Assembly: GCF_018499875.1 (NCBI RefSeq)
Contig: NZ_JAHBAY010000009.1
Coordinates: 1 to 64,000 of the forward strand
Direction of reading: 5' to 3'
From: Kineosporia corallincola
Lineage (GTDB): Bacteria > Actinomycetota > Actinomycetes > Actinomycetales > Kineosporiaceae
DNA length: 64,000 nucleotides
This document shows positions 1 to 64,000 of this stretch, piece by piece. The first letter of the stretch is position 1; every line of letters starts with the position of its first letter. The position numbers were made by a program, and so were the translations under genes. Under the pieces are notes generated by a model. It was given only the letters and a program-made list of their open reading frames with translations. It was not told the origin of the DNA and did not search any database.

Positions 1-49
1 GGGGGAGCCGGCCCCCCCCCGCCCCGGCCCGCCGTGTTCTGCGGTCGGA

Positions 50-1249
50 TCAGCGGCCCTCGGCCAGGCCGGTGAACGCGTCGGCCGGGATGGTGTCCAG
101 GATGGCCTTCACGTCGACGGCGGTGGCGCCGCCCGGGGCCCGCACCGGGGCGGCCTCGTCGTCGATGTCGACGTCCAGTGCGAAAGTGACGTCTTCGACC
201 GGCTTCTCGAGGAACTGCACGAGGTCGAGGTTGACGCCGCTGAGCTTGTCGTCGTCGACGAACACGTCCACGGTGACGGTCTCGTCGTCGGGCACCTCGC
301 TGATGCTCTTCCTCAGGTCGCCGGCCAGGTCCTGGCCGAAGATGCCGACCAGGTCGTCCTGCACCGCGGTGGCGATCTTCCTGATCGGCACCACGACCCG
401 GTAACCGTCGCCCTGGTCGCCGCCGTCGATCTCGGTGACCTGGGAGTCGGTCTCGAGGGAGGCCTGGAGCGAGTCGACGAAGCCCTGCACCTGCTTCGGG
501 TCGATCGACGGGGTCACGGTCTCCTGCGGCAGGGCGTCGAGAACGCCCTGGTCGCCGAGAACCGTGACGGTCTGGACCAGGTCGATCGAGAGCCAGCCGC
601 CGTCGAGCGCGGTCTTCGCCGGGGTGGCGATGCTCGGGGGCAGCTGACCGAGCATGGCCTGAGCGTCGCTGACGCTGCCCAGACCGGACATGGTGGCGAT
701 CTTCTCGGCGTCGGCGCGCAGGTAGACCACGCCGTCGGTGGTGACGAAGTCGACCAGCGAGGAGTCGTCGAGCACGACCGAGGCCGAGGCCGAGCCCTGC
801 TCCTCGAGCATCGCCTTGACCTTGGCCGGGTCCTTCCAGACCTGCGGGTCGGCCGAGCTGTACTGACTGACCCGGAACATGTCGGCGAAGGTCTTGCCGT
901 CCGGCGCGGTCTGGGTCAGTGTGACCTTGCCGCCGAGAACCTGTGCCGCGTCCTTGATGTCGGAGGCCGTGATGGTCTCGTCGTCACCCTTCTTCGGCTG
1001 CGCGGCACTGATCTTCGCGATGTCCTGCTCGGTGCTGTCGAGCGCCAGCGTGTAGCCGGCCGTGGAGAGACTCGCGTGATTGGTGAAGGCCGCGACGACC
1101 TTCTCCTTCGGGGTGTTGCCCGTGGCGCTGCTCTTCTCGGTGGCGGCGTCGCCGTCCGAACCCGATCCGCAGCCGCTGATCCCGACCGCGGCCGCCAGGC
1201 CGAAGCCTGCGAACGCCATGACTTTGGAACGCGTGGTCACGTGTTTCAT
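50..1249 (-). CDS. Secreted lipoprotein, function unknown
   Basis: A 399-residue lipoprotein precursor. The N-terminus has a basic start (MKHVTTRSK), a hydrophobic segment and the lipobox ISGC with the Cys at residue 27, followed by a Gly/Ser/Asp linker, so the mature protein should be lipid-anchored on the outer face of the membrane. The rest is rich in Asp, Val, Ala and Thr, has no further membrane segment and shows no catalytic motif I recognise. It lies 136 bp downstream of a histidine kinase gene on the same strand and could be a target or accessory of that two-component system, but the gap leaves room for its own promoter. The 49 bases to its left, up to the window edge, hold no gene I can see. 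Confidence 0.8.
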   Translation of the reverse strand: MKHVTTRSKVMAFAGFGLAAAVGISGCGSGSDGDAATEKSSATGNTPKEKVVAAFTNHASLSTAGYTLALDSTEQDIAKISAAQPKKGDDETITASDIKDAAQVLGGKVTLTQTAPDGKTFADMFRVSQYSSADPQVWKDPAKVKAMLEEQGSASASVVLDDSSLVDFVTTDGVVYLRADAEKIATMSGLGSVSDAQAMLGQLPPSIATPAKTALDGGWLSIDLVQTVTVLGDQGVLDALPQETVTPSIDPKQVQGFVDSLQASLETDSQVTEIDGGDQGDGYRVVVPIRKIATAVQDDLVGIFGQDLAGDLRKSISEVPDDETVTVDVFVDDDKLSGVNLDLVQFLEKPVEDVTFALDVDIDDEAAPVRAPGGATAVDVKAILDTIPADAFTGLAEGR

Positions 1250-1385
1250 CCCTCTGATGGATCTGCTGACGGCGCCCCGACGCCGGTGATGACTGCGACC
1301 CTAGGGACAAATCCACAGGCTTCGCACAGCATTTACCGAATAGCCGCATATCGGCTGGATCACAGCCCGGTGCGGGAACCCGCGA

Positions 1386-2720
1386 TCAGGCCGGCCGGGC
1401 CGCCCCCGACGGCAGCCGCATCTCCAGCCGGGCCCCGCCCAGCGGTGAGGTGTCGAGCCGGGCCGAGCCACCGGTCTGCCGGGCGGCCTCGGCGATGATC
1501 GCCAGGCCCAGCCCGGCGCCGCCGCTGTCCCGGTCGCGGGCGTCGTCGCGGCGCTCGAAACGGTGGAACACCCGCTCGCGGTCCTCGGCCGGCACACCCG
1601 GCCCGTCGTCGTCCACCCGCAGCACCGCGGTCGTGCCGTCGTCGGTGAGCTCGAACGCCACCGTGCCGCGGGCGTGACGGCGCGCGTTGTCGGCGGCGTT
1701 GCGCACGGCCCGGGTCATCAGCGCCACGTCGGCCAGCACCCGGGCCGGGCCCACCCCGGTCGCGTCCACGTGAACCCCCAGCGCCCGCAACCGTTTTCCC
1801 TCCGCCAGCACCAGGTCGTCCAGGTCCAGCTCCTGGAGGTTCGCGGCCCGGCGCTCGTCCACCCGGGCCAGCAGCAGCAGGCCGCTGACCAGCTCCTCCA
1901 GCCGCGCCGCCTCGGCGTCCACCACCTCGGCCAGCGCGGGCAGGGTGGTGGCCTCCGGGTGCAGCACGGCCACCTGGGCGTGCTGGCGGATGGCCGCGAC
2001 CGGCGAGCGCAGCTCGTGCGAGGCGTCGGAGACGAAACGCTGCTGCGCGCGCCGGGTCTTCTCCAGGCGTTCCAGCATCACGTTCATCGTGGCGGCCAGC
2101 CGGGCCACCTCGTCGCGCCCGGGCGGTGCGTCCACCCGCCACGACGTCTCGTCGCCGATCTTCTCCACGTCGGAGCGGATCCGCTCGACCGGCCGCAGCG
2201 ACCGGGCCACCGCGGTCCAGGTGAGGGCCGCCACGAACAGGCTGATCAGCGGGACGCCGGCCCCGAACAGCAGTGCCGCGGAACGGGTCGCGTCGTCGGC
2301 GCCCTCCAGGGAGCGTCCCACCACCACGTGCTCGACCCCACCCTCGTGCAGCACGATCCGGCGCGAGCGCACCACCCAGCGCTCGCCGAGCACCCGCACG
2401 ATGCGCGGGTCCTTGCTGACCGGCAGCGCGGGGGTGTCGATGAAGTCGTCGTCGGCCACGGCCACCACGGTGCCGCGGCGTTGCAGCTGGATGATCACCT
2501 CGTCGGCCTCGAACGGCGGCAGGGCGCCGTCCTGCTGGGTCTCGCCGGCGATCTGGTCGGCCTGCTGCTTCGCCGTGGTGGCCTGGGCCATCACCACCAT
2601 GCGCTGGAGCATGAACACGAAACCGACCGCGCCGCAGCCCAGGACGAGCAGCACGATGGCGGTGGTGGCCGAGGTGATCCGGACCCGCAGCGACCAGCGC
2701 CCGCGCACGTCCCTAAACAT
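1386..2720 (-). CDS. Two-component sensor histidine kinase (HAMP, HisKA, HATPase)
   Basis: A 444-residue membrane kinase of the OmpR-partner class. Visible in order: transmembrane helix near residues 15-38, an extracytoplasmic sensor region of about 105 residues, a second helix near 147-171, a HAMP linker, the phospho-acceptor box DASHELRSP with His235, and an ATPase domain with the N box (AADNARRH), the G1 box (DDDGPGVP) and the G2 box (GGAGLGLAI). It would autophosphorylate His235 and pass the phosphate to the regulator encoded just upstream. The ATG overlaps the last 8 bases of the regulator gene, so the two are translationally coupled. The signal sensed cannot be read from the sequence. 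Confidence 0.93.
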   Translation of the reverse strand: MFRDVRGRWSLRVRITSATTAIVLLVLGCGAVGFVFMLQRMVVMAQATTAKQQADQIAGETQQDGALPPFEADEVIIQLQRRGTVVAVADDDFIDTPALPVSKDPRIVRVLGERWVVRSRRIVLHEGGVEHVVVGRSLEGADDATRSAALLFGAGVPLISLFVAALTWTAVARSLRPVERIRSDVEKIGDETSWRVDAPPGRDEVARLAATMNVMLERLEKTRRAQQRFVSDASHELRSPVAAIRQHAQVAVLHPEATTLPALAEVVDAEAARLEELVSGLLLLARVDERRAANLQELDLDDLVLAEGKRLRALGVHVDATGVGPARVLADVALMTRAVRNAADNARRHARGTVAFELTDDGTTAVLRVDDDGPGVPAEDRERVFHRFERRDDARDRDSGGAGLGLAIIAEAARQTGGSARLDTSPLGGARLEMRLPSGAARPA

Positions 2721-3387
2721 CGGCCACCAGCCGGTACCCGGCGCCGCGCACGGTGACGATGGTCTCCACGCCGAACGGCCGGTCGATCTTGGCCCGCAGG
2801 TGGGCGATGTACACCTCGACGATGTTCGGGTCGCCCTCGAAGTCGTCGTCCCAGACCCCGCCCAGGATGTCGGCCTTCGAGCGCACCGAGCGGGCGTTGC
2901 GGGCCAGGAACGCCAGCACCGCGAACTCCCGGCTGGTCAGCGAGATCGGGGTGCCGCCGCGCCGGACCTCGCGGGAGGCCGGGTCGAGCACCAGGGTGCC
3001 GACCGACAGCACGGTGGGACGTTCCGGGCGGCCGCGGCGCACCAGCGCGCGCAGCCGGGCCAGCAGCACCGGGAACTCCACCGGCTTGACCACGTAGTCG
3101 TCGGCGCCGGTGTCGAGCCCCTCCACCTGGTCGCCGGCGCTGTCGCGGGCGGTCAGCATGAGGATGGGCGTCCAGTTCTCCTCGTCGCGCAGGGCCCGGC
3201 ACACCGCGTACCCGTTGAGGCCGGGCATCATCACGTCGAGAACGATGGCGTCGTAACGGACTTCGCGGGCACGCCAGAGCCCGTCGATGCCGTTCTCGGC
3301 GACGTCCACCGAAAACCCCTCGGCGACGAGCCCCCGGCGAATGCCCTCGGCGAACCGCGCCTCGTCGTCCACCACCAAGACCCGCAC
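2713..3387 (-). CDS. OmpR-family response regulator
   Basis: A 224-residue regulator with a receiver domain (acidic pair in VVDDE, phospho-acceptor Asp51 in IVLDVMMPG, conserved Lys in DDYVVKP) and a C-terminal winged-helix DNA-binding domain ending in VRGAGYRLV. I place the start at the GTG at 3387, which gives the family-typical VRVLVVDDE opening; an in-frame ATG at 3465 would add 26 residues unlike any receiver domain. It is the first gene of the pair with the histidine kinase and is divergent from the iron importer, with about 130 bp of shared upstream DNA. Its target genes are not evident, though the lipoprotein downstream is a candidate. Confidence 0.92.
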   Translation of the reverse strand: MRVLVVDDEARFAEGIRRGLVAEGFSVDVAENGIDGLWRAREVRYDAIVLDVMMPGLNGYAVCRALRDEENWTPILMLTARDSAGDQVEGLDTGADDYVVKPVEFPVLLARLRALVRRGRPERPTVLSVGTLVLDPASREVRRGGTPISLTSREFAVLAFLARNARSVRSKADILGGVWDDDFEGDPNIVEVYIAHLRAKIDRPFGVETIVTVRGAGYRLVADV

Positions 3388-3496
3388 GCCGAGCAGTCTG
3401 CCGGAAACGCCTTGACCCAGGCTGAACCCCCGCCCGTGGGTGAAGGGCAGGCACAGGGAAATCACAGGGGGCCCCGGTGCAGGTCACGGGCGAAAC

Positions 3497-3515
3497 ATAG
3501 GTTAGCCTCACCTTC
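3497..3515 (+). promoter_or_regulatory. DtxR/IdeR-type iron box abutting the start codon
   Basis: The 19 bases ATAGGTTAGCCTCACCTTC match 15 of 19 positions of the known DtxR/IdeR box TTAGGTTAGSCTAACCTAA. The box ends one base before the GTG start of the importer ATPase and contains a -10-like TAGCCT (3503-3508) seven bases before that GTG. Iron-loaded repressor bound here would cover the -10 and the start of the transcript, so the operon should be shut off when iron is sufficient. Confidence 0.85.
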
Positions 3516-4331
3516 GTGAGTGCGACCTTATCCGCCCCGGCCCTGACCGGGGCCGACCTGACCCTGGGCTACGGCGGCCGCACCGTCGTCGACGGTGCCC
3601 GCATCGACCTGCGGGCCGGGCGGGTGACCGCGCTCATCGGGCCCAACGGGTCCGGCAAGTCCACGCTGCTGCGTTCCCTGGCGCGGCTGCACACGCCGCG
3701 GTCCGGAGACCTCACGCTCGAGAACGGCCTGGACGCGCTGACCCTCCACCCGAAGGAATTCGCCCGGAAGGTCACGCTCCTCACCCAGTCCCGCCCCACC
3801 CCCGGCGGGGTGCGGGTGCGGGACGTCGTGGCCTACGGCCGCCACCCCTACCGGGGCCGGTTCGGCACGGGGGACGACGAGGGGCAGGCCGTGATCGAGC
3901 GGGCGTTACGCCTGACCGGGGTCGCCGGCATGGCCGAGCGGCCGGTCGACGAGCTGTCCGGCGGGGAGCTCCAGCGCGTCTGGCTGGCCACCTGCCTGGC
4001 GCAGGACACCGGGGTGGTGCTGCTCGACGAGCCGACCACCTTCCTCGACCTGCGCTACCAGATCGAGACCCTCGACATCATCCGGGATCTCGCCGACGAG
4101 CACGGTGTGGCCCTGGGGGTCGTGCTGCACGACCTGAACCAGGCCGCGGCCGTGGCCGACCACATCGTGCTGCTGCACTCCGGGGTGGTCCGGGCCGACG
4201 GCACGCCCGCCGAGGTGCTCACCGGCGACCTGCTCAGTGAGGTCTACGGCCTGCGCATCGACGTGGAGGCCGGCGACAACGGCCTGGTCCGCACCCACCC
4301 GGTGGGCCGGCACACGCACCGGCACGCCTGA
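3516..4331 (+). CDS. Iron-siderophore ABC transporter, ATP-binding protein
   Basis: A 271-residue ATPase of the FecE/FepC family that powers uptake of ferric siderophores. Walker A is GPNGSGKS at about residues 42-49, followed by the Q-loop, the signature LSGGELQR, Walker B VVLLDEPTT with the D-loop, and the switch His in VLHDLNQ. The GTG start has no Shine-Dalgarno sequence and follows the iron box directly, with a -10-like TAGCCT seven bases upstream, so the message is probably leaderless. The substrate-binding lipoprotein and fused permease follow on the same strand, forming a complete importer under iron control. The C-terminal His-rich tail (RHTHRHA) is unusual but of unknown meaning. 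Confidence 0.94.
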   Translation: MSATLSAPALTGADLTLGYGGRTVVDGARIDLRAGRVTALIGPNGSGKSTLLRSLARLHTPRSGDLTLENGLDALTLHPKEFARKVTLLTQSRPTPGGVRVRDVVAYGRHPYRGRFGTGDDEGQAVIERALRLTGVAGMAERPVDELSGGELQRVWLATCLAQDTGVVLLDEPTTFLDLRYQIETLDIIRDLADEHGVALGVVLHDLNQAAAVADHIVLLHSGVVRADGTPAEVLTGDLLSEVYGLRIDVEAGDNGLVRTHPVGRHTHRHA

Positions 4332-4378
4332 ACCACCCGAAACACCTTCCACCCGTTCACATCTCCCGAGGGACCTCC

Positions 4379-5407
4379 ATGTTCACCGCCCTTCGCCGTG
4401 CGCGCACCACCCAGGTGGCCGCGCTCACCACCGCGGCTCTCGCTCTCGCCCTGTCCGCCTGCGGGACCACCGAGTCCTCGGCCGGCTCCTCGGACACCGC
4501 GAGCGCCTCGACGACCGCGTCCGGCCCGGTGGAGGTCACCGACGCGCGGGACAAGGCGGTCAAGCTCGACGCCCCCGCCACCAAGGTGGTCTCGCTGGAG
4601 TGGGGCCTGACCGAGAACCTGCTCTCGCTCGGCGTCACCCCGGTCGGCGCCGCCGACGTCGACGGCTACAACGACTACGACACCGTGGTGCCGCTGGACG
4701 CGGACACCGCCGACGTCGGTGAGCGGGGCACCCCGAACACCGACGCCATCTCCGCCCTGGAGCCCGACCTGATCGTCTCGGTCACCGGCCTGACCGACAA
4801 GGTGTACAGCCAGCTCGAGGAGATCGCCCCGGTCGTCGTGCTGGCCGGCTCGGACGGCAAGGACCCGATCGGCTACATGGAGAAGACGGTCAACACGCTG
4901 GCCGAGGTCACCGGCACGCAGGCCACCGCCACCACGCTGCTGTCCGAGTTCGACGCCAAGGTGGCGGAGGGCAAGGCCGCCCTGGAGGCCGCGGGCAAGG
5001 CCGGCGCGCCGTTCACCATGTCCGACGGCTGGGTGCAGTCCGGCACCGTGACCATCCGCATGTACACGCCGACCTCGTTCTTCGGCGCCGTGGCAGCGGA
5101 GCTCGGCCTGGACAACCAGTACACCGAGGGCGGCGACGAGGAGTACGGCCTGGCCACCATCGACGTCGAGGGCCTGACCAAGGTCACGGACGCCGACAGC
5201 ACCTTCCTCTACGTCGAGGGCGCCGCCCCGGCGGACAGCTTCGTCGCCTCGCTGAAGGACAACGCGATCTGGAAGAAGCTGGGCTTCGTCAAGAACGACA
5301 ACGTCAAGCCGATCGCCAACGGCATCTGGATGTTCGGTGGCCCGAAGGCCGCCGAGGCCTACATCGACACCGTGGTGGAGAACATCACCGGCTCCTCCGC
5401 CAGCTGA
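4379..5407 (+). CDS. Iron-siderophore ABC transporter, substrate-binding lipoprotein
   Basis: A 342-residue periplasmic-binding-type protein (class III, FecB/FhuD-like). The N-terminus carries a signal peptide and lipobox ending in LSACG, then a Thr/Ser/Ala-rich linker. The two lobes follow, with the typical openings TKVVSLEWGLTENLLSLGV and ISALEPDLIV and a long linking helix. It captures ferric siderophore outside the cell and hands it to the permease encoded next. The start is supported by GAGGGA about 8 bases before the ATG. It is the second gene of the iron operon, 47 bp after the ATPase. The particular siderophore cannot be told from sequence. Confidence 0.93.
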   Translation: MFTALRRARTTQVAALTTAALALALSACGTTESSAGSSDTASASTTASGPVEVTDARDKAVKLDAPATKVVSLEWGLTENLLSLGVTPVGAADVDGYNDYDTVVPLDADTADVGERGTPNTDAISALEPDLIVSVTGLTDKVYSQLEEIAPVVVLAGSDGKDPIGYMEKTVNTLAEVTGTQATATTLLSEFDAKVAEGKAALEAAGKAGAPFTMSDGWVQSGTVTIRMYTPTSFFGAVAAELGLDNQYTEGGDEEYGLATIDVEGLTKVTDADSTFLYVEGAAPADSFVASLKDNAIWKKLGFVKNDNVKPIANGIWMFGGPKAAEAYIDTVVENITGSSAS

Positions 5408-5421
5408 TCAGCAGCTGATCG

Positions 5422-7536
5422 ATGGCCACCACGCACACCGCCCCGGGGACGCAGGACGCGTCCCCGGGGCAACCCGTGTCCACCCGCGCGACCCTCGGCG
5501 TGGCCGGCGTCTTCGCCGTCTGCCTGGTCGTGCTGGCCGCGCTCAGCGCGGTGCACCTGACCCAGGGCACGGCCGACCTCGGCGTCGGTGAACTGCTGCG
5601 GGCCGTGCTGCCCGGTGGGCGGGAGTCCGACGCCAGCGCCGTCCTCGTCGCCAGCCGCCTGCCCCGCCTGGGGGCCGCCGTGTTCATCGGCCTGGCCCTC
5701 GGCGTCGCCGGCGTCACCTTGCAGTCGGTGGCCCGCAACCCGCTGGCCTCGCCCGACACCCTGGCCGTCAACTCCGGCGCCTACCTCACCGTGGTCACCG
5801 TCGCGGCGTTCGGCATCAGCCTGCCGTTCTACCTCGACGGTCTGGTCGCCTTCATCGGTGGCGTGGTCGCCGCCGGCCTGGTGCTGCTGGTCGCCCACGG
5901 CGGCGACGGCGGCCCGACCCGGCTGGTGCTGGCCGGCTCGGCGATCGCCCTGGCGCTGAGCTCGTTCTCGTACGTGCTGCTGATGCTGTTCGAGACCCAG
6001 ACCACCGGCCTGTTCGCCTGGCAGAGCGGCACCACCGTGCAGTCCGGCGGGCACCAGGTGAAGATGGCGATCCCGCTGATCGTGCTGGGCGTCGCCGGTC
6101 TGCTGCTGCTCGCCCACCGGCTCGACGTGATGGCCCTGGGCGACGACACCGCCCGGGTGCTCGGGATCGACGTACGGCGCAGCCGGCTCTACGCCGTGCT
6201 GCTGTCGGTGCTGCTGGCCGCCGTCGCCGTGACCGTCACCGGGCCGATCGGTTTCGTCGGCCTGAGTGCCGGCGTCGCCGCCCGCTCGGCCGCCCGCCGG
6301 ATCCCGGCCCTGGCCCGGCACCTGCTGCTGCTGCCGCTGGCCGGCGTGCTCGGCTCGCTGGTCGTGGTGAGCGCCGACGTGCTGCTGCGGCTGTTCCTGT
6401 CCGACGACGTCTCGATCGTCATCCCGACCGGTGTGGTCACCACCCTGTCCGGTGCCTGCGTGCTGGTCTGGCTGGCCCGCCGCCTGCGTGGCGGTGCGGT
6501 CGGCGCCGGCACCCGCGGCGCGCGCGGCACCGTGCGTTCCGGCCGCTGGGTGACCGGGGTCTGGGTGGTGCTGGCCGTGGCCCTGGCCGGCTCACTGATC
6601 TCCGGCCTGCTGCTCGGCCAGCGCGTGGTGCTGCTCGGTGACGTGATCAACTGGCTCAGGGACGACGCCGGGACCCAGGTCAACTTCGCCCTCAACCAGC
6701 GCTGGCCGCGGGTGCTGGTGGCGCTCGCCGGCGGGGCCGCCCTGGCCCTGGCCGGGATGATCGTGCAGGCCGTGTGCCGTAACCCGCTGGCCGAGCCCGG
6801 TCTGCTGGGGGTGACACCGGGTGCCTCGGTCGGTGCCGTCGCCGTCATCACGCTGGCTCCCGACCTGGGCGTCTGGTCGATCATGGGGCTGGCCACCGTG
6901 GCCGCGCTGGCGACCTTCGGCCTGGTGCTGTGGCTGGCCTCCGGCAACCACCGCACCGGCAAGGGCCTGTCGTCGGAGCGGCTGGTGCTGATCGGTATCG
7001 GCGTCAGCTCCGCCGCCACCGCCCTGACCACGCTGATCGTCGTCATCGTCTCGCCGTGGGACACCAACCTGGCCCTGACCTGGCTCTCGGGTTCCACCTA
7101 CGGCCGGGGCACCGACCAGGCCGTGCCGGTGCTGATCTGCCTGCTGATCGGGATCCCGCTGACCATGCTCGGGTCGCGCACCCTCGACCTGGTCTCGCTC
7201 GACGAGGACTTCCCCCGTGTGGTCGGGGTCCGGATCGACGCCGCCCGCCTCGGGTTCTGCGCGCTGGCCGCGGTTCTCACCGCCGCCGCGGCCTGCGCCG
7301 TGGGTGCCCTGGGCTTCGTCGGGCTGGTCGCCCCGCACGCCGCCCGGGCCCTGGCCGGGGGCCGGCACGCCCGCTCGGTGCCGGTCGCGGTGGCTCTCGG
7401 CGCGGTGCTGGTCTGCGTGGCCGACACCGTGGGCCGCACCGTGATCGCCCCGTCGGAGATCGCGACCGGCCTGGTCACGGCGATCATCGGGGCGCCGTAC
7501 TTCGTGTGGCTGCTGCACCGGAGCCGGACGAGCTGA
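5422..7536 (+). CDS. Fused double FecCD-type siderophore permease
   Basis: A 704-residue integral membrane protein made of two homologous FecCD permease halves, roughly residues 20-350 and 375-704. Each half has the family signatures, RNPLASPDTLAV in the first and RNPLAEPGLLGVTPG in the second, and each ends with the GFVGL motif region that contacts the ATPase (GPIGFVGLSAG and GALGFVGLVAPH). Most importers use two separate subunits; a single-chain fusion is also known from FhuB. About 18-20 membrane helices are expected. The gene begins 14 bp after the lipoprotein gene, with no clear Shine-Dalgarno sequence, and ends just before a strong hairpin. Confidence 0.93.
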   Translation: MATTHTAPGTQDASPGQPVSTRATLGVAGVFAVCLVVLAALSAVHLTQGTADLGVGELLRAVLPGGRESDASAVLVASRLPRLGAAVFIGLALGVAGVTLQSVARNPLASPDTLAVNSGAYLTVVTVAAFGISLPFYLDGLVAFIGGVVAAGLVLLVAHGGDGGPTRLVLAGSAIALALSSFSYVLLMLFETQTTGLFAWQSGTTVQSGGHQVKMAIPLIVLGVAGLLLLAHRLDVMALGDDTARVLGIDVRRSRLYAVLLSVLLAAVAVTVTGPIGFVGLSAGVAARSAARRIPALARHLLLLPLAGVLGSLVVVSADVLLRLFLSDDVSIVIPTGVVTTLSGACVLVWLARRLRGGAVGAGTRGARGTVRSGRWVTGVWVVLAVALAGSLISGLLLGQRVVLLGDVINWLRDDAGTQVNFALNQRWPRVLVALAGGAALALAGMIVQAVCRNPLAEPGLLGVTPGASVGAVAVITLAPDLGVWSIMGLATVAALATFGLVLWLASGNHRTGKGLSSERLVLIGIGVSSAATALTTLIVVIVSPWDTNLALTWLSGSTYGRGTDQAVPVLICLLIGIPLTMLGSRTLDLVSLDEDFPRVVGVRIDAARLGFCALAAVLTAAAACAVGALGFVGLVAPHAARALAGGRHARSVPVAVALGAVLVCVADTVGRTVIAPSEIATGLVTAIIGAPYFVWLLHRSRTS

Positions 7537-7544
7537 AAAACGGT

Positions 7545-7581
7545 GGACGACGGGGAGCCCGGCACGGGCTCCCCGTCGTCC
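7545..7581 (+). terminator. Perfect 16-bp hairpin ending the iron operon (GGACGACGG family)
   Basis: The arms GGACGACGGGGAGCCC (7545-7560) and its exact complement (7566-7581) pair around a 5-base loop. It starts 8 bp after the permease stop codon. There is no U-tract, as is common for actinobacterial terminators. The stem sequence recurs at other gene ends in this window. Confidence 0.8.
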
Positions 7582-7615
7582 TCAGTTCTGGCTCTGCCCT
7601 GCCGACGGTGGTGGG

Positions 7616-8995
7616 ATGGACGTGTCGACGCCGCGGACCAGGACAACCGGTGCGGCAGGCATCGTGATCACGGGTGCGGTGATCGCCGGGACCACCGGCG
7701 TGATCACCTGGCTGGCCCGCCGTGCCGCCCGGACCTGGCTGCTGGACCAGGACATTCACGACTTCGGGTTCTCCTCGCCGTGGCTGCACGTCGCGGCGAT
7801 GGCCGGGATCGGGACGGTCGCGGTGGCCACGGCCGCCGGGCTCGCCGCCGGGCGGCACCGGCTGATCGCCCTCGCGACGCTGACCGGGGCGGTCGCGGGG
7901 CCGATGACGCTGGTGGCGGCGCCGGTCTCGGAGTCGCTGGTGCGCGAGGACGGCACGGACACCGTGGCCGCCTGGCACCTGGCGGTCGGCGCGGTCCTGC
8001 TCGCGGTGCTGGCCGCCGGCACCTGGTGGACGGCCCACCTGCGCGGCGTCCGGCCGGAGAACGACCGGGGGACAGGCATTCCCGTCGGCGCGCTGTTCCT
8101 GATCGTGACCGCCGCCTGCCTGGCCGCGCAGTCGCCGATGACGGGTGACCCGGAACGTCCCCAGCTGGTGGTGGCGGCGGGCTGGTCGCTGCTGGTGGCC
8201 GGTGGGCTGGTGGCGGGGGCGCTGAGAGCCGGCGGTGCGGCCCGGACCGCTCTGGCCGCCCTCGCCCACGCAGGTGTGCTGCTGGTGATGGCCCTCGCCT
8301 ACCTGCGGCCCGGCGGCTGGCCGGGTGTGGCGGGCTGGGAGGTGTGGGGGCAGTCGCCGGTCGTGCTCACCGCCGTCACCGCCGGGACGTTCGCGGCCGC
8401 GCCGGTGCTGGGCCGGCTGACCGCCCGGCTGACCGCCCGGCTGCGCGCCCGGCCGGTGGCTCCACCCACGCATCCGGCCGCGCCCGCCGACCTGGCCGCG
8501 CCCGCCGACCCGGCCGTGAACGTCCACGAAACCCAAGGCGTCCACGAAACCCCGCGCGTCCACCCGGTACTGACGCTGGCGCTGGCCCTCGCGCTGGTGA
8601 CCGCGGTGGCCGTCCCGGTGACCCGGCACGTGCAGCAGACCCGCAGCCGGGAGGCGTCCGAGCGGGTGCGGACACTCGCCACCACCCTGGCCGGCCCGGC
8701 CCCGATGACCGACCTGGTGATGCACCGCGACTGCAACGGGACCGGCCTGGTCTACTGCGGCTGGACCACCGGAGGCACCCCGCGCGAGCTGGTGACGACC
8801 GTGCGGGACGCGGTGATCCGGGCGACGGGGGAGCGGCCCCGGGTGACCTGCCGCCCCGGGCCGAGCGGCTACAGCTGCGAGGTGCAGGTGTCGGACGGCG
8901 GGCACCAGGTGTTCTTCATGCTGGACCCCGAGACGGACCGGGTGGACGGCCGGCTCACCACGGTGGGCACGCGCTACGTGGTCCAGACGAGCTGA
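7616..8995 (+). CDS. Polytopic membrane protein with C-terminal Cys-containing domain, unknown
   Basis: A 459-residue protein I do not recognise. Eight or nine hydrophobic segments lie between residues 13 and 340, the last near 318-336, and a soluble C-terminal domain of about 115 residues follows. That domain holds four cysteines, in HRDCNGT, VYCGWTT, VTCRPG and YSCEV, which could form two disulfides outside the cell. A flexible Ala/Pro linker with repeated APAD and VHET motifs precedes the last helix. The ATG has a GGTGGG sequence just upstream. It lies alone between two hairpins, so it is probably transcribed on its own. No function is proposed. Confidence 0.75.
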   Translation: MDVSTPRTRTTGAAGIVITGAVIAGTTGVITWLARRAARTWLLDQDIHDFGFSSPWLHVAAMAGIGTVAVATAAGLAAGRHRLIALATLTGAVAGPMTLVAAPVSESLVREDGTDTVAAWHLAVGAVLLAVLAAGTWWTAHLRGVRPENDRGTGIPVGALFLIVTAACLAAQSPMTGDPERPQLVVAAGWSLLVAGGLVAGALRAGGAARTALAALAHAGVLLVMALAYLRPGGWPGVAGWEVWGQSPVVLTAVTAGTFAAAPVLGRLTARLTARLRARPVAPPTHPAAPADLAAPADPAVNVHETQGVHETPRVHPVLTLALALALVTAVAVPVTRHVQQTRSREASERVRTLATTLAGPAPMTDLVMHRDCNGTGLVYCGWTTGGTPRELVTTVRDAVIRATGERPRVTCRPGPSGYSCEVQVSDGGHQVFFMLDPETDRVDGRLTTVGTRYVVQTS

Positions 8996-9002
8996 CAACC
9001 AG

Positions 9003-9052
9003 AACGGGGGACGACGGTGAGCTCCGTCAGGAGCCCACCGTCGTCCCCCGTT
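9003..9052. terminator. Bidirectional terminator hairpin (GGACGACGG family)
   Basis: Arms 9003-9025 and 9030-9052 form a 23-bp stem with a single mismatch and a 4-base loop. It fills the gap between two convergent genes ending at 8995 and 9062, so it can end transcripts from both sides. The core GGACGACGGTGAGC resembles the hairpins at 7545, 40839 and 56826. Confidence 0.8.
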
Positions 9053-9061
9053 CGAGAGAAG

Positions 9062-10528
9062 TCAGGCCTCGACCGGCTGGGCCGGTGCCGACTCCGGCTG
9101 AGCACCCGGGGTGTCCTGCCCGGTGGCCGGACGGGCCGCCGGGATGAACGCCGCGACCAGCGCGGACACCAGGCAGACCGCTCCGCCCAGCACCAGCGCC
9201 ACCCGGAAGCCGTTCTCCGAGGCCAGAGTCACGCCACCCAGGTTCATCGTCATCTGGGCCAGCACCACGCCGATCACGGCCGAGCCGATGGTGGTGCCGA
9301 GCGAGCGCATCAGCGTGTTGAAACCGTTGGCCGCGGCGGTTTCCGACATCGGCACGGCACCCATGATCAGCGCCGGCATCGAGCCGTAGGCCAGGGCCAC
9401 ACCGCTGCTGATCACGATCCCGGTGATCATCAGGCCCAGGGCGGTGCCCATCAGCACCAGGGCCAGGCCGTAGCCGACGGCGATCACCAGGGCGCCGGTG
9501 GCCAGGGTGAACTTGGGGCCGCGCGAGTCGATCAGCTTGCCGCCCAGCGGCGAGATGACCATCATCGTCAGGCCGCCGGGTGCCATCCACAGGCCCGCCG
9601 CCAGCATCGACTGGCCCAGGCCGTAACCGGTGGCCTCGGGCAGCTGGAGCAGCTGCGGGAACACCAGCATCTGGGCGTACATGCCGACACCGACGAACAC
9701 CGAGGCGATGTTGGTCATCAGCACCCGCGGGCGGGCGGTGGTGCGCAGGTCGACCAGCGGGTCGGTGGTCCGGGTCTCCCACCAGCCCCAGGTGCCGAGC
9801 GCGACCACGGCCAGGGCGAACAGGCCGAGCGTGGTGCCGGAGGCCCAGCCCCAGTCGGCGCCCTTGCTGATCGCCAGCAGCAGCGACACCAGGCCCACGG
9901 CCAGGCCGAGCGCACCCGGCAGGTCGAAGCGCTGGCCCCGGGCGGCGGCCGGGGTGGCCGGGACGAAGGTCCAGATCAGCGTGCCGACGACGGCCGCGAG
10001 AACGGCCGCGCCCCAGAACAGCACGCGCCAGCTGGTGTACTCGGCGACCGCCGAGGCGATCGGCAGGCCAAGGCCGCCGCCGATCCCCATCGAGGCGCTG
10101 ACCAGGGCGATGGCGCCGGACAGCCGGGCCGGGGGCACCACGTCGCGCAGCATCGCGATGCCGAGCGGCACGATGCCCATGCCCAGGCCCTGCATGCCGC
10201 GGCCGACGATCATCGGCACCACGGAAGTGGCCAGGGCACAGATGACCGAGCCGGCCATCAGCGGCACGGTGCAGGCCAGCAGCATGGTGCGCTTGCCGAG
10301 CAGGTCGCCCAGGCGGCCGGCGATCGGCACCGCGACACCGGCCACCAGCAGCGTGACGGTGATGACCCAGGCGGCGTTGGAGGCGGGGGTGTCGAGGATC
10401 TGCGGCAGCTCGGCGATGAGCGGCGTGACGAGGGTCTGCATGATCGCGGCCACCGTGCCGCCGAACGCCAGGGTGGCGATGACGGCTGTCGGGTGCGGCT
10501 TCTCTGCGGGGGATTCAGGGGTGTTCAA
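9062..10528 (-). CDS. MFS multidrug/solute exporter (DHA2-like, 14 helices)
   Basis: A drug:proton antiporter of the major facilitator superfamily, about 488 residues with around 14 hydrophobic segments. The motif A region (GRLGDLLGKRTML) follows helix 2 and motif C-like glycines lie in helix 5. I place the start at the TTG at 10528, where GGAG sits seven bases upstream; a longer reading from 10591 would run through the operator region and lacks a ribosome site. It is divergent from a MarR regulator across a short operator-bearing gap, the usual arrangement for an exporter induced by its own substrate. The substrate is unknown. Confidence 0.88.
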   Translation of the reverse strand: MNTPESPAEKPHPTAVIATLAFGGTVAAIMQTLVTPLIAELPQILDTPASNAAWVITVTLLVAGVAVPIAGRLGDLLGKRTMLLACTVPLMAGSVICALATSVVPMIVGRGMQGLGMGIVPLGIAMLRDVVPPARLSGAIALVSASMGIGGGLGLPIASAVAEYTSWRVLFWGAAVLAAVVGTLIWTFVPATPAAARGQRFDLPGALGLAVGLVSLLLAISKGADWGWASGTTLGLFALAVVALGTWGWWETRTTDPLVDLRTTARPRVLMTNIASVFVGVGMYAQMLVFPQLLQLPEATGYGLGQSMLAAGLWMAPGGLTMMVISPLGGKLIDSRGPKFTLATGALVIAVGYGLALVLMGTALGLMITGIVISSGVALAYGSMPALIMGAVPMSETAAANGFNTLMRSLGTTIGSAVIGVVLAQMTMNLGGVTLASENGFRVALVLGGAVCLVSALVAAFIPAARPATGQDTPGAQPESAPAQPVEA

Positions 10529-10568
10529 GCCGAGCTCCAGGAGAGGACCAAAGACATCGTGTGTACGA

Positions 10569-10583
10569 TGCACATACTGTGCA
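10569..10583. promoter_or_regulatory. Palindromic operator between exporter and MarR genes
   Basis: TGCACATACTGTGCA is a perfect 6-3-6 inverted repeat, flanked by two direct copies of ACGATGCA. It lies between the divergent exporter and MarR genes, the expected place for autorepression by MarR. Binding is inferred, not shown. Confidence 0.6.
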
Positions 10584-10635
10584 CGATGCATATCGTTGAT
10601 GCAAGCAACCAGGCGGTGCGCGTGGGAAACTCGAC

Positions 10636-11115
10636 GTGGACCGGCCGGAAACAGTTGCGGAGTGGGTAGTGGGCAGGCGCACGGAGCAGATCGAGTACGA
10701 GCAGATGCTGCTGCAAAGACATTCGCTCGGATCGCTCGACACCCGGCACTTCCTGGAACGCAGCGCCTACATCCTGCTCAGCCGCATCCGGGTGCAGGGG
10801 CCGATGTCGATCGGTGAGCTCAGCGAGGCGCTGCGGCTCGACGCCTCCACCCTCAACCGGCAGACGGCGGCCGCGGTCAAGGCCGGGCTGCTGCTGCGCA
10901 TCCCCGACCCGGACGGTGGCATCGCGCGCAAGTTCGCGGTGACCGAGCTGGGTGGCGAGAAGCTGGACGCCCAGCGGGAACTCACGGTCAACGGGCTGGA
11001 CCTGCTGATGTCCGAGTGGAGCGACGAGGAGATCGCCACCTTCGGCGCCTGCCTCAAACGCTTCAACATGGACATCGAACGGCACCTCGGTCAGATCTGG
11101 CCCCGCCCCACCTGA
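10636..11115 (+). CDS. MarR-family transcriptional regulator
   Basis: A 159-residue protein with a winged helix-turn-helix in the middle (MSIGELSEALRLDASTLNRQ as recognition region, wing around DPDGGIARKFAVTELG) between dimerisation helices at each end, the MarR layout and length. It most likely represses the divergent exporter and itself until a ligand binds. The GTG at 10636 is chosen because it keeps the first helix; the upstream GGGAAA is a weak ribosome site. The gene ends 16 bp from the stop codon of a convergent response regulator gene. Confidence 0.88.
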   Translation: MDRPETVAEWVVGRRTEQIEYEQMLLQRHSLGSLDTRHFLERSAYILLSRIRVQGPMSIGELSEALRLDASTLNRQTAAAVKAGLLLRIPDPDGGIARKFAVTELGGEKLDAQRELTVNGLDLLMSEWSDEEIATFGACLKRFNMDIERHLGQIWPRPT

Positions 11116-11136
11116 CCTCGAACCGGGCCGGTCAGG
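11111..11136. terminator. Short hairpin spanning two convergent stop codons
   Basis: CCTGACC (11111-11117) pairs with GGTCAGG (11130-11136). The arms include the stop codons of the MarR gene and of the convergent response regulator, so this 7-bp hairpin is the only terminator candidate in the 16-bp gap. Confidence 0.45.
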
Positions 11137-11815
11137 GCAGCGCGCGGCGGGTGGCCGGGGTGACCAGCCCGCTCTCGTAGGCGAACACCACCAGCTGCGC
11201 CCGGTCCCGTGCGCCGGTCTTCATCATCGCCCGGTTGACATGGGTTTTCGCGGTCGCCGGGCTGATGAACAGCCGCTCGGCGATGTCCTGGTTCGACAGC
11301 CCCGCCCCGACCAGCGTGGTGATCTGCTTCTCCCGCTCGGTCAGGTGCACCAGGGTCTGGGTGCTCACCCCGGTGGTGATCTGCGGCTGCTCCAGGAACC
11401 GGGCGATCAGCGCGGTGGTGGCGCTGGGCGACAGCAGCGACTCACCGGCCGCGATCGTGCGCACCGCCTGCACCAGCTCGTCGGGCGAGGCCCCCTTGCC
11501 GAGGAACCCGCTGGCCCCGGCCTGGAGCGCCCGCACCACCAGCTCGTCGGTCTCGAACGTGGTGAGCACCAGGATCCGCACCCCGGCCAGGTCGTCGTCG
11601 GCGGTGATCCGGCGGGTCGCCTCGATCCCGTCCAGGTCCGGCATCCGGATGTCCATCACCACCACGTCGGCCCGGGTGCTGCGGGCCAGTTCGACCGCCT
11701 CGTAACCGGTTCCGGCCTCACCCACCAGGTCGATGTCCGCGATCGCGGCGAACAGCAGGCCGAGCGTGGAGCGCAGCAGGGCCTGGTCGTCGACGAGCAG
11801 CACGCGAATGGTCAT
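11132..11815 (-). CDS. NarL/LuxR-family response regulator
   Basis: A 227-residue regulator: receiver domain with acidic pair in LLVDDQ, phospho-acceptor Asp55 in VVMDIRMPD, and a C-terminal LuxR-type helix-turn-helix (LTEREKQITTLV, then SNQDIAERLFISPATAKTHV). It is the partner of the DesK-like kinase encoded one base upstream and closes a three-gene operon headed by an MMPL membrane protein. By analogy with such operons it probably controls the MMPL gene in response to membrane or envelope stress, but no binding site was identified. Confidence 0.92.
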   Translation of the reverse strand: MTIRVLLVDDQALLRSTLGLLFAAIADIDLVGEAGTGYEAVELARSTRADVVVMDIRMPDLDGIEATRRITADDDLAGVRILVLTTFETDELVVRALQAGASGFLGKGASPDELVQAVRTIAAGESLLSPSATTALIARFLEQPQITTGVSTQTLVHLTEREKQITTLVGAGLSNQDIAERLFISPATAKTHVNRAMMKTGARDRAQLVVFAYESGLVTPATRRALP

Positions 11816-11816
11816 G

Positions 11817-13022
11817 TCAGGCCTCGTTTCTCAGCGGGATGGTGGCGATCACGGCGAAACCCCCGGCGGGCACCGGGCCGGCGTTCAGGGTGCCGCCGAC
11901 GGTGACGGCGCGCTCGCGCATGCCGATCAGCCCGTGCCGGGTGCCCGGGCCCTGATGACCGGCCGGGCGCCCGGGCGGGGCCGGGTTGGTGATCCGCAAT
12001 GTCAGGGTGTGCTGCTGCCAGTGCAGGTCGACGGTGACCGGTGCGCCGGGGGCGTGCTTGGTGGCGTTGGTGACGGCCTCCTGCACGATCCGGTAGGCGG
12101 CCAGGTCCTTGCCGGAGGGCAGCTCCACCGCGTCACCGCTGACGGCCAGGACCAGGTCGGCCCCCGCCGCCCGGAAGCCGGCCAGCAGGTCGTCCACCTG
12201 GTGCAGTCCGGGGGCCGGGCGCAGCGGGTCGTCGGGAGGGTGGCCGGTCTCGCCGTCCTGGCGCAGCATCCCGACCGTGGCCCGCAGCTCGTCCAGCGCC
12301 CGGCGGGTGTTGCCGGCGATGTCGCGCAGCGCCCCCGAGGCCGCGTCCGGGTCCGAGCGCAGCAGGTAGTCCGCCACCCCGGCCTGGGCGTTCACCAGGG
12401 TCAGGTGGTGGGCCAGCACGTCGTGCAGATCCTGGGCGATGCGCATCCGCTCGGCCACCACCTCGCCACGGATCTGCGACACCCGCTCCCGCTCGTCCCG
12501 CACGATGCGCTCGCGCCGGTGGCTCACCAGCACCCCCGCGCCGACCGCGATGATCACCAGGTCGAGCGCCACGAAACAGGTCACCAGCAGCGCGTGGTCC
12601 TGCATCAGGACGCCGGTCAGCAGCAGTGTCACCCCGGCCAGCGCCCCGGGCAGCCAGCCGGCCCGGCCGTACCGCCTGGCGGCCAGGGTGAAGGCCGCGG
12701 CCATGGTGGCCAGCGGCACCGGCTGGAACGCGCCCATCACCTCGTTGGCGTTCGGGTGGGGGCCCACCGACACCCCGAACGCCACGTGCACCATCTCGAT
12801 CAGGGTGACCGCGACCAGCGCGCCGAGCGGATGCCGGCGGCGCAGCAGCAGCGGCGCCCAGGACAGCAGCACCAGCCCGGTCAGCTGCGGCCCGGGCAGG
12901 TCGCGGCCGCCCTCCCGCACCGTGGCGGTGACGAACATGACCGCCAGATAGGCCAGGTCGAACGCGGGCCAGGCCCAGGAGAGTCGCCTCTCCCGGGCCT
13001 GGACCGCCACCGTGGAACTCAT
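11817..13022 (-). CDS. DesK/NarX-type sensor histidine kinase
   Basis: A 401-residue kinase with about six membrane helices in the first 165 residues and almost no external loops, as in DesK, which senses membrane state. A coiled linker leads to the HisKA_3 box DLHDVLAHHL with phospho-acceptor His200 and an ATPase domain with QEAVTNATKHAPG and the GLIGMRERA motif near the end. The ATG at 13022 overlaps the stop codon of the MMPL gene as ATGA, so the genes are translationally coupled; the longer upstream reading is rejected. The response regulator follows after one base. Confidence 0.92.
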   Translation of the reverse strand: MSSTVAVQARERRLSWAWPAFDLAYLAVMFVTATVREGGRDLPGPQLTGLVLLSWAPLLLRRRHPLGALVAVTLIEMVHVAFGVSVGPHPNANEVMGAFQPVPLATMAAAFTLAARRYGRAGWLPGALAGVTLLLTGVLMQDHALLVTCFVALDLVIIAVGAGVLVSHRRERIVRDERERVSQIRGEVVAERMRIAQDLHDVLAHHLTLVNAQAGVADYLLRSDPDAASGALRDIAGNTRRALDELRATVGMLRQDGETGHPPDDPLRPAPGLHQVDDLLAGFRAAGADLVLAVSGDAVELPSGKDLAAYRIVQEAVTNATKHAPGAPVTVDLHWQQHTLTLRITNPAPPGRPAGHQGPGTRHGLIGMRERAVTVGGTLNAGPVPAGGFAVIATIPLRNEA

Positions 13023-15223
13023 GACCGGTTCGAGACCCTTTCGTCCCAGTTCTGCTGTGTCCCGGGCAGATCGCCGTCGTAGCTGTATACCGCCTCGGCG
13101 GGCTCCGGCGTCTGCGCGTTCTCCAGCGCCAGCCGCGGCGTGACCGCGTCGAGCGCCCGGGGGTACCACCAGTTGGCCCGGCCGATCAGCGTCAGCAGTG
13201 CCGGCATCAGGGTCAGCCGGATCACGAACGCGTCGACGACCACCGAGATCGCCAGGCCCAGGCCGAGCGCCGACACGATGCGCTCGCCGCTGAAGCCGAA
13301 CGAGGAGAACACGGCCAGCATGATGGTGGCGGCGGCCACGATCACCCCGGCGCTCTCGGCCAGGCCGGCCCGCACCGCGCGCCGGTTGTCGCCGTCCCGG
13401 TGGAACTCCTCGTGCATCGAGCTGACCAGGAACACCTGGTAGTCCATCGACAGCCCGAACATCACGCCGGCCAGCATCACCGGCACGATGTACATCACCG
13501 GGGCGCCGGTACCGACACCGAGAAGCTCACTGCCCCAGCCGAACTGGAAGATCGCGGTGACCACGCCCAGGCCCACGCAGATCGTCGCCAGGTTCGACAC
13601 CGCGCCCAGCAGCGGCACCAGCAGGCTGCGGAAGGCCAGCACCAGCAACAGGAATCCGAGTACGGCGACCAGGACCAGGTACACCGGCAGCTTGTCCATC
13701 AGGGCGTCCGACATGTCGATGTTCGTCGCGGTGGTGCCGCCCACGTGCACCTGCATCGCGGTGCCGTTCCCGGCCTGCGGGATCACCGTCTCGCGCAGCC
13801 GGTGCACCAGGTCGGAGGTCTCCTCGGTCTGGGCGCTGGAGCTGGGCGTGACCGCGGCCACCGAGAGGCCCCCGGACTGCGAGGTGACCACGGCCGAGGC
13901 CACGTCCGCGGTGCCGGGCAGGCTCGCGACCATGCTGCCGAAGGCCTTCTCCGAGGCAGCGTCGGGGGTTTCGCCGACCAGCAGCAGGGTGGCGTCGGCG
14001 CCCTCGCCGAAACCGGCCGACATCAGCTCGAAGTAGGCGTGCGAGGCGGAGTCGGCCGGGTCGCTGCTGGCGTCGGCGTTGCCCACCCGCATGCTCAGCG
14101 CCGGGTAGGCCAGGGCGGCCACGGCCACCAGGGCGGCCAGCACGGCGAGCAGGGGACGACGCTGGACCGCGCCCGCCCAGCGCCACGACAGACCCTGCCC
14201 GGCCGGCGCCGGCGGACCGGTCAGGCCGCGACGCTGCCTGCGCGAGAGCACTTTCAGTTTCAGCACCCGCAGCAGCGCGGGCAGCAGGGTGTTGGCGGCG
14301 ATCACCGTGCAGAACACCGTGAAGGCCGCGGCGAAGGCCATCCCGGTCAGGATGCCCATACCGATCACGTACATGCCCAGCAGCGCCGCCATCACGGTCA
14401 GCCCGGCGAAGATCACCGCCCGGCCGGAGGTGTTCAGCGCCTGCGCCACCGCCGAGGGCACGTCGGCCCCGGCGACCAGGGCCTTGCGGTGCCGGTTGAC
14501 GATGAACAGGGCGTAGTCGATGCCGACGCCCAGGCCGATCAGCGCGCCCATCGTCAGGGCGTTCGACGACAGGTCCACCACGTGCGAGATCACCATTACG
14601 CCGAGCATCGACACCGCCACCCCGGCCACGCCGGTGACGATCGGCAGCATCGCGGCGGCGAACGAGCGGAACACCAGCAGCAGCAGGAGCAGGGCCACCA
14701 CCACGCCGAGGCCCTCGGTCATCCCGCCGGCCGCGGGCTGCTCGGTGAACGCCGTGCCGCCCAGCTCGATCTCCAGGCCGTCCGCGCGGGCGGCCGCCAC
14801 GGCGTCCTCGATCGGCCCGGTGTCGGCGTCGGTGGTCAGGGTGACCGTGGCGAAGGCGGTGTCCGCGTCCCGGTTCAGCTGGCTCGCGCCGGCCTTCGTG
14901 TAGGGGCTGACGACCGAGACCACGCCCGGCTCGTCGGCCACGGTGGCGAGCAGTGACGAGATCGCCGAGCGCGTCGCGCCGCCGGTCACCGACGCGTTGT
15001 CGCTGTGCCAGACGATCTTTCCGCTCTCGGTGCCGGCGGAACCGTCGCCGGCCCGGGCCAGCAGGCTGTAGGCGGTGGCGGACTCGCTGTCCGGCAGGTC
15101 GGTGGAGTCGGTGAAACTGGTTCCCTTGCCGATCGCCAGCCCGCCGAGGGCGAGCAGGACGACCAGCCAGGTTCCGAGCACCAGGTACCACCGTCGGGTG
15201 CACCAGTTCGCAAGGCGGACCAC
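13019..15223 (-). CDS. MMPL/RND-family membrane transporter
   Basis: A 734-residue transporter of the MMPL family. Two matching halves are visible: a first helix (WYLVLGTWLVVLLALGGLA), an extracytoplasmic domain of about 130 residues, five clustered helices with the signature GLGVGIDYALFIVNR, then a second half with VMFGLSMDYQVFLVS. These paired GxxxDY motifs carry the proton-relay Asp residues of the family. MMPL proteins export lipids, siderophores or drugs. It heads an operon with its own two-component system. The 5' leader carries an imperfect hairpin at 15256-15293. The substrate is unknown; mycolate-type lipid export is possible but not supported here. Confidence 0.92.
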   Translation of the reverse strand: MVRLANWCTRRWYLVLGTWLVVLLALGGLAIGKGTSFTDSTDLPDSESATAYSLLARAGDGSAGTESGKIVWHSDNASVTGGATRSAISSLLATVADEPGVVSVVSPYTKAGASQLNRDADTAFATVTLTTDADTGPIEDAVAAARADGLEIELGGTAFTEQPAAGGMTEGLGVVVALLLLLLVFRSFAAAMLPIVTGVAGVAVSMLGVMVISHVVDLSSNALTMGALIGLGVGIDYALFIVNRHRKALVAGADVPSAVAQALNTSGRAVIFAGLTVMAALLGMYVIGMGILTGMAFAAAFTVFCTVIAANTLLPALLRVLKLKVLSRRQRRGLTGPPAPAGQGLSWRWAGAVQRRPLLAVLAALVAVAALAYPALSMRVGNADASSDPADSASHAYFELMSAGFGEGADATLLLVGETPDAASEKAFGSMVASLPGTADVASAVVTSQSGGLSVAAVTPSSSAQTEETSDLVHRLRETVIPQAGNGTAMQVHVGGTTATNIDMSDALMDKLPVYLVLVAVLGFLLLVLAFRSLLVPLLGAVSNLATICVGLGVVTAIFQFGWGSELLGVGTGAPVMYIVPVMLAGVMFGLSMDYQVFLVSSMHEEFHRDGDNRRAVRAGLAESAGVIVAAATIMLAVFSSFGFSGERIVSALGLGLAISVVVDAFVIRLTLMPALLTLIGRANWWYPRALDAVTPRLALENAQTPEPAEAVYSYDGDLPGTQQNWDERVSNRS

Positions 15224-15255
15224 GTGTTTCTTCTTTCGGCAGGGGCTGAAGGGGG

Positions 15256-15293
15256 GGACGACGGGTGCCCGTGACCGGGCTTCTCGTCGTGCC
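15256..15293. repeat. Imperfect hairpin resembling the GGACGACGG family
   Basis: Left arm GGACGACGGGTGCCCG (15256-15271) and right arm 15276-15293 pair imperfectly around TGAC. The sequence resembles the hairpins at gene ends elsewhere in the window, but this copy lies in the 5' leader of the MMPL gene, between divergent genes, and looks decayed. Confidence 0.5.
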
Positions 15294-15347
15294 TCTCACT
15301 CTTGCGCCGCCGGGCCGCCGCGACGTCAGCCGTGGGGTGCGACCGGT

Positions 15348-15365
15348 GTACCGCGATCGCGGTAC
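15348..15365. promoter_or_regulatory. 18-bp perfect palindrome upstream of sodN
   Basis: GTACCGCGATCGCGGTAC reads the same on both strands. It lies about 30 bp upstream of the sodN -35 box and within the divergent MMPL-sodN region, so it is a candidate operator for either gene. I do not recognise the binding protein; it does not look like a known nickel (Nur) box. Confidence 0.5.
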
Positions 15366-15393
15366 CCGTGCCGGTTACGACCCGGCAAGCTGC

Positions 15394-15424
15394 TTGACCT
15401 CAACTCGAGTTGAGGTCCTAGCGT
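15394..15424 (+). promoter_or_regulatory. sodN promoter with MerR/SoxR-type operator and 19-bp spacer
   Basis: A -35 TTGACC (15394-15399) and a -10 TAGCGT (15419-15424) are separated by 19 bp, longer than the usual 17. The spacer is filled by a perfect 22-bp palindrome (15396-15417) whose half-site CCTCAA is that of SoxR-type MerR regulators. Long spacers with an internal palindrome are the hallmark of promoters that MerR-family activators twist into shape. The -10 ends seven bases before the sodN ATG. Confidence 0.75.
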
Positions 15425-15431
15425 CCACCGC

Positions 15432-15833
15432 ATGAGGATCTTCGCCCGCACCCACACCGTGTCCGCACACTGCGACCTGCCCTGCGGCGTCTACGACCCG
15501 GCCCAGGCCCGGCTCGAGGCCGAGTCGGTCAAGGCGGCCGTCACCAAGGCCCTGGCCTCCGACGACGAGGTGTTCCGGGCCCGCGCGCTGGCCGTCAAGG
15601 AGGAGCGGTCCGACCTGGTGAAGCACCACCTGTGGGTGCTCTGGACCGACTATTTCAAGCCCGCGCACTTCGAGGCATACCCGCAGCTGCACGGCCTGTT
15701 CAACGAGGCCACCAAGCTGGCCGGGGCCGGCGGCACCAAGGGGTCGTGGGACCCGGCCGTGGCCGACCGCCTGCTGGAGAAGATCGACGAGATCGCCACG
15801 ATCTTCTGGGAGACCAAGAAGGTGGCGGCCTGA
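15432..15833 (+). CDS. sodN: Nickel-containing superoxide dismutase
   Basis: A 133-residue precursor of the nickel superoxide dismutase, which converts superoxide to peroxide and oxygen. The nickel hook HCDLPCGVYDP is intact, with His13 becoming the new N-terminus after a 12-residue leader is removed; Cys14 and Cys18 are the nickel thiolates. Downstream helices match the family (LVKHHLWVLWTDYFKPAHFE and IFWETKK). Maturation normally needs the SodX peptidase, whose gene usually sits next to sodN but is not seen in this window. The ATG has no Shine-Dalgarno sequence and lies seven bases after a -10 box, so the message is likely leaderless. A gene of unknown function follows 10 bp downstream. 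Confidence 0.96.
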   Translation: MRIFARTHTVSAHCDLPCGVYDPAQARLEAESVKAAVTKALASDDEVFRARALAVKEERSDLVKHHLWVLWTDYFKPAHFEAYPQLHGLFNEATKLAGAGGTKGSWDPAVADRLLEKIDEIATIFWETKKVAA

Positions 15834-15843
15834 AGGTGGTGTC

Positions 15844-16416
15844 GTGAACTACGAGAACCCGGTCGCCACACTGTTTCCCGGGGCGGCCGGGCGCACCGTG
15901 GCCGAGCTGGCCCGGCAGCACGCGCTGGGCCGGCTCGTGGTCGACGTGCGCTCGGCGTCGGCCGCGGCGGCGGTGGTGCCCGAGCAGTTCACCAGGGTGG
16001 CGCTGCGCCTGGCCCTGCTCGGGCTGGTCACCTTCCCGGTCGGCGAACAGGTGGTGCTGGTACCCGAGCACGTGCTCTGGCCGGCCCTGGCCGAGCTGGC
16101 CGACCCGCAGCCGCGGATCGACCAGCTACTGCGCCGGGTCGCGGCCACCTGCTCACCGGTCACCCGGATCGCGGTGGCCGGGCCGGTGGCGGCGGGCACG
16201 GCCCGCACCTTCCCGGAACGGCTCGACGTCGCCCTGATCGCCCCACCCGGCAGCGTCTCGGTGGAACAGGAGGACGACGTGGCGGCCCATCTGTCCCGCG
16301 CCCTCGGAAACGCGTGCAGCGTGGTCGTGGTGGAGGACGACGAGGAGGCCGCGCGCCTGCTGCCCGGGACCGGGTTCCGCGTCGTCGGGGCGGAGGGGAT
16401 CCCGGCGGTCCGCTGA
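15844..16416 (+). CDS. Hypothetical protein co-transcribed with sodN
   Basis: A 190-residue protein starting at a GTG, 10 bp after sodN and so almost surely in its operon. It has no signal peptide or clear membrane helix. The first half is alpha-helical with a possible winged-helix character; the second half (IAVAGPVAAGTARTFPERLD, then VALIAPPG) is faintly like a nucleotidyltransferase fold with a degenerate active site, but I do not trust that. It does not resemble the SodX signal-peptidase-like maturase, since no Ser/Lys dyad is visible. Its position suggests a role in SOD maturation or nickel handling, which is inference only. Confidence 0.65.
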   Translation: MNYENPVATLFPGAAGRTVAELARQHALGRLVVDVRSASAAAAVVPEQFTRVALRLALLGLVTFPVGEQVVLVPEHVLWPALAELADPQPRIDQLLRRVAATCSPVTRIAVAGPVAAGTARTFPERLDVALIAPPGSVSVEQEDDVAAHLSRALGNACSVVVVEDDEEAARLLPGTGFRVVGAEGIPAVR

Positions 16417-16491
16417 CCGGTCAGTCCACCGGCTCCAGCACGAGCACCGGCTCCCGGTTCCCGCACCGCGAACGGTGGGTGATTCCGGGCC

Positions 16492-17325
16492 TCAGGACAG
16501 TTCCCGGATCCGGGCGTTCCGCCAGCGGCAGGCGGCGCCCGGCCCCCAGCGGGACTCGCCGAACACGGCGTCGTTGTCGTGCACCTCCAGGGCGATGTGC
16601 CCACGGGCGCCGAGCAGTTCCGCGATCCTGGCCGGGTCGTAGTTCGGCACGTCGATCGCCGCGGTGTTCAGCTCGGCGATCTCCAGGTCGTTGACCCAGG
16701 TGGTGATGGTCGGCAGGGCGCCGCCCACGCACAGCACCCGCAGCTCGTTCCAGTCGTCCCAGCGCCAGACCCGGAGGAAGTCGTCCACCTCGGCGGCGTA
16801 CGACAGCAGGCGCCGCTTGGCCGGGGTGAGGGGTTCCTGGGACGACGCCGGGTCGTCCTCGCGCAGGCCGGTGCCGTTCCCGTCCTGGTCCCGTTCCAGG
16901 TCCAGGGCGAACGGGACAGCGTGGAAACTGGCCAGGCCGTTGCCGAAGAACCCGCCGATCGAGCCGGACCGCCGGTGGTCCACCAGCACCTGGAAGCCCT
17001 CCCAGCTGTCCGGGCGGCGGCGCAGCATGACGCCGGTGTCGGCGGGCCAGTCCGGCTTCACCTCGATCACGAGCTCGAAGTCACCGTAGGCCTTCTCGGT
17101 GATCAGGTAGCCGCCGTAGCCGGGGGTGCCCTGCCGGCCGACCACCACGCCGTCCTCGACCGCCCAGACCGCCGGGTGCTTCTCCGGCTCGACCGGGGGT
17201 TCGAGGCCCAGCCGGGTGAGGGTCTCGGAGATGTCCGGCCCGCCGGGGTACTCCGCGCCGTACACCCGGGGGATCGCCCGCCAGCCGTTCAGCGTGCTGC
17301 CGTCGAACAGGTCGGTGAAGGTCAC
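16492..17325 (-). CDS. DUF1080 / 3-keto-disaccharide hydrolase domain protein
   Basis: A 277-residue protein made almost entirely of the DUF1080 fold, a concanavalin-like sandwich now named the 3-keto-disaccharide hydrolase domain. It opens with the signature FTDLFDGSTLNGWR, followed by WAVEDGVVVGRQGTPGYGGY, the ELVIEVKPDWPADTGVMLRR core and GFQVLVDHR. No signal peptide is seen, so it should act in the cytoplasm. The GTG start overlaps the stop codon of the MFS gene as GTGA, showing coupling to sugar uptake. With a Gfo/Idh/MocA dehydrogenase and TIM-barrel enzymes in the same cluster it likely splits an oxidised (3-keto) glycoside. Confidence 0.85.
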   Translation of the reverse strand: MTFTDLFDGSTLNGWRAIPRVYGAEYPGGPDISETLTRLGLEPPVEPEKHPAVWAVEDGVVVGRQGTPGYGGYLITEKAYGDFELVIEVKPDWPADTGVMLRRRPDSWEGFQVLVDHRRSGSIGGFFGNGLASFHAVPFALDLERDQDGNGTGLREDDPASSQEPLTPAKRRLLSYAAEVDDFLRVWRWDDWNELRVLCVGGALPTITTWVNDLEIAELNTAAIDVPNYDPARIAELLGARGHIALEVHDNDAVFGESRWGPGAACRWRNARIRELS

Positions 17326-18644
17326 TTGACGCCCCTGACCGGAAGCAGCGCCAGGGCGCCGAGGATCGCGAACACCACACCGGCGAAGAACACGGCCTGG
17401 TAGTTCTGGCCGGTGCCGCCGATGGCCAGGAAGAGCGGGGCGATGGCCGGGGCCAGCGACTGCGGCAGACTGTTGGCGATCTGGAACACGCCCATCGCCT
17501 TGGCGGCGCCCTCGTCCTTCGGGATGACGGCGGCGGCCACCGCGATGTCGACCGAGTAGTACAGGCCCTGGCCGAGACTCGTCACCGCGGCGCCGACGAT
17601 GAACTGGTTGAAGGTGTCCGAGGTGCCGATCAGCACCAGGCCGGCACTGACGATCAGCGCGGCCACGCCGACGAACGGCTTGCGGCGGCTGAGCCGGTCG
17701 GACAGCCAGCCACCGGTGATCGAGATGAACACGGTGATGACAGCGGTCACGGTGGTCGAGAAGAACACGAACGACGCCAGTTCCGAGGTGCTGACGTTCA
17801 GGTGGTCGCTGAGGAAGTAGGCCTGGTAGGTGGTGAGGAACGCGGTGCCGACGAACACCAGCAGGCGGCTCAGCAGGGCGAAGGAGAAGTCCGGGTAGCG
17901 CACCGGGTTGATCCAGAACGACAGCGCCAGGTCCTTGGCCCGGAACCGGCCCACGGTGGCCCGGTCGGCGGGCGTGTCCGGGAAAACCGCCAGCAGCAGC
18001 CCGTATCCGATCGGGATGAGCAGCCACGGCACCAGGAACATCGCGATCGTGCTGCCGGTGGTGTACTGCGTGACCCAGGTGCCGAGCATCATCGCCAGGG
18101 TCGCGGAGAGTCCCAGCAGGCCGGACATCCGGCCGCGCTGACCCTCCGGCACCACGTCGGGCAGGATCGCGTTCATCGCGGCCTGGTTGAACTGCGAGCC
18201 CACCTGGCAGATCAGCCAGCCCAGCCCGAGCAGCCACATGTTCGGCGAGAACGCGATGATCGTGAGGCCGAGCAGCAGGAACGCGCCGCCCGCCACGATG
18301 TGCGGGCGCCGCCGGCCCCACCGCGAGGTGGTGCGGTCGGACAGCGTGCCGGCGATCGGCGCGGCCACCATGCAGCCGAAAGCGCCCACGCTGAGCACGT
18401 ATCCGAGCTGGGTGGCGCGCTCGGCGGCGGTGGTGATCTCGGAGACCCGCAGGGCGATCGTCACCACGACCGGGGTGAGGATGCCGACCCAGGCGGCCAC
18501 CTGGGCGAAGAAGTAGATGAACATGAACCAGCCGGAGACCGGTTCGGTGGGCTCGGCGCCGTGCGGGTTGCTCGGCCGGATCCGGGCCAGGAGACCGCCG
18601 GGGGCGACGAGCGGTGGTGACGTGGGTGCATGGAGGTCGCTCAT
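17322..18644 (-). CDS. MFS sugar/glycoside transporter
   Basis: A 440-residue major facilitator with 12 predicted helices. The loop after helix 2 has the motif GTLSDRTTSRWGRRRPHI, the RWGRRRP pattern typical of the GPH/SLC45-like sugar branch rather than of drug exporters, and a weaker repeat (GWLSDRLSRRKPF) lies after helix 8. A Shine-Dalgarno-like AGAGGA lies upstream of the ATG. It is coupled by a 4-base overlap to the DUF1080 gene and lies in a leftward sugar cluster, so it probably imports the glycoside that the cluster degrades. The exact substrate is unknown. Confidence 0.88.
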   Translation of the reverse strand: MSDLHAPTSPPLVAPGGLLARIRPSNPHGAEPTEPVSGWFMFIYFFAQVAAWVGILTPVVVTIALRVSEITTAAERATQLGYVLSVGAFGCMVAAPIAGTLSDRTTSRWGRRRPHIVAGGAFLLLGLTIIAFSPNMWLLGLGWLICQVGSQFNQAAMNAILPDVVPEGQRGRMSGLLGLSATLAMMLGTWVTQYTTGSTIAMFLVPWLLIPIGYGLLLAVFPDTPADRATVGRFRAKDLALSFWINPVRYPDFSFALLSRLLVFVGTAFLTTYQAYFLSDHLNVSTSELASFVFFSTTVTAVITVFISITGGWLSDRLSRRKPFVGVAALIVSAGLVLIGTSDTFNQFIVGAAVTSLGQGLYYSVDIAVAAAVIPKDEGAAKAMGVFQIANSLPQSLAPAIAPLFLAIGGTGQNYQAVFFAGVVFAILGALALLPVRGVK

Positions 18645-18905
18645 GTGGACCAGTCCTCTTCTTTGAGACGGTTCGCGAGGGGGAGCCGGGGGTTCAGGGC
18701 GTGAGAAGGACTGCGAGGGTGTGCAGGTCGGCGGCGAAGCCGTCGAGGTGCGTGGTGCTCCCGGCGGTGACGGGGTGGCCTTCGTGGGCCGGGGTCGGGC
18801 AGGGTCACGGTGGTGACGGAATCCGTTGTGTGGAAGCGGATCACCTGGTGCGGTGCGAGAACTGAGGACGACGAGATGAGCAGGCGCACCCTGTCACTGG
18901 GGTGC
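18645..18905 (-). pseudogene. Possible gene remnant with a frameshift, 261-bp gap
   Basis: This gap between two same-strand genes has no intact gene but keeps coding character. On the minus strand one frame reads QVIRFHTTDSVTTVTLPD and, one base out of phase, the next reads HLDGFAADLHTLAVLLTP before a stop codon. Together they could be the tail of one lost protein split by a frameshift. I do not recognise the family, and chance open frames are common at this GC content, so this is tentative. Confidence 0.3.
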
Positions 18906-19799
18906 TCACGCCGGCGTCCCGGTGTAGAAGTCCTGCCCGGTGAGGAATTCCAGCGCGAAGCGCGAACTGGCCATCCGGTCGGGCAGGTTCGGCACGTCCA
19001 CCTCGACCACGGTCCAGCCGTCCCAGTCCTGCGGCAGCGCGGCCATCACCCGGGCGAAATCGATCTGGCCCCGGCCCGGCTCGATCCAGACGTGGCGCTT
19101 CAGCGTCGCCGTCATGTAGTCGTCGCCGGCGCTCAGGGCGGCGGCGCGGGCGGCCGGGTCGACGTCCTTCACGTGCAGGGCCACCACCCGGTCGGCGTAG
19201 TCGCCGATGATCGACACCGGGTCGGCGCCGGCCCACACCAGATGGCCGGTGTCCGGGCCGAAACCCAGTGCGCCGCCCGCGGACCGGTCCAGCACCTCAC
19301 GGATCTCCGACTCCACCTCGACCAGCGACCCGACGTGCGGGTGCAGCGCGTAGCGCACCCCGGTCGAGGCGGCGGCCTCGGCGGCCAGGGCCATGCCCTC
19401 GGCGATCACCGCGGCCGAGCCGGTGAAGTCACCGGCACCCACGGCGGGCGCGGCGATCCGCTCGGGCACCAGGTCGTTGGCGATGAACGCCTGGTCCAGG
19501 CCGAAGTGGGCGTGGGCCTCGGCGTGCCGCTTGATCCCCTCGACCAGCCCGGCGTGCGCCTCACGGTCGTGGAACGCGCCGGAGAAGTAGCCCGGTGCCG
19601 GGGCCATGCCGTTCCTGGCGAAGAGCGCGCCGTAGTCCGGAACGCTCATCTCCGCGGGCCATTCCACCGTCATCGCGGTGTAGCCGGTGGCCTTCAGGTC
19701 GCTCAGGGCGGTGTCGACCACCCCGGCGTTCAGGTTGTAGGCCAGGTCGCCCAGAATCCAGGGCAGCGGGTTGATGCTGAGACGATGCATCTTTGCCAT
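18906..19799 (-). CDS. TIM-barrel sugar isomerase/epimerase-like protein
   Basis: A 297-residue protein of the xylose-isomerase-like TIM-barrel superfamily (AP endonuclease family 2 clan). The expected metal-site pattern is visible: Glu in YTAMTVEWP, His in ALHPHVGS, Asp and His in GFGPDTGHL, His in VALHVKD, and a late Glu in WTVVEVDVP. Such enzymes isomerise, epimerise or eliminate sugars and keto-sugars using a divalent metal. The ATG is preceded by GGAG. It lies 20 bp after a Gfo/Idh/MocA gene, so the pair is probably one operon in which the dehydrogenase product is passed on. Exact reaction unknown. Confidence 0.85.
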   Translation of the reverse strand: MAKMHRLSINPLPWILGDLAYNLNAGVVDTALSDLKATGYTAMTVEWPAEMSVPDYGALFARNGMAPAPGYFSGAFHDREAHAGLVEGIKRHAEAHAHFGLDQAFIANDLVPERIAAPAVGAGDFTGSAAVIAEGMALAAEAAASTGVRYALHPHVGSLVEVESEIREVLDRSAGGALGFGPDTGHLVWAGADPVSIIGDYADRVVALHVKDVDPAARAAALSAGDDYMTATLKRHVWIEPGRGQIDFARVMAALPQDWDGWTVVEVDVPNLPDRMASSRFALEFLTGQDFYTGTPA

Positions 19800-19819
19800 C
19801 GTTCGACTCCAGTTTCTGG

Positions 19820-20929
19820 TCAGTGGTTCTCGACGGTGATCCAGGAACGCTCGCGCGCGGAGGCCAAAACGGCGTCGGCGAGCCGGACCGCCCGCAGGCC
19901 GTCGGTGAAACGGGGCAGGCCGTCGGTGTTCTCGCCGTTGATCGCGGCGTGGGTGTCGCGCACCAGGGCGTTGAAGCAGTCCTGGTAGCCCTGCGCGTGG
20001 CCGGCCGGGAGCACCGCATAGGGGGCGGCGGCGGCCGAGAGGGTCTGCGGGTCGCGCACGTGCAGCAGGCTGCCCTCGCGCCGGCCCTCCCACAGCTGCT
20101 CCGGGTTCTCCTGGTCGAACGCCAGCGTGGCGGCCGAGCCGGAGATCTCCAGCGACAGGCGGTTCTTGCGGCCGGCCGAGACCTGGCTGATCACGGTCGA
20201 GCCGAGCACCCCGGCGTCGGTCTCGAACTGCACCACCGCGACGTCCTCGGTGTCGACGGCGCTGGTCGAGCCGCGGCTGCCGTTGACCGTGGCGAGCCGG
20301 GCCGACAGGGCCGTGATCCGGCTGCCGGTGACGAACTCCAGCAGGTCGCACCAGTGCGAGCCGATGTCGGCGAACGCCCGGCTGGGGCCGCCGGTGGCCG
20401 AGGAGACCCGCCAGTTGTCGTCGTCGGCGCCGAGCAGCCAGTCCTGGAGGTAGCTGCCGTGCACCACGTTCAGGCGGCCGACCTGCCCGGCGGCGACCCG
20501 GGCCCGGGCCTCGCGCACCATCGGGTGGAACCGGTACACGAACGGCACCACGGCCACCCGGCCGGAGTCGGCGGCGGCGTCGGTCACCTTCACGGCCTGC
20601 TCGACCGAGACGGCCAGCGGCTTCTCGCACACCACGTGTTTGCCGGCGGCCAGGGCGGCCAGCGTGATCTCGGCGTGCACGGCGTTGGGCGCGCACACGT
20701 GCACGACGTCCACCTGGTCGGAGGAGACCAGGCCGGACCAGTCGGCGAAGGCCTGGCCGGCGCCCAGGGCGCGGGCGCCCTCGCGAGCCTGCTCCAGGGT
20801 GCCGCTGGCGACGCCGGTGAGCTCACCGCCGCCGGCCGCGATCGCCCGGGCGTGCACCTGGCCCATGAAGCCGGTGCCGACGATCCCGTGACGCAACCTC
20901 GCTGGTACGTCTGCAATGTCCGTAGTCAT
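19820..20929 (-). CDS. Gfo/Idh/MocA-family oxidoreductase
   Basis: A 369-residue NAD(P)-dependent sugar dehydrogenase. The Rossmann motif GIVGTGFMGQVHARA is at the N-terminus, followed by VHVCAPNAVHAE and the catalytic EKPLAV motif with the conserved Lys; the C-terminal alpha/beta domain has the substrate-site GSHWCDLLEF region. Members oxidise inositols, glucose or glycosides, often at C3. The ATG has AGGAC upstream. It heads the leftward operon and is divergent from the ROK regulator, which probably controls it. In context it is the best candidate for making the 3-keto-sugar intermediate. Confidence 0.9.
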   Translation of the reverse strand: MTTDIADVPARLRHGIVGTGFMGQVHARAIAAGGGELTGVASGTLEQAREGARALGAGQAFADWSGLVSSDQVDVVHVCAPNAVHAEITLAALAAGKHVVCEKPLAVSVEQAVKVTDAAADSGRVAVVPFVYRFHPMVREARARVAAGQVGRLNVVHGSYLQDWLLGADDDNWRVSSATGGPSRAFADIGSHWCDLLEFVTGSRITALSARLATVNGSRGSTSAVDTEDVAVVQFETDAGVLGSTVISQVSAGRKNRLSLEISGSAATLAFDQENPEQLWEGRREGSLLHVRDPQTLSAAAAPYAVLPAGHAQGYQDCFNALVRDTHAAINGENTDGLPRFTDGLRAVRLADAVLASARERSWITVENH

Positions 20930-20999
20930 GCCGTCCTGCCCCTGTGCTTCTCCGGCGTCGCGCCGGACCGGTTGCGACGAGTCTGCGATCCGTCAATCC

Positions 21000-21012
21000 G
21001 TCGTTCAACGAC
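21000..21012. promoter_or_regulatory. Candidate operator between Gfo/Idh/MocA and ROK genes
   Basis: GTCGTTCAACGAC is a perfect 13-base inverted repeat in the 180-bp divergent region. The surrounding DNA is locally AT-rich, with two GAATTA copies nearby. It is the most likely site for the ROK repressor, but this is inferred from position and symmetry alone. Confidence 0.45.
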
Positions 21013-21095
21013 TGAATTACGCCGGGTCAGGGAATTAATCAGGCCCTGGTCGACGGAATTGGGGCCGCGCCCGGCGGTTCCACGGACGCGGTGGG

Positions 21096-21101
21096 TAGGG
21101 T
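21096..21101 (+). promoter_or_regulatory. -10 box of leaderless ROK gene
   Basis: TAGGGT lies eight bases before the GTG start and no Shine-Dalgarno sequence is present, which suggests a leaderless transcript. Confidence 0.45.
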
Positions 21102-21109
21102 CTGCGGAC

Positions 21110-22357
21110 GTGAGCGAGGTGCGTGCGTCCGGTGTTCCCGAGCGGCTGCCCGAGACGGTGTGGCTCCAGGTGCCGCCGCTGTCGGCGCGGGTCAGCCCGG
21201 AGACGATCGCGAGCACCCTGGCCCGGCTGATCTCCAGCGGCACCGCCACCTCCAAGGCCGACCTGGGCCGGGTCACCGGCCTGGCCCGCTCCACCGTGGA
21301 CACCGGCATCCGGGCCCTGGAGTCGATCGGCGCGGTGCGGGTGGGCGGTCTCCAGCACCTGGCCGGGCGGGGCCGGCCGGCCGAGGCCCTGGAGATCGCC
21401 CCGGACTTCGGCCGGGTGCTGGTGGCCGACTGCGGGGCGCAGCAGGTGCGGCTGGCGGTGTTCGACCTCGGCCAGAACCTGCTCGGCTCGGCCGACCTCC
21501 AGCTGGCCATGGCGGACGGGCCGGGCCCGGTGCTCGACACGCTGACTGGTGAGGCGGCCCGGCTGCTGGCCGGGATCCCGGGCGGGGCAACCCGTCTCAT
21601 CACGGTGGTGGGTCTGCCCGGGCCGGTGGACGACCGGCACGGCACCGTGGTGCGGCCGCCGATCATGCCGGGCTGGGACGGGTACCGGGTGTCGGGGCAC
21701 ATCCGGGAGCGTCTGGGTGGCCGGGTCACCCTGGAGAACGACGTGAACCTGCGGGCGTTGGGCGAGGCCCGGGCCCGTCCGCCGTCCCCCGGCCCGTTGT
21801 TGTTCGTGAAGATCGGCACCGGCATCGGGGCCGGTCTGGTGACCGCGGACGGCCAGCTGCTGAGGGGCGCGGACGGTGCGGCCGGGGACATCGGCCACGT
21901 GCGGGTGCCCGACGCCACGGCGGTCTGCGCCTGCGGCAACACCGGCTGCCTGGAGGCCGTGGCCGGGCTGGGCGCCCTGAGCCGGGCCGCGGCCGGGCCG
22001 GCGGGCGGGGGCCCGGACGCCGCGGACGACTTCCTGCGCGCCCTGGTGCACCGGGAGCCGGCGGCGCTGGAGGCGGTGCAGCGCTCGGCCACCGCGATCG
22101 GTGAGGTGCTGGCCTCGCTGGTGCACATGTTCAACCCCTCGCACATCGTGCTCGGCGGGCGGCTGGCCGAGGCCACCGACGAGCTGCTGGCCGGGGTGCG
22201 CAGCGTGGTGTACCGCCGGGCGCTGCCGCTGGCCACCCGCAACCTGACGATCACCGGCTCGCTGCAACCGGACGACGCGGGCTGCGCGGGCGGGTTCGTG
22301 ATCGGGGCCGAGCAGTTCCTGCGGCCGGAGGTGCTGCTCGAGAGAATGGCCGAATAA
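21110..22357 (+). CDS. ROK-family transcriptional regulator
   Basis: A 415-residue ROK protein with an N-terminal winged helix-turn-helix (SKADLGRVTGLARSTVDTGI) joined to a sugar-kinase-like domain. The ROK zinc motif is intact (CACGNTGCLEA) and LENDVNLRALGEA keeps the catalytic-type Asp, but the nucleotide motif DxGxT is altered to DCGAQ, as in repressors such as NagC and Mlc that bind sugars without phosphorylating them. The GTG start follows a -10 box by eight bases with no ribosome site. It is divergent from the Gfo/Idh/MocA operon and upstream of a second TIM-barrel gene, and probably represses both until a sugar binds. Confidence 0.9.
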   Translation: MSEVRASGVPERLPETVWLQVPPLSARVSPETIASTLARLISSGTATSKADLGRVTGLARSTVDTGIRALESIGAVRVGGLQHLAGRGRPAEALEIAPDFGRVLVADCGAQQVRLAVFDLGQNLLGSADLQLAMADGPGPVLDTLTGEAARLLAGIPGGATRLITVVGLPGPVDDRHGTVVRPPIMPGWDGYRVSGHIRERLGGRVTLENDVNLRALGEARARPPSPGPLLFVKIGTGIGAGLVTADGQLLRGADGAAGDIGHVRVPDATAVCACGNTGCLEAVAGLGALSRAAAGPAGGGPDAADDFLRALVHREPAALEAVQRSATAIGEVLASLVHMFNPSHIVLGGRLAEATDELLAGVRSVVYRRALPLATRNLTITGSLQPDDAGCAGGFVIGAEQFLRPEVLLERMAE

Positions 22358-22371
22358 GGTCGCCAGAAAGC
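22358..22371 (+). repeat. 14-bp direct repeat, copy 1
   Basis: GGTCGCCAGAAAGC occurs here, directly after the ROK gene, and again at 23760-23773 before the surface protein gene. The role is unknown. Confidence 0.4.
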
Positions 22372-22406
22372 CTAATCCGGCGCTTTTCCCGCACCGGCGC
22401 GCGGGC

Positions 22407-22412
22407 TAGCGT
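22407..22412 (+). promoter_or_regulatory. -10 box of leaderless TIM-barrel gene
   Basis: TAGCGT lies seven bases before the ATG at 22420, the same box and spacing as at sodN. No Shine-Dalgarno sequence lies between them. Confidence 0.5.
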
Positions 22413-22419
22413 CGGGCGC

Positions 22420-23439
22420 ATGGACCAGACCCCCGCCCGGCAGCCCGTCACCCTGTTCACCGGCCAGTGGGCCGACCTGCCGTTCGAGGAGGTCGCCCGG
22501 CTGGCCGCGAGCTGGGGCTACGACGGCCTGGAGATCGCCGCGTCGGGCGACCACCTCGACCTGCGGCGCGCCGACGAGGACCCGGCCTACGTCCGGAGCC
22601 GCCTGGACATCCTGGACCGGCACGGGCTGAAGGTCTACGCGATCTCCAACCACCTGGCCGGGCAGGCGGTCTGCGACGACCCGATCGACTTCCGGCACGA
22701 GGCGATCCTGCGCCCGTACGTGTGGGGCGACGGGGACGCCGAGGGGGTGCGCCAGCGCGCGGCCGAGGACATGAAGCGCTCGGCCCGGGTGGCCCGCAAG
22801 CTCGGGGTGGACACCGTGGTCGGGTTCACCGGGTCGAGGATCTGGCCCTACGTGGCGATGTTCCCGCCGGTTCCGTCGTCCGTGATCGATGCGGGTTACC
22901 AGGACTTCGCCGACCGCTGGAACCCGATCCTCGACGTGTTCGACGACCAGGGTGTGCGGTTCGCGCACGAGGTGCACCCGTCCGAGATAGCCTACGACTA
23001 CTGGACTCTCGTGCGGTCGCTGGAGGCGATCGGCCACCGTGCGGCGTTCGGGGTGAACTGGGACCCCTCGCACATGATGTGGCAGCAGATCGACGTGGTC
23101 TCGTTCATCTGGGAGTTCCGCGAGCGCATCTACCACGTGGACTGCAAGGACACCCGGGTGCGCCCGGCCGGTGGCCGCAGCGGTGTGCTCGGCTCGCACC
23201 TGACCTGGGGAGACCCGCGCCGGGGCTGGGATTTCGTCTCCACCGGGCACGGCGACGTGCCCTGGGAGGACGCCTTCCGCGCCCTGCACGCGATCGGCTA
23301 CGACGGGCCGATCTCGGTCGAGTGGGAGGACGCCGGCATGGACCGGCTGCACGGTGCCGCCGAGGCGGTGAAGTTCGTGCGGTCGCTGTTGTGGGAGCCC
23401 CCGGCGGCGTCGTTCGACGCCGCGTTCAGCAACCAGTGA
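22420..23439 (+). CDS. TIM-barrel sugar isomerase/epimerase-like protein
   Basis: A 339-residue member of the xylose-isomerase-like TIM-barrel clan, only distantly like the one at 18906. Metal ligands of the family can be traced: Glu in YDGLEIAASG, Glu/His in RFAHEVHPSE, Asp and His in NWDPSHMMW, Asp in HVDCKD, and Glu in ISVEWED. This version (with SRIWPY and the CKDTRV stretch) is close to the sugar isomerase/epimerase genes often found with Gfo/Idh/MocA oxidases. It follows the ROK regulator by 62 bp and has its own -10 box. It likely carries out a second step, isomerisation or elimination, on the keto-sugar. Confidence 0.88.
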   Translation: MDQTPARQPVTLFTGQWADLPFEEVARLAASWGYDGLEIAASGDHLDLRRADEDPAYVRSRLDILDRHGLKVYAISNHLAGQAVCDDPIDFRHEAILRPYVWGDGDAEGVRQRAAEDMKRSARVARKLGVDTVVGFTGSRIWPYVAMFPPVPSSVIDAGYQDFADRWNPILDVFDDQGVRFAHEVHPSEIAYDYWTLVRSLEAIGHRAAFGVNWDPSHMMWQQIDVVSFIWEFRERIYHVDCKDTRVRPAGGRSGVLGSHLTWGDPRRGWDFVSTGHGDVPWEDAFRALHAIGYDGPISVEWEDAGMDRLHGAAEAVKFVRSLLWEPPAASFDAAFSNQ

Positions 23440-23795
23440 CCTGGCGGATGCGCCCGGATCTTCCGGGTGTGTCCGTCCGGGCGGGGCGTCCCCGGTCGGC
23501 GCCGGCCGGTGGCGTCCGACACGCAGGGTGATCGCCCGGCCCGGCTCGCCGGTGCCCGGAGGACACGCTTTCGGCCCCCTGGCGTGATCCTCACCGAGGC
23601 CGGACCCGGCGAACCGCCACGGATCGGCCGGGTCCGCGGCGACCCGATCGGGGTACCCGCTACCACCGGTCGTGTGGCGGCGGCCCCGAACCGGGCCCCC
23701 GGCGTTCACCGCCCCCGTGCCCCGTCCGACGCCATCCCCTGAGCGGCCGAGCCTTGAGCGGTCGCCAGAAAGCTTCGGCTGAGGGGGCCTTCGAG
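23440..23795 (+). other. Intergenic leader region before the surface protein gene
   Basis: 356 bp without a recognisable gene. A short hairpin (CCCGGA-TCT-TCCGGG, 23453-23467) just after the TIM-barrel gene may end its transcript. Further on, two arms CGGACCCGGC and GCCGGGTCCG form a 10-bp stem with a 16-base loop, and a second copy of the 14-bp repeat GGTCGCCAGAAAGC lies at 23760-23773. This could be a structured leader, but I could not match it to a known riboswitch class. Confidence 0.4.
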
Positions 23796-26700
23796 ATGGG
23801 GCGGCTTTCCAAGTGGGTGGCGGCCGGTGTCGTGGTCTGCCTGGCCGGGCTGTTCGGGCTGGTGGCCAGTGCCGGGTCGGCCGACGCGGCGATCACCAAG
23901 GCATTCGGCCTGCGGTACCAGACCGACGACACCGGTGACATCCTGCTGCGCGGCAACAGTCTGGTGACCTGTCCCGCGGCCGCGACGAACTGCCTCGCCG
24001 CCCGGAGCAACTCGCTCACCGGCACCCCGATGAACAACAACGCCTACTCGATGGAGTACGTCGACAACGACAGCGACTCCTCCACGGTGTCGAGCTCCAC
24101 CGCGAACGTCGCGCTGCCGGCCGGGGCCACGGTCAAGTTCGCCGGGCTGTACTGGTCGGGCTACAGCACGGCCGGCAACGGCCGCACCGCCCCGTCGGGC
24201 GTGACGAAGAAGAACGAGCTGCTGTTCAAGGTCCCGGGCGGGGCGTACGAGACGATCACCGCCGCCCCGGCGTCGGACTTCCCGGTCGACGGCACCGCGT
24301 CGAACGGCACGCCGTACCTGGCGTTCGCCGACGTCACCGCCAAGGTGCAGACCTCGGGCGACTACACGGCCGCCAACATCTACGCGGCCACCGGCCCGGA
24401 CGCCTACGCCGCCTGGGCCCTGGTGCTGGTGATCCGGGACCCCACCCTGCCGCAGCGGCACATGGTGGTGTTCGACGGTTTCGGCACGATCGAGAGCGGC
24501 GACACGTCCCTCGACATCGGGCTGACCGGCCTGTCCACGCCGCCCTCCGGGGCGATCGACGTGCGGCTCGGGGCAGTGGTTTTCGAGGGTGACGCCGGGC
24601 TGACCGGGGACCAGTTCCAGTTCATCCCGCCGAGCGGCGCCACGACGGTGCTGAGCAATGCCGTGAACCCGGCGGACAACCCGTTCAACTCCACCGTCTC
24701 CGACAACGGCGTGGACGTGGCCGGCCGGGTGCCGGACGGCAACACCTTCGGGTTCGACGCCGACGTGTTCCAGTCCTCGGCCCTGATCGGCCCCTCGGAG
24801 AGCACGGCGACGCTGCGGATGAGCACCTCCGGCGAGACCTTCTTCCCGGCCGTGGCCTCGTTCGTGTCCAACATCTACGCGCCGCGGCTGGACCTGGTGC
24901 GCTCGGCGTCGGTGACGGACGGCTCGGGTGACAGCCGTACCCGGCCGGGTGACCTGATCAGGTACACGATCAAGGTCACCAACAACGGGCAGGCGGATTC
25001 CACCGGCACCCGGATCACCGACGCGATCCCGGCCGGAACCGACTACGTGGCAGGGTCTTTACAGGTGGACGGCGCGGCCGTCAGTGACGCGGCCGACACC
25101 GACACCGGCGAGCTGTCGAGCGGCACCCTGGCGGTGCGGCTGGGGACCGGCGCCGGCGGCAGCGGCGGTTCGGGCGGCACCCTGGCGCCGGCCGCCGCCA
25201 CCACGGTCACCTACGTGGTGCGGGTCACCGGTCAGTACACCACCGGCGGCGCGATCACCGGCGTCACCGGCGCCACCTACTCCGACCCGCAGTCCCGCTC
25301 GTTCTCCACCTCGTCGAACACCACCTCGACCACGGTGGACCCGGCACGCACCGACCTGACCGTGACCCAGACGACGAGCCCGGCCGTGGTGCAGGCGAGC
25401 GGTTCACGCACCGTGTCGTGGGCGGTGAAGGTGACGAACAACGGTCCCGACACCGAGACCGCCCCGGTGCTGAAGGAGACGCTGCCGACCGGGGTCACCG
25501 GGGTCAGCGTGAGCGGTGCCACGTGCACCCTGGCGAGCGGCACCTACACCTGCCCGCTGTCCTCCCTGGCCGACGACGCCTCCACCACCGTCACTTTCAC
25601 CGCCACGCTGCCCGCCACGGCGAGCGACCCGTCGGCGGCGTCCGCGGTGGTCTCCGGCGCCGGCACCGACCCGGTCACCGGCAACAACACGAACTCGACC
25701 GGTGTGGGCGTCAATGCCCCGCCGGACGCGACCGGCGACCTGGCGGCGCTGAACTCCCCGTCCCTGTCGACGGACATCGACGTGCTGGCCAACGACGACG
25801 ACCCGGACGCGGCGGACACGCTGACGCTCTCGTCGGTGACCGCCCCGGCCCACGGCACGGCGACGATCGTCGGCGGCAAGGTGAACTACACGCTCGACGA
25901 CGTGGACTTCATCGGTACCGACACCTTCACCTACACCACCTGCGACGGCCGTGGGGGGTGCGACACCGCGACCGTGTCGGTGGCCGTGAACGACCACCGG
26001 AGAGCGGATCTGAAGGTGACCCAGGTGGCCGCGCCGACCGTGGTGCAGCGCGGCGGCAGCCTCGCGGTCACCTGGAACGCGACCGTCGTCAACCAGGGGC
26101 CGCAGAGCGAGCCCAGCCCGGTGCTGGTGCAGAAGCTGCCCACCGGCGTCACCGGGGTGACCGCCACCGGGGCCACCTGCACCACGTCGGGCACCACGCT
26201 CACCTGTGCGCTGGGTGCGCTGGCGAGCGGGGCGTCGGCCACGGTGAAGTTCGCCGCGACGCTGCCCTCGACCGCGACCGACCCCTCCAGCGCGACCGCG
26301 ACGGTGTCCGGCGCGATCGCCGACCCGGACGCGTCCAACAACGCCGTCACCACGCCGATCGGTGTGAACCGTTCCCCGGTGGCCACTTCCGACACCGGAA
26401 GCCTGCCCGCGGACGTCCTCACGGCGGACCTGGACGCCACGAAGAACGACACCGACCCGGACGGCGACACGCTGACGATCAGCTCGGTGACCTCGCCCGC
26501 GCACGGCAGCGCCTCGATCGTCGGCGGCAGGATCCGTTACACGCTGACCGACAGCACCTTCGTCGGGGACGAGACGTTCAGCTACACGGTGTGCGACGGG
26601 CGCGGTGCCTGTGACAGCGCGTCGGTGACGGTGGCTGTGGCCGACCACGAGGTCGCCGACCTCGGCGTGACCCAGACCGCGGGCCCGAAGGTGCTGCAAC

Positions 26701-28019
26701 GGGACGGTTCCCGGGTGGCCACCTGGACGGCGACGGTGCGCAACGCCGGGCCGGAACGCGCCCTGGCGCCGGTGCTGACGCAGACCCTGCCGGCCGGGGT
26801 GACGGGGGTGGCCACCTCGCTGGCCGCGTGCACCGTCAGCGGTGTGGTGGCGACCTGCCCGCTGACCGGGCTGGACAGCGGGGAGACCACCGAGATCACC
26901 TTCACCGCAACGGTTCCCGCGGATGCCGCCGACCCGGCCACGGCCAGTGCCGCGGTGAAGGGCGGATCGCCCGACCCGGACAGCACGAACAACACCGCGA
27001 CGGCGTCGGTCGCGCTGAACACGCCGCCGGTGGCCACCGACGACGCGGCCACGCTGGGCTCGTCGGTGCTGAGGATGACGATCGACGCGCTGGCCGGGGT
27101 GAGTGACGCCGACGACGACCCGCTGACGCTGAAGAGTGTGGGCAAGCCGGCCCACGGCACCGCGACGATCGTGGACGGCAAGATCCGGTATCTGCTCACC
27201 GACACCGACTTCACCGGTGAGGACACCTTCAGCTACGTGGCCTGTGACGACCGTTCCGGCTGCGACACCGCGCAGATCACCGTGACGGTGGCCGGCCGGC
27301 AGCACGAGCCGTCCGCGACGGGTGACACCGCGACGGTCGTGACCGGGTCGACGGTGAAGATCGACGTGCTGGCGAACGACACCGACGCCGACGGCGGCAC
27401 GCTGACGCTCAAGCGGATCACCCGGGCCCCGGAGCACGGCACCGCGAAGGTGGTGAAGGGCAAGATCGTGTACACGCCGGACGACGGGTACGTGGGCACC
27501 GACACGGTGCGCTACGAGGTCTGCGACTCCGGCGGGCTGTGCTCCCAGGCCACCGCGAAGATCGCGGTGACCGCGCAGCCGCCGGTGCTGAAGCCGGACA
27601 CCGGTGACGTGCGGCCGGGCGGGTCCACGCTCATCGACGTGCTCGGCAACGACAGCGATCCGGCCGGGTACCCGCTGGGCAGCGTGACGATCATCCGGTA
27701 CCCGGGCACCGGGACCGCCACGGTCAAGGGCAACCAGATCCGCTACCAGGCGCCGTCCGGGCTGAAGGCCGGGACCGAGGTGACCATCGGCTACCAGGTC
27801 TGCAACAAGGCCGGTGCCTGCTCGGACGGCGAGGTGGTGCTGACGGTGGCCGGCACCCCGGTCAGCGGCGGCGGCCTGGCGTTCACCGGTACGCGCATGC
27901 TGGGGCCGGTCGCGGTCACCGGGATCACGCTGATCCTCGCCGGGCTGATGACCCACCGGCTGGTGGCCCGGCCCCGCGAGCGGGTGAGGGTGCGGACGCA
28001 CGGCCGGCACAAGGCATGA
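23796..28019 (+). CDS. Giant DUF11/Ig-like repeat surface protein with LAFTG sorting signal
   Basis: A 1407-residue secreted protein. From the ATG at 23796 it has a signal peptide ending near residue 31 (SAGSADA), a unique domain of about 330 residues, then repeats: two adjacent DUF11 modules (nt about 24892-25350 and 25351-25715), then Ig/cadherin-like (to 26000), DUF11 (to 26365), Ig-like (to 26650), DUF11 (to 27020) and three more Ig-like modules in a row (to about 27855). Each of the five Ig-like modules ends with a Cys pair five residues apart (as in CDGRGGC), probably a disulfide. The C-terminus has LAFTG at 1361-1365, a hydrophobic segment and an Arg-rich tail: a class E sortase signal. 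Sortase is encoded next door. Likely an adhesive or structural wall protein. The in-frame TTG at 23754 would spoil the signal peptide. Confidence 0.9.
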   Translation: MGRLSKWVAAGVVVCLAGLFGLVASAGSADAAITKAFGLRYQTDDTGDILLRGNSLVTCPAAATNCLAARSNSLTGTPMNNNAYSMEYVDNDSDSSTVSSSTANVALPAGATVKFAGLYWSGYSTAGNGRTAPSGVTKKNELLFKVPGGAYETITAAPASDFPVDGTASNGTPYLAFADVTAKVQTSGDYTAANIYAATGPDAYAAWALVLVIRDPTLPQRHMVVFDGFGTIESGDTSLDIGLTGLSTPPSGAIDVRLGAVVFEGDAGLTGDQFQFIPPSGATTVLSNAVNPADNPFNSTVSDNGVDVAGRVPDGNTFGFDADVFQSSALIGPSESTATLRMSTSGETFFPAVASFVSNIYAPRLDLVRSASVTDGSGDSRTRPGDLIRYTIKVTNNGQADSTGTRITDAIPAGTDYVAGSLQVDGAAVSDAADTDTGELSSGTLAVRLGTGAGGSGGSGGTLAPAAATTVTYVVRVTGQYTTGGAITGVTGATYSDPQSRSFSTSSNTTSTTVDPARTDLTVTQTTSPAVVQASGSRTVSWAVKVTNNGPDTETAPVLKETLPTGVTGVSVSGATCTLASGTYTCPLSSLADDASTTVTFTATLPATASDPSAASAVVSGAGTDPVTGNNTNSTGVGVNAPPDATGDLAALNSPSLSTDIDVLANDDDPDAADTLTLSSVTAPAHGTATIVGGKVNYTLDDVDFIGTDTFTYTTCDGRGGCDTATVSVAVNDHRRADLKVTQVAAPTVVQRGGSLAVTWNATVVNQGPQSEPSPVLVQKLPTGVTGVTATGATCTTSGTTLTCALGALASGASATVKFAATLPSTATDPSSATATVSGAIADPDASNNAVTTPIGVNRSPVATSDTGSLPADVLTADLDATKNDTDPDGDTLTISSVTSPAHGSASIVGGRIRYTLTDSTFVGDETFSYTVCDGRGACDSASVTVAVADHEVADLGVTQTAGPKVLQRDGSRVATWTATVRNAGPERALAPVLTQTLPAGVTGVATSLAACTVSGVVATCPLTGLDSGETTEITFTATVPADAADPATASAAVKGGSPDPDSTNNTATASVALNTPPVATDDAATLGSSVLRMTIDALAGVSDADDDPLTLKSVGKPAHGTATIVDGKIRYLLTDTDFTGEDTFSYVACDDRSGCDTAQITVTVAGRQHEPSATGDTATVVTGSTVKIDVLANDTDADGGTLTLKRITRAPEHGTAKVVKGKIVYTPDDGYVGTDTVRYEVCDSGGLCSQATAKIAVTAQPPVLKPDTGDVRPGGSTLIDVLGNDSDPAGYPLGSVTIIRYPGTGTATVKGNQIRYQAPSGLKAGTEVTIGYQVCNKAGACSDGEVVLTVAGTPVSGGGLAFTGTRMLGPVAVTGITLILAGLMTHRLVARPRERVRVRTHGRHKA

Positions 28020-28159
28020 GCCGGGCCGTGCGGGTGTGGCCGCTGCGGGGGCGGCTGGTGCCGAGGTGGCCGGGGCTGGGGTGGCTGGTGCCGAGGTGGC
28101 CGGGGCTGCTGGGGCTGCCGGGGCTGCCGGGGCCGGGACCGAGCGGGTGGCGGCCGTGA
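28016..28159 (+). CDS. 47-residue ORF overlapping both surface protein and sortase genes
   Basis: The ATG overlaps the stop codon of the surface protein gene (ATGA, 28016-28019) and its own stop codon overlaps the sortase GTG (GTGA, 28156-28159). All third positions but one are G or C, unlike the alternative frame, which has many T at third positions. The peptide is rich in Trp, Pro, Leu and Arg and contains the repeat RLVPRWPGLGW/WLVPRWPGLL, because the DNA holds two near-identical 30-bp units (28050-28109). It may be a real small protein, a translational coupler, or a reading frame kept only by low-complexity DNA. No function is known. Confidence 0.45.
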   Translation: MSRAVRVWPLRGRLVPRWPGLGWLVPRWPGLLGLPGLPGPGPSGWRP

Positions 28160-28929
28160 CCGAGTACCCGGTGCGGCACCGGGTGGCCCGGCACAAGGCG
28201 CCGGCCCCACCCCGGGCCCGGCTGCGGATCGTGCCGGTGCGTCCCGGGCCGGCGTCCCTCGCCACGCTGGCCGTGGTCGCCGGGGTGGTCCTGCTGCTGG
28301 GGGCCGGGGGCTGGCTGCTGTGGAGCCGGCACGTCGGCGAGCAGCGGGCCGGGCAGACGGTGGAGGCGCTGCGCCAGGAGTGGCGGGACACCCCGGTCAC
28401 CGGGGCGCGGACCCCCGGGCCGGCCGGTACCGGTGAGGACGCGGCCGGCGTCACCACGGGCGTCACCACCGGCGTCACCACCGGCGTCACGCCGGTCCCC
28501 GGGGACGCGTTCGCCATCATGACCGTGCCGAGGTTCGGGAAGGACTGGCAGATGCCGGTTCTCGAGGGAACCGGCACGGCGCCGCTGCGGTCCGGGGTGG
28601 GGCACTACACCGACACCGCGCTGCCCGGCGCGGTCGGCAACTTCGCGGTGGCCGGTCACCGCACCACCTGGGCCCATCCGTTCCGCCGGATCGAGCGGCT
28701 GCGGGCGGGCGACCAGGTGGTGGTGCAGACCCGGCAGGCCCGGTACGTGTACCGGGTCACCGGGCACGAGGTGGTGCGGCCGGAGCGGGCGGACGTGCTG
28801 GACCCGGTGCCCGGGCGGCCGGGGGAGGTGCCGGACCGGGCCCGGCTGACCCTGACCACCTGCCACCCGGAGTTCTCGGCCCGGCAGCGCTGGGTGGTGC
28901 ACGCCGAGCTGGAGACGGGCACGCCGTAG
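28156..28929 (+). CDS. Class E sortase
   Basis: A 257-residue sortase that should cleave the LAFTG signal of the preceding surface protein and attach it to the peptidoglycan. It has a basic N-terminus, one membrane helix (about 34-56), a linker with four GVTT repeats (12-bp units at nt 28447-28494), and the catalytic beta-barrel: His168 in AGHRTTW, Cys236 in TLTTCHP and the active-site Arg in FSARQRW (243 or 245). The start is uncertain: I prefer the GTG at 28156, which overlaps the small ORF as GTGA; a GTG at 28036 would add a low-complexity Ala/Gly stretch. Membrane-anchored on the outside. Confidence 0.9.
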   Translation: MTEYPVRHRVARHKAPAPPRARLRIVPVRPGPASLATLAVVAGVVLLLGAGGWLLWSRHVGEQRAGQTVEALRQEWRDTPVTGARTPGPAGTGEDAAGVTTGVTTGVTTGVTPVPGDAFAIMTVPRFGKDWQMPVLEGTGTAPLRSGVGHYTDTALPGAVGNFAVAGHRTTWAHPFRRIERLRAGDQVVVQTRQARYVYRVTGHEVVRPERADVLDPVPGRPGEVPDRARLTLTTCHPEFSARQRWVVHAELETGTP

Positions 28930-28945
28930 ATTCTCCCCGTCGGGG
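28927..28945 (+). promoter_or_regulatory. -10 box and small hairpin after sortase
   Basis: TAGATT overlaps the sortase stop codon and could serve as -10 for the nucleoside hydrolase gene. The following TCCCC-GTC-GGGGA is a 5-bp hairpin that could instead weakly end the sortase transcript. Confidence 0.35.
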
Positions 28946-28972
28946 AACCATCACCCACGGACGGAGAACGAC

Positions 28973-29929
28973 ATGCCCGGACCCCGGTTGCGAGTGATCG
29001 TCGACAACGACTTCTCCGGCGACCCGGACGACCTGTTCCAGCTGGCCCACCACGTGCTGTCGCCGTCGGTCGAGATCCCCTTCGTGATCGGCTCGCACCT
29101 GGCGCCGGGCGACGGCTTCGACCCCTCGGCGGAGCAGGCCGGGAACGCCGTGCGGGTGGCCACCGAGCTGCTGGAGCTGATCGGTGGGGCCGGCCGGATC
29201 CCGGTGCTGCGGGGCTCCGACACCGCGCTCACCTCACCGCTGGAGCCGGTTCGCTCCCCGGGGGCCGAGGCGATCGTGGCCGAGGCGCTGCGCGACGACA
29301 CCGATCTGCCACTGGTGGTGGCGCTCGGCGGCGGCCTGACCGAGCTGGCCAGCGCGCTGCTGATCGAGCCCGCGATCGCGGACCGGCTGACCGCGGTCTG
29401 GATCGGCGGTCCGGAGCACGAGGGTCTCGCGGTGCCACCGCCGGGCGCGGCCGAGATCGAGTACAACCTGAACATCGACCTGGCGGCGGGCATCTCGGTG
29501 TTCAACCACTCCCGGGTGCCGCTGTGGCAGGTGCCGCGCGACGTGTACCGGCAGTGCCTGGTGTCGCAGGCCGAGCTGGACCTGCGGGTGCGCCCGGCGG
29601 GCCGGCTCGGCGCCCACCTGATGCGCGCGCTCGACCGGGTGGCCGGCCTGGCGCGGGACTGGGGTGGCGATCTCGGCGAGACCTACGTGCTGGGCGACAG
29701 CCCGCTGGTGCTGCTGACCGCGCTGCGCTCCTCGTTCGAGCCGGACACCTCCTCCAGCGCCCACGTCACCGTCCCGATGCCGCGGCTGACCCCGCGCGGC
29801 ACCTACGAACCCGACCCGCACGGGCGTCCTCTGCGGGTGTACACCCGGGTGGACACGCGTCTCGTGTTCGAGGATCTCTACGCGAAACTGGCCAGGGAGC
29901 AGGTGCTTCAGGAGAAGACGCCGAAGTAG
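28973..29929 (+). CDS. Nucleoside hydrolase (inosine/uridine-preferring type)
   Basis: A 318-residue enzyme of the nucleoside hydrolase family, which splits the N-glycosidic bond of nucleosides to free base and ribose for salvage. The calcium-binding signature near the N-terminus is present as DNDFSGDPDD (residues 11-20), and LVVALGGGLTELA with NLNIDLAAG fit later conserved blocks. The version is divergent: the usual DTD opening is DND, so activity on standard ribonucleosides is not certain. The ATG has a good GGAGAACGAC ribosome site. It stands alone between the sortase and a membrane ATPase-domain gene. Confidence 0.82.
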   Translation: MPGPRLRVIVDNDFSGDPDDLFQLAHHVLSPSVEIPFVIGSHLAPGDGFDPSAEQAGNAVRVATELLELIGGAGRIPVLRGSDTALTSPLEPVRSPGAEAIVAEALRDDTDLPLVVALGGGLTELASALLIEPAIADRLTAVWIGGPEHEGLAVPPPGAAEIEYNLNIDLAAGISVFNHSRVPLWQVPRDVYRQCLVSQAELDLRVRPAGRLGAHLMRALDRVAGLARDWGGDLGETYVLGDSPLVLLTALRSSFEPDTSSSAHVTVPMPRLTPRGTYEPDPHGRPLRVYTRVDTRLVFEDLYAKLAREQVLQEKTPK

Positions 29930-30183
29930 GCGTCGAGGGCGGGGCGACCACGGTGCGGCGGCCCGGGCGGATCCGCACCGGGCCGGCATTTCCGCAGACG
30001 GTAGGCGGAATACTGCATGCAGGGGAAGGCCCAGACGTTCCGGAGGGCAGACTTTCGGGTAAAAACATGCCCTGAGCGGTCACTTTCCGGGGACCGTGAC
30101 GGGTGCGCCCGATGATGAGTGCTCCCTCACCGCGCCTGACGGTGCTTCATGACCTGCCGGTCCTGTGATCCTGTGGAGCCCCC
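29930..30183 (+). other. Intergenic region with several hairpins
   Basis: 254 bp with no gene seen. CGGTGCGG and CCGCACCG near 29950-29980 form an 8-bp stem that could end the nucleoside hydrolase transcript. Further hairpins are TTCCGC/GCGGAA near 29990-30010 and GTCAC/GTGAC near 30080-30100. The stretch around 30000-30070 is less GC-rich than its surroundings. No known riboswitch was recognised. GGAG at 30175-30178 serves the next gene. Confidence 0.4.
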
Positions 30184-31380
30184 TTGGCCCAGCGCACCGG
30201 TCCCACCGGGCCGATGACGACGACGTCCGACCCGATTCGCCCGCGGGGCAGTGCCGCCCCTCACCTCCTTCCCTCCGGGCAGGCCGGCGTGCACCTGGCG
30301 ACAGCGCTCTGCCTGGCCCGTTCCGTCCTGTTCCTGCGCGCGGCCGGCCTCGGTGCCGCGGCCGGGGTGGCCCTGGCGACCGGCGCGGACCCGCTGCACC
30401 TCGCCGTCCCGTTCGGCCTGCTGCTGGCCGTCACCCTGGTCGAGCTCGGCCGGGTGCGCGACTTCGCCCGGGAGACATCGCGACTCGCCGCCCTGGCCAC
30501 CGACCTGTGCCTGGCCGTGCTGTGCCCCGTGCTCGGCCTGACCGACCTCGGCCTGGTGGTGTTCCAGATCGGCACCGCGGCCCTGGCCGCCGCCCTGCTC
30601 GGCACCGCGGCCGCCCCGGTCTGGGCCGGTCAGGCCGCCCAGCTCGGCCTGATCCTCTGGCTGGTGCCGCACCACACGCTCGACACCCCTGCCCCGGCCG
30701 CGGCCGTTCCCGTGCTCCTCGTGGGCCTGGTGCTGGTGCCCGCCGCCGGGCTGCTCGCCGTGGCCGTGGCCCGCTCGGTGCGCTCACGCCTGAACCAGGT
30801 GCTGGACGAGGCCGGCGAGCCGGGCGTGCGCACGGCCGGCCTGGTCACCGGCCTGGGCCGGGCCCTGCGCGGCGTCTCGCCCGGCAGCCGGCTGGCCGGG
30901 GAGTGCGCCCAGGCCCTGGCGCACGACGCCGCCGGGCAGCTCGACGAGGCCCGGAAACCGGTGCGGGGCGTGCGGTTCGACGACCCGCTCGTCGATCTCG
31001 CGGTGCCGCTGGAACAGCTGTGCCGGGAGTGGTCCAGCACCCACCGGATCGCGATCACCACCCGGATGGAGCCCCTCTGGCCCTCCGGGGTCGTGCGTCA
31101 CGGTCTGGCCGTGCTGGTGACGGAGAGCCTGGACAACATCGCCCACCACGCCCGCGCCACCCGGGCCCGGCTGGTGCTGCGCGGCAAGGACCACGACATC
31201 GACCTGTCGATCAACGACAACGGCGGCGGCTTCACCGTTCCCGACGGAAAGATCCTGCTGGCCGGGCGTTATCCCGGTCTGGAGCGGATGGTCGGGCGGG
31301 CCCGCGCGATGGGCGCCACCCTGACCGTCTCCTCCGAGCAGTACGGTGGCACCACGATCCGGATCCGGCTGACCCGATGA
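30184..31380 (+). CDS. Membrane protein with histidine-kinase-type ATPase domain
   Basis: A 398-residue protein with about six membrane helices (residues 40-200), a cytoplasmic linker and a C-terminal HATPase domain. The N box is TESLDNIAHHA and the G1 box is DLSINDNGGGF, close to NarX/DesK-type kinases. No convincing phospho-acceptor His box is seen in the linker, and no response regulator is nearby, so it may be a degenerate kinase or act by protein contact. The TTG start has GGAG five bases upstream; an ATG at 30214 is an alternative. The stop overlaps the ATG of a secreted carbohydrate-binding protein, so the two probably work together. Confidence 0.75.
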   Translation: MAQRTGPTGPMTTTSDPIRPRGSAAPHLLPSGQAGVHLATALCLARSVLFLRAAGLGAAAGVALATGADPLHLAVPFGLLLAVTLVELGRVRDFARETSRLAALATDLCLAVLCPVLGLTDLGLVVFQIGTAALAAALLGTAAAPVWAGQAAQLGLILWLVPHHTLDTPAPAAAVPVLLVGLVLVPAAGLLAVAVARSVRSRLNQVLDEAGEPGVRTAGLVTGLGRALRGVSPGSRLAGECAQALAHDAAGQLDEARKPVRGVRFDDPLVDLAVPLEQLCREWSSTHRIAITTRMEPLWPSGVVRHGLAVLVTESLDNIAHHARATRARLVLRGKDHDIDLSINDNGGGFTVPDGKILLAGRYPGLERMVGRARAMGATLTVSSEQYGGTTIRIRLTR

Positions 31381-32168
31381 CCCGCACCCGCACCACCTTC
31401 GACGCCTCCGCGCCGTCCCTGCTGTGGCGTGGTGGCCCGCCGCGCTGGCGGGTGGCCGGGCTCGGCGCGGCCTGCGCGCTCGCCGCCCTGGTCACCGTGC
31501 TGCTGCTGTCACCCGGCGGCTCGTCCGCCGGGAACGCCGCTGAGGCCGGCGGCCCACCCCCACGGATCACCATCCCGGCCGCCGCCGCGGACGAGACCTA
31601 TCCGCCCGGCCCGTCCACGACCCCGACCCCGACCACTCCCAAGATCACGACCACCCCCACGACCACGGTCTCGGCCTCGGTCAGGGCCAGGCCCACGGCG
31701 ACGTCGGTCCCGGCCTCGTCGTCCTTGGTGTCGACCGCGACGCCGAGAGCGAGGAGGACGACGGAGACCACCACCACGCAGCCCGCCCCCACCTTCAGCC
31801 CGGTGACGGTCGCGGCGGCCGACGCGAGCGTCAGCGGCGGAGCCGCCGTGGTCGAGTGCTCCGGGTGCCGCTCCGGCAGCCGGGTGGCCTATCTGGAGGG
31901 AACGCGCGCCGTCACGCTCACCCTGTCCGGCGTGCCGGTGGCCGGCGCCCGGCAGCTGACGATCGTCTACGAGAGCGACAACCTGCGTGACCTGACGGTC
32001 ACCGTGAACGGCGACAGCCGCACCCTGACCTCCCTGCCCGGCGCCGGGGACTGGGTGACGCCGGCCACCGTCACCGTGGGCATCGAGCTGACGAAGGGCA
32101 CCAACACCCTGGTCTTCGCCAACCCGGCCGGCCCGGCCCCCGACCTGGACCAGTTCGTGATCCGCTAG
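31377..32168 (+). CDS. Membrane-anchored Thr-rich protein with CBM6/35-like domain
   Basis: A 263-residue protein: short cytoplasmic part, one membrane helix (about 25-45), a long Thr/Pro/Ser linker of about 100 residues that should reach through the cell wall, and a C-terminal beta-sandwich of about 120 residues. The end of that domain (LTKGTNTLVFANPAGPAPDLDQFVI) has the look of carbohydrate-binding modules 6/35, with a Cys pair in VECSGCRS at its start. It probably binds a wall or external polysaccharide. The ATG overlaps the stop of the upstream ATPase-domain gene as ATGA, suggesting the CBM protein is the external partner of that membrane protein. Confidence 0.75.
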   Translation: MTRTRTTFDASAPSLLWRGGPPRWRVAGLGAACALAALVTVLLLSPGGSSAGNAAEAGGPPPRITIPAAAADETYPPGPSTTPTPTTPKITTTPTTTVSASVRARPTATSVPASSSLVSTATPRARRTTETTTTQPAPTFSPVTVAAADASVSGGAAVVECSGCRSGSRVAYLEGTRAVTLTLSGVPVAGARQLTIVYESDNLRDLTVTVNGDSRTLTSLPGAGDWVTPATVTVGIELTKGTNTLVFANPAGPAPDLDQFVIR

Positions 32169-32268
32169 CGGCCGGGCCGGCGACGGAATGAGCCGGGCGG
32201 CGGCCAGGTTAGATCGTCGTGCGCGTCGTGGAACGCCCACCTCGCGGGACGTGTGCAAAGGGTGACAA

Positions 32269-32937
32269 ATGAGCCTGATCCACTGGCTTTTCGACGCGCA
32301 GCTGGTCATCGGCGGCCAGACCATCCTCTGGCGGGAGGTGCTCGGCAACCTGTTCGGTTTGCTCAGCGCGCTCGGCGGGATGCGCCGCAAGGCCTGGGCC
32401 TGGCCCGTCGGGATCGTCGGCAACGCCCTTCTGCTCACGGTCTTCCTCGGGGTGGCGTTCGGCACGCCGAATCCCGTCAACCTGCTCGGCCAGGCCGGGC
32501 GCCAGGTGATGTTCATCGTCGTGTCGGTCTACGGCTGGTGGCGGTGGACACGCCGTCCCGACCAGGAGGGCGCGGTGATCGAGCCGCAGTGGGCGTCGTG
32601 GCGCACCCGGGCCCTGCTGGTGGCCGGCCTGATCGGCGGCACCCTGCTGCTCACCCCGCTGTTCCGGGCCCTCGGCTCGTACGAGCCGGTCTGGAGCGAC
32701 GCCTGGATCTTCACCGGCTCGGTGCTCGCCACCTACGGCATGGCCAAGGGCTGGGTGGAGTTCTGGCTGATCTGGGTCGCCGTCGACGTGGTCGGGGTGC
32801 CGCTGCTGTTCTCGGCCGGCTACTACGCCTCCGGCCTGATGTACGCCTTCTACGGGGTGTTCACCCTCACCGGGTTCTTCGTGTGGAAGCGGCGCAACGC
32901 GGTGGTGCGCCCGAACCTGGAGACCGTGGGCGCCTGA
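32269..32937 (+). CDS. pnuC: Nicotinamide mononucleotide/riboside transporter PnuC
   Basis: A 222-residue transporter with about seven helices. Typical PnuC features are the opening region EVLGNLFGLLSALGGMRRKAW, the WPVGIVGNALL helix, the VYGWWRW motif with clustered Trp, and AKGWVEFWLIWVAVDV near the end. PnuC takes up nicotinamide riboside by facilitated diffusion, driven by phosphorylation inside. The ribosome site AAAGGGTG lies just before the ATG and a -10-like TTAGAT at 32209-32214 lies upstream. I saw no NAD riboswitch and no NadR kinase gene nearby, so the partner enzyme must be elsewhere. Confidence 0.93.
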   Translation: MSLIHWLFDAQLVIGGQTILWREVLGNLFGLLSALGGMRRKAWAWPVGIVGNALLLTVFLGVAFGTPNPVNLLGQAGRQVMFIVVSVYGWWRWTRRPDQEGAVIEPQWASWRTRALLVAGLIGGTLLLTPLFRALGSYEPVWSDAWIFTGSVLATYGMAKGWVEFWLIWVAVDVVGVPLLFSAGYYASGLMYAFYGVFTLTGFFVWKRRNAVVRPNLETVGA

Positions 32938-33048
32938 CCCGTGCCGCCGGGGTAGTGCCTGCACCACCACGGCCCGGGGGAGAGCCACCCGGTGCGGTGG
33001 GCAGCAGGGGGCAGTGACCCGGGGCCGGCCCGGCGGCAGGCTCGAAGC

Positions 33049-34344
33049 ATGACGACGAAAACCACCACCCCGTCCACGTCCCTCGCACTGACCGCGGCCG
33101 TCGTGCTGGCCGTCTCCGGCGCCGTCGTGACCGGTGCCGCAACGGCCTTCGGCTCCGGCCAGGCGTCCGGTTCGGGCCCGGCATCCGGCGTGGCCCCGAA
33201 GGGCGACCGTGTCATGCGTGACGTCGCCCGGCAGGTGCTCGGCGCCGGTGCCCCCGGCTACACGGCCCGCATCGACGACGGCCACCGGGTCTCCCTCACC
33301 ACCGCCGGTGTCGCCGACCGCGCCACCGGGCGAAAGCTCACCGGCCACGACCAGTTCGAGATCGGCAGCAACACCAAGACCTTCATGTCCGCCCTGACCC
33401 TCCAGCTGGTGGACGACGGGAAGGTCGATCTGGACGCACCGGTGTCCGGATACCTGCCCGGGACCGTGCCCGGCGGCGACGCGATCACCGTGCGGATGCT
33501 GCTCAACCACACCAGCGGTCTGTTCAGCTACACCGCCGACGAGGACTTCGCGAAGGGCCTGACCACCGACCCGGAACGGGTGTGGACGCCGCGGGAGCTG
33601 CTCGACGTCGCGTTCGCCCACGACCCGGAGTTCGCCCCCGGCCAGGGCTGGTCGTACTCGAACACGAACTACACGCTGATCGGGATGCTGCTGGAGAAGC
33701 TCACCGGCGAGCGCCTTCCCGACCTGGTGCGCGAGCGCATCGCCGCCCCGCTCGGGCTGCGGAACACCTACTTCGCCGACCCCGCCGCCACGAACACCGG
33801 CCCGGGCTACGCGCACGGCTACTCCGTCAGCTTCGCCGGCACCGAACCCGCGTACACCGACACGGCCACCTGGCCGATCGGCGGCTGGGGCGGCGCGGCC
33901 GGGGCGATCGTCTCCGACCAGCGCGACCTGTCCCGGTTCTTCTCCGGCCTGCTCGGCGGCGAGCTGTTCTCGGCCGAGCAGCTGCGGCAGATGAAGACCA
34001 CCGTGGACCTGCCCGGGGACTTCCTCTACCAGGGCGGTTACGGCCTCGGCATCTTCCGGCTGGACTCCGCCTGCGGCACGGTCTGGGGCCACGGCGGCGA
34101 CACCAACGGCCACCACAGCACGGCCGTGGCCACCGGGGACGGCCGCCGCACCGCGGTCAGCGACACCACCGCCGAGCCCGGCGACCTGGAGACCAGCGAC
34201 GGCGCCGAGCGTTTCGTCGAGGTCGCGGTGGCCGCCCAGGAGGTGACGGTCTGCGAGATGCTCGGTGAGCCGGTGCCCGGCGAGGTCACCGACGCCCTGC
34301 ACGGGACCACGGCCACGACCTCCGCCGCGACGACGGGTCGGTGA
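33049..34344 (+). CDS. Secreted serine hydrolase (beta-lactamase / DD-peptidase family)
   Basis: A 431-residue class C beta-lactamase-like hydrolase, exported by a signal peptide (residues 1-35, ATAFG). The three active-site motifs are intact: SxxK as Ser107-Asn-Thr-Lys110, YxN in WSYSNTNY, and HxG in VWGHGGDT. Such proteins are D-alanyl-D-alanine carboxypeptidases, esterases or beta-lactamases; sequence alone does not decide. The start at 33049 gives a clean signal peptide; a GTG further upstream would hide it. Monocistronic, read between pnuC and the formate/nitrite channel gene. Confidence 0.9.
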   Translation: MTTKTTTPSTSLALTAAVVLAVSGAVVTGAATAFGSGQASGSGPASGVAPKGDRVMRDVARQVLGAGAPGYTARIDDGHRVSLTTAGVADRATGRKLTGHDQFEIGSNTKTFMSALTLQLVDDGKVDLDAPVSGYLPGTVPGGDAITVRMLLNHTSGLFSYTADEDFAKGLTTDPERVWTPRELLDVAFAHDPEFAPGQGWSYSNTNYTLIGMLLEKLTGERLPDLVRERIAAPLGLRNTYFADPAATNTGPGYAHGYSVSFAGTEPAYTDTATWPIGGWGGAAGAIVSDQRDLSRFFSGLLGGELFSAEQLRQMKTTVDLPGDFLYQGGYGLGIFRLDSACGTVWGHGGDTNGHHSTAVATGDGRRTAVSDTTAEPGDLETSDGAERFVEVAVAAQEVTVCEMLGEPVPGEVTDALHGTTATTSAATTGR

Positions 34345-34635
34345 ACCTGGTGCCGCGCTCGCTCACCCGGGCACCCCGGGGCCGCCGGCGCGCGGCGTTC
34401 CCGTTGGTGCTGCTGGCCCAGCGCTGGTACCGGGCCCGGTACCAGCGGGCGCCGCGAGGCTTAGGGCATCCACTCGCGGGCCAGAAGTCCCGGATCTGAA
34501 CGGCTTTCCGGTCCGGGGCGGAATCCGGGCGTAGATTGACCCGGCAGGGGGACCTTCCGGTTCTCCTGCCCCGTACAGCAGTTCAGCGCGGACCGACGAC
34601 GTGTGCCGCGTCCGCGATCCCCCGGAGATGTTCCG
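34345..34635 (+). other. Intergenic region upstream of the formate/nitrite channel
   Basis: 291 bp without a gene. It contains the palindrome at 34422-34447, and a -10-like TAGATT near 34532 followed by a leader of about 95 bases to the ATG. No known riboswitch was recognised. Confidence 0.45.
34422..34447. terminator. 26-bp perfect palindrome
   Basis: CGCTGGTACCGGG pairs exactly with CCCGGTACCAGCG with no loop. As RNA it would form a hairpin that could end the serine hydrolase transcript 80 bp after its stop codon; as DNA it could be an operator. Confidence 0.45.
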
Positions 34636-35592
34636 ATGACGAGCCTGCCCACGCTCCCCGCCGAACCGGCCGCACCCGGCGTGCCCCCACGAACGCCCGC
34701 GCAGGCGTCCATGATTTCACCGCCGGAGGCCCTCGGGCCACGGCAGATGGCGCTCCGGGCGGTCAGCACGGCGGTGGGCAAGTCCGGTGAGGACGCCCTC
34801 ACCACCTTCGTGCTGTCGGTGCTGGCGGGTGCTTTCATCGGGTTCGGCGCGATGTTCGCCACGGTGGTCAGCGCCACCGTCCCCGGCTCCGCCGCGCTGC
34901 CCTACGGCATCTCCAAAGGGCTCATGGGACTGGCCTTCTCGGTCGGCCTGATCCTCGTGGTGGTGGGCGGTGCGCAGCTGTTCACCAGCAACGTGCTGCT
35001 GGTCATGGCCTGGGCGTCGGGGCGGATCACCGGCGTGGCCGTGCTGCGCAACTGGGTGCTGGTCTACGCCGGCAACTTCGCCGGTGCGGCCGGTACCGCC
35101 GCCCTGGTGGTGTACTCGCACGAGTACCGTTCCGCGGCGGGCGGTGTCGGGCTGAACGCGCTGAACATCGCCGAGGGCAAGGGCGAACTCGGTTTCGGTC
35201 AGGCCCTGGTGCTGGGGGTGCTGTGCAACGTGCTGGTCTGCCTGGCGGTGTGGCTCAGCTACTCGGCGCGCACCACCACCGACCGGATCGCGGCGGTCGT
35301 GATGCCGGTCGCCGCCTTCGTGGCGGGCGGTTTCGAGCACAGCGTGGCCAACATGTACTACCTGCCGCTGGCCGCGATGATCAGGAGCTCGGCGCCGTCC
35401 TCGTTCTGGGCGTCCACCGGCACCACACCCGACGCCTTCGGCCACGTCGGCTGGACGGCGTTCGCGCAGAACCTGCTGCCGGTGACGATCGGCAACATCA
35501 TCGGCGGCGGGCTGATCGTCGGGGGCCTGTACTGGGTGGCCTACCTGCGGCACGACCGACCCGAGACCGGCGGTGCCGCTGCGGGTTCGTGA
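34636..35592 (+). CDS. Formate/nitrite transporter family channel
   Basis: A 318-residue protein of the FNT family, pentameric channels for formate, nitrite or hydrosulfide. Six helices are visible with the family signatures GAQLFTSNVLL, NFAGAAGTAALV, LGVLCNVLVCLAVWLS and FEHSVANMYYLPL, including the central His of FEHS that gates transport, and IGNIIGGGLIVGGLYW at the end. The ATG at 34636 is chosen for the GGAG ten bases upstream; a longer reading adds 11 unlikely residues. With adhE nearby, formate movement during oxygen-poor growth is plausible, but nitrite is equally possible and no formate-lyase or nitrite reductase is in the window. Confidence 0.92.
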   Translation: MTSLPTLPAEPAAPGVPPRTPAQASMISPPEALGPRQMALRAVSTAVGKSGEDALTTFVLSVLAGAFIGFGAMFATVVSATVPGSAALPYGISKGLMGLAFSVGLILVVVGGAQLFTSNVLLVMAWASGRITGVAVLRNWVLVYAGNFAGAAGTAALVVYSHEYRSAAGGVGLNALNIAEGKGELGFGQALVLGVLCNVLVCLAVWLSYSARTTTDRIAAVVMPVAAFVAGGFEHSVANMYYLPLAAMIRSSAPSSFWASTGTTPDAFGHVGWTAFAQNLLPVTIGNIIGGGLIVGGLYWVAYLRHDRPETGGAAAGS

Positions 35593-35600
35593 TTCCCCGG

Positions 35601-35629
35601 TTGACGTGCGACGTCTCCTCGGTGATAGT
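35601..35629 (+). promoter_or_regulatory. Sigma70-type promoter of the riboswitch-terC transcript
   Basis: TTGACG (35601-35606) and GATAGT (35624-35629) are 17 bp apart, a near-ideal housekeeping promoter. The start would fall near 35636, just before the riboswitch. Confidence 0.75.
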
Positions 35630-35640
35630 TGCCAGTAGTT

Positions 35641-35743
35641 CGAAGGGGAGTACCCGACGCCACACGCACCGCCGTCACTACGGGCCCGGCCGACCGGGCC
35701 CCGGTGGTGCAGCCGTCGTCACGACGGCCCGGGGAGACCTTCG
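35641..35743 (+). ncRNA. Manganese riboswitch (yybP-ykoY class)
   Basis: Conserved parts of the yybP-ykoY aptamer are all visible: CGAAGGGGAGTA at the 5' side (35641-35652), GCCGTCACTACGG as an inner arm, the GC-rich P4-like hairpin, and CCCGGGGAGACC at the 3' side (35728-35739), closed by P1 pairing of CGAAGG with CCTTCG (35738-35743). This class binds Mn2+ and controls TerC/Alx and other Mn exporters. Just beyond, 35738-35749 can instead pair with 35776-35788, which holds the terC ribosome site GAAAGG. P1 and this stem share bases, so they exclude each other: with Mn2+ bound the ribosome site would be free. This is a translational ON switch by inference. Confidence 0.9.
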
Positions 35744-35796
35744 TCCAGCAGCGCCGGCCCGCCGACGCGGGCCCGGCTGGACGAAAGGTCGTTCCG

Positions 35797-36741
35797 TTGC
35801 ACGTCTCCTGGTGGGTCTGGGCCGCCCTCATGCTGGTGGTGGCCGCGATGCTGGCCGTCGACCTGTTCCTGCACCGCGACAACCACGTGGTCGGCTTCCG
35901 TGAGGCCGCGATCTGGTCGGGCGTCTGGATCGCCGCCGGCCTGCTGTTCGGCCTGGTGCTGTGGGCCTGGCAGGGCGGCGACGTGGCCGGCACCTACTAC
36001 GCCGGCTACCTGATCGAGAAGGCGCTCTCGATCGACAACGTGTTCGTCTTCGCGCTGATCTTCACACATTTCGCGGTTCCCGACGCCTATCAGCACAAGG
36101 TGCTGTTCTGGGGCGTGATCAGTGCGCTGCTGCTGCGCCTGGCCTTCATCTTCGTCGGGGCCGGGCTGCTGGAGACGTTCTTCTGGACCGCCTACGTGTT
36201 CGGCGCGTTCCTCGTGTACACCGGCTACCGGATGGCCTTCGGGCACAGCGGGCAGAGCCCGCCGGACCGTAACCCGGTGGTGCGCCTGACCCGCCGTGTC
36301 GTGCCCACCGACCCGGCCTACCACGGCGACCGGTTCTTCACCCGGATCAACGGAAAGCGTGTCGCCACCCTGCTGTTCGTGGTGCTGGTGGCGATCGAGG
36401 CGACCGACCTGATCTTCGCGATCGACTCGGTGGCCGCGATCCTGGCGATCACCACCAGCACCTTCATCGTCTGGAGCGCCAACGCCTTCGCCGTGCTGGG
36501 CCTGCGCAGCCTCTACTTCTGCCTGGCCGGCCTGCTGCGCCGCTTCGTGCACCTGCACTACGGCCTGGCGGTGCTGCTGGCGTTCGCCGGGGTCAAGCTG
36601 ATCCTGTCGGAGACCCCGGTGGGCAAGCTGCCGATCCCGCTCACCCTCGGGGTGATCGTCGTGACGATCACGGTGTCGATCGTCTGGAGCCTGCGCAGCA
36701 CCCGGGAGGCCGGGCGGGTCTCCTCGTCGTCGGCCGAATAG
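35797..36741 (+). CDS. TerC/Alx-family manganese exporter
   Basis: A 314-residue membrane protein of the TerC family with about nine helices. The signature acidic helices are present: YLIEKALSIDNVFVFALIF and VAIEATDLIFAIDSVAAILA, whose Glu/Asp residues line the metal site. Recent work places the family in Mn2+ export and metalation of exported enzymes. I choose the TTG at 35797, preceded by GAAAGG; a longer reading would run through the riboswitch. The gene is controlled by the manganese riboswitch directly upstream and ends at a hairpin facing a convergent gene. Confidence 0.93.
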   Translation: MHVSWWVWAALMLVVAAMLAVDLFLHRDNHVVGFREAAIWSGVWIAAGLLFGLVLWAWQGGDVAGTYYAGYLIEKALSIDNVFVFALIFTHFAVPDAYQHKVLFWGVISALLLRLAFIFVGAGLLETFFWTAYVFGAFLVYTGYRMAFGHSGQSPPDRNPVVRLTRRVVPTDPAYHGDRFFTRINGKRVATLLFVVLVAIEATDLIFAIDSVAAILAITTSTFIVWSANAFAVLGLRSLYFCLAGLLRRFVHLHYGLAVLLAFAGVKLILSETPVGKLPIPLTLGVIVVTITVSIVWSLRSTREAGRVSSSSAE

Positions 36742-36752
36742 GTCATGGACGG

Positions 36753-36790
36753 CGAAGTGGCCCGGAAGCGCCTGCCGCCGGGCCACTTCG
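36753..36790. terminator. Bidirectional hairpin after terC
   Basis: CGAAGTGGCCCGG (36753-36765) pairs perfectly with its complement (36778-36790) around a 12-base loop. It lies between convergent genes ending at 36741 and 36858. Confidence 0.75.
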
Positions 36791-36857
36791 GCGCGCGTTC
36801 CGGGGCGGCGAGGAGGTCGTGCGGCCTCGCCCGAAAGCAGATGGAAAGGGTCGGTTT

Positions 36858-37664
36858 TCAGGTGGCCTTGCGGCCCACCCCGGCCACCGCCACGGCACCC
36901 GCCGCCTCCTGGACGTCGTCCGGGTGGCTGGGCCGCCAGCGCGGCGTCCGGACCAGGCCGGGTTCGGCCAGCGTCCAGTCGCCGAAGAAGGCGGCCACCT
37001 GCTCGCGGTCGCGCACCGCCATCGAGTCGGAGGCGCCGCGGTAGAGGCTCGCGGCCTGGTGGGTGCCGTCCGCGTCGCCCTCGGGCACCACGTGGGTGAT
37101 CGCCAGAAAACTGCCGGCGGCGGCCGCGTCGCGCAGCCGGGCCACCGCCTCGTGCGGCCGGTCGTGGTCCGGCACGAACGGCAGCACCGAGGCCAGCAGG
37201 ATGCCGACCGGCCGGGTCAGGTCGAGCAGCCCGGCCAGCTCGGGCGAGTCCAGCACGTTCTGCGGGTGGCGCAGATCGGCGCGTAGCACGGCGGTGCCGG
37301 GCACGTCGCGCAGGATCAGCTCGCTGTGGGCCACCGCGACCGGGTCGTGGTCGACGTACAGCACCCGTGACCCGGGGCTCAGTGCCCGGGCGATCTCGTG
37401 CACGTGGCCGACGGTGGGGATGCCCGACCCGAGGTCGAGGAACTGGTCGATGCCCTGCCCGGCCATGAAGGTGACGGCCCGCTGCACGAAGGCCCGGTTG
37501 GTCTGCGCCGCGCCCGCGATGGTGGGGATCACCGCCGCCACCCGCTCGGCGAACGCCCGGTCGGCGGCGAAGTTGTGGGCGCCGCCGAGCAGGTAGTCGT
37601 ACACCCGCGCGGGCGAGGGGACATCGAGATCGACCCCGGGCGGGGCCCAGTCCGGTGTGGTCAT
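36858..37664 (-). CDS. S-adenosyl methyltransferase, PF04672 (DUF574) family
   Basis: A 268-residue protein of the PF04672 family, greatly expanded in actinomycetes and mostly of unknown role. Family motifs are clear: SPARVYDYLLGGAHNFAADR near the start, NRAFVQRAVTFM, and the SAM-binding QFLDLGSGIPTVGHVHE with VLYVDHDPVAV. The substrate is unknown. The ATG at 37664 has no ribosome site; TAAACT (plus strand 37671-37676, read on the minus strand) ends six bases before it, so the mRNA is probably leaderless. It is convergent with terC. Confidence 0.93.
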   Translation of the reverse strand: MTTPDWAPPGVDLDVPSPARVYDYLLGGAHNFAADRAFAERVAAVIPTIAGAAQTNRAFVQRAVTFMAGQGIDQFLDLGSGIPTVGHVHEIARALSPGSRVLYVDHDPVAVAHSELILRDVPGTAVLRADLRHPQNVLDSPELAGLLDLTRPVGILLASVLPFVPDHDRPHEAVARLRDAAAAGSFLAITHVVPEGDADGTHQAASLYRGASDSMAVRDREQVAAFFGDWTLAEPGLVRTPRWRPSHPDDVQEAAGAVAVAGVGRKAT

Positions 37665-38068
37665 GTGCGCAGTTTATGCCGGTACGCACGGCGGGAGATG
37701 CTCGGGGCAGGCCCCTTTCGGACGGTTGTCCGACATCTGGCGGATAGCGGGACTTCCGGCGTGGCCGTGCCCCCATCTCGTCAGATTGACGGGACTTGCG
37801 GTCGGTTTCGCTGGGGTCCACGGACTCCTGTGTCCGCCCGCCCCGCGCCGCCACCCTTGAGGTGAAACGACCGACGACGGAGGAGGCGGCGAGCGTGTCA
37901 CGCAGGAAGCGGGATCGGGCCGCCCGCGACGCGGGGGACCGGTCGTCGTCCCCGGGTTCCCGGGCACACCCGCCGGAGCGAGGCCTGCCGGGAGGTCCGG
38001 ACCGGACCGCCGGTGATGGCGCGCCGGGCGTCCCGCAGCCGTATCCCGACAAGTATCTGAGGAGAGAC
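37665..38068. other. Divergent promoter region and long adhE leader
   Basis: 404 bp. The left end holds the leaderless promoter of the methyltransferase (37671-37676). The right part would be the 5' leader of adhE; GAGGAGAG at 38058-38066 is its ribosome site. An open frame continues upstream of the adhE ATG but reads as low-complexity Arg/Pro/Gly. I looked for a Rex operator (TTGTGA...TCACAA), expected for adhE, and did not see one. Confidence 0.45.
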
Positions 38069-40726
38069 ATGACCGCGGAGCAGAAGCCCGCCGCAGTCCC
38101 GACCGGAGAACCGCAGCCGGAAACGCCTTCCGACGTCGCGGTGGCGGTCGACACGCTGGTCGAGGCGGGGCTCAAGGCCCTCGCCGACTACGGCGCCTTC
38201 GACCAGGAGACGATCGACCACATCGTCAAGAAGGCCTCGGTGGCCGCCCTGGACCGGCACGCCGCCCTCGCGCAGCTCGCGGTGGAGGAGACCGGCCGCG
38301 GTGTGTTCGAGGACAAGGCCGTCAAGAACATCTTCGCCTGCGAGCACGTCACCCACAGCATGGCGAAACTGCGCACCGTCGGCGTGATCAGCCAGGACGA
38401 CATCAACGGGATCACCGAGATCGCCGACCCCGTGGGTGTTGTCGCCGGCATCACCCCGGTCACCAACCCGACCTCCACGGCCATCTTCAAGTCGCTGCTG
38501 GCGCTGAAGACCCGCAACCCGATCGTCTTCGCCTTCCACCCCTCCGCCCAGCGGTGCAGCGTGGAGGCGGCGCGGATCGTGCGCGACGCGGCCGTCGCCG
38601 CCGGCGCGCCGGAGCACTGCATCCAGTGGATCGAGCAGCCCTCGCTGGAGGCCACCCACGCCCTCATGCACCACCCGGGCATCGCCACCATCCTGGCGAC
38701 CGGCGGCAATGCCATGGTGCGGGCGGCCTACTCGGCCGGCAAGCCCGCCCTCGGCGTCGGCGCCGGCAACGTGCCGGCCTGGATCGAGAAGAGCGCCAGG
38801 CTCAAGCGGGCCGTCAACGACATCGTGCTGTCGAAGTCGTTCGACAACGGCATGATCTGCGCCTCCGAGCAGGCCGCCATCGTCGACGACGAGATCTACG
38901 ACGCCGCGCTGGAGGAGTTCCGCCACCTGCACGCCCACGTCGCCACCCAGGACGAGAAGCGCAAGCTGGAGCAGTTCGTCTTCGGCGCCACCGCCTACGG
39001 AAAGTCTTGCAGCGGAGCGAAGCTCAACCCGGACGTGGTGGGCCGGTCGCCGCACTGGATCGCCGAGCAGGCCGGGTTCAGCGTGCCCGAGCAGACCTCG
39101 ATCATCCTCACCGAGGTGAACGAGGTGGGCCCGGAAGAGCCGCTGACTCGGGAGAAGCTGTGCCCGGTGCTGGCCGTGCTGCGGGTGCGCTCGCGGGAGG
39201 AGGGGCTCCAGGCGTCCACCCGGATGGTCGAGTTCCACGGCCTGGGCCACAGCGCCGTCATCCACACCCAGGACGAGGACCTGGTGGTGGAGTTCGGCAA
39301 GCGGGTGAAAGCCGTTCGGGTCATCTGGAACTCGCCGTCCTCGCAGGGCGGCATCGGTGACATGTACAACTCGTTCGTGCCGTCGCTGACCCTGGGCTGC
39401 GGCAGCTACGGCCGTAACTCGGTGTCCAACAACGTGTCGGCCGTCAACCTGATCAACATCAAGCGGATCGGCAGGCGCACCAACAACATGCAGTGGTTCA
39501 AGGTGCCGTCGAGGATCTACTTCGAGCCGCACGCCATCCGCTACCTCTCGGACATGCCCGACGTCGAGCGGGTCACGATCGTCACCGACGCCACGATGAC
39601 CCGGCTGGGCTTCGTCGAGCGGATCGACCGGGTGCTCCAGCGCCGTCCCAACCGGGTCGTGCTCCAGATCATCGACGACGTCGAGCCCGAGCCGCAGATG
39701 ACCACCGTCGACCGGGGGGCCGAGCTGATGCGCTCGTTCCGGCCGGACACGATCATCGCCCTCGGCGGCGGCTCGGCGATGGACGCGTCCAAGGTGATGT
39801 GGCTGAAGTACGAGCACCCCGAGATCGACTTCGACGACATGCGGGAGAAGTTCTTCGACATCCGCAAGCGGGCTTTCGCCTTTCCCGCGCTGGGTGAGAA
39901 GGCCCGTCTGGTCTGCGTTCCCACCACCTCGGGCACCGGCGCCGAGGTGACGCCGTTCGCCGTCATCACCGACCAGCGCACCGGCAAGAAGTACCCGCTG
40001 GCCGACTACGCCCTGACCCCGACCGTCGCGATCGTCGACCCGGCGCTGACCGCCAGCATGCCGCAGAAGATCGCCGCCGACAGCGGTTTCGACGCCCTGA
40101 CGCACGCGATCGAGGCGTACGTGTCGGTGTACGCGAACGACTTCACCGACGGCCTGGCCCTGCACGCGATCCGGCTGATCTTCGCCAACCTCGAGAAATC
40201 GGTGCAGCAGGGCGACGCCGAGGCCCGCGAGCGCATGCACAACGCGGGCACCGTGGCGGGCATGGCCTTCGGCAGCGCGTTCCTGGGCATCGTGCACGCC
40301 ATGTCGCACACCCTGGGTGCCACCTTCCACGTGGCCCACGGCCGCACCAACGCGGTGCTGCTGCCGCACGTGATCCGCTACAACGGCACCGCGCCGTCGA
40401 AGCTGTCCGGCTGGCCGAAGTACGAGAGCTACCGGGCGCCGGAACGTTTCGCCGACATCGCCGGAATGCTGGGTCTGCCGGCGAGCACCCCGCAGGAGGC
40501 GGTGGAGGCCCTGGCCACGGCGGTCGAGCAACTGCGCGACCGGGTGGGCATCGAGTCGTCGTTCGCCGAGATCGGTGTGGACGAGCAGGCATTCCTGGCC
40601 TCGCTCCCGCAGCAGGCCCTCAACGCCTACGAGGACCAGTGCGCACCGGCCAACCCGCGGATGCCGATGCTCGACGACATGCAGCGGCTGATGCGGGCCG
40701 CCTACTACGGGGAGAACGCGAGCTGA
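38069..40726 (+). CDS. adhE: Bifunctional aldehyde/alcohol dehydrogenase AdhE
   Basis: An 885-residue fusion enzyme that reduces acetyl-CoA to acetaldehyde and then to ethanol, regenerating NAD+ in fermentation. The N-terminal CoA-acylating aldehyde dehydrogenase (to about 440) has catalytic Cys264 in GMICASEQ. After a linker, the iron-type alcohol dehydrogenase has GGGSAMDASK for NAD and the metal site in THAIEAYVS and HAMSHTLGATFHVAHGRTNA. A strong ribosome site (GAGGAG) sets the ATG at 38069. AdhE usually polymerises into spirosomes. Finding it in a presumed aerobic actinomycete points to survival under low oxygen. Ends before a bidirectional hairpin. Confidence 0.96.
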   Translation: MTAEQKPAAVPTGEPQPETPSDVAVAVDTLVEAGLKALADYGAFDQETIDHIVKKASVAALDRHAALAQLAVEETGRGVFEDKAVKNIFACEHVTHSMAKLRTVGVISQDDINGITEIADPVGVVAGITPVTNPTSTAIFKSLLALKTRNPIVFAFHPSAQRCSVEAARIVRDAAVAAGAPEHCIQWIEQPSLEATHALMHHPGIATILATGGNAMVRAAYSAGKPALGVGAGNVPAWIEKSARLKRAVNDIVLSKSFDNGMICASEQAAIVDDEIYDAALEEFRHLHAHVATQDEKRKLEQFVFGATAYGKSCSGAKLNPDVVGRSPHWIAEQAGFSVPEQTSIILTEVNEVGPEEPLTREKLCPVLAVLRVRSREEGLQASTRMVEFHGLGHSAVIHTQDEDLVVEFGKRVKAVRVIWNSPSSQGGIGDMYNSFVPSLTLGCGSYGRNSVSNNVSAVNLINIKRIGRRTNNMQWFKVPSRIYFEPHAIRYLSDMPDVERVTIVTDATMTRLGFVERIDRVLQRRPNRVVLQIIDDVEPEPQMTTVDRGAELMRSFRPDTIIALGGGSAMDASKVMWLKYEHPEIDFDDMREKFFDIRKRAFAFPALGEKARLVCVPTTSGTGAEVTPFAVITDQRTGKKYPLADYALTPTVAIVDPALTASMPQKIAADSGFDALTHAIEAYVSVYANDFTDGLALHAIRLIFANLEKSVQQGDAEARERMHNAGTVAGMAFGSAFLGIVHAMSHTLGATFHVAHGRTNAVLLPHVIRYNGTAPSKLSGWPKYESYRAPERFADIAGMLGLPASTPQEAVEALATAVEQLRDRVGIESSFAEIGVDEQAFLASLPQQALNAYEDQCAPANPRMPMLDDMQRLMRAAYYGENAS

Positions 40727-40838
40727 CGTACGCCTGACGCCACGGCCGGGACCGCGGGTCCCGGCAGTGCGCGGAAAAGGGCTGGCTGTCGATGGGAGCT
40801 TCGCCGGCGGCGTCGGCCCCTGGATCGGCACCGGCGAA

Positions 40839-40883
40839 TCATGGACGACGAGGAGCCCGGACCGGGGCTCCCGTCGTCCATGA
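40839..40883. terminator. Bidirectional terminator hairpin (GGACGACGG family)
   Basis: TCATGGACGACG (40839-40850) pairs with 40872-40883 and GGAGCCC (40852-40858) with 40865-40871, with one bulged A and a 6-base loop. It lies between convergent genes ending at 40726 and 40904. Confidence 0.8.
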
Positions 40884-40903
40884 ACTGACCGCCGAACGCC
40901 CGC

Positions 40904-42481
40904 TCAGCCCGCGTGCCCACGCACCTTGCTGCGGCGCATCGCCTGCTCGGCCACCTCCAGGGCGTGCTCGGGCGTGGTGGCCGCCTCGACCACGGTGATG
41001 GCGCCCACGGCCGCGTGCACCAGAAGGTCGCCGCCCGGCAGGGAACCGGTGGGCCGGTAGGCCGTGCGGTGCAGCAGGTGGGTGGCGGCCCGGAAGCGGT
41101 GGTTCCAGTTGCCGAACGAGGCGTCGCTGGGGGCCAGCACCGCGGCGGCCACGAACCGGTCCCGGTCGTGGCGGCCCAGCAGGTCCTCCGGGCGCCCGGC
41201 GGCCCGCAGCGACCCGGCCATCAGGCGCAGCACGTCGTCGCCGGTGTCCGGGCCGTAGAGGTCGTTGATGGCGGTGAAACCGTCCACGTCGATGAACGCG
41301 ATCGCCAGTTGCTCGCTGCCCGGCTGGAGGGTGCCGATGGCGGTCGTCAGCCACTCCCGGATCCCGTTGCGGTTGTACAGCCCGGTCAGGTCGTCCACGG
41401 TGTCGGGCCGCCGCAGCGGGCGGGTGCGCCGGGCCAGCATCTCGGCCCGGGCCCGTTCCCGCCCCGCGGCGCGTTCCCGGCTGATCTGCTCGGCCAGCAC
41501 CCGCGCGAACAGCTGCATGGTGACCAGGTCGTGGTCGTGCAGCAGCACACTCGACGCGGCGGCCCCGCACAGGGTGCCGATCATCGCCTGGCTCTGGTCC
41601 ACCACCGGCACGCTGACGTAGGTGCGGATCCCCAGCTCCCGGGCGGCGTCGCTGTCTCCCCACACCGCGGGGACGTCCGCCGTGTAGGGGATGCCGGCGT
41701 CCAGGGCCCGGCGGCACAGGGTGTCGCTCCACGGCACGCTCAGCCCCTCCGGGATGGTGAGCGAGCCGGTGTTCAGGGAGTGCACGATCTGCTGCCGGTC
41801 CCCGGCCCAGTCCACGAACGTCAGGTAGGTCGACTCCAGGCCGGTGGCGGCGTGCAGCAGCTCCAGCAGGGGCCGGGTCAGCGACTCCAGGTCGTCGCTG
41901 CGCGCCACCAGCTCGGCCAGGTACCCGACATCGGGAAGGTCAGGAAGGTCCTGCGCGACAACGGGATCTGGTGTGCCCCGCACGGACCGGGCCAGCACCT
42001 GCCCGATGAACTCACCGGTGGTGGCCAGCCGGTCGGCGTCGCGCGCCGTCAGGTCTGGCCTCGGCGTGGCCGCGACCGCGCACACCGCCCCCACGATGTC
42101 GCCGTCCACCACCAGCGGCACCCCGGCGTGGGTGCCCAGGCCGGACAGCAGGGTGCCGGACCGCCTGGTCATCGGGTGCCGGCTCAGCACCGGGTGCCGG
42201 CCGGTGTCGGTGACCAGCGTCTCCACCGCCTCGGTCGCGACCAGCCAGCAGATCGTGTCGTGCACCGCCACCGGGTCCTTCCGGTGTGGCGGGAGCGGCA
42301 GCCCGGCCAGGTGCGTCACGTGCCGCTGCCCGTCCCGGAACCGGCTGACGAAGGCGGTGTCCACCCCGGTCTGCTCCACCAGCACCTCCAGGGCGTGACG
42401 GATCCGTTCGTCCGCCTCGCCCCGGCCCGCCTCCAGCAGTGACAGCAGTCCCGGTAGCACCCGGGGGTGACCTGGTTCCAC
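40904..42481 (-). CDS. GAF-GAF-GGDEF protein with degenerate active site
   Basis: A 525-residue cytoplasmic protein: two GAF sensor domains (about 20-165 and 190-340) followed by a GGDEF domain (about 355-510). The domain opens normally with DDLTGLYNRNG and has FIDVDGFTAINDLYG, but the signature itself, normally RxGGDEF, reads GRHDRDRF. It should therefore not make cyclic di-GMP; it may bind GTP or act as an effector. Alternatively the whole domain is decaying. It is convergent with adhE and divergent from the FGGY kinase. A catalytically intact GGDEF-EAL protein is encoded 4 kb away. Confidence 0.9.
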   Translation of the reverse strand: MEPGHPRVLPGLLSLLEAGRGEADERIRHALEVLVEQTGVDTAFVSRFRDGQRHVTHLAGLPLPPHRKDPVAVHDTICWLVATEAVETLVTDTGRHPVLSRHPMTRRSGTLLSGLGTHAGVPLVVDGDIVGAVCAVAATPRPDLTARDADRLATTGEFIGQVLARSVRGTPDPVVAQDLPDLPDVGYLAELVARSDDLESLTRPLLELLHAATGLESTYLTFVDWAGDRQQIVHSLNTGSLTIPEGLSVPWSDTLCRRALDAGIPYTADVPAVWGDSDAARELGIRTYVSVPVVDQSQAMIGTLCGAAASSVLLHDHDLVTMQLFARVLAEQISRERAAGRERARAEMLARRTRPLRRPDTVDDLTGLYNRNGIREWLTTAIGTLQPGSEQLAIAFIDVDGFTAINDLYGPDTGDDVLRLMAGSLRAAGRPEDLLGRHDRDRFVAAAVLAPSDASFGNWNHRFRAATHLLHRTAYRPTGSLPGGDLLVHAAVGAITVVEAATTPEHALEVAEQAMRRSKVRGHAG

Positions 42482-42535
42482 GGCGAGGTGATCGGCCCGG
42501 CCGGGCGGCGGGGCAAGCCCGGGCGCCCCGGCTCA

Positions 42536-42581
42536 CCCGGATGCCTGCCCGGATGTCCGCCCGGATGCCTGCCCGGATGCC
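42536..42581 (+). repeat. Four tandem 12-bp repeats
   Basis: The unit CCCGGATGCCTG occurs four times with small changes, directly upstream of the GAF-GGDEF gene and within the 249-bp divergent region with the kinase. Apart from this the region shows a possible kinase promoter and the ribosome site AAGGACGGAG before 42731. Confidence 0.6.
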
Positions 42582-42730
42582 CTTGGTCACGGGTCCTCCG
42601 GTCACCGCCGACGTGAGCCCGGTGACGTCGGCCCGGAGTGATCCAGGAGCAGCCCGGCAGGTCTGTACTGTCTCTGCTTGGAGTCCACGAGTCCCGTGTG
42701 ACCTGCAACCTCCAAGGACGGAGCAGAACC

Positions 42731-44347
42731 ATGACCCCCCGTAAGACTGCGGCGCGCGAGTCGATCGTCGCGGGACGTACCGCCCTGGGCATCGAGCTCG
42801 GCTCGACCCGGATCAAGGCCAGCCTGACCGACGACGCGGGCGTCACCCTGGCCACCGGGTCGTCCACCTGGGAGAACCAGCTCGTCGACGGACTCTGGAC
42901 GTATTCCCTGACGGCGGTGCACGAGGGGCTCCAGGCCGCCTACGCCGACCTGGTCACCGCGGTCGCCGAGCAGTACGGGGAGCGCCCGTCGACCTACGGC
43001 GCCATCGGCGTGTCGGCCATGATGCACGGCTACCTGGCGTTCGACGGCGACGACGAGCTGCTGGTGCCGTTCCGCACCTGGCGCAACACCAACACCGGCC
43101 CGGCCGCCGCCACGCTCTCCGAGGCATTCGGCCTGAACATCCCGCTGCGCTGGTCGGTCGCGCACTTCTACCAGGCCGTGCTGGACCACGAGACCCACGT
43201 GCCGCAGACCCGGGCGCTCACCACGCTGGCCGGCTACGTGCACCGCCTCCTCACCGGTCAGCACGTCCTCGGTGTCGGTGACGCCTCCGGCATGTTCCCC
43301 ATCGACTCCGCCACCGGCGGCTACGACGCCGCCCTGCTGGAGAAGTTCGACGCGCTCGCCGCCGCCCAGGGGTACCAGGGCGAGCTGGCCGCGTTGCTGC
43401 CGACGGTGCTGCCGGCCGGTGCCGAGGCGGGCAGCCTGACCGCCGAGGGCGCCGCCCTGCTCGACCCCTCCGGCCAGCTGCGGCCGGGCATCCTGCTGTG
43501 CCCGCCGGAGGGTGACGCCGGCACCGGCATGGTGGCCACCAACTCGGTGCGCCCGCGCACCGGCAACGTCAGCGCCGGCACCAGCATCTTCGCGATGATC
43601 GTGCTGGAGGGCCCGCTGGCCGGCACGCACCACGAGATCGACCTGGTCACCACCCCCGACGGCCACCCGGTCGCGATGGTGCACTGCAACAACGGTTCCA
43701 GCGAACTGGGCGCCTGGGTGGGCCTGTTCAGCGAGTTCGCGGTGGCCCTGGGGCACAAGCCGGACTCCGACGCGGTGTTCCAGGCCGTGCTGGGCGGTGC
43801 GCTGGAGGCGGGCCCGGACGCCGACGGCCTGCTCGCCTACAACCTGCTCTCCGGTGAGCCGATCGCGGGCGTCGACGAGGGCCGCCCGCTGTTCGTGCGC
43901 ACCCCCGGATCCCGGCTCAGCCTGGCCGGTTTCGGTCGCGCCCAGCTGTACGGCGTGTTCGCCACGCTGAGCCTGGGCATGCGGGTGCTGACGGCCGAGG
44001 GCGTCACCGTGGACACGATGTTCGCCCACGGCGGGCTCTTCCGCACCGGCGGTATCGCGCAGCGGGTGCTGGCCTCCGCGGTCGGCTCACCGGTCGCGGT
44101 CGGCGAGGGCGCGGGGGAGGGCGGCTCCTGGGGCATCGCGATCCTGGCCGCCTACGCCGCCGCCGTGCGCGACGGCTCGGCCGCCGGTCGCACCCTCGGA
44201 ACCTGGCTGGACGAGGTGGTGTTCGCCGGCGCGCAGGCCCAGGTGGTGCAGCCGGACGCCGAGGGCGTCGCCGGCTACGCCGCGTTCCTGGAGCGCTGGC
44301 ACGCCGGGCTCGCCGTGGAGAAGGCCGCGATCAGCTCGGTGAGCTGA
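42731..44347 (+). CDS. FGGY-family carbohydrate kinase
   Basis: A 538-residue sugar kinase of the FGGY family. The ATP/phosphate motif LGIELGSTRIKASLTDD is at the N-terminus; MMHGYLAFDGD, NVSAGTSIFAM and the C-terminal GGLFRTGGIAQRVLASAVG complete the fold. FGGY kinases phosphorylate xylulose, ribulose, glycerol, gluconate and others; this one is longer and different from typical xylulokinases, so I do not name the substrate. An ATG at 42731 follows AAGGACGGAG. No isomerase or epimerase gene is adjacent on this strand. A strong hairpin follows the stop codon. Confidence 0.88.
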   Translation: MTPRKTAARESIVAGRTALGIELGSTRIKASLTDDAGVTLATGSSTWENQLVDGLWTYSLTAVHEGLQAAYADLVTAVAEQYGERPSTYGAIGVSAMMHGYLAFDGDDELLVPFRTWRNTNTGPAAATLSEAFGLNIPLRWSVAHFYQAVLDHETHVPQTRALTTLAGYVHRLLTGQHVLGVGDASGMFPIDSATGGYDAALLEKFDALAAAQGYQGELAALLPTVLPAGAEAGSLTAEGAALLDPSGQLRPGILLCPPEGDAGTGMVATNSVRPRTGNVSAGTSIFAMIVLEGPLAGTHHEIDLVTTPDGHPVAMVHCNNGSSELGAWVGLFSEFAVALGHKPDSDAVFQAVLGGALEAGPDADGLLAYNLLSGEPIAGVDEGRPLFVRTPGSRLSLAGFGRAQLYGVFATLSLGMRVLTAEGVTVDTMFAHGGLFRTGGIAQRVLASAVGSPVAVGEGAGEGGSWGIAILAAYAAAVRDGSAAGRTLGTWLDEVVFAGAQAQVVQPDAEGVAGYAAFLERWHAGLAVEKAAISSVS

Positions 44348-44365
44348 TCCCGCGATGACGCGTGC

Positions 44366-44407
44366 CGCCCCATCCGGCTCCCGGCCTGCTTCCGGCCGGG
44401 TGGGGCG
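44366..44407 (+). terminator. Terminator of the FGGY kinase gene
   Basis: CGCCCCATCCGGC (44366-44378) pairs with GCCGGGTGGGGCG (44395-44407), 13 bp including one G-U pair, 18 bp after the stop codon. The loop itself holds CCGG repeats that can extend the stem. Confidence 0.7.
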
Positions 44408-44434
44408 ACACACCTCGACCCGAGAGGAACGGCC

Positions 44435-44905
44435 GTGCCCGTCGTGCGTTACGACGATCTGCCCGACCTGCCGTGGCGCAACGGCCGCGGCACCACCCGG
44501 GAGGTGCACCGCGACGGACGCTGGCGGCTGAGCATCGCGACCATCGCTGCGGCGGGCGGGTTCTCGGCCTTTCCCGGCCTGGACCGCACCCTCGTGGTCG
44601 CCCGCGGCACGCTCACCCTGAGCGTCGGCGGGCAGGAGCTGCGGCTCGGGCCGGGCGGCCTGGCCCGGTTCGCCGGGGAGCAGACCGTGGAGGCCGAGCC
44701 CGAGGGCGTGGTGATCGCGGTGAACGTGATGGTGGCCCGGCCGCTGCGGGCCGATGTGCGGGTGGGGGAGTGGGCCGGCGGGAAGGCCGAGGCCGTGGTC
44801 GATCTGGCCGACCTGGTCACGGAAATCCAGGTGCGGCAGACGGTTCCGGTCAGACGGCCGGCCGGTGCCGTGGTGGTGCGGGCCGTCGGACGAGCGCGTG
44901 CGTGA
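44435..44905 (+). CDS. HutD/Ves-family cupin-like protein
   Basis: A 156-residue protein of the HutD/Ves family. The family opening is clear: YDDLPDLPWRNGRGTTREV, then WRLSIATIAAAGGFSAFPGLDRTL, and the cupin-like core. HutD is linked to histidine utilisation in proteobacteria, and Ves to cold response; the biochemical role is unsettled. Half the usual length of 180-200 residues is at the C-terminus, where this copy is shorter. The GTG start has GAGAGGAAC upstream. It ends 4 bp from a convergent PAP2 gene. No hut genes are nearby, so a role in histidine breakdown is doubtful. Confidence 0.85.
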   Translation: MPVVRYDDLPDLPWRNGRGTTREVHRDGRWRLSIATIAAAGGFSAFPGLDRTLVVARGTLTLSVGGQELRLGPGGLARFAGEQTVEAEPEGVVIAVNVMVARPLRADVRVGEWAGGKAEAVVDLADLVTEIQVRQTVPVRRPAGAVVVRAVGRARA

Positions 44906-44909
44906 GCGG

Positions 44910-45518
44910 TCAGGTGCGGTCGAGCAGGCGCGCTGCCCCGAGCACCACGAGCGCGCCCAGCAGCCAGCCCGCCACCACCTCACTGATCCAGTGGTAGCCC
45001 AGCACCAGGTTGCAGATCCCGACCACCACGGCCATCAGCACGGCCGCCGCCAGCGCCCGGCGCCGGGCCCGGCCGGCCGCGCCGGTCAGCAGCACGGCGA
45101 TCAGCGCCAGGCACATGGTGGCGTTGGCGGTGTGCCCCGAGGGGTACGAGGAACCGCCCACCAGCACCTCGTTCAGGCCGCTGTGTGGTGACGTGCGCCC
45201 GGCCAGGTGCTTGGAGGTCAGGAGCAGCACGTCGAGGGTCACCACGGCGACCGCGGTGACCAGGAACGGGTGCCACGACCGGGACCACCAGGAACGGGCC
45301 AGGCCGATCACCGCGGCGGCCGTGCCGACCAGCCAGAACTGGCCGCCCATCACCAGGGTGCGCCAGACCAGGTGCCCGGCGCCGGGCCGGTCGAGCACGG
45401 TGAACCAGCCGAGCGTCGCGTCGTCCACCGTCAGGCTCGCACCGGCGACGACGAGCAGGGTGAGCCCGATCAGGACGGCCCAGCCGGCGAGCCACCTCGC
45501 CGTCCATGATCGTGTCAC
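44910..45518 (-). CDS. PAP2-superfamily membrane phosphatase
   Basis: A 202-residue protein with about six helices and the three-part phosphatase motif: KHLAGRTSP, SYPSGHT and GYHWISEVVAG (the last with the catalytic His). Members dephosphorylate phosphatidic acid, undecaprenyl diphosphate or other lipid phosphates at the outer face of the membrane. An ATG with no strong ribosome site starts it at 45518. It is convergent with the HutD-like gene with only a 4-bp gap and no terminator between them. A hairpin of the GGACGACGG family lies 110 bp upstream of its start. Confidence 0.88.
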   Translation of the reverse strand: MTRSWTARWLAGWAVLIGLTLLVVAGASLTVDDATLGWFTVLDRPGAGHLVWRTLVMGGQFWLVGTAAAVIGLARSWWSRSWHPFLVTAVAVVTLDVLLLTSKHLAGRTSPHSGLNEVLVGGSSYPSGHTANATMCLALIAVLLTGAAGRARRRALAAAVLMAVVVGICNLVLGYHWISEVVAGWLLGALVVLGAARLLDRT

Positions 45519-45628
45519 GTGGATCTCAGCTCCTGGTCGGGTGCGGGCGGGCGCCCATCATCGCAGGGGCGCGCGGCCCGGCCGCACCAGGATGCCGTGA
45601 GCGCGTCACCGGTGCGGTGGTGGCCGGC

Positions 45629-45673
45629 ATCATGGACGACGGTAAACCGGTGGCGGCCCCCGTCGTCCATGAT
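45629..45673. repeat. GGACGACGG-family hairpin upstream of a decayed methyltransferase
   Basis: ATCATGGACGACGG (45629-45642) pairs perfectly with 45660-45673 around a 17-base inner part. Unlike the copies at gene ends, this one lies between the divergent PAP2 gene and the remnant methyltransferase, and its right arm ends three bases before that gene's ATG. Confidence 0.7.
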
Positions 45674-45675
45674 TG

Positions 45676-46121
45676 ATGCTGGCCCGCATGGACCCATCGG
45701 TGATCGCGCACTACGGAACGGATTCCGCCGAGGCGACACGACTTTCCCGCTCGCCGCACGGGCGGCTGGAGTTCCTGCGCACGCAGGAGCTGATCCGCCG
45801 CCACAGCTCGGGGCCGAGGGGCGGCTCACCCACGACCTGCTGCCGGGCATCGAAAAGGTACTGAGCACTGGCGATTACGACGGGCACGCGGGCTTCGTGC
45901 CGGCCCGGTTCCACACCGCGCCGGAGCTGCTCGGCGAGGTGGGGGCGGCCGGTTTCGCCGGGGCCGGCGTGTTCGGGGTGGAGGGCCCGGCCTGGCCGGC
46001 CGCGGACGTCTCCGGGCGCCAGGACCTGGGTGCCGCCCTGCGCTGCGCGCGCCTGGTGGAGCAGGACCCGGCGATGATCCACGCCAGTGCGCACCTACTG
46101 GCGTTCGCCCACCGGCTCTGA
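45676..46121 (+). pseudogene. Methyltransferase pseudogene with internal deletion and frameshift
   Basis: The first 40 codons read like the start of a class I SAM methyltransferase (DPSVIAHYGTDSAEATRLSR, then GRLEFLRTQELIRRH). At about 45800 the frame ends in nonsense, while a different frame continues with the C-terminal part of the same family (RLTHDLLPGIEKVLSTGDYD, FHTAPELLGEVGAAGFAG, VFGVEGPAWPAAD). The SAM-binding middle, about 100-130 residues, is missing. The simplest reading is one deletion that also shifted the frame. The C-terminal end overlaps the end of a second decayed gene on the other strand by 27 bp. Confidence 0.8.
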
Positions 46122-46432
46122 CTTCGCCTGCGGGGCGCCGAGTTCCAGGGCCGCCAGATGCAGCCAGCAGGCCACCGGCACCACGTTCTTCAGGATGTAC
46201 TGCCCGTCGAACGAGGGCACCAGCGGGTGCACCCAGACCTCCCGGGGCAGCAGCGCCAGGGTGGAGACCACCCCGGCCATGTGCACGAAGAACGCCAGAA
46301 GCACGGCCCGCAGCCGGATTCCGGTGACCAGCCCGGCCCCGATCAGCACCGCGGCACCACCGGGTAGCTGCCCTGGTAGCGGTGCAGCCCCCGGGCCACC
46401 AGCACGGTGAGCCGTCGCGTGTCGTCTCTCAT
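46095..46432 (-). pseudogene. DoxX-family membrane protein pseudogene with internal deletion
   Basis: On the minus strand the ATG at 46432 opens RDDTRRLTVLVARGLHRYQG and then stops after 29 codons. In another frame the C-terminal half of a DoxX-like protein follows: IGAGLVTGIRLRAVLLAFFV, then HMAGVVSTLALLPREVW and SFDGQYILKNVVPVACWLHL. The first helix and loop, roughly 60 residues, are missing. As with the neighbouring methyltransferase, one deletion plus a frame change explains it. Confidence 0.75.
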
Positions 46433-46657
46433 CTGTCTGCCTTGCCGTCGATGGGGTCTCGGCGGCTGGGGGAACCGCGACCGGCGTCGAGTCGCCGTGC
46501 TTCGTTCTCACGGTGAGGGATCCGCCGGTACCGCCGCCTGATATGGCCGGAGTTAGGCACTTTCGGGTCGTTGCCGCACCGGCCTCAACCCGCGGCCGGT
46601 ACCTGCCGACATCCTGTGCGTGCCGATCACGACGTGGTCCGGTCCGGAAGCCGGCCG
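46433..46657 (+). other. Intergenic region before the GGDEF-EAL gene
   Basis: 225 bp between the DoxX remnant and the GGDEF-EAL gene. A run that is less GC-rich near 46540-46580 may hold the promoter. GGAAG at 46645-46649 is the ribosome site for the GTG at 46658. Nothing else is recognised. Confidence 0.35.
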
Positions 46658-49471
46658 GTGAGCGACCGAGCCCAGCGCGGACTGCGTGGCCGGCCGGTCT
46701 GGCAGCCGCTGGCGGTGCTCACCCTGCTGCCGCTGCTCGCCACGGTGTACCTGGGCGGGGTCGCGGTGGCCTCCGCCCACCGCTCCGCCGACCGGGCCCT
46801 GCGGGCCCAGCGCCTGGTGTCGGCCGTGGAACTGCTCGATGCCGCCCGCCGGGCCACCGACGGCGAGGTGGTGCCGTCGATGCTCGTGCACGTGCTCGCG
46901 GACGGGGACCGGGCCACCCGGGTGGGCCTCACCGCGCGGCAGGCCGCCTCGCTGCGGGCCGCCGAGCCCGCGGTGGTGCAGCGGGCCCGCGCCCTGACCG
47001 ACCGTGCGGTCGGCGCGGCCCTGGAGGCCGCCGGCGACCTTCAGCCGGATGCCCGGCTGGATCAGGCGGTCACCTCCGCCCGCACCCGCATCGCCTTCGC
47101 CCGCTCCGCCGCCGCTGACGTCTCCAAGCCGCTGGAGAACGTCATCCGTGGCTTCGGGCAGAGCTCCTCGGAACTGGCCACGGCCGAACGCTGGGCCAGC
47201 GCCGAGGCGGTCTCGGCCGGCCTGGGCCGGCGCAGCGTGGCCGCGCTCCAGGACCTGAACCAGCTGCTGACCCTGAGCGAGGCGGCCAGCCGCCAGCTCG
47301 GCGAGCTGTTCGCCTCCCGGGTGCTGGCCGACCCGGCCGCCGGCATCGCCGAGAACGGCTTCGTCGCCTCCTGGGGCGCCTACACCAAGCAGGCCGACTA
47401 CGCCGGGGACTTCACCGTCGGCACGATCCGGCACAACTGGGCCGTGTACCGCAACGACCCGGCGGTCGGCGAGTTCTCCGGGCTGCTGACCGAGCAGGCC
47501 CTCGACCCGGCCCGGCAGGTGCTGGCCACCGCGGACCTGCCCGGCCTGGCCGAGCGCAGCCAGGCCCGCGACGCTGCCCTGTCGGTGGTGCTGGAGGACG
47601 CCGTGGCCCAGGTGATCGAGGCCTCCGGCGCCGATCTGGAGGCCGCCCTGGACCGCCGCCGCAACACCCTGACCGTGTGCCTGGGCCTGGTGCTGCTGTC
47701 CCTGGTCAACGGCGGTCTGGTGGTGCGCTGGCTGACCTCCTCGATGCGGTCCCTGGCCTCCGGTGCCCAGCAGGTCAGCCAGGGCAACCTGGTCGACGTG
47801 CCGCCACGCGGCCCGCGCGAGCTGCGGACCGCCGCGCGCGCCCTGTCGTCGGCCGTGGCCGGGCTGCGCCGGGTGCAGGAGCAGGCCCGGGCGGTCGTCG
47901 ACGGCAACACCGAGGAGGCCCTGCGGCAGAAGCCGCTGCCCGGCCCGCTCGGCGACGTGGTGCACGCCTCGGTGGAGCAGATCGTCGAGAGCTTCCGGGC
48001 CCGCGAGGCACTCCAGGACGAGCTGGCCCACCAGGCCACCCACGACGCGCTCACCGGCCTGGCCAACCGGGCCCAGATCCTGGCCCGCCTGTCGGTGCTG
48101 CTGACCCGCGGGGCCACCGGCGTGCTGTTCATCGACCTGGACGGCTTCAAGCTGGTCAACGACACCCACGGCCACGCCGTCGGCGACCGGGTGCTGTGCG
48201 AGGTGGCCGACCGGCTCACCGCCACCCTGCGCCCGGGCGACGCGGCCGGCCGGTTCGGCGGCGACGAGTTCGTGGTCACCATCGAGGGGATCCGCGACCC
48301 GGAGGCGCTGCTCGACCTGGGCCGCCGGCTGATCAGCGCGGTCAGCTGGTCCGGCCCGATGAACGTCGGCGCCACCACGGTCAAGCAGGTGCGGGTGGGC
48401 GCCAGCGTGGGCGTGGCGCTGTCGTCACCCGGCAGCACCGCCGACAGCCTGCTGGCCGAGGCCGACATGGCCGCCTACCGGGCCAAGCGGCTGGGCCGCG
48501 GCCGGGTGGAGATCTTCGACGACGGGCTGCGCGCCGAGCTGTCCGAGCGGGCCGCCCTGGAGGTCGCCCTGCGGGCCGGCCTGGAAGCCGGTGAGCTGCA
48601 CCTGCACTACCAGCCGGTGGTGAACCTGACCAGCGGTGTGCTCGTCGGTTTCGAGGCCCTGGCGCGCTGGGAGCGGCCCGGGGTCGGGCCGGTGCGCCCG
48701 GACGTCTTCATCGCCGCCGCCGAGGCGTCCTCGTTCGTCTGCGACCTCGGCCGCTGGGTGCTGCACGAGGCCACCGCGCAGACGGCCCGCTGGCGCGCCG
48801 CCGGGCAGGGCGGGTTCGTGCCGGGCGAGACCGAGCCGACGATCGCCGTGAACATCTCCGGCCGGCACCTGGCCGACCACCGGGTGCTGGACGACGTGGC
48901 GGACGCCCTTGCGGCCAGCGGTCTTCCGCCCGGTCTGCTGGTGGTCGAGATCACCGAGACGGTGCTCACCGACGACCCCCGGGCCCGCGAGCACCTGCGG
49001 GTGCTGCGCGAGCGCGGGGTGCAGGTGGCGATCGACGACTTCGGCACCGGCTTCACCTCGATCAGCGCGCTCGCGGTGACCCCGGCCGACATCCTGAAGA
49101 TCGACCGCAGCTTCATCGACTCCGAGGACGTCGGGCACCACCAGCTGGCCACGCTGATCACCCGTGCCGCGCAGACCTTCTCGCTGCGCGTCATCGCCGA
49201 GGGGATCGAGACCCAGGCCCAGCTGGCCCGGGTGCGGGCGGACGGCTGCGAGGAGGCGCAGGGCTACCTGTTCTCCCGGCCGCTGCCGCCGGAGGCGGTG
49301 GAGGACCTGCCCCGGCACCTGGTTCCGCCGCAGGCCGCCACCGTGCCGGTCCAGGACCGGGCCGTGGACCGGGTTCCGGACCGGAGGCGGGCCGGGCCCG
49401 GCCCGGATTCAGCGCCGAGCGGTAACGATGCGCCGAATCAGGCCGTTGCGCGGACAAATCACCCGGGATAA
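46658..49471 (+). CDS. Membrane sensor with NIT-like, HAMP, GGDEF and EAL domains
   Basis: A 937-residue cyclic di-GMP enzyme. Two helices (about 20-40 and 325-350) flank a mostly helical extracytoplasmic sensor of about 280 residues resembling the nitrate/nitrite-sensing (NIT) domain. A HAMP-like segment follows. The GGDEF domain has an intact RFGGDEF, so it can make cyclic di-GMP; the EAL domain has FEALARW, NISGRHL, EITETVL and DDFGTGFTS, so it can also break it down. The GTG at 46658 has GGAAG eight bases upstream. Which activity dominates cannot be told. Confidence 0.93.
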   Translation: MSDRAQRGLRGRPVWQPLAVLTLLPLLATVYLGGVAVASAHRSADRALRAQRLVSAVELLDAARRATDGEVVPSMLVHVLADGDRATRVGLTARQAASLRAAEPAVVQRARALTDRAVGAALEAAGDLQPDARLDQAVTSARTRIAFARSAAADVSKPLENVIRGFGQSSSELATAERWASAEAVSAGLGRRSVAALQDLNQLLTLSEAASRQLGELFASRVLADPAAGIAENGFVASWGAYTKQADYAGDFTVGTIRHNWAVYRNDPAVGEFSGLLTEQALDPARQVLATADLPGLAERSQARDAALSVVLEDAVAQVIEASGADLEAALDRRRNTLTVCLGLVLLSLVNGGLVVRWLTSSMRSLASGAQQVSQGNLVDVPPRGPRELRTAARALSSAVAGLRRVQEQARAVVDGNTEEALRQKPLPGPLGDVVHASVEQIVESFRAREALQDELAHQATHDALTGLANRAQILARLSVLLTRGATGVLFIDLDGFKLVNDTHGHAVGDRVLCEVADRLTATLRPGDAAGRFGGDEFVVTIEGIRDPEALLDLGRRLISAVSWSGPMNVGATTVKQVRVGASVGVALSSPGSTADSLLAEADMAAYRAKRLGRGRVEIFDDGLRAELSERAALEVALRAGLEAGELHLHYQPVVNLTSGVLVGFEALARWERPGVGPVRPDVFIAAAEASSFVCDLGRWVLHEATAQTARWRAAGQGGFVPGETEPTIAVNISGRHLADHRVLDDVADALAASGLPPGLLVVEITETVLTDDPRAREHLRVLRERGVQVAIDDFGTGFTSISALAVTPADILKIDRSFIDSEDVGHHQLATLITRAAQTFSLRVIAEGIETQAQLARVRADGCEEAQGYLFSRPLPPEAVEDLPRHLVPPQAATVPVQDRAVDRVPDRRRAGPGPDSAPSGNDAPNQAVARTNHPG

Positions 49472-49540
49472 ATTGACGTCCTCACCGAAATCCCGCTCGT
49501 GGCCTACGAAGCGGCGATTCCCCCGAGGACAGGGGCACGG

Positions 49541-50829
49541 ATGCCTGCACCGTCGCACGGTTCCAGTCGTCATGCCGTCAGCGGCCCGAGCCGGCGCGGT
49601 GTGCTGGCCGCCGGGATGGGAGTCGGGGTGGGGGCCGCCGCCGGGGTGGTGCTCCCCGCCGCCACGGCCCGGGCCGCGACCGCCCGGTCCGGTGGTGTCG
49701 TCGAATTCACGCTCGACGCCGAGGTTCTCGACGGCGGCGAGCAGATCACCGGGATCACCCTGGCTACCGCTGCCCTCGGGCCGGTCGACCCGGCGAGCCT
49801 GAGCGCCGCCACGTTCAGTGTGCACGCCCGGGCCACCAGCCCGTTGCCCGGCGTCCCCGACGCCGAGATCTCCGGGGTGTACGACGTCGACCGCACCGTG
49901 ACCGGCGCGCACGTCGGCCGCGACGGCGACATCGTGCTCGATCTGGAGCACGGCGAGGGCGTTCTCGGCGCCAACACCCTGGGCTACGTGCTCACCCGGG
50001 GCGCAACGTGCGGCTCGGCCTGACCTACACCCTCACACAGAACGCACCGCTCGCCGTGCGCCGCGGAAAACCACTGACCATCAGCGCTTTCGAGCAGGGC
50101 CGGGTGTCCAGTCCGGAGGTGGACGCGTTCAGCCGCCACACCTCGGGCTCGGGTCTGAAATACCGCTTGTACCAGCCCGGCCGGGGCCGGCGACCGCTGA
50201 TCGTGTGGCTGCACGGCGGCGGTGAGGGCGCTTCGCTGCCCGACGGCTACTACGACAACGAGACCACGCTGCGCGCCAACCGGGGTGCGCTCGGGTTCGC
50301 CACCCCGCAGGGGCAGCGCGTGTTCGGCGGCGCCTACGTGGTGGCCCCGCAGAGCACCTCGTACTGGATGGAAGACGGCCCGCGCTTCGCCCCGCTGATC
50401 CGTCAGGTGATCCGCGAGGTGGCGGACCGCCACGACGTGGACCGTGACCGGATCTACCTGGCCGGGTGCAGCAACGGCGGCTACATGAGCCTGAAGATGA
50501 CCACCACCTATCCCGGCCTGTTCGCCGCCTCGGTGCCGGTCTGCGGTGTGGTGGCCGGCAGCCCGCCGCTGATCCCCGACGCCGAGCTGGCCGCCGTCCG
50601 CACGCCCACCTGGCTGATCACCTCGCTCGACGACACCACCGTGGACCCCCAGGCCAACACGGTGCACGCGCACGAGCTGATCCCGGGGTCCCGGGTCACG
50701 CTGTACGACCACGTGATCCGCGACGGCCACCAGTTTCCCGGCCACTGGTCGTGGATCTACCTGGCCCGCAACGACCCGAGCATCCGGGGCACCCACGTCT
50801 GGCAGTGGATGGCGCGGCAGCGCGGCTAG
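49541..50829 (+). pseudogene. Tat-exported esterase/peptidase gene split by a frameshift
   Basis: Two reading frames together make one protein of about 430 residues. The first (to 50023) begins with a twin-arginine signal (SRRGVLAAG) and a beta-rich domain ending ANTLGYVLTRG. The second (from about 50000) continues RNVRLGLTYTLTQNAPLAV and carries an alpha/beta hydrolase of the predicted-peptidase/PHB-depolymerase type, with oxyanion HGGGEG, nucleophile GCSNGG, an Asp in SLDDTT and His in DGHQF. One extra G in the run at 49997-50001 (CCCGGGG) would join them. It may be a real mutation, a sequencing error, or the gene may be two cistrons; I favour the first two. The last base overlaps the stop codon of a convergent GNAT gene. 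Confidence 0.8.
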
Positions 50830-51308
50830 GGCCGCACCTGCTTGCGCATCTGCTGGGTGATCACGGTGTAACCCGCCGACCCGTAAAGGCCGATGGCGGA
50901 GGCATTGTCGCCGAAGACGTTGAGCTCCAGCGCCCCGACCCCGCGCTCGGCCACCGCCTGCTCGGCGGCGGTCAGCAGGGCCCGCCCCAGGCCCCGGCCG
51001 CGATGCGGCTCGTCCACCTCGATGTCGTACAGAAACGCGCAGTCCGGGGTGCCCCGCGGGTGCTCCAGGCCGATCCAGACCCGGCCGATCACGGTGCCGT
51101 CGGCCAGCACGCCCTTGAGCAGCAGCATGCCCGGCGTGTCCAGGCCCTGGGGCAGCGACGCGGCGTTCTCGTCCAGGGCCCGCCGGAACGCGCCCTCGGC
51201 GGCCCACCGGCCGGCCGCCACCTGCTCGGCGGAGTAGACGCGGGCCAGTTCCCGCTGCCAGTCGGCGAATTCCGGCGGCGTCATCGGCCGCACGCTGAGC
51301 GTGGTCAT
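50826..51308 (-). CDS. GNAT-family N-acetyltransferase
   Basis: A 160-residue acetyltransferase of the GNAT fold. The acetyl-CoA loop is present as HRGRGLGRALL (motif A), preceded by CAFLYDIEVDEP, and motif B is LNVFGDNASAIGLYGSAGY, as in RimI-like proteins. The start at 51308 (MTTLSVRPM) is preferred; upstream in-frame sequence runs into the divergent Smr gene. The substrate is unknown. It is convergent with the frameshifted esterase, and they share the stop-codon bases CTAG. Confidence 0.88.
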   Translation of the reverse strand: MTTLSVRPMTPPEFADWQRELARVYSAEQVAAGRWAAEGAFRRALDENAASLPQGLDTPGMLLLKGVLADGTVIGRVWIGLEHPRGTPDCAFLYDIEVDEPHRGRGLGRALLTAAEQAVAERGVGALELNVFGDNASAIGLYGSAGYTVITQQMRKQVRP

Positions 51309-51339
51309 GACGCCGATGATGCCAGCCGCGCGCGGGCCG

Positions 51340-51345
51340 TAGACT
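51340..51345 (+). promoter_or_regulatory. -10 box of leaderless Smr gene
   Basis: TAGACT ends six bases before the ATG at 51352, with no Shine-Dalgarno sequence between. Confidence 0.45.
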
Positions 51346-51351
51346 GGGGCC

Positions 51352-51594
51352 ATGCTGTCGCTCGATCTGCACCCGGTGTTCCGCAGCAAGCGCGACATCG
51401 ACACGGCCCTGCGCACGTTCATCGTGCGAGCCGCGGCCACCGGCCAGCGCGAGGTCGAGATCATCCCGGGCAAGGGCACCGGGCAGCTGCGGCAGAAGGT
51501 GCTCACCTTCCTGGGCCAGCCGCACGTGCGCCGGCTCTACCGCAGCTACCGCATCGCCCCGGGCAACGAGGGCAAGATCATCGTCACGTTGTGA
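51352..51594 (+). CDS. Small Smr-domain protein
   Basis: An 80-residue stand-alone Smr domain, the fold found at the C-terminus of MutS2. The two family motifs are visible: LDLHP near the start and IIPGKGTGQLRQKV in the middle, in place of the more usual HGxG. Smr domains bind or nick branched DNA or cleave RNA. The gene is apparently leaderless. Its last 11 bp overlap the end of the convergent GH3 gene. Confidence 0.82.
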   Translation: MLSLDLHPVFRSKRDIDTALRTFIVRAAATGQREVEIIPGKGTGQLRQKVLTFLGQPHVRRLYRSYRIAPGNEGKIIVTL

Positions 51595-54064
51595 ACCTGC
51601 CCGGGGGCGGTGCCGTGAGCCGCTCGAACTCCTCCCGCGAGCGTCGCTCCAGACGGCGCCCCGCCATCCAGGCGAACGCCACGCGGGCGGTCCCGCGCAC
51701 CCCACGTCCGCGGGCGATCTCCAGCACGGCGTCGGTGACCGCGCGGGTCGCGGCCCCCGCCGTCATCGTGTGCACGATCCGGAACGGCGCGTAGTAGACG
51801 AACAGGGTGTCCAGGTCCGGGTGAGAACTTCGGTCGGCCGCGCGCTTTCGCCGCTCCAGCAGCCGGAAGCCGAGACGCGCCAGGCGCCCGGGGGAGTGAC
51901 GCAGCTGATCGAGCGGGGTGTCCTGGTCGAACCGGCCCGGCTGCCAGCGCCTCTCGGGCAGTGGCCGGCCCAGGAGAGTCTCGAACACCGCGTCCGGCAC
52001 GTGGCGCACGTCGGCCCGCGCGTACGGCTCCAGCAGCGGGTCGGGCCGCCCGGCGGGAACCGTCCCGGCCACCGTGAGCGTGGCGGTCAGGGGCAGGTCG
52101 GCGCTGCTGGGGCCGATCAGGATCCGGTACTCGCCCTGCTCCACCTCCCAGGTCGAGGTGCGCACGTCGAAGAAGCGGAAGGTGCGCCCGCCGAACGGGA
52201 TCGTCACCCGCACCCGCTCGCCCGGCGCCAGGCGCACCTTGTGGAATCCCTTGAGTTCCAGGGCGGGCCGGTACACCACACCAGGCGTGAGACGGCGCAC
52301 GTAGAGCTGGGCCACGTCGGCACCGGCCCGCGACCCGGTGTTGGTGACGGTGAAGGCCGCGCCGTCCGGTCCGGCCTCCAGGCCGTCGTAGGCGAAAGTG
52401 GTGTAGCCGAGCCCGAAACCGAAGGGGAAGGCGGGAGCCACTCCGGCACTGGCGTGATAGCGGTAACGCACGAACACGCTCTCGCGGTACTCGGCGGTGC
52501 GGCCGGGGGAGGGGAACCGGGCCGACACCGGGTCGTCGGCCAGCCGCACCGGCATGGTCTCGGCCAGGCGGCCGCCCGGTTCCACGGCACCGGTCAGCAC
52601 GTCCCACACCGCCTCGGCCCCGGCCTGGCCACCCAGGTAGGTGTGCAGCAGGGCGGTGGTGTGCCCGAGCCAGGGGGTCTCGACCGGGCCGCCCGCCGCC
52701 AGCACCACCACGACCGGTGTGCCGGTGGCGGCGACCGCCATCAGCGTGTTCACCTGTGCCGCGGGCAGTTCCAGGTGCGGCCGGTCCAGGCCCTCGGACT
52801 CGTCGGAGGCCGGCACCGCCAGGGCGAGCACCACCACGTCGGCGCCCCGGGCGACCGCGCAGGCCTGCTCCGTCATCGCGTCGGTGCGCTCCCCGCCGGC
52901 GGTGAAACCCGGTGCGTAACCGGCCGATCGCAGGCCCGACGCGGCGAACGAGCCGATCAGCGTGCTCAGCCGGGTCGGGTTCACCAGCGACGAGCCGGCG
53001 CCCTGGTAGCGCGGCGCCGCCGCGAACGCCCCGACCGTCGCCACCCGGGTGCCGGGCGCCAGGGGCAGCAGGCCGCCCTGGTTGCGCAGCAGCACGCTGC
53101 CCTCGGCGGCGGCCAGCCGGGCCAGGGCGTGGTGGTCACCCGACCCACCGCCAGCGCCACCGCCGGGCCGGTCACCGGTGACCCGCTGCACCAGGGTGAG
53201 CAGCTCGTTCACCCGGGCGTCCAGGTCGGCCCCGGCCAGCGTGCCCTCCCGCACCGCCCGGGCGATCGCCCGCGCGGAGTTGAAGCCGTTGGAGGGCATC
53301 TCGATCGTGCCACCGGCCGCGACGGCGGCCGCCGGGTCGTGACCGCCGCCCCAGTCCGACACCACCACGCCGTCGAAACCCCACTCGCCGCGCAGGACAT
53401 CGAGCAGCAGGTGCGGGTTCTCGTGCGCGTGAACGCCGTTGACCAGGTTGTACGACGACATGATCAGCCACGGCCGGGACTCGCGCACCACGATCTCGAA
53501 CGCCGTCAGGTACATCTCGCGCAGCGTGCGCTCGTCCACCACCGAGTCCGACACCAGGCGCCGCAGTTCCTGGCTGTTGACGGCGAAGTGCTTGGGCGCG
53601 GCCGCCACGCCCTGCGACTGGATGCCCCGCACGTAGGCCGCGGCGAGCCGGCCGGACAGTTCCGGGTCCTCGGAGAAGTACTCGAAGTTGCGACCGCCCA
53701 GGGGGTTACGCTTCAGGTTCAGGCCCGGTCCGAGCAGCACGTGCACGTCGCGGGCGGCGGCCTCGCGGCCCAGGGCCGCCCCGATCCGCTCGGCCAGCGC
53801 CTCGTCCCAGCTGTTGGCCACGGTCGCCGCCGTCGGGAAGCACACCGCCGGCTCGCTCTCGCCCAGGCCCAGATGATCGGCGTCGGCGGGCTGCCGGCGC
53901 AGGCCGTGCGGCCCGTCGGACATCCAGAGCGGTGGGACGGCGAGGCGGGGCACGCCTCGGGTCTGCCACACGTTCGCCCCGCCGAGCAGCGCTGCCTTCT
54001 CCGGCAGGGACAGGTCTTCGGCGCTGATCCGGTGCGCGGCGCAGCCGGTTTCGGGGAGTGTCAC
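51584..54064 (-). CDS. Glycoside hydrolase family 3 (beta-glucosidase-like)
   Basis: An 826-residue family 3 glycosidase. The N-terminal TIM-barrel has MSDGPHGLR near the substrate site and the catalytic nucleophile Asp in GVVVSDWGGGHD; the second alpha/beta domain follows, with FPFGFGLGYTTFAY and the C-terminal fibronectin-like domain (RVTIPFGGRTFRFFD). About 120 further residues at the C-terminus, Arg-rich, are not part of the usual GH3 and may be an added domain. No signal peptide, so the sugar must be imported, in agreement with the MFS gene that overlaps its GTG start as GTGA. Likely cleaves a beta-glucoside; the exact linkage is unknown. Confidence 0.93.
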   Translation of the reverse strand: MTLPETGCAAHRISAEDLSLPEKAALLGGANVWQTRGVPRLAVPPLWMSDGPHGLRRQPADADHLGLGESEPAVCFPTAATVANSWDEALAERIGAALGREAAARDVHVLLGPGLNLKRNPLGGRNFEYFSEDPELSGRLAAAYVRGIQSQGVAAAPKHFAVNSQELRRLVSDSVVDERTLREMYLTAFEIVVRESRPWLIMSSYNLVNGVHAHENPHLLLDVLRGEWGFDGVVVSDWGGGHDPAAAVAAGGTIEMPSNGFNSARAIARAVREGTLAGADLDARVNELLTLVQRVTGDRPGGGAGGGSGDHHALARLAAAEGSVLLRNQGGLLPLAPGTRVATVGAFAAAPRYQGAGSSLVNPTRLSTLIGSFAASGLRSAGYAPGFTAGGERTDAMTEQACAVARGADVVVLALAVPASDESEGLDRPHLELPAAQVNTLMAVAATGTPVVVVLAAGGPVETPWLGHTTALLHTYLGGQAGAEAVWDVLTGAVEPGGRLAETMPVRLADDPVSARFPSPGRTAEYRESVFVRYRYHASAGVAPAFPFGFGLGYTTFAYDGLEAGPDGAAFTVTNTGSRAGADVAQLYVRRLTPGVVYRPALELKGFHKVRLAPGERVRVTIPFGGRTFRFFDVRTSTWEVEQGEYRILIGPSSADLPLTATLTVAGTVPAGRPDPLLEPYARADVRHVPDAVFETLLGRPLPERRWQPGRFDQDTPLDQLRHSPGRLARLGFRLLERRKRAADRSSHPDLDTLFVYYAPFRIVHTMTAGAATRAVTDAVLEIARGRGVRGTARVAFAWMAGRRLERRSREEFERLTAPPPGRFTT

Positions 54065-55332
54065 CGGGACATCACCTCCGGGCCGGCGGCCACCGGCACC
54101 GGGGCCACCGGCAGGAACGGCAGCACCGGCAGGGCCACCAGCGCGATCGCCGCGGTGCCCAGGTAGAGCAGCGTGTAGGAGCCGGGCCCGGTGACGACCG
54201 GCGCGGCCAGCACCGGCGCCAGCACCTGGGGCAGCGAGCTCGCGACGTTCGCGACGCCGAGCAGGGTGGCCCGGGTGCCCGGATCGGGCAGTGCGTCGGT
54301 GACGACCGCGACGTCGACCGCCAGGAACAGGCCGTAGCCCAGGCCCAGCACCAGCACCGCCGTCACCACCACGGCCATCGGGCCGGCCGCGGCCAGCAGC
54401 ACCGAGCCGGCGGCCAGCACCAGCGCCGCCGCCCCGGCGATGCCCCGGCGGTGGCCGAGCCGGTCCGACACCGGTCCCGCCGACGCCGCCGCGGCGCCGG
54501 CCACCGTCACGTAGCAGACCGTCAGGACCAGCACCCAGGTGCCCGGATCGGCGACTCCGGCCCGGTCGGACAGGAAGTAGTACAGGTACAGCAGTCCCAG
54601 CGCGCTCACCAGGTTCAGCAGCAGGCGCAGGCCGAACGCGGCGGCGAACGCCCGCCCGGGGCGAGGTCTCCCGACGGCGGTGCGCCGCGCCGGTCTCGCG
54701 TCGTCCACCAGCGGTTCGCCCCGAAACGGCGCGCCGGTGAGCAGAATCGGGACGACGAGCAGCGCAACCGCCACCGCCACGGCCAGATAGCCGAGGCGGC
54801 CCTCGCCGGTGGCCACGGCCAGCACCGTGCCCGCCACCGTGCCGGCCAGCTGGGCCACACCGAACAGCGAGCCGACCAGGCCCCGCCGCGCGGGCGGCAC
54901 CCGGTCGGCGATCAGCGCCGCCAGCACCGCGAACGGCCCGTTCAGGCCCACCTGCACGGCCAGCCAGCCGATCACCATCGTCGGGACGGACGACGCGGCG
55001 GACAGCACCAGCAGCCCGCTCACCCCGAGCAGGGCCCCGGCCACCAGCACCGGCGCCCGGCTGCCGGTGCGCGCCCGCAACCGGTCCGACAGCGCGCCCC
55101 AGAGCGGGTTCGCGATCATCGACCCGGCCGCCCCGACCCCGGTGACCAGGGCCAGCAGCGACTCCTTGCCCCGGCCCCCGGAACCGCCCAGGCCGATCAC
55201 CTCGGCCTGGGCCGGCAGCAGGATCTGGATCGGCCCGAACCAGCCGACGGCCACCCCGGCCGTGGCCAGCACCAGCGCGATCACCCAGCCCCGCCCCGGG
55301 CTGCCGGAGACGGTCAGCTTCGGTTCGCCCAT
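54061..55332 (-). CDS. MFS glycoside transporter
   Basis: A 423-residue transporter with 12 helices and the loop motif GALSDRLRARTGSRAP after helix 2, followed by a repeat (GPVSDRLGHRRG) after helix 8. The ATG at 55332 has GGGAGGG about 10 bases upstream; the longer reading is not needed. The stop codon overlaps the GH3 start, so uptake and hydrolysis of one substrate are coupled. It is of the same general type as the transporter at 17322, but the two are clearly distinct proteins. Confidence 0.88.
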   Translation of the reverse strand: MGEPKLTVSGSPGRGWVIALVLATAGVAVGWFGPIQILLPAQAEVIGLGGSGGRGKESLLALVTGVGAAGSMIANPLWGALSDRLRARTGSRAPVLVAGALLGVSGLLVLSAASSVPTMVIGWLAVQVGLNGPFAVLAALIADRVPPARRGLVGSLFGVAQLAGTVAGTVLAVATGEGRLGYLAVAVAVALLVVPILLTGAPFRGEPLVDDARPARRTAVGRPRPGRAFAAAFGLRLLLNLVSALGLLYLYYFLSDRAGVADPGTWVLVLTVCYVTVAGAAAASAGPVSDRLGHRRGIAGAAALVLAAGSVLLAAAGPMAVVVTAVLVLGLGYGLFLAVDVAVVTDALPDPGTRATLLGVANVASSLPQVLAPVLAAPVVTGPGSYTLLYLGTAAIALVALPVLPFLPVAPVPVAAGPEVMSR

Positions 55333-55419
55333 GCGACGGATCCCTCCCGTGCTCGCACCCGGTCCTCTGCGCTGATCATCATCCCGGTTCACCGGGAATC
55401 CGGGGCGGAATCGGGCGGA

Positions 55420-56769
55420 TCAGGTGGTGGCGCGGGTCAGCCGCTCGATGCCGCGCAGCAGGTCGGCCTGGGTGATCGGCCCGGGTGCGCCGCCCCGGGC
55501 CTCGGCCATGGCCTTCTCCAGCCGGGCCCGGCGCAGCACCTCGGCCAGGTCGGCTCCGGACAGCCCGGCCGCCTGCCGGGCCAGCCCGGAGACATCCAGG
55601 TCGTCGGCGAACATCCGGAAACCGTCTGCGGTGTGCCGGTTCTGGAGGGAGCGGATCTGCTTGGCCAGGATGTCGGCCCGGGCCCGGGCGCCGGGCAGCG
55701 GAACGGCCAGCTTCACGTCGAAACGGCCCGAGCGGATCAGGGATTCGTCCACCCGGTCGGGAAAGTTGGTGGTGGCCACCACGATCACGTTCGGGTTGAC
55801 CTCGGCCAGGTCGTTCATCTGCTGCTTGAAGATGCCCGCCACCGAGTTGACCGCCTGGTCGGCCGAGCCCCGCGGCCGGCCGGCGTAGCCGATGATGCTG
55901 TCGAACTCGTCGAACAGCAGCACCGTGGGCGAGGTGTAGCGGCGGGCCCGCTCGAACACCCGGGTGATGTTGCGCTCGGAGGCGCCCATCCAGCGGTCGA
56001 GGATGTCGCTGCTGCGCACCTCTTCGAGGGTGCCGCCGATCTCCTGGGCCAGGGCCCGGGCCAGGGTGGTCTTGCCGGTGCCGGGCGGTCCCCACATCAG
56101 GATGCCCTGCGGCCGCCGCGCGCCCCAGCGGGCCATCACCTCGGGGTGCCGGAACGAGTCGGCCACGTCGCGCAGCTGGGCCACCACCTCGTCCAGGCCA
56201 CCCAGGTCGTCGAGCCGCACGGCGTCGGGTTCGTCTGCGGCGCCGGTGGTTTCGCCCGGCAGGCCGATCCGGAAGGCGCGCCCGGCCAGATAGGGTGCGG
56301 CGCCGGCTCTGCGGGCGCCCAGTCGCACCGTGATCCGCAGCAGGGCGGCGAGCGTGCGCGCGGTGAGCCGATCGGCCGGCACGGTGACCAGGGCCCGGTC
56401 GGTGACCCGGCCGTCGAGCAGGGGACGCCCGGCGAGGGTCGTGGCGGTGAGCTCACCTTCGGTGAGCGGCCGGCCGGGTGGGCCCTCGAACAGCCGGCCC
56501 AGCGCCTCCAGCACCGGCGCCACCTGGTCGGCGCCGATCATGAACTGGTGCAGCGGACCGTCGAAACCCGGCTCCCGCAGGGTGATCCGGCCCTCCAGCC
56601 GCACCCCGCCCGGCTCGCGGGTGCAGAACAGGCCGAGCTGGGGCGTGCCGGTGCCGGTGCCGGTGAGCACCGGGTGGGTGATCCCGTCCGGCCCGGTGAG
56701 CACGCGGGCGATCACCTCGTCGGCGGCGGCGAGGTCGAACCGGCCGCCGGCGGCCTCGAAGGTGTCCAT
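55420..56769 (-). CDS. Single-domain AAA ATPase with unknown N-terminal domain
   Basis: A 449-residue protein. The first 180 residues form a domain I do not recognise. The AAA module is complete: Walker A GPPGTGKT (227-234), Walker B VLLFDEFDS (about 278-286), sensor 1 VVATTNFPDR, the second region of homology with the Arg finger in IRSGRFD, and the lid helices ending ADLAEVLRRARLEKAMA. It resembles CDC48/FtsH-like AAA modules more than clamp loaders. No protease domain is attached. The ATG follows TATCGT by six bases and no ribosome site is seen, so the mRNA may be leaderless. Partner unknown. Confidence 0.88.
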   Translation of the reverse strand: MDTFEAAGGRFDLAAADEVIARVLTGPDGITHPVLTGTGTGTPQLGLFCTREPGGVRLEGRITLREPGFDGPLHQFMIGADQVAPVLEALGRLFEGPPGRPLTEGELTATTLAGRPLLDGRVTDRALVTVPADRLTARTLAALLRITVRLGARRAGAAPYLAGRAFRIGLPGETTGAADEPDAVRLDDLGGLDEVVAQLRDVADSFRHPEVMARWGARRPQGILMWGPPGTGKTTLARALAQEIGGTLEEVRSSDILDRWMGASERNITRVFERARRYTSPTVLLFDEFDSIIGYAGRPRGSADQAVNSVAGIFKQQMNDLAEVNPNVIVVATTNFPDRVDESLIRSGRFDVKLAVPLPGARARADILAKQIRSLQNRHTADGFRMFADDLDVSGLARQAAGLSGADLAEVLRRARLEKAMAEARGGAPGPITQADLLRGIERLTRATT

Positions 56770-56775
56770 CCCATC

Positions 56776-56781
56776 ACGATA
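56776..56781 (-). promoter_or_regulatory. -10 box of leaderless AAA gene
   Basis: On the minus strand TATCGT ends six bases before the ATG at 56769. Confidence 0.4.
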
Positions 56782-56825
56782 ATCGCGCTTTCGCCGGGGT
56801 GCAGGGCAGCGTGGCACGGGTTCGC

Positions 56826-56873
56826 AATCATGGACGACGGAAGCCGCGACCGGGCTCCCCGTCGTCCATGATT
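56826..56873 (-). terminator. Terminator hairpin of the SDR gene (GGACGACGG family)
   Basis: AATCATGGACGACGG (56826-56840) pairs perfectly with 56859-56873, and AGCC with GGCT inside. It lies just after the SDR gene on the minus strand and upstream of the AAA gene. Confidence 0.8.
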
Positions 56874-56879
56874 CGAGGT

Positions 56880-57659
56880 TCAGGAGGCCTGGTAACGGGT
56901 GGCGAGCCGGGGGCTCTGCCCGCCGAAGGCCGCCAGGGCGGCCGCGAACGCCGTGTCCAGCAGGGAGGCGTCCTGCACGCCGGGGGCGCACACGGTCTCG
57001 CCCAGCTCCAGGCCGCGCAGGCCGGCCGTGACCACCTCGTCCGCGCTCATCCGCGGCACCGAGCTCAGGTCGAGGCCCTGCACCTCGTGGAACTCGGTGG
57101 CGACCACGCCCGGGCAGATCACCTGGGCCCGCACCCCGGTGCCCTCCAGCTCGGCGGCCAGGGTCTGCGTCATCGTCACCAGGTAGGCCAGGCTGCCCGC
57201 GTAGACCACGCGGCGCGGGCCCTGCGACTGCGGGGCGGCACCGCTGAACGCGATCATGCCCGCGACGTTGACGATCGTGCCCCCGCCGCGTTCGACCATG
57301 CCGCCGACGGCCGCGCGGGTGAGCAGCGTGGGGGCCAGCACCTTGACCCCGACCAGCTCCCGCGCCCGGTCGGCGGGCAGCTCGGCCAGCGGCATGTAGT
57401 GCGCCACCCCGGCATTGTTGACCAGCATCGTCAGCGGCTCGGCGGCGCACACGGCGGCGACCTCGTCGATGCCCTCCGGCGTGGACAGGTCCGCGGCCAG
57501 GACGCGCACACTCACCTCCGGGTGCGCGGCGGCGAACTCCTCGAGCCGGTCCTGACGGCGGCCGACCACGATCAGGTCGTGGCCGTCGTCCGCCAGGCGG
57601 GTGGCGAACGCCTGGCCGATGCCCGAGGTGGCGCCGGTGACCAGTGCGAGCTTGCTCAT
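56880..57659 (-). CDS. Short-chain dehydrogenase/reductase lacking the catalytic Lys
   Basis: A 259-residue SDR. The NAD(P) motif TGATSGIG, the NNAGVA motif and the catalytic Tyr153 are present, but the following YxxxK reads YAGSL, so the conserved Lys157 is Leu. The nucleotides at this place (CTG) are unambiguous. Such a change usually ends classical SDR activity, so the protein may have another role or bind cofactor without turnover. It is divergent from an XRE regulator with a strong operator between, the common arrangement of a regulator controlling an SDR. A terminator follows. Confidence 0.88.
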   Translation of the reverse strand: MSKLALVTGATSGIGQAFATRLADDGHDLIVVGRRQDRLEEFAAAHPEVSVRVLAADLSTPEGIDEVAAVCAAEPLTMLVNNAGVAHYMPLAELPADRARELVGVKVLAPTLLTRAAVGGMVERGGGTIVNVAGMIAFSGAAPQSQGPRRVVYAGSLAYLVTMTQTLAAELEGTGVRAQVICPGVVATEFHEVQGLDLSSVPRMSADEVVTAGLRGLELGETVCAPGVQDASLLDTAFAAALAAFGGQSPRLATRYQAS

Positions 57660-57768
57660 GTGTTCCTCCTCGTGGTGCTGCGGTCACTCCTGAAGGTGCC
57701 GGTTCTCGCGCGGTGCAGGAATCACCCCGCCGGTCCTGGGGGTCGCGGGACCAGGGTCGGACGGGCCC

Positions 57769-57799
57769 GGGTGGGGTGTACCGGTAGGGCACCCCACCC
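57769..57799. promoter_or_regulatory. Operator between SDR and XRE regulator
   Basis: GGGTGGGGTG (57769-57778) and CACCCCACCC (57790-57799) form a perfect 10-bp inverted repeat, spaced by 11 bases. Its position between the divergent genes fits a site for the XRE regulator. Confidence 0.6.
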
Positions 57800-57814
57800 G
57801 GCGGAGGCCGGGCC

Positions 57815-57820
57815 TAGCAT
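57815..57820 (+). promoter_or_regulatory. -10 box of leaderless XRE regulator gene
   Basis: TAGCAT ends six bases before the ATG at 57827. GCGGGG between them is too close to act as a normal ribosome site. Confidence 0.45.
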
Positions 57821-57826
57821 GCGGGG

Positions 57827-58729
57827 ATGGGTGTGAAGCAGGAGGTCAGGCAGGAGGTCAAGGAGTTCCTGACCTCTCGGCGGGCGCGGGTGACCCCGGA
57901 CCAGGCCGGGCTGGCGGGCGGTTCCAACCGCCGGGTGCCCGGGCTGCGCCGCACCGAGGTGGCGCTGCTGGCCGGGGTGAGTGTGGAGTACTACTCCAAG
58001 CTGGAGCGCGGCGATCTGACCGGTGCCTCGGAGGCGGTGCTGGCGGCGATCGCCGACGCGCTGCGGCTGGACGAGGCGGAGCGGGCCCACCTGTTCGACC
58101 TGGCCCGGGCCTGCGCGGGCCCGGCGGCCCGCAGCCGGCGCCGGGCACCGGCCGCGGCGGTGCGCCCGGCCGTGCGCTGGGCCCTCGACAACATCACCGG
58201 CGGGCCGGCCTTCGTGCGGAACGGGCGGCTCGACGTGCTGGCCGAGAACGCGTTGTTCCGGGGTCTGTACTGGGATGCCTACCAGCTGCGCGAGCGGCCG
58301 CTCAACCTGGCCCGGCTGACCTTCCTGCACCGTGAGCTGGCCGAGAGGTACTACCCGCAGTGGGACGTGTCGGCCGACATCAACGTCGCCATCCTGCGCA
58401 CCGAGGCCGGGCGCAACCCGTACGACCGCGACCTGCAAGACCTGATCGGAGAGCTCAGCACCCGCAGCGACGACTTCCGGGTGCGCTGGGGCGCGCACAA
58501 CGTGCGGCACCACGCCAACGGGCAGAAGCACTTCATCCATCCCGTCGTGGGTGACCTGCACATGTCCTACGAGGCGATGGAACCGATGGACGAGCCGGGC
58601 CTGAACTTCCTGATCTACGCGGCCGAGCCGGGCTCGCCCAGCGAGGCGTCGCTGCGGCTGCTGGCCAGCTGGGTGGCCACCCAGGAGCAGGGGGCGAGGG
58701 AACCCGGGGTGCCGCGGTCGCGGGACTGA
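57827..58729 (+). CDS. XRE-family regulator with MmyB-like sensor domain
   Basis: A 300-residue regulator. The N-terminal helix-turn-helix is VPGLRRTEVALLAGVSVEYYSKLERGD, typical of this family, and the rest is the MmyB-like ligand domain (VLAENALFRGLYWD, AILRTEAGRNPYDRDLQDLI, VRHHANGQKHFIHPVVG). Such proteins are usually encoded divergently from an SDR or oxidoreductase and repress it until a small molecule binds. The partner here is the SDR at 56880, and the operator between them is strong. Confidence 0.92.
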   Translation: MGVKQEVRQEVKEFLTSRRARVTPDQAGLAGGSNRRVPGLRRTEVALLAGVSVEYYSKLERGDLTGASEAVLAAIADALRLDEAERAHLFDLARACAGPAARSRRRAPAAAVRPAVRWALDNITGGPAFVRNGRLDVLAENALFRGLYWDAYQLRERPLNLARLTFLHRELAERYYPQWDVSADINVAILRTEAGRNPYDRDLQDLIGELSTRSDDFRVRWGAHNVRHHANGQKHFIHPVVGDLHMSYEAMEPMDEPGLNFLIYAAEPGSPSEASLRLLASWVATQEQGAREPGVPRSRD

Positions 58730-58764
58730 GCGTGTCCGGTGCGTGACGGAACGGTATCCTCTCG

Positions 58765-58792
58765 TTCGTCTCGCAGGATTCGTCTCGCAGGA
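58765..58792 (+). repeat. Perfect tandem duplication of 14 bp
   Basis: TTCGTCTCGCAGGA occurs twice with no gap, in the leader between a -10-like TATCCT (58754-58759) and the ribosome site of the Ddn-like gene. It may be a regulator site or a recent slippage. Confidence 0.7.
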
Positions 58793-58803
58793 GAGGGAGG
58801 TGG

Positions 58804-59232
58804 ATGCCGATGACCGACTTCAACACGATGATCATCGAGGAGTTCCGCGCCAACGAGGGGCGGGTCGGTGGCCGGTTCGCCGGGGCCCCGATGGTGCTGG
58901 TGCATCATCGCGGGCGCCGCAGCGGCACCGAGATGGTCAGCCCGATGGTGTATCTGGCGCACGAGAGCGACGACCGGGTGCTGTACGTGTTCGCGTCCAA
59001 GGCCGGGGCGCCGGAGAACCCGGGCTGGTACTTCAACCTGACGTCGGCCGGCGAGGCGTCGATCGAGCTCGGCACCGGCACCTACCCGGTGGCCGTGCGC
59101 GAGGTCACCGGTGCCGACCGGGACCGCATCTACGGCGAACAGGCCCGCCGTTACCCGGGTTTCGCCGAGTACGAGAAGAAGACCGAGGGCATCCGCACGA
59201 TCCCGGTGCTGGAGCTGACCCGCGTCGCGTAG
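58804..59232 (+). CDS. Ddn-like F420/deazaflavin-dependent oxidoreductase
   Basis: A 142-residue protein of the nitroreductase/deazaflavin (Ddn) family, which includes the mycobacterial F420-dependent enzyme that activates pretomanid. The family motifs are LVHHRGRRSGTEMVSPMVY, VFASKAGAPENPGWYFNLTS and YPVAVREVTGADRDRIY. It may reduce quinones or other substrates using reduced F420. The ribosome site GAGGGAGG precedes an ATG at 58804, just after a tandem 14-bp repeat. An overlapping start GTG at 58801 is possible. It is convergent with the BLUF gene, with a gap of only 7 bp. Confidence 0.93.
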   Translation: MPMTDFNTMIIEEFRANEGRVGGRFAGAPMVLVHHRGRRSGTEMVSPMVYLAHESDDRVLYVFASKAGAPENPGWYFNLTSAGEASIELGTGTYPVAVREVTGADRDRIYGEQARRYPGFAEYEKKTEGIRTIPVLELTRVA

Positions 59233-59239
59233 CTCCTGT

Positions 59240-59680
59240 TCAGGCGTGCTGGCCGGCCGACAGCATCAGCAGGGTGCGGGCCAGGAACGGGTCGGCCAGC
59301 AGGTCCAGGGTGCTGCCCGTCAGGTGGGCCAGGGCCGGTTCCGCCGCGATCATCGCCAGCACCGTGTCGGTGGTCGTGGTGGCCAGGCGCATCTGCCAGC
59401 CCTGGAACGAGCGCGTCTCCTTGGTGCCGCGGTGCACCAGGCGCACGTCGGTGTGCAGCATGTGCCGGCGGATCCGGCCGAAGGTCTCCTGCACGGCGTC
59501 CTGGGGGCCTTCGAGCATCTGCACGAAATAGGCGGTTCCGTGCGGTCTGTCGTGCACGTGGAGCAGGTGCCCGGTGACCCCGGACGCGGCGTTCCGGGTC
59601 CTGCTGACCCCCAGGAACTTCTCCATCTCGTCCTGGCTGAGGTCCACGAGGGCCTGGCTGACGTAGATCAGCTCGTACAC
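59240..59680 (-). CDS. BLUF-domain blue-light photoreceptor
   Basis: A 146-residue protein consisting of a BLUF domain and a short C-terminal helix. The FAD-binding residues are in place: Tyr6 in LIYVS, Asn30 in RTRNAASGVTGHLL, Gln54 in YFVQMLEGP, and the RIRRHMLHTDVRLVHRG segment. BLUF domains sense blue light through a hydrogen-bond switch at flavin. No output domain is fused, so it must act through a partner; none is obvious. The GTG start is preceded by GACAGG. It begins 42 bp after the stop of the membrane protein gene on the same strand and may be co-transcribed with it. Confidence 0.92.
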   Translation of the reverse strand: MYELIYVSQALVDLSQDEMEKFLGVSRTRNAASGVTGHLLHVHDRPHGTAYFVQMLEGPQDAVQETFGRIRRHMLHTDVRLVHRGTKETRSFQGWQMRLATTTTDTVLAMIAAEPALAHLTGSTLDLLADPFLARTLLMLSAGQHA

Positions 59681-59722
59681 CCTGTCGGCATCGGCGGCCC
59701 GGGCGGTGACCTTGAGGGTGCG

Positions 59723-60691
59723 TCACCCGGTACAGAGGTCGATGGGTGAGGCGGGGACCTGGACGAAGCCCGCTTCGACGTCCTCGGGGCTGATCGCGTA
59801 GGCCGTCTCCGCTGCCGACCCGACCCCGGTGGTCCGGAACGGCCGGCCCGAGTCGTCGAGGGTCACGGTGGACCTGTTTCCCTCGTGGACCACGGTGACG
59901 TCGATGACCCACTGGGTGAGCCGGGTGGACTCGTAGGCGTGAATCTGGAGAACGGTCGGGTCGTTCTTCCGCACGGTGATGTGGTGCGAATCGAAGTAGC
60001 GCTGCCGGCCCGGCCCGTACGTCGTGTCGTCGACCAGCGACAGGTCGGGGGAATCCAGATTGAAGGCGCCGGTGACGTTCTCGCCACTGCCTTCCGGGGT
60101 GATGGCGAAACGGGTCCGCCGGGCCAGGTCGTGCGTGTCGATGATGCGTGCCTGCATATCGGTGATGATCACGTCGTCCTGCCGGGACTGGAAAGTGATC
60201 TTGAGGGGCGTGATTCCGGTGACCGGGTTGCACCGGTCACCGGTGACGTAGTCCACGCGGGGTGCCCCCAGCTCTTCCAGCGCCCGGCCGGCCGCTTCGA
60301 TGGGACCGAGGCTGGGCAGGAGTCTGCGATAGCGAGCATTGATGGCATCGACGTCCTGGCTGGGGACGCGGGTGTCGGTGGCCGCGAAGAAGACCGCTTC
60401 GTTCCAGTCCTTCTCGACCGTGGCGAGCAGAACCTTGTCGTTCTCCGGGGAAGCCGGCGGCGAGACCGAGGGAGAGGCGGCCGGTTCGGCGGGAGGATCG
60501 CCGTCGATCCAGTTCACGGCGGCGATGGCGAGCGGGATCACGGCGAGGACGGCCGCTATGCCACCGATGCCGGCCCAGGCCGGGTGTGAAAGTGCTCGGC
60601 CGACAAGGCCACGCCGGGGCGGTGGTTGCGGGGCCGGTGTTCCGCCCGGGACCGGTGAATTGACCGGAACGACCGAATCGTCTGGCGGCAT
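59723..60691 (-). CDS. Membrane-anchored hypothetical protein
   Basis: A 322-residue protein I do not recognise. The first 30 residues are Pro-rich and cytoplasmic, one membrane helix spans about residues 40-60, and a Ser/Pro linker leads to an extracytoplasmic domain of about 230 residues with two Cys (DRCNPV and IDLCTG), possibly a disulfide. No enzyme motif is visible. It lies upstream of the BLUF gene on the same strand and could be its operon partner, though a link to light sensing is speculation. Confidence 0.75.
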   Translation of the reverse strand: MPPDDSVVPVNSPVPGGTPAPQPPPRRGLVGRALSHPAWAGIGGIAAVLAVIPLAIAAVNWIDGDPPAEPAASPSVSPPASPENDKVLLATVEKDWNEAVFFAATDTRVPSQDVDAINARYRRLLPSLGPIEAAGRALEELGAPRVDYVTGDRCNPVTGITPLKITFQSRQDDVIITDMQARIIDTHDLARRTRFAITPEGSGENVTGAFNLDSPDLSLVDDTTYGPGRQRYFDSHHITVRKNDPTVLQIHAYESTRLTQWVIDVTVVHEGNRSTVTLDDSGRPFRTTGVGSAAETAYAISPEDVEAGFVQVPASPIDLCTG

Positions 60692-60790
60692 CCGGCGAAG
60701 TTAACACGGACCCGAACTGCTGAGAGGGTGTTTCGCGGCCTCGAATGTCCCTTCCGGCGCCCGGACGACCAAGAGGGCCGGCGGGCCGCG

Positions 60791-61519
60791 TCAGCCCCAC
60801 AGGAGGTGCACGTCGCCGGGCGCCTCCAGTCCGCTGAGCACCACGTCGGCCCCGATCCCGGTCAGCGCCTCCACCGGGGTGCGCCCGGTGGCGACCAGCG
60901 CGCAGCGCAGGCCGACGGCCCGGGCGCAGGCCAGGTCGCGCGGGGTGTCACCGATGATCCAGCAGTCCGCGGTGTGGTCGGCCCAGCCCTCGCCGAACAG
61001 GGCCAGCAGGGCGGCCCGGGCCACGTCGGCGCGGGTGGCGGCGCTGTCGCCGTAGCCGCCGGGCTCCAGCTCGATCGGTGGAACCAGGCTGGTGGAGCCG
61101 AGTTTCGCCGCGGCGACGCTGCGGATGTTGCCGGTCACCACGGTCTGCCGCACCCCGGCACCGGCCAGCCGGCCAACCAGTTCCCGCACGCCCGGCAGCA
61201 CCCGGGTCTGTGCGCGCAGCGTCTCCAGGTCGAGCTGGACCAGGTGGTGCAGCCGCTCCAGGACGGCCGGCACGTGCTCCTCGTCGTGCTCGACGGTGGC
61301 CAGGAGCAGGGCCGCGATCTCCGGGTCGATCCGGCCGCCGAACTCGATGCCGTCGGGCAGCGGGGCGCGGCCGGTGACGTGCTCCACCGCCTTCAGGAAC
61401 GCCCTGGCCGCCACTCCGCCCGAGGTGAGCAGAGTGCCATCGACGTCCCAGAGCACGGCGGCGGCGGAGCCGAGACCGGCTGCCTCCGGTTTCGGGCGGG
61501 CGTGCATCCGGGGGTTCAT
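60791..61519 (-). CDS. HAD-family phosphatase
   Basis: A 242-residue hydrolase of the haloacid dehalogenase superfamily. Motif I is LWDVDGTLL (nucleophile Asp and acid Asp), motif II is VVTGN, and motif III/IV is IIGDTPRDLACARAVG. A helical cap domain lies after motif I. It fits the phosphoglycolate-phosphatase-like subgroup, but the substrate is unknown. It stands downstream of the DNA ligase gene on the same strand, with a terminator between. Confidence 0.9.
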   Translation of the reverse strand: MNPRMHARPKPEAAGLGSAAAVLWDVDGTLLTSGGVAARAFLKAVEHVTGRAPLPDGIEFGGRIDPEIAALLLATVEHDEEHVPAVLERLHHLVQLDLETLRAQTRVLPGVRELVGRLAGAGVRQTVVTGNIRSVAAAKLGSTSLVPPIELEPGGYGDSAATRADVARAALLALFGEGWADHTADCWIIGDTPRDLACARAVGLRCALVATGRTPVEALTGIGADVVLSGLEAPGDVHLLWG

Positions 61520-61532
61520 GCGGGCAGGATAC

Positions 61533-61555
61533 GGGGGCGCGACCGGCGCGCCCCC
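61533..61555 (-). terminator. Terminator of the DNA ligase gene
   Basis: GGGGGCGCG (61533-61541) pairs with CGCGCCCCC (61547-61555) around a 5-base loop, 32 bp after the ligase stop codon on the minus strand. Confidence 0.7.
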
Positions 61556-61586
61556 GCCGCTGTCGGAGCGAGCACTCCAGCTCCCG

Positions 61587-63770
<2,184 letters not shown>

Positions 63771-63794
63771 TCACCACCCGTCGGGTTCGGCGTG

Positions 63795-63830
63795 CGCCGT
63801 TCACGGGTCGTCCGTGACCCGTGAACGGCG
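63795..63830. terminator. Perfect 15-bp hairpin upstream of ligA
   Basis: CGCCGTTCACGGGTC (63795-63809) pairs with 63816-63830 around a 6-base loop. It lies downstream of the methyltransferase gene at the window edge, on the minus strand, and probably ends its transcript. Confidence 0.75.
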
Positions 63831-63909
63831 GCAGGTGGTTCGTCGAGAAGGCGGGCGCGATTGATCACGTCGGTGACGATAGAGGTCCCCACCGACAGAA
63901 TGGGCCGCC

Positions 63910-64000
63910 CTACGGCTGGTTGCGGACCACCACCAGGTTGCCCAGGCCGGTCCGCACCTGCCGGACCAGGACGAACCCGGCCTCCCGCGCCTCCGCGGCC
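63910..64000 (-). CDS. C-terminus of a probable SAM methyltransferase, cut by the window edge
   Basis: The last 29 codons of a gene that starts beyond the window read EAREAGFVLVRQVRTGLGNL and end VVVRNQP before a TAG at 63910. This ending pattern is common in class I methyltransferases, but the fragment is too short to be sure. The 79 bp to its left hold the ligase promoter region. Confidence 0.55.
   Translation of the reverse strand, partial: AAEAREAGFVLVRQVRTGLGNLVVVRNQP

Follow-up and report, generated by a model that had tools for sequence, protein, structure and literature searches.

Intrinsic terminators are thought to require a structure and a tail, and no fixed stem sequence. Why, then, do hairpins scattered between genes in Kineosporia corallincola share the same stem? 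We address this with the first 64,000 nucleotides of contig NZ_JAHBAY010000009.1 (positions 1-64,000, "the window"). A first-pass annotation of this DNA had listed five good hairpins and a sixth, decayed one, named here by their starts (7545, 9003, 40839, 45629, 56826 and 15256), and had suggested a repeat family of the REP or MITE type, a binding site, or a DNA-uptake-like signal that doubles as a terminator.

A hairpin family in the window and the genome

The window contains the following hairpins, given with their surroundings and the z score of the fold:

7535-7591: family hairpin with a GGACGACGGGGAGCCCG/CGGGCTCCCCGTCGTCC stem, at the 3' end of 5422-7536(+), FecCD-type permease; z -7.2
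8999-9056: family hairpin in the convergent gap between 7664-8995(+) and 9062-10528(-), MFS transporter; z -10.0
15246-15303: weak family copy, probably decayed, lying between 13019-15181(-), MMPL, and 15432-15833(+); z -5.7
40833-40889: family hairpin with an ATCAT/ATGA flank, in the convergent gap between 38069-40726(+), aldehyde/alcohol dehydrogenase, and 40904-42460(-), GAF-GGDEF; z -6.8
45624-45678: family hairpin with an ATCAT/ATGAT flank, adjoining the start of 44910-45518(-), PAP2; z -4.0
56822-56877: family hairpin with an ATCAT/ATGAT flank, at the 3' end of 56880-57659(-), short-chain dehydrogenase; z -5.2

Read directly from the sequence, the five good hairpins lie where the first-pass annotation had placed them, and each of the six folds beats every one of its own 200 shuffles (z -4.0 to -10.0). 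With filters off, our model R1 recovered all five good copies from either strand, scoring 43-72 bits with E values no higher than 1.1e-10; these five were its training set, so their scores are partly by construction, while the folds and the exact-pattern counts below are independent of it. At 15246-15303 the match was weak (22.7 and 18.3 bits, E 2e-4 and 0.004), making the sixth copy a weak relative whose decay is probable. Rfam gave no match in the window at the gathering score.

The finer description held as well: the ATCAT/ATGAT flank accompanies 40839, 45629 and 56826, a GGAGCCC-like run occurs on at least one arm in four of the five good copies, and four of the five sit at gene 3' ends, two of them (9003 and 40839) convergent. 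The 7545 hairpin begins 8 nt past the stop of 5422-7536(+) by our own gene calling. Neither 15256 nor 45629 has a clear gene 3' end; the latter has intact core arms and a poorly pairing inner stem, and the nearby ORF 45711-46094(-) has no Pfam match.

Across the 8.2 Mb genome, the exact pair GGACGACGG...CCGTCGTCC occurs 24 times, against 0 for the reversed pattern, and on this count we reject a chance origin. The genome-wide count and the comparison with gene 3' ends that the first-pass annotation had called for thus favour a real hairpin family, far above chance and placed like terminators. The 9-mer alone, with one mismatch allowed, is not enriched (87 in the window vs 75.5 expected), and the signal is therefore the paired arrangement. 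A covariance model built on the 24 copies found at least 84 distinct sites among the matches listed, with at most 150 candidates scored per genome, and a model trained on congeners, together with pattern lists, added 25, giving 109 copies to try. Our arm finder failed on two of these and on two of 79 congener copies, leaving 107 and 77 for analysis.

The loose pattern GGACGNCG...CGNCGTCC has 318 matches in this genome vs 33-63 in five congeners, suggesting roughly 270 copies, a figure that draws only on the congener comparison: the same pattern has 39-651 matches in other genera of Kineosporiaceae that lack the hairpin family according to the model (reversed controls 4-16), and so depends on base and codon make-up. 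The congener-trained model (E below 0.001) finds 6 copies in 184 kb of K. corallincola DNA and 1 in 249 kb of congener DNA, although five of those six fall in the window, which was itself picked for them (five good copies in 64 kb, vs one copy in another 120 kb of the genome). K. corallincola clearly has more copies than its congeners, by an uncertain factor of about two to eight. Its 22-base core pattern occurs in only 6 stretches of the whole genome contig collection, own and near-own records left out, and a literature search conducted mostly without subscription papers found no description of this hairpin family.

Stem anatomy and placement at gene ends

From the outside inward, an arm reads roughly AA, Y, N, R, N, GGACG, followed in K. 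corallincola by ACG, two free bases, GAGC and a variable inner part. GACG served as the alignment anchor, so its invariance in the anchored alignment is no test; it is also invariant in unanchored MAFFT alignments, on copies that a pattern or model had selected. Elsewhere in the stem, the arms change together: positions -4, -3, -2, +7 and +8 pair at 0.64-0.86 vs 0.33-0.53 expected, none of 500 shuffles reached the observed covariation, and genus-wide 17 of 24 pairs have changes on both sides. The hairpin is thus kept. Two kinds of base pair coexist in the stem, one nearly fixed, the other free in letter yet paired. For the most part, free positions in the outer stem are not linked to those in the inner stem (shuffles reaching the observed value: 12 to 474 of 500), and the shared unit stops at the hairpin boundary, with flanks that appear unrelated by eye. 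An A is found at -6 in 83% and at -7 in 77% of K. corallincola arms.

The copies are concentrated at gene ends. Among the 107 K. corallincola copies, 59 are convergent, 33 co-directional and 2 divergent, with 1 at the edge of a locus and 12 within called genes, which may be gene-caller errors (one duplicate, L243, is left out of this and the near-identity tallies). The 77 congener copies comprise 46 convergent, 30 co-directional and no divergent ones, plus 1 inside a gene. By comparison, gaps of at least 30 nt in 184 kb of K. corallincola DNA hold 10,065 divergent bases vs 2,323 convergent ones. The median distance from stop codon to stem is 15 nt (16 nt in the congeners), and 138 of 151 K. 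corallincola distances are 30 nt or less.

These features resemble those of bidirectional intrinsic terminators: a stable hairpin just past the stops of convergent or co-directional genes, with short A and T tracts. Long, symmetric stems flanked by A and T tracts are what a two-way terminator would look like, and we infer termination from this anatomy and position. At co-directional congener copies, the downstream T tract exceeds the gene-side A tract in 20 of 30 cases, and the reverse is never seen; the K. corallincola copies are nearly symmetric (16 vs 11 of 33). A terminator consensus scan of positions 1-20000 flagged only the 7545 and 9003 copies of the family, on the minus strand only, with no overall excess of terminator-like sites in that interval (5 vs 3.5 expected). 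Strong gene-end hairpins without the family stem are also common in this genome.

Congener dialects at shared gene ends

We compared six genomes of one genus: K. corallincola (G000) and five congeners (G001-G005) about 80% alike in DNA. The congeners hold the family too, with the GGACG...CGTCC base in common and other inner stems, such as GGACGCCGGTGGGCACC in G001 or the AATTGAGGACG bases in G002, and inner stems are mixed within a single congener genome. Each congener has at least 62-104 model matches, counted on both strands, vs 0-2 in five genomes of the other genera of Kineosporiaceae. A strict search with one congener dialect found 10 copies in G001, 2 in G003 and 1 each in G002 and G004, with none in K. 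corallincola or G005. Position +4 is A in 189 of 216 K. corallincola arms (the L243 duplicate counted) vs 30 of 154 congener arms. We regard the family as a variant among sequence-conserved gene-end hairpins.

Flank alignment to 205 kb of K. corallincola loci places at least 22 of the 79 congener copies at gene ends where K. corallincola has a family copy. Against 184 kb of contiguous K. corallincola DNA, three of the 79 align, two of them onto a family hairpin. The family thus belongs to the whole genus, and some gene ends carry a copy in several species. At the third aligned copy (locus L057 of G001), the corresponding K. corallincola gene end (L125:19681-19736) has a non-family hairpin. Conversely, no congener region examined has a family copy at the orthologue of the 7545 or the 9003 gene end. 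The end of 7545 has a hairpin of another family in G002 and G005, a weak unrelated hairpin in G003 and no hairpin found in G004, while that of 9003 has unrelated hairpins in four congeners and none above threshold in the fifth. Such differences indicate that sites are gained and lost, in other words turnover as well as drift.

The other family in G002 and G005 is typified by GATCATGCAAAACCTCCCC; its arm matches by strand number 76 and 78 in G002 and 52 and 66 in G005, with none in the other four genomes. It too lies at gene 3' ends, including the congener gene end matching 7545 (congener loci L129:10027-10105, L128:10029-10086, L136:5068-5144, and L137:8786-8864 and 16500-16576).

Does a shared site mean a shared stem? 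Orthologous pairs have a mean stem similarity of 0.589 (n 21, one of the 22 pairs being missing from this test), nearly the same as non-orthologous cross-species pairs (0.582, n 294). Within K. corallincola the figure is 0.793 for the same set (n 105) and 0.666 for all own pairs, both inflated, as these copies were first gathered with an own-dialect model. The congener-trained model also finds a minority of K. corallincola copies with other cores, one of which (L245) is nearly of congener type. Among the congeners alone, similarity within species exceeds that between species by 0.088, with 0 of 300 permutations as high. All five show the difference, which is strong in G001 (0.694 vs 0.55), slight in G003 (0.539 vs 0.505) and barely present in G004 (0.545 vs 0.534). 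Two orthologous G002-G005 pairs are very alike (0.78 and 0.84). Since orthologous stems are no more alike than unrelated ones, while copies within K. corallincola are more so, these data point to concerted evolution of terminators. Among the copies examined, the stems seem to change together within each genome.

Copying, recognition or mobility

The explanation we favour, which in its entirety we consider about as probable as improbable, is that these hairpins are two-way intrinsic terminators of a genus-wide family, with stems homogenised by the copying of modules between hairpins. On either strand, a copy would present an A tract, a hairpin some 20 base pairs long that carries GGACG/CGTCC close to the base, and a T tract; with these elements on both sides, polymerase arriving from either gene should stop, and each copy would then act as a terminator in both directions. 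As to the cause of the dialects, which we hold more loosely, it would most likely be that similar hairpins copy or replace one another's terminator modules, through short recombination or template switching, and that the results are kept where termination is good. Near-identical pairs (distance 3 or less) in K. corallincola number 13, vs a mean of 0.55 in column shuffles (0 of 200 as high) and 6.5 in whole-block shuffles (10 of 200 as high, a weak excess). Simple recent copying from one master is weakened as an account, as block shuffles explain most of this near-identity, though not all. Mostly unlinked outer and inner parts, together with the excess of near-identical pairs, fit either module exchange or selection by a reader, and we lean towards exchange.

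Such a reader would be a hypothetical sequence-specific factor that binds the gene-end hairpin, as RNA or as extruded DNA; its taste would drift and the sites follow, by co-evolution instead of copying. The nearly fixed base pairs beside free but paired ones suit a recognition site, as do a shared unit that ends with the hairpin and the lack of linkage between the free outer and inner positions. However, this genome has many strong gene-end hairpins that lack the family stem, inner stems of different kinds occur together in one congener genome, and near-identical pairs exceed chance; we rate this possibility low. It is likewise unlikely that the dialects reflect a putative trans-acting termination or RNA-binding factor that reads the stem, with a specificity shifting by species and terminators following at unlinked orthologous ends.

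A mobile palindromic repeat, REP- or MITE-like, might instead have multiplied in this species and survived where it did least harm, beside stop codons. The higher copy number in K. corallincola and the seemingly lineage-specific sites at 7545 and 9003 would fit, and the available text on GTAG- and CGTC-tagged REPs describes high-copy short palindromes placed alike, usually less than 20 bp away from convergent gene 3' ends, or within about 20 bp when co-directional genes are included (PMC3733652). Those REPs, however, are described there as stems of 8-9 bp with an unpaired tag at one end and a CCA-like tail (PMC3733652), whereas in the K. corallincola hairpins GACG pairs with CGTC within a symmetric stem some 20 bp long, and there is neither an unpaired tag nor a conserved outer end. 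The Y1/RAYT transposase (PF01797) was not found in the K. corallincola assembly (a draft, 97% complete) or in four of the five congeners; CGTC REPs, in the same account, also lack a known transposase (PMC3733652). That 22 or more of the 79 congener copies lie at shared ends fits old sites better than recent insertion, and divergent or promoter-side copies are very few, though selection could cause that. REP membership, as proposed in the first-pass annotation, is thus not borne out, and a MITE fares no better, with no conserved outer end or terminal inverted repeats and an outer stem that varies by paired changes. We consider a mobile repeat quite unlikely.

DNA-uptake signals that double as terminators offer another parallel, in which paired-signal hairpins with species dialects are known (PMC1852404, PMC3630211). 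As far as these accounts describe them, the DUS/USS terminators of Neisseria and Pasteurellaceae share with our family a fixed word and its complement in hairpins, gene-end placement, A/T tails and dialects, and differ in that the word is also abundant singly (PMC1852404, PMC3630211). In K. corallincola, GGACGACG is indeed commoner outside hairpins than in the congeners (52.2 vs 22.6 per 100 kb), and the G_G context of GAC-GAC codon pairs is more frequent (128/618 vs 84/593). However, the increase in single arms is not specific: over 166,562 aligned bases, GGACGACG occurs 101 times vs 60 in the congeners, and the related 8-mers CGACGACC (76 vs 46) and CGACGACG (103 vs 71) rise about equally. 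Moreover, 62 of 108 single copies share a reading frame in which they encode Asp-Asp, and the 14-base half-site is rare outside hairpins. The uptake signal, also raised in the first-pass annotation, is extremely unlikely.

Finally, ordinary terminators might independently favour such GC-rich stems, with no family at all. In its favour, GGACGACGG stems also mark gene ends in another, unrelated family of the order (8 exact pairs in G017), yet the 24 exact pairs vs 0 for the control, the 6 stretches with the 22-base core outside this genome and the gene ends shared with congeners make it very unlikely. That unrelated family has gene-end hairpins of its own with GGACGACGGCGGGA stems (exact pairs 8 in G017 and 5 in G035), six of which we inspected in G017 (L237-L240, L170 and L180).

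Two further known systems resemble this family. Bidirectional intrinsic terminators, as far as they are described in PMC12207403, share the order of A tract, hairpin and T tract, and A tracts are said there to be virtually absent in Streptomyces; unlike the present family, ordinary ones need no fixed stem sequence. The bacterial stem-loop sequence families of PMC2267715 are likewise repeated, intergenic, species-specific and alike in sequence, although the available part of that account does not mention orthologous gene ends with different dialects.

Across the six genomes, the genus keeps a fixed stem base at its gene ends while the remaining stem changes in concert within each genome. We found no transposase and nothing that points specifically to uptake. 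Either terminators pass as copies from one locus to another, or they are read by something; both possibilities bear on the origin of terminators and on the spread of repeats such as REPs.
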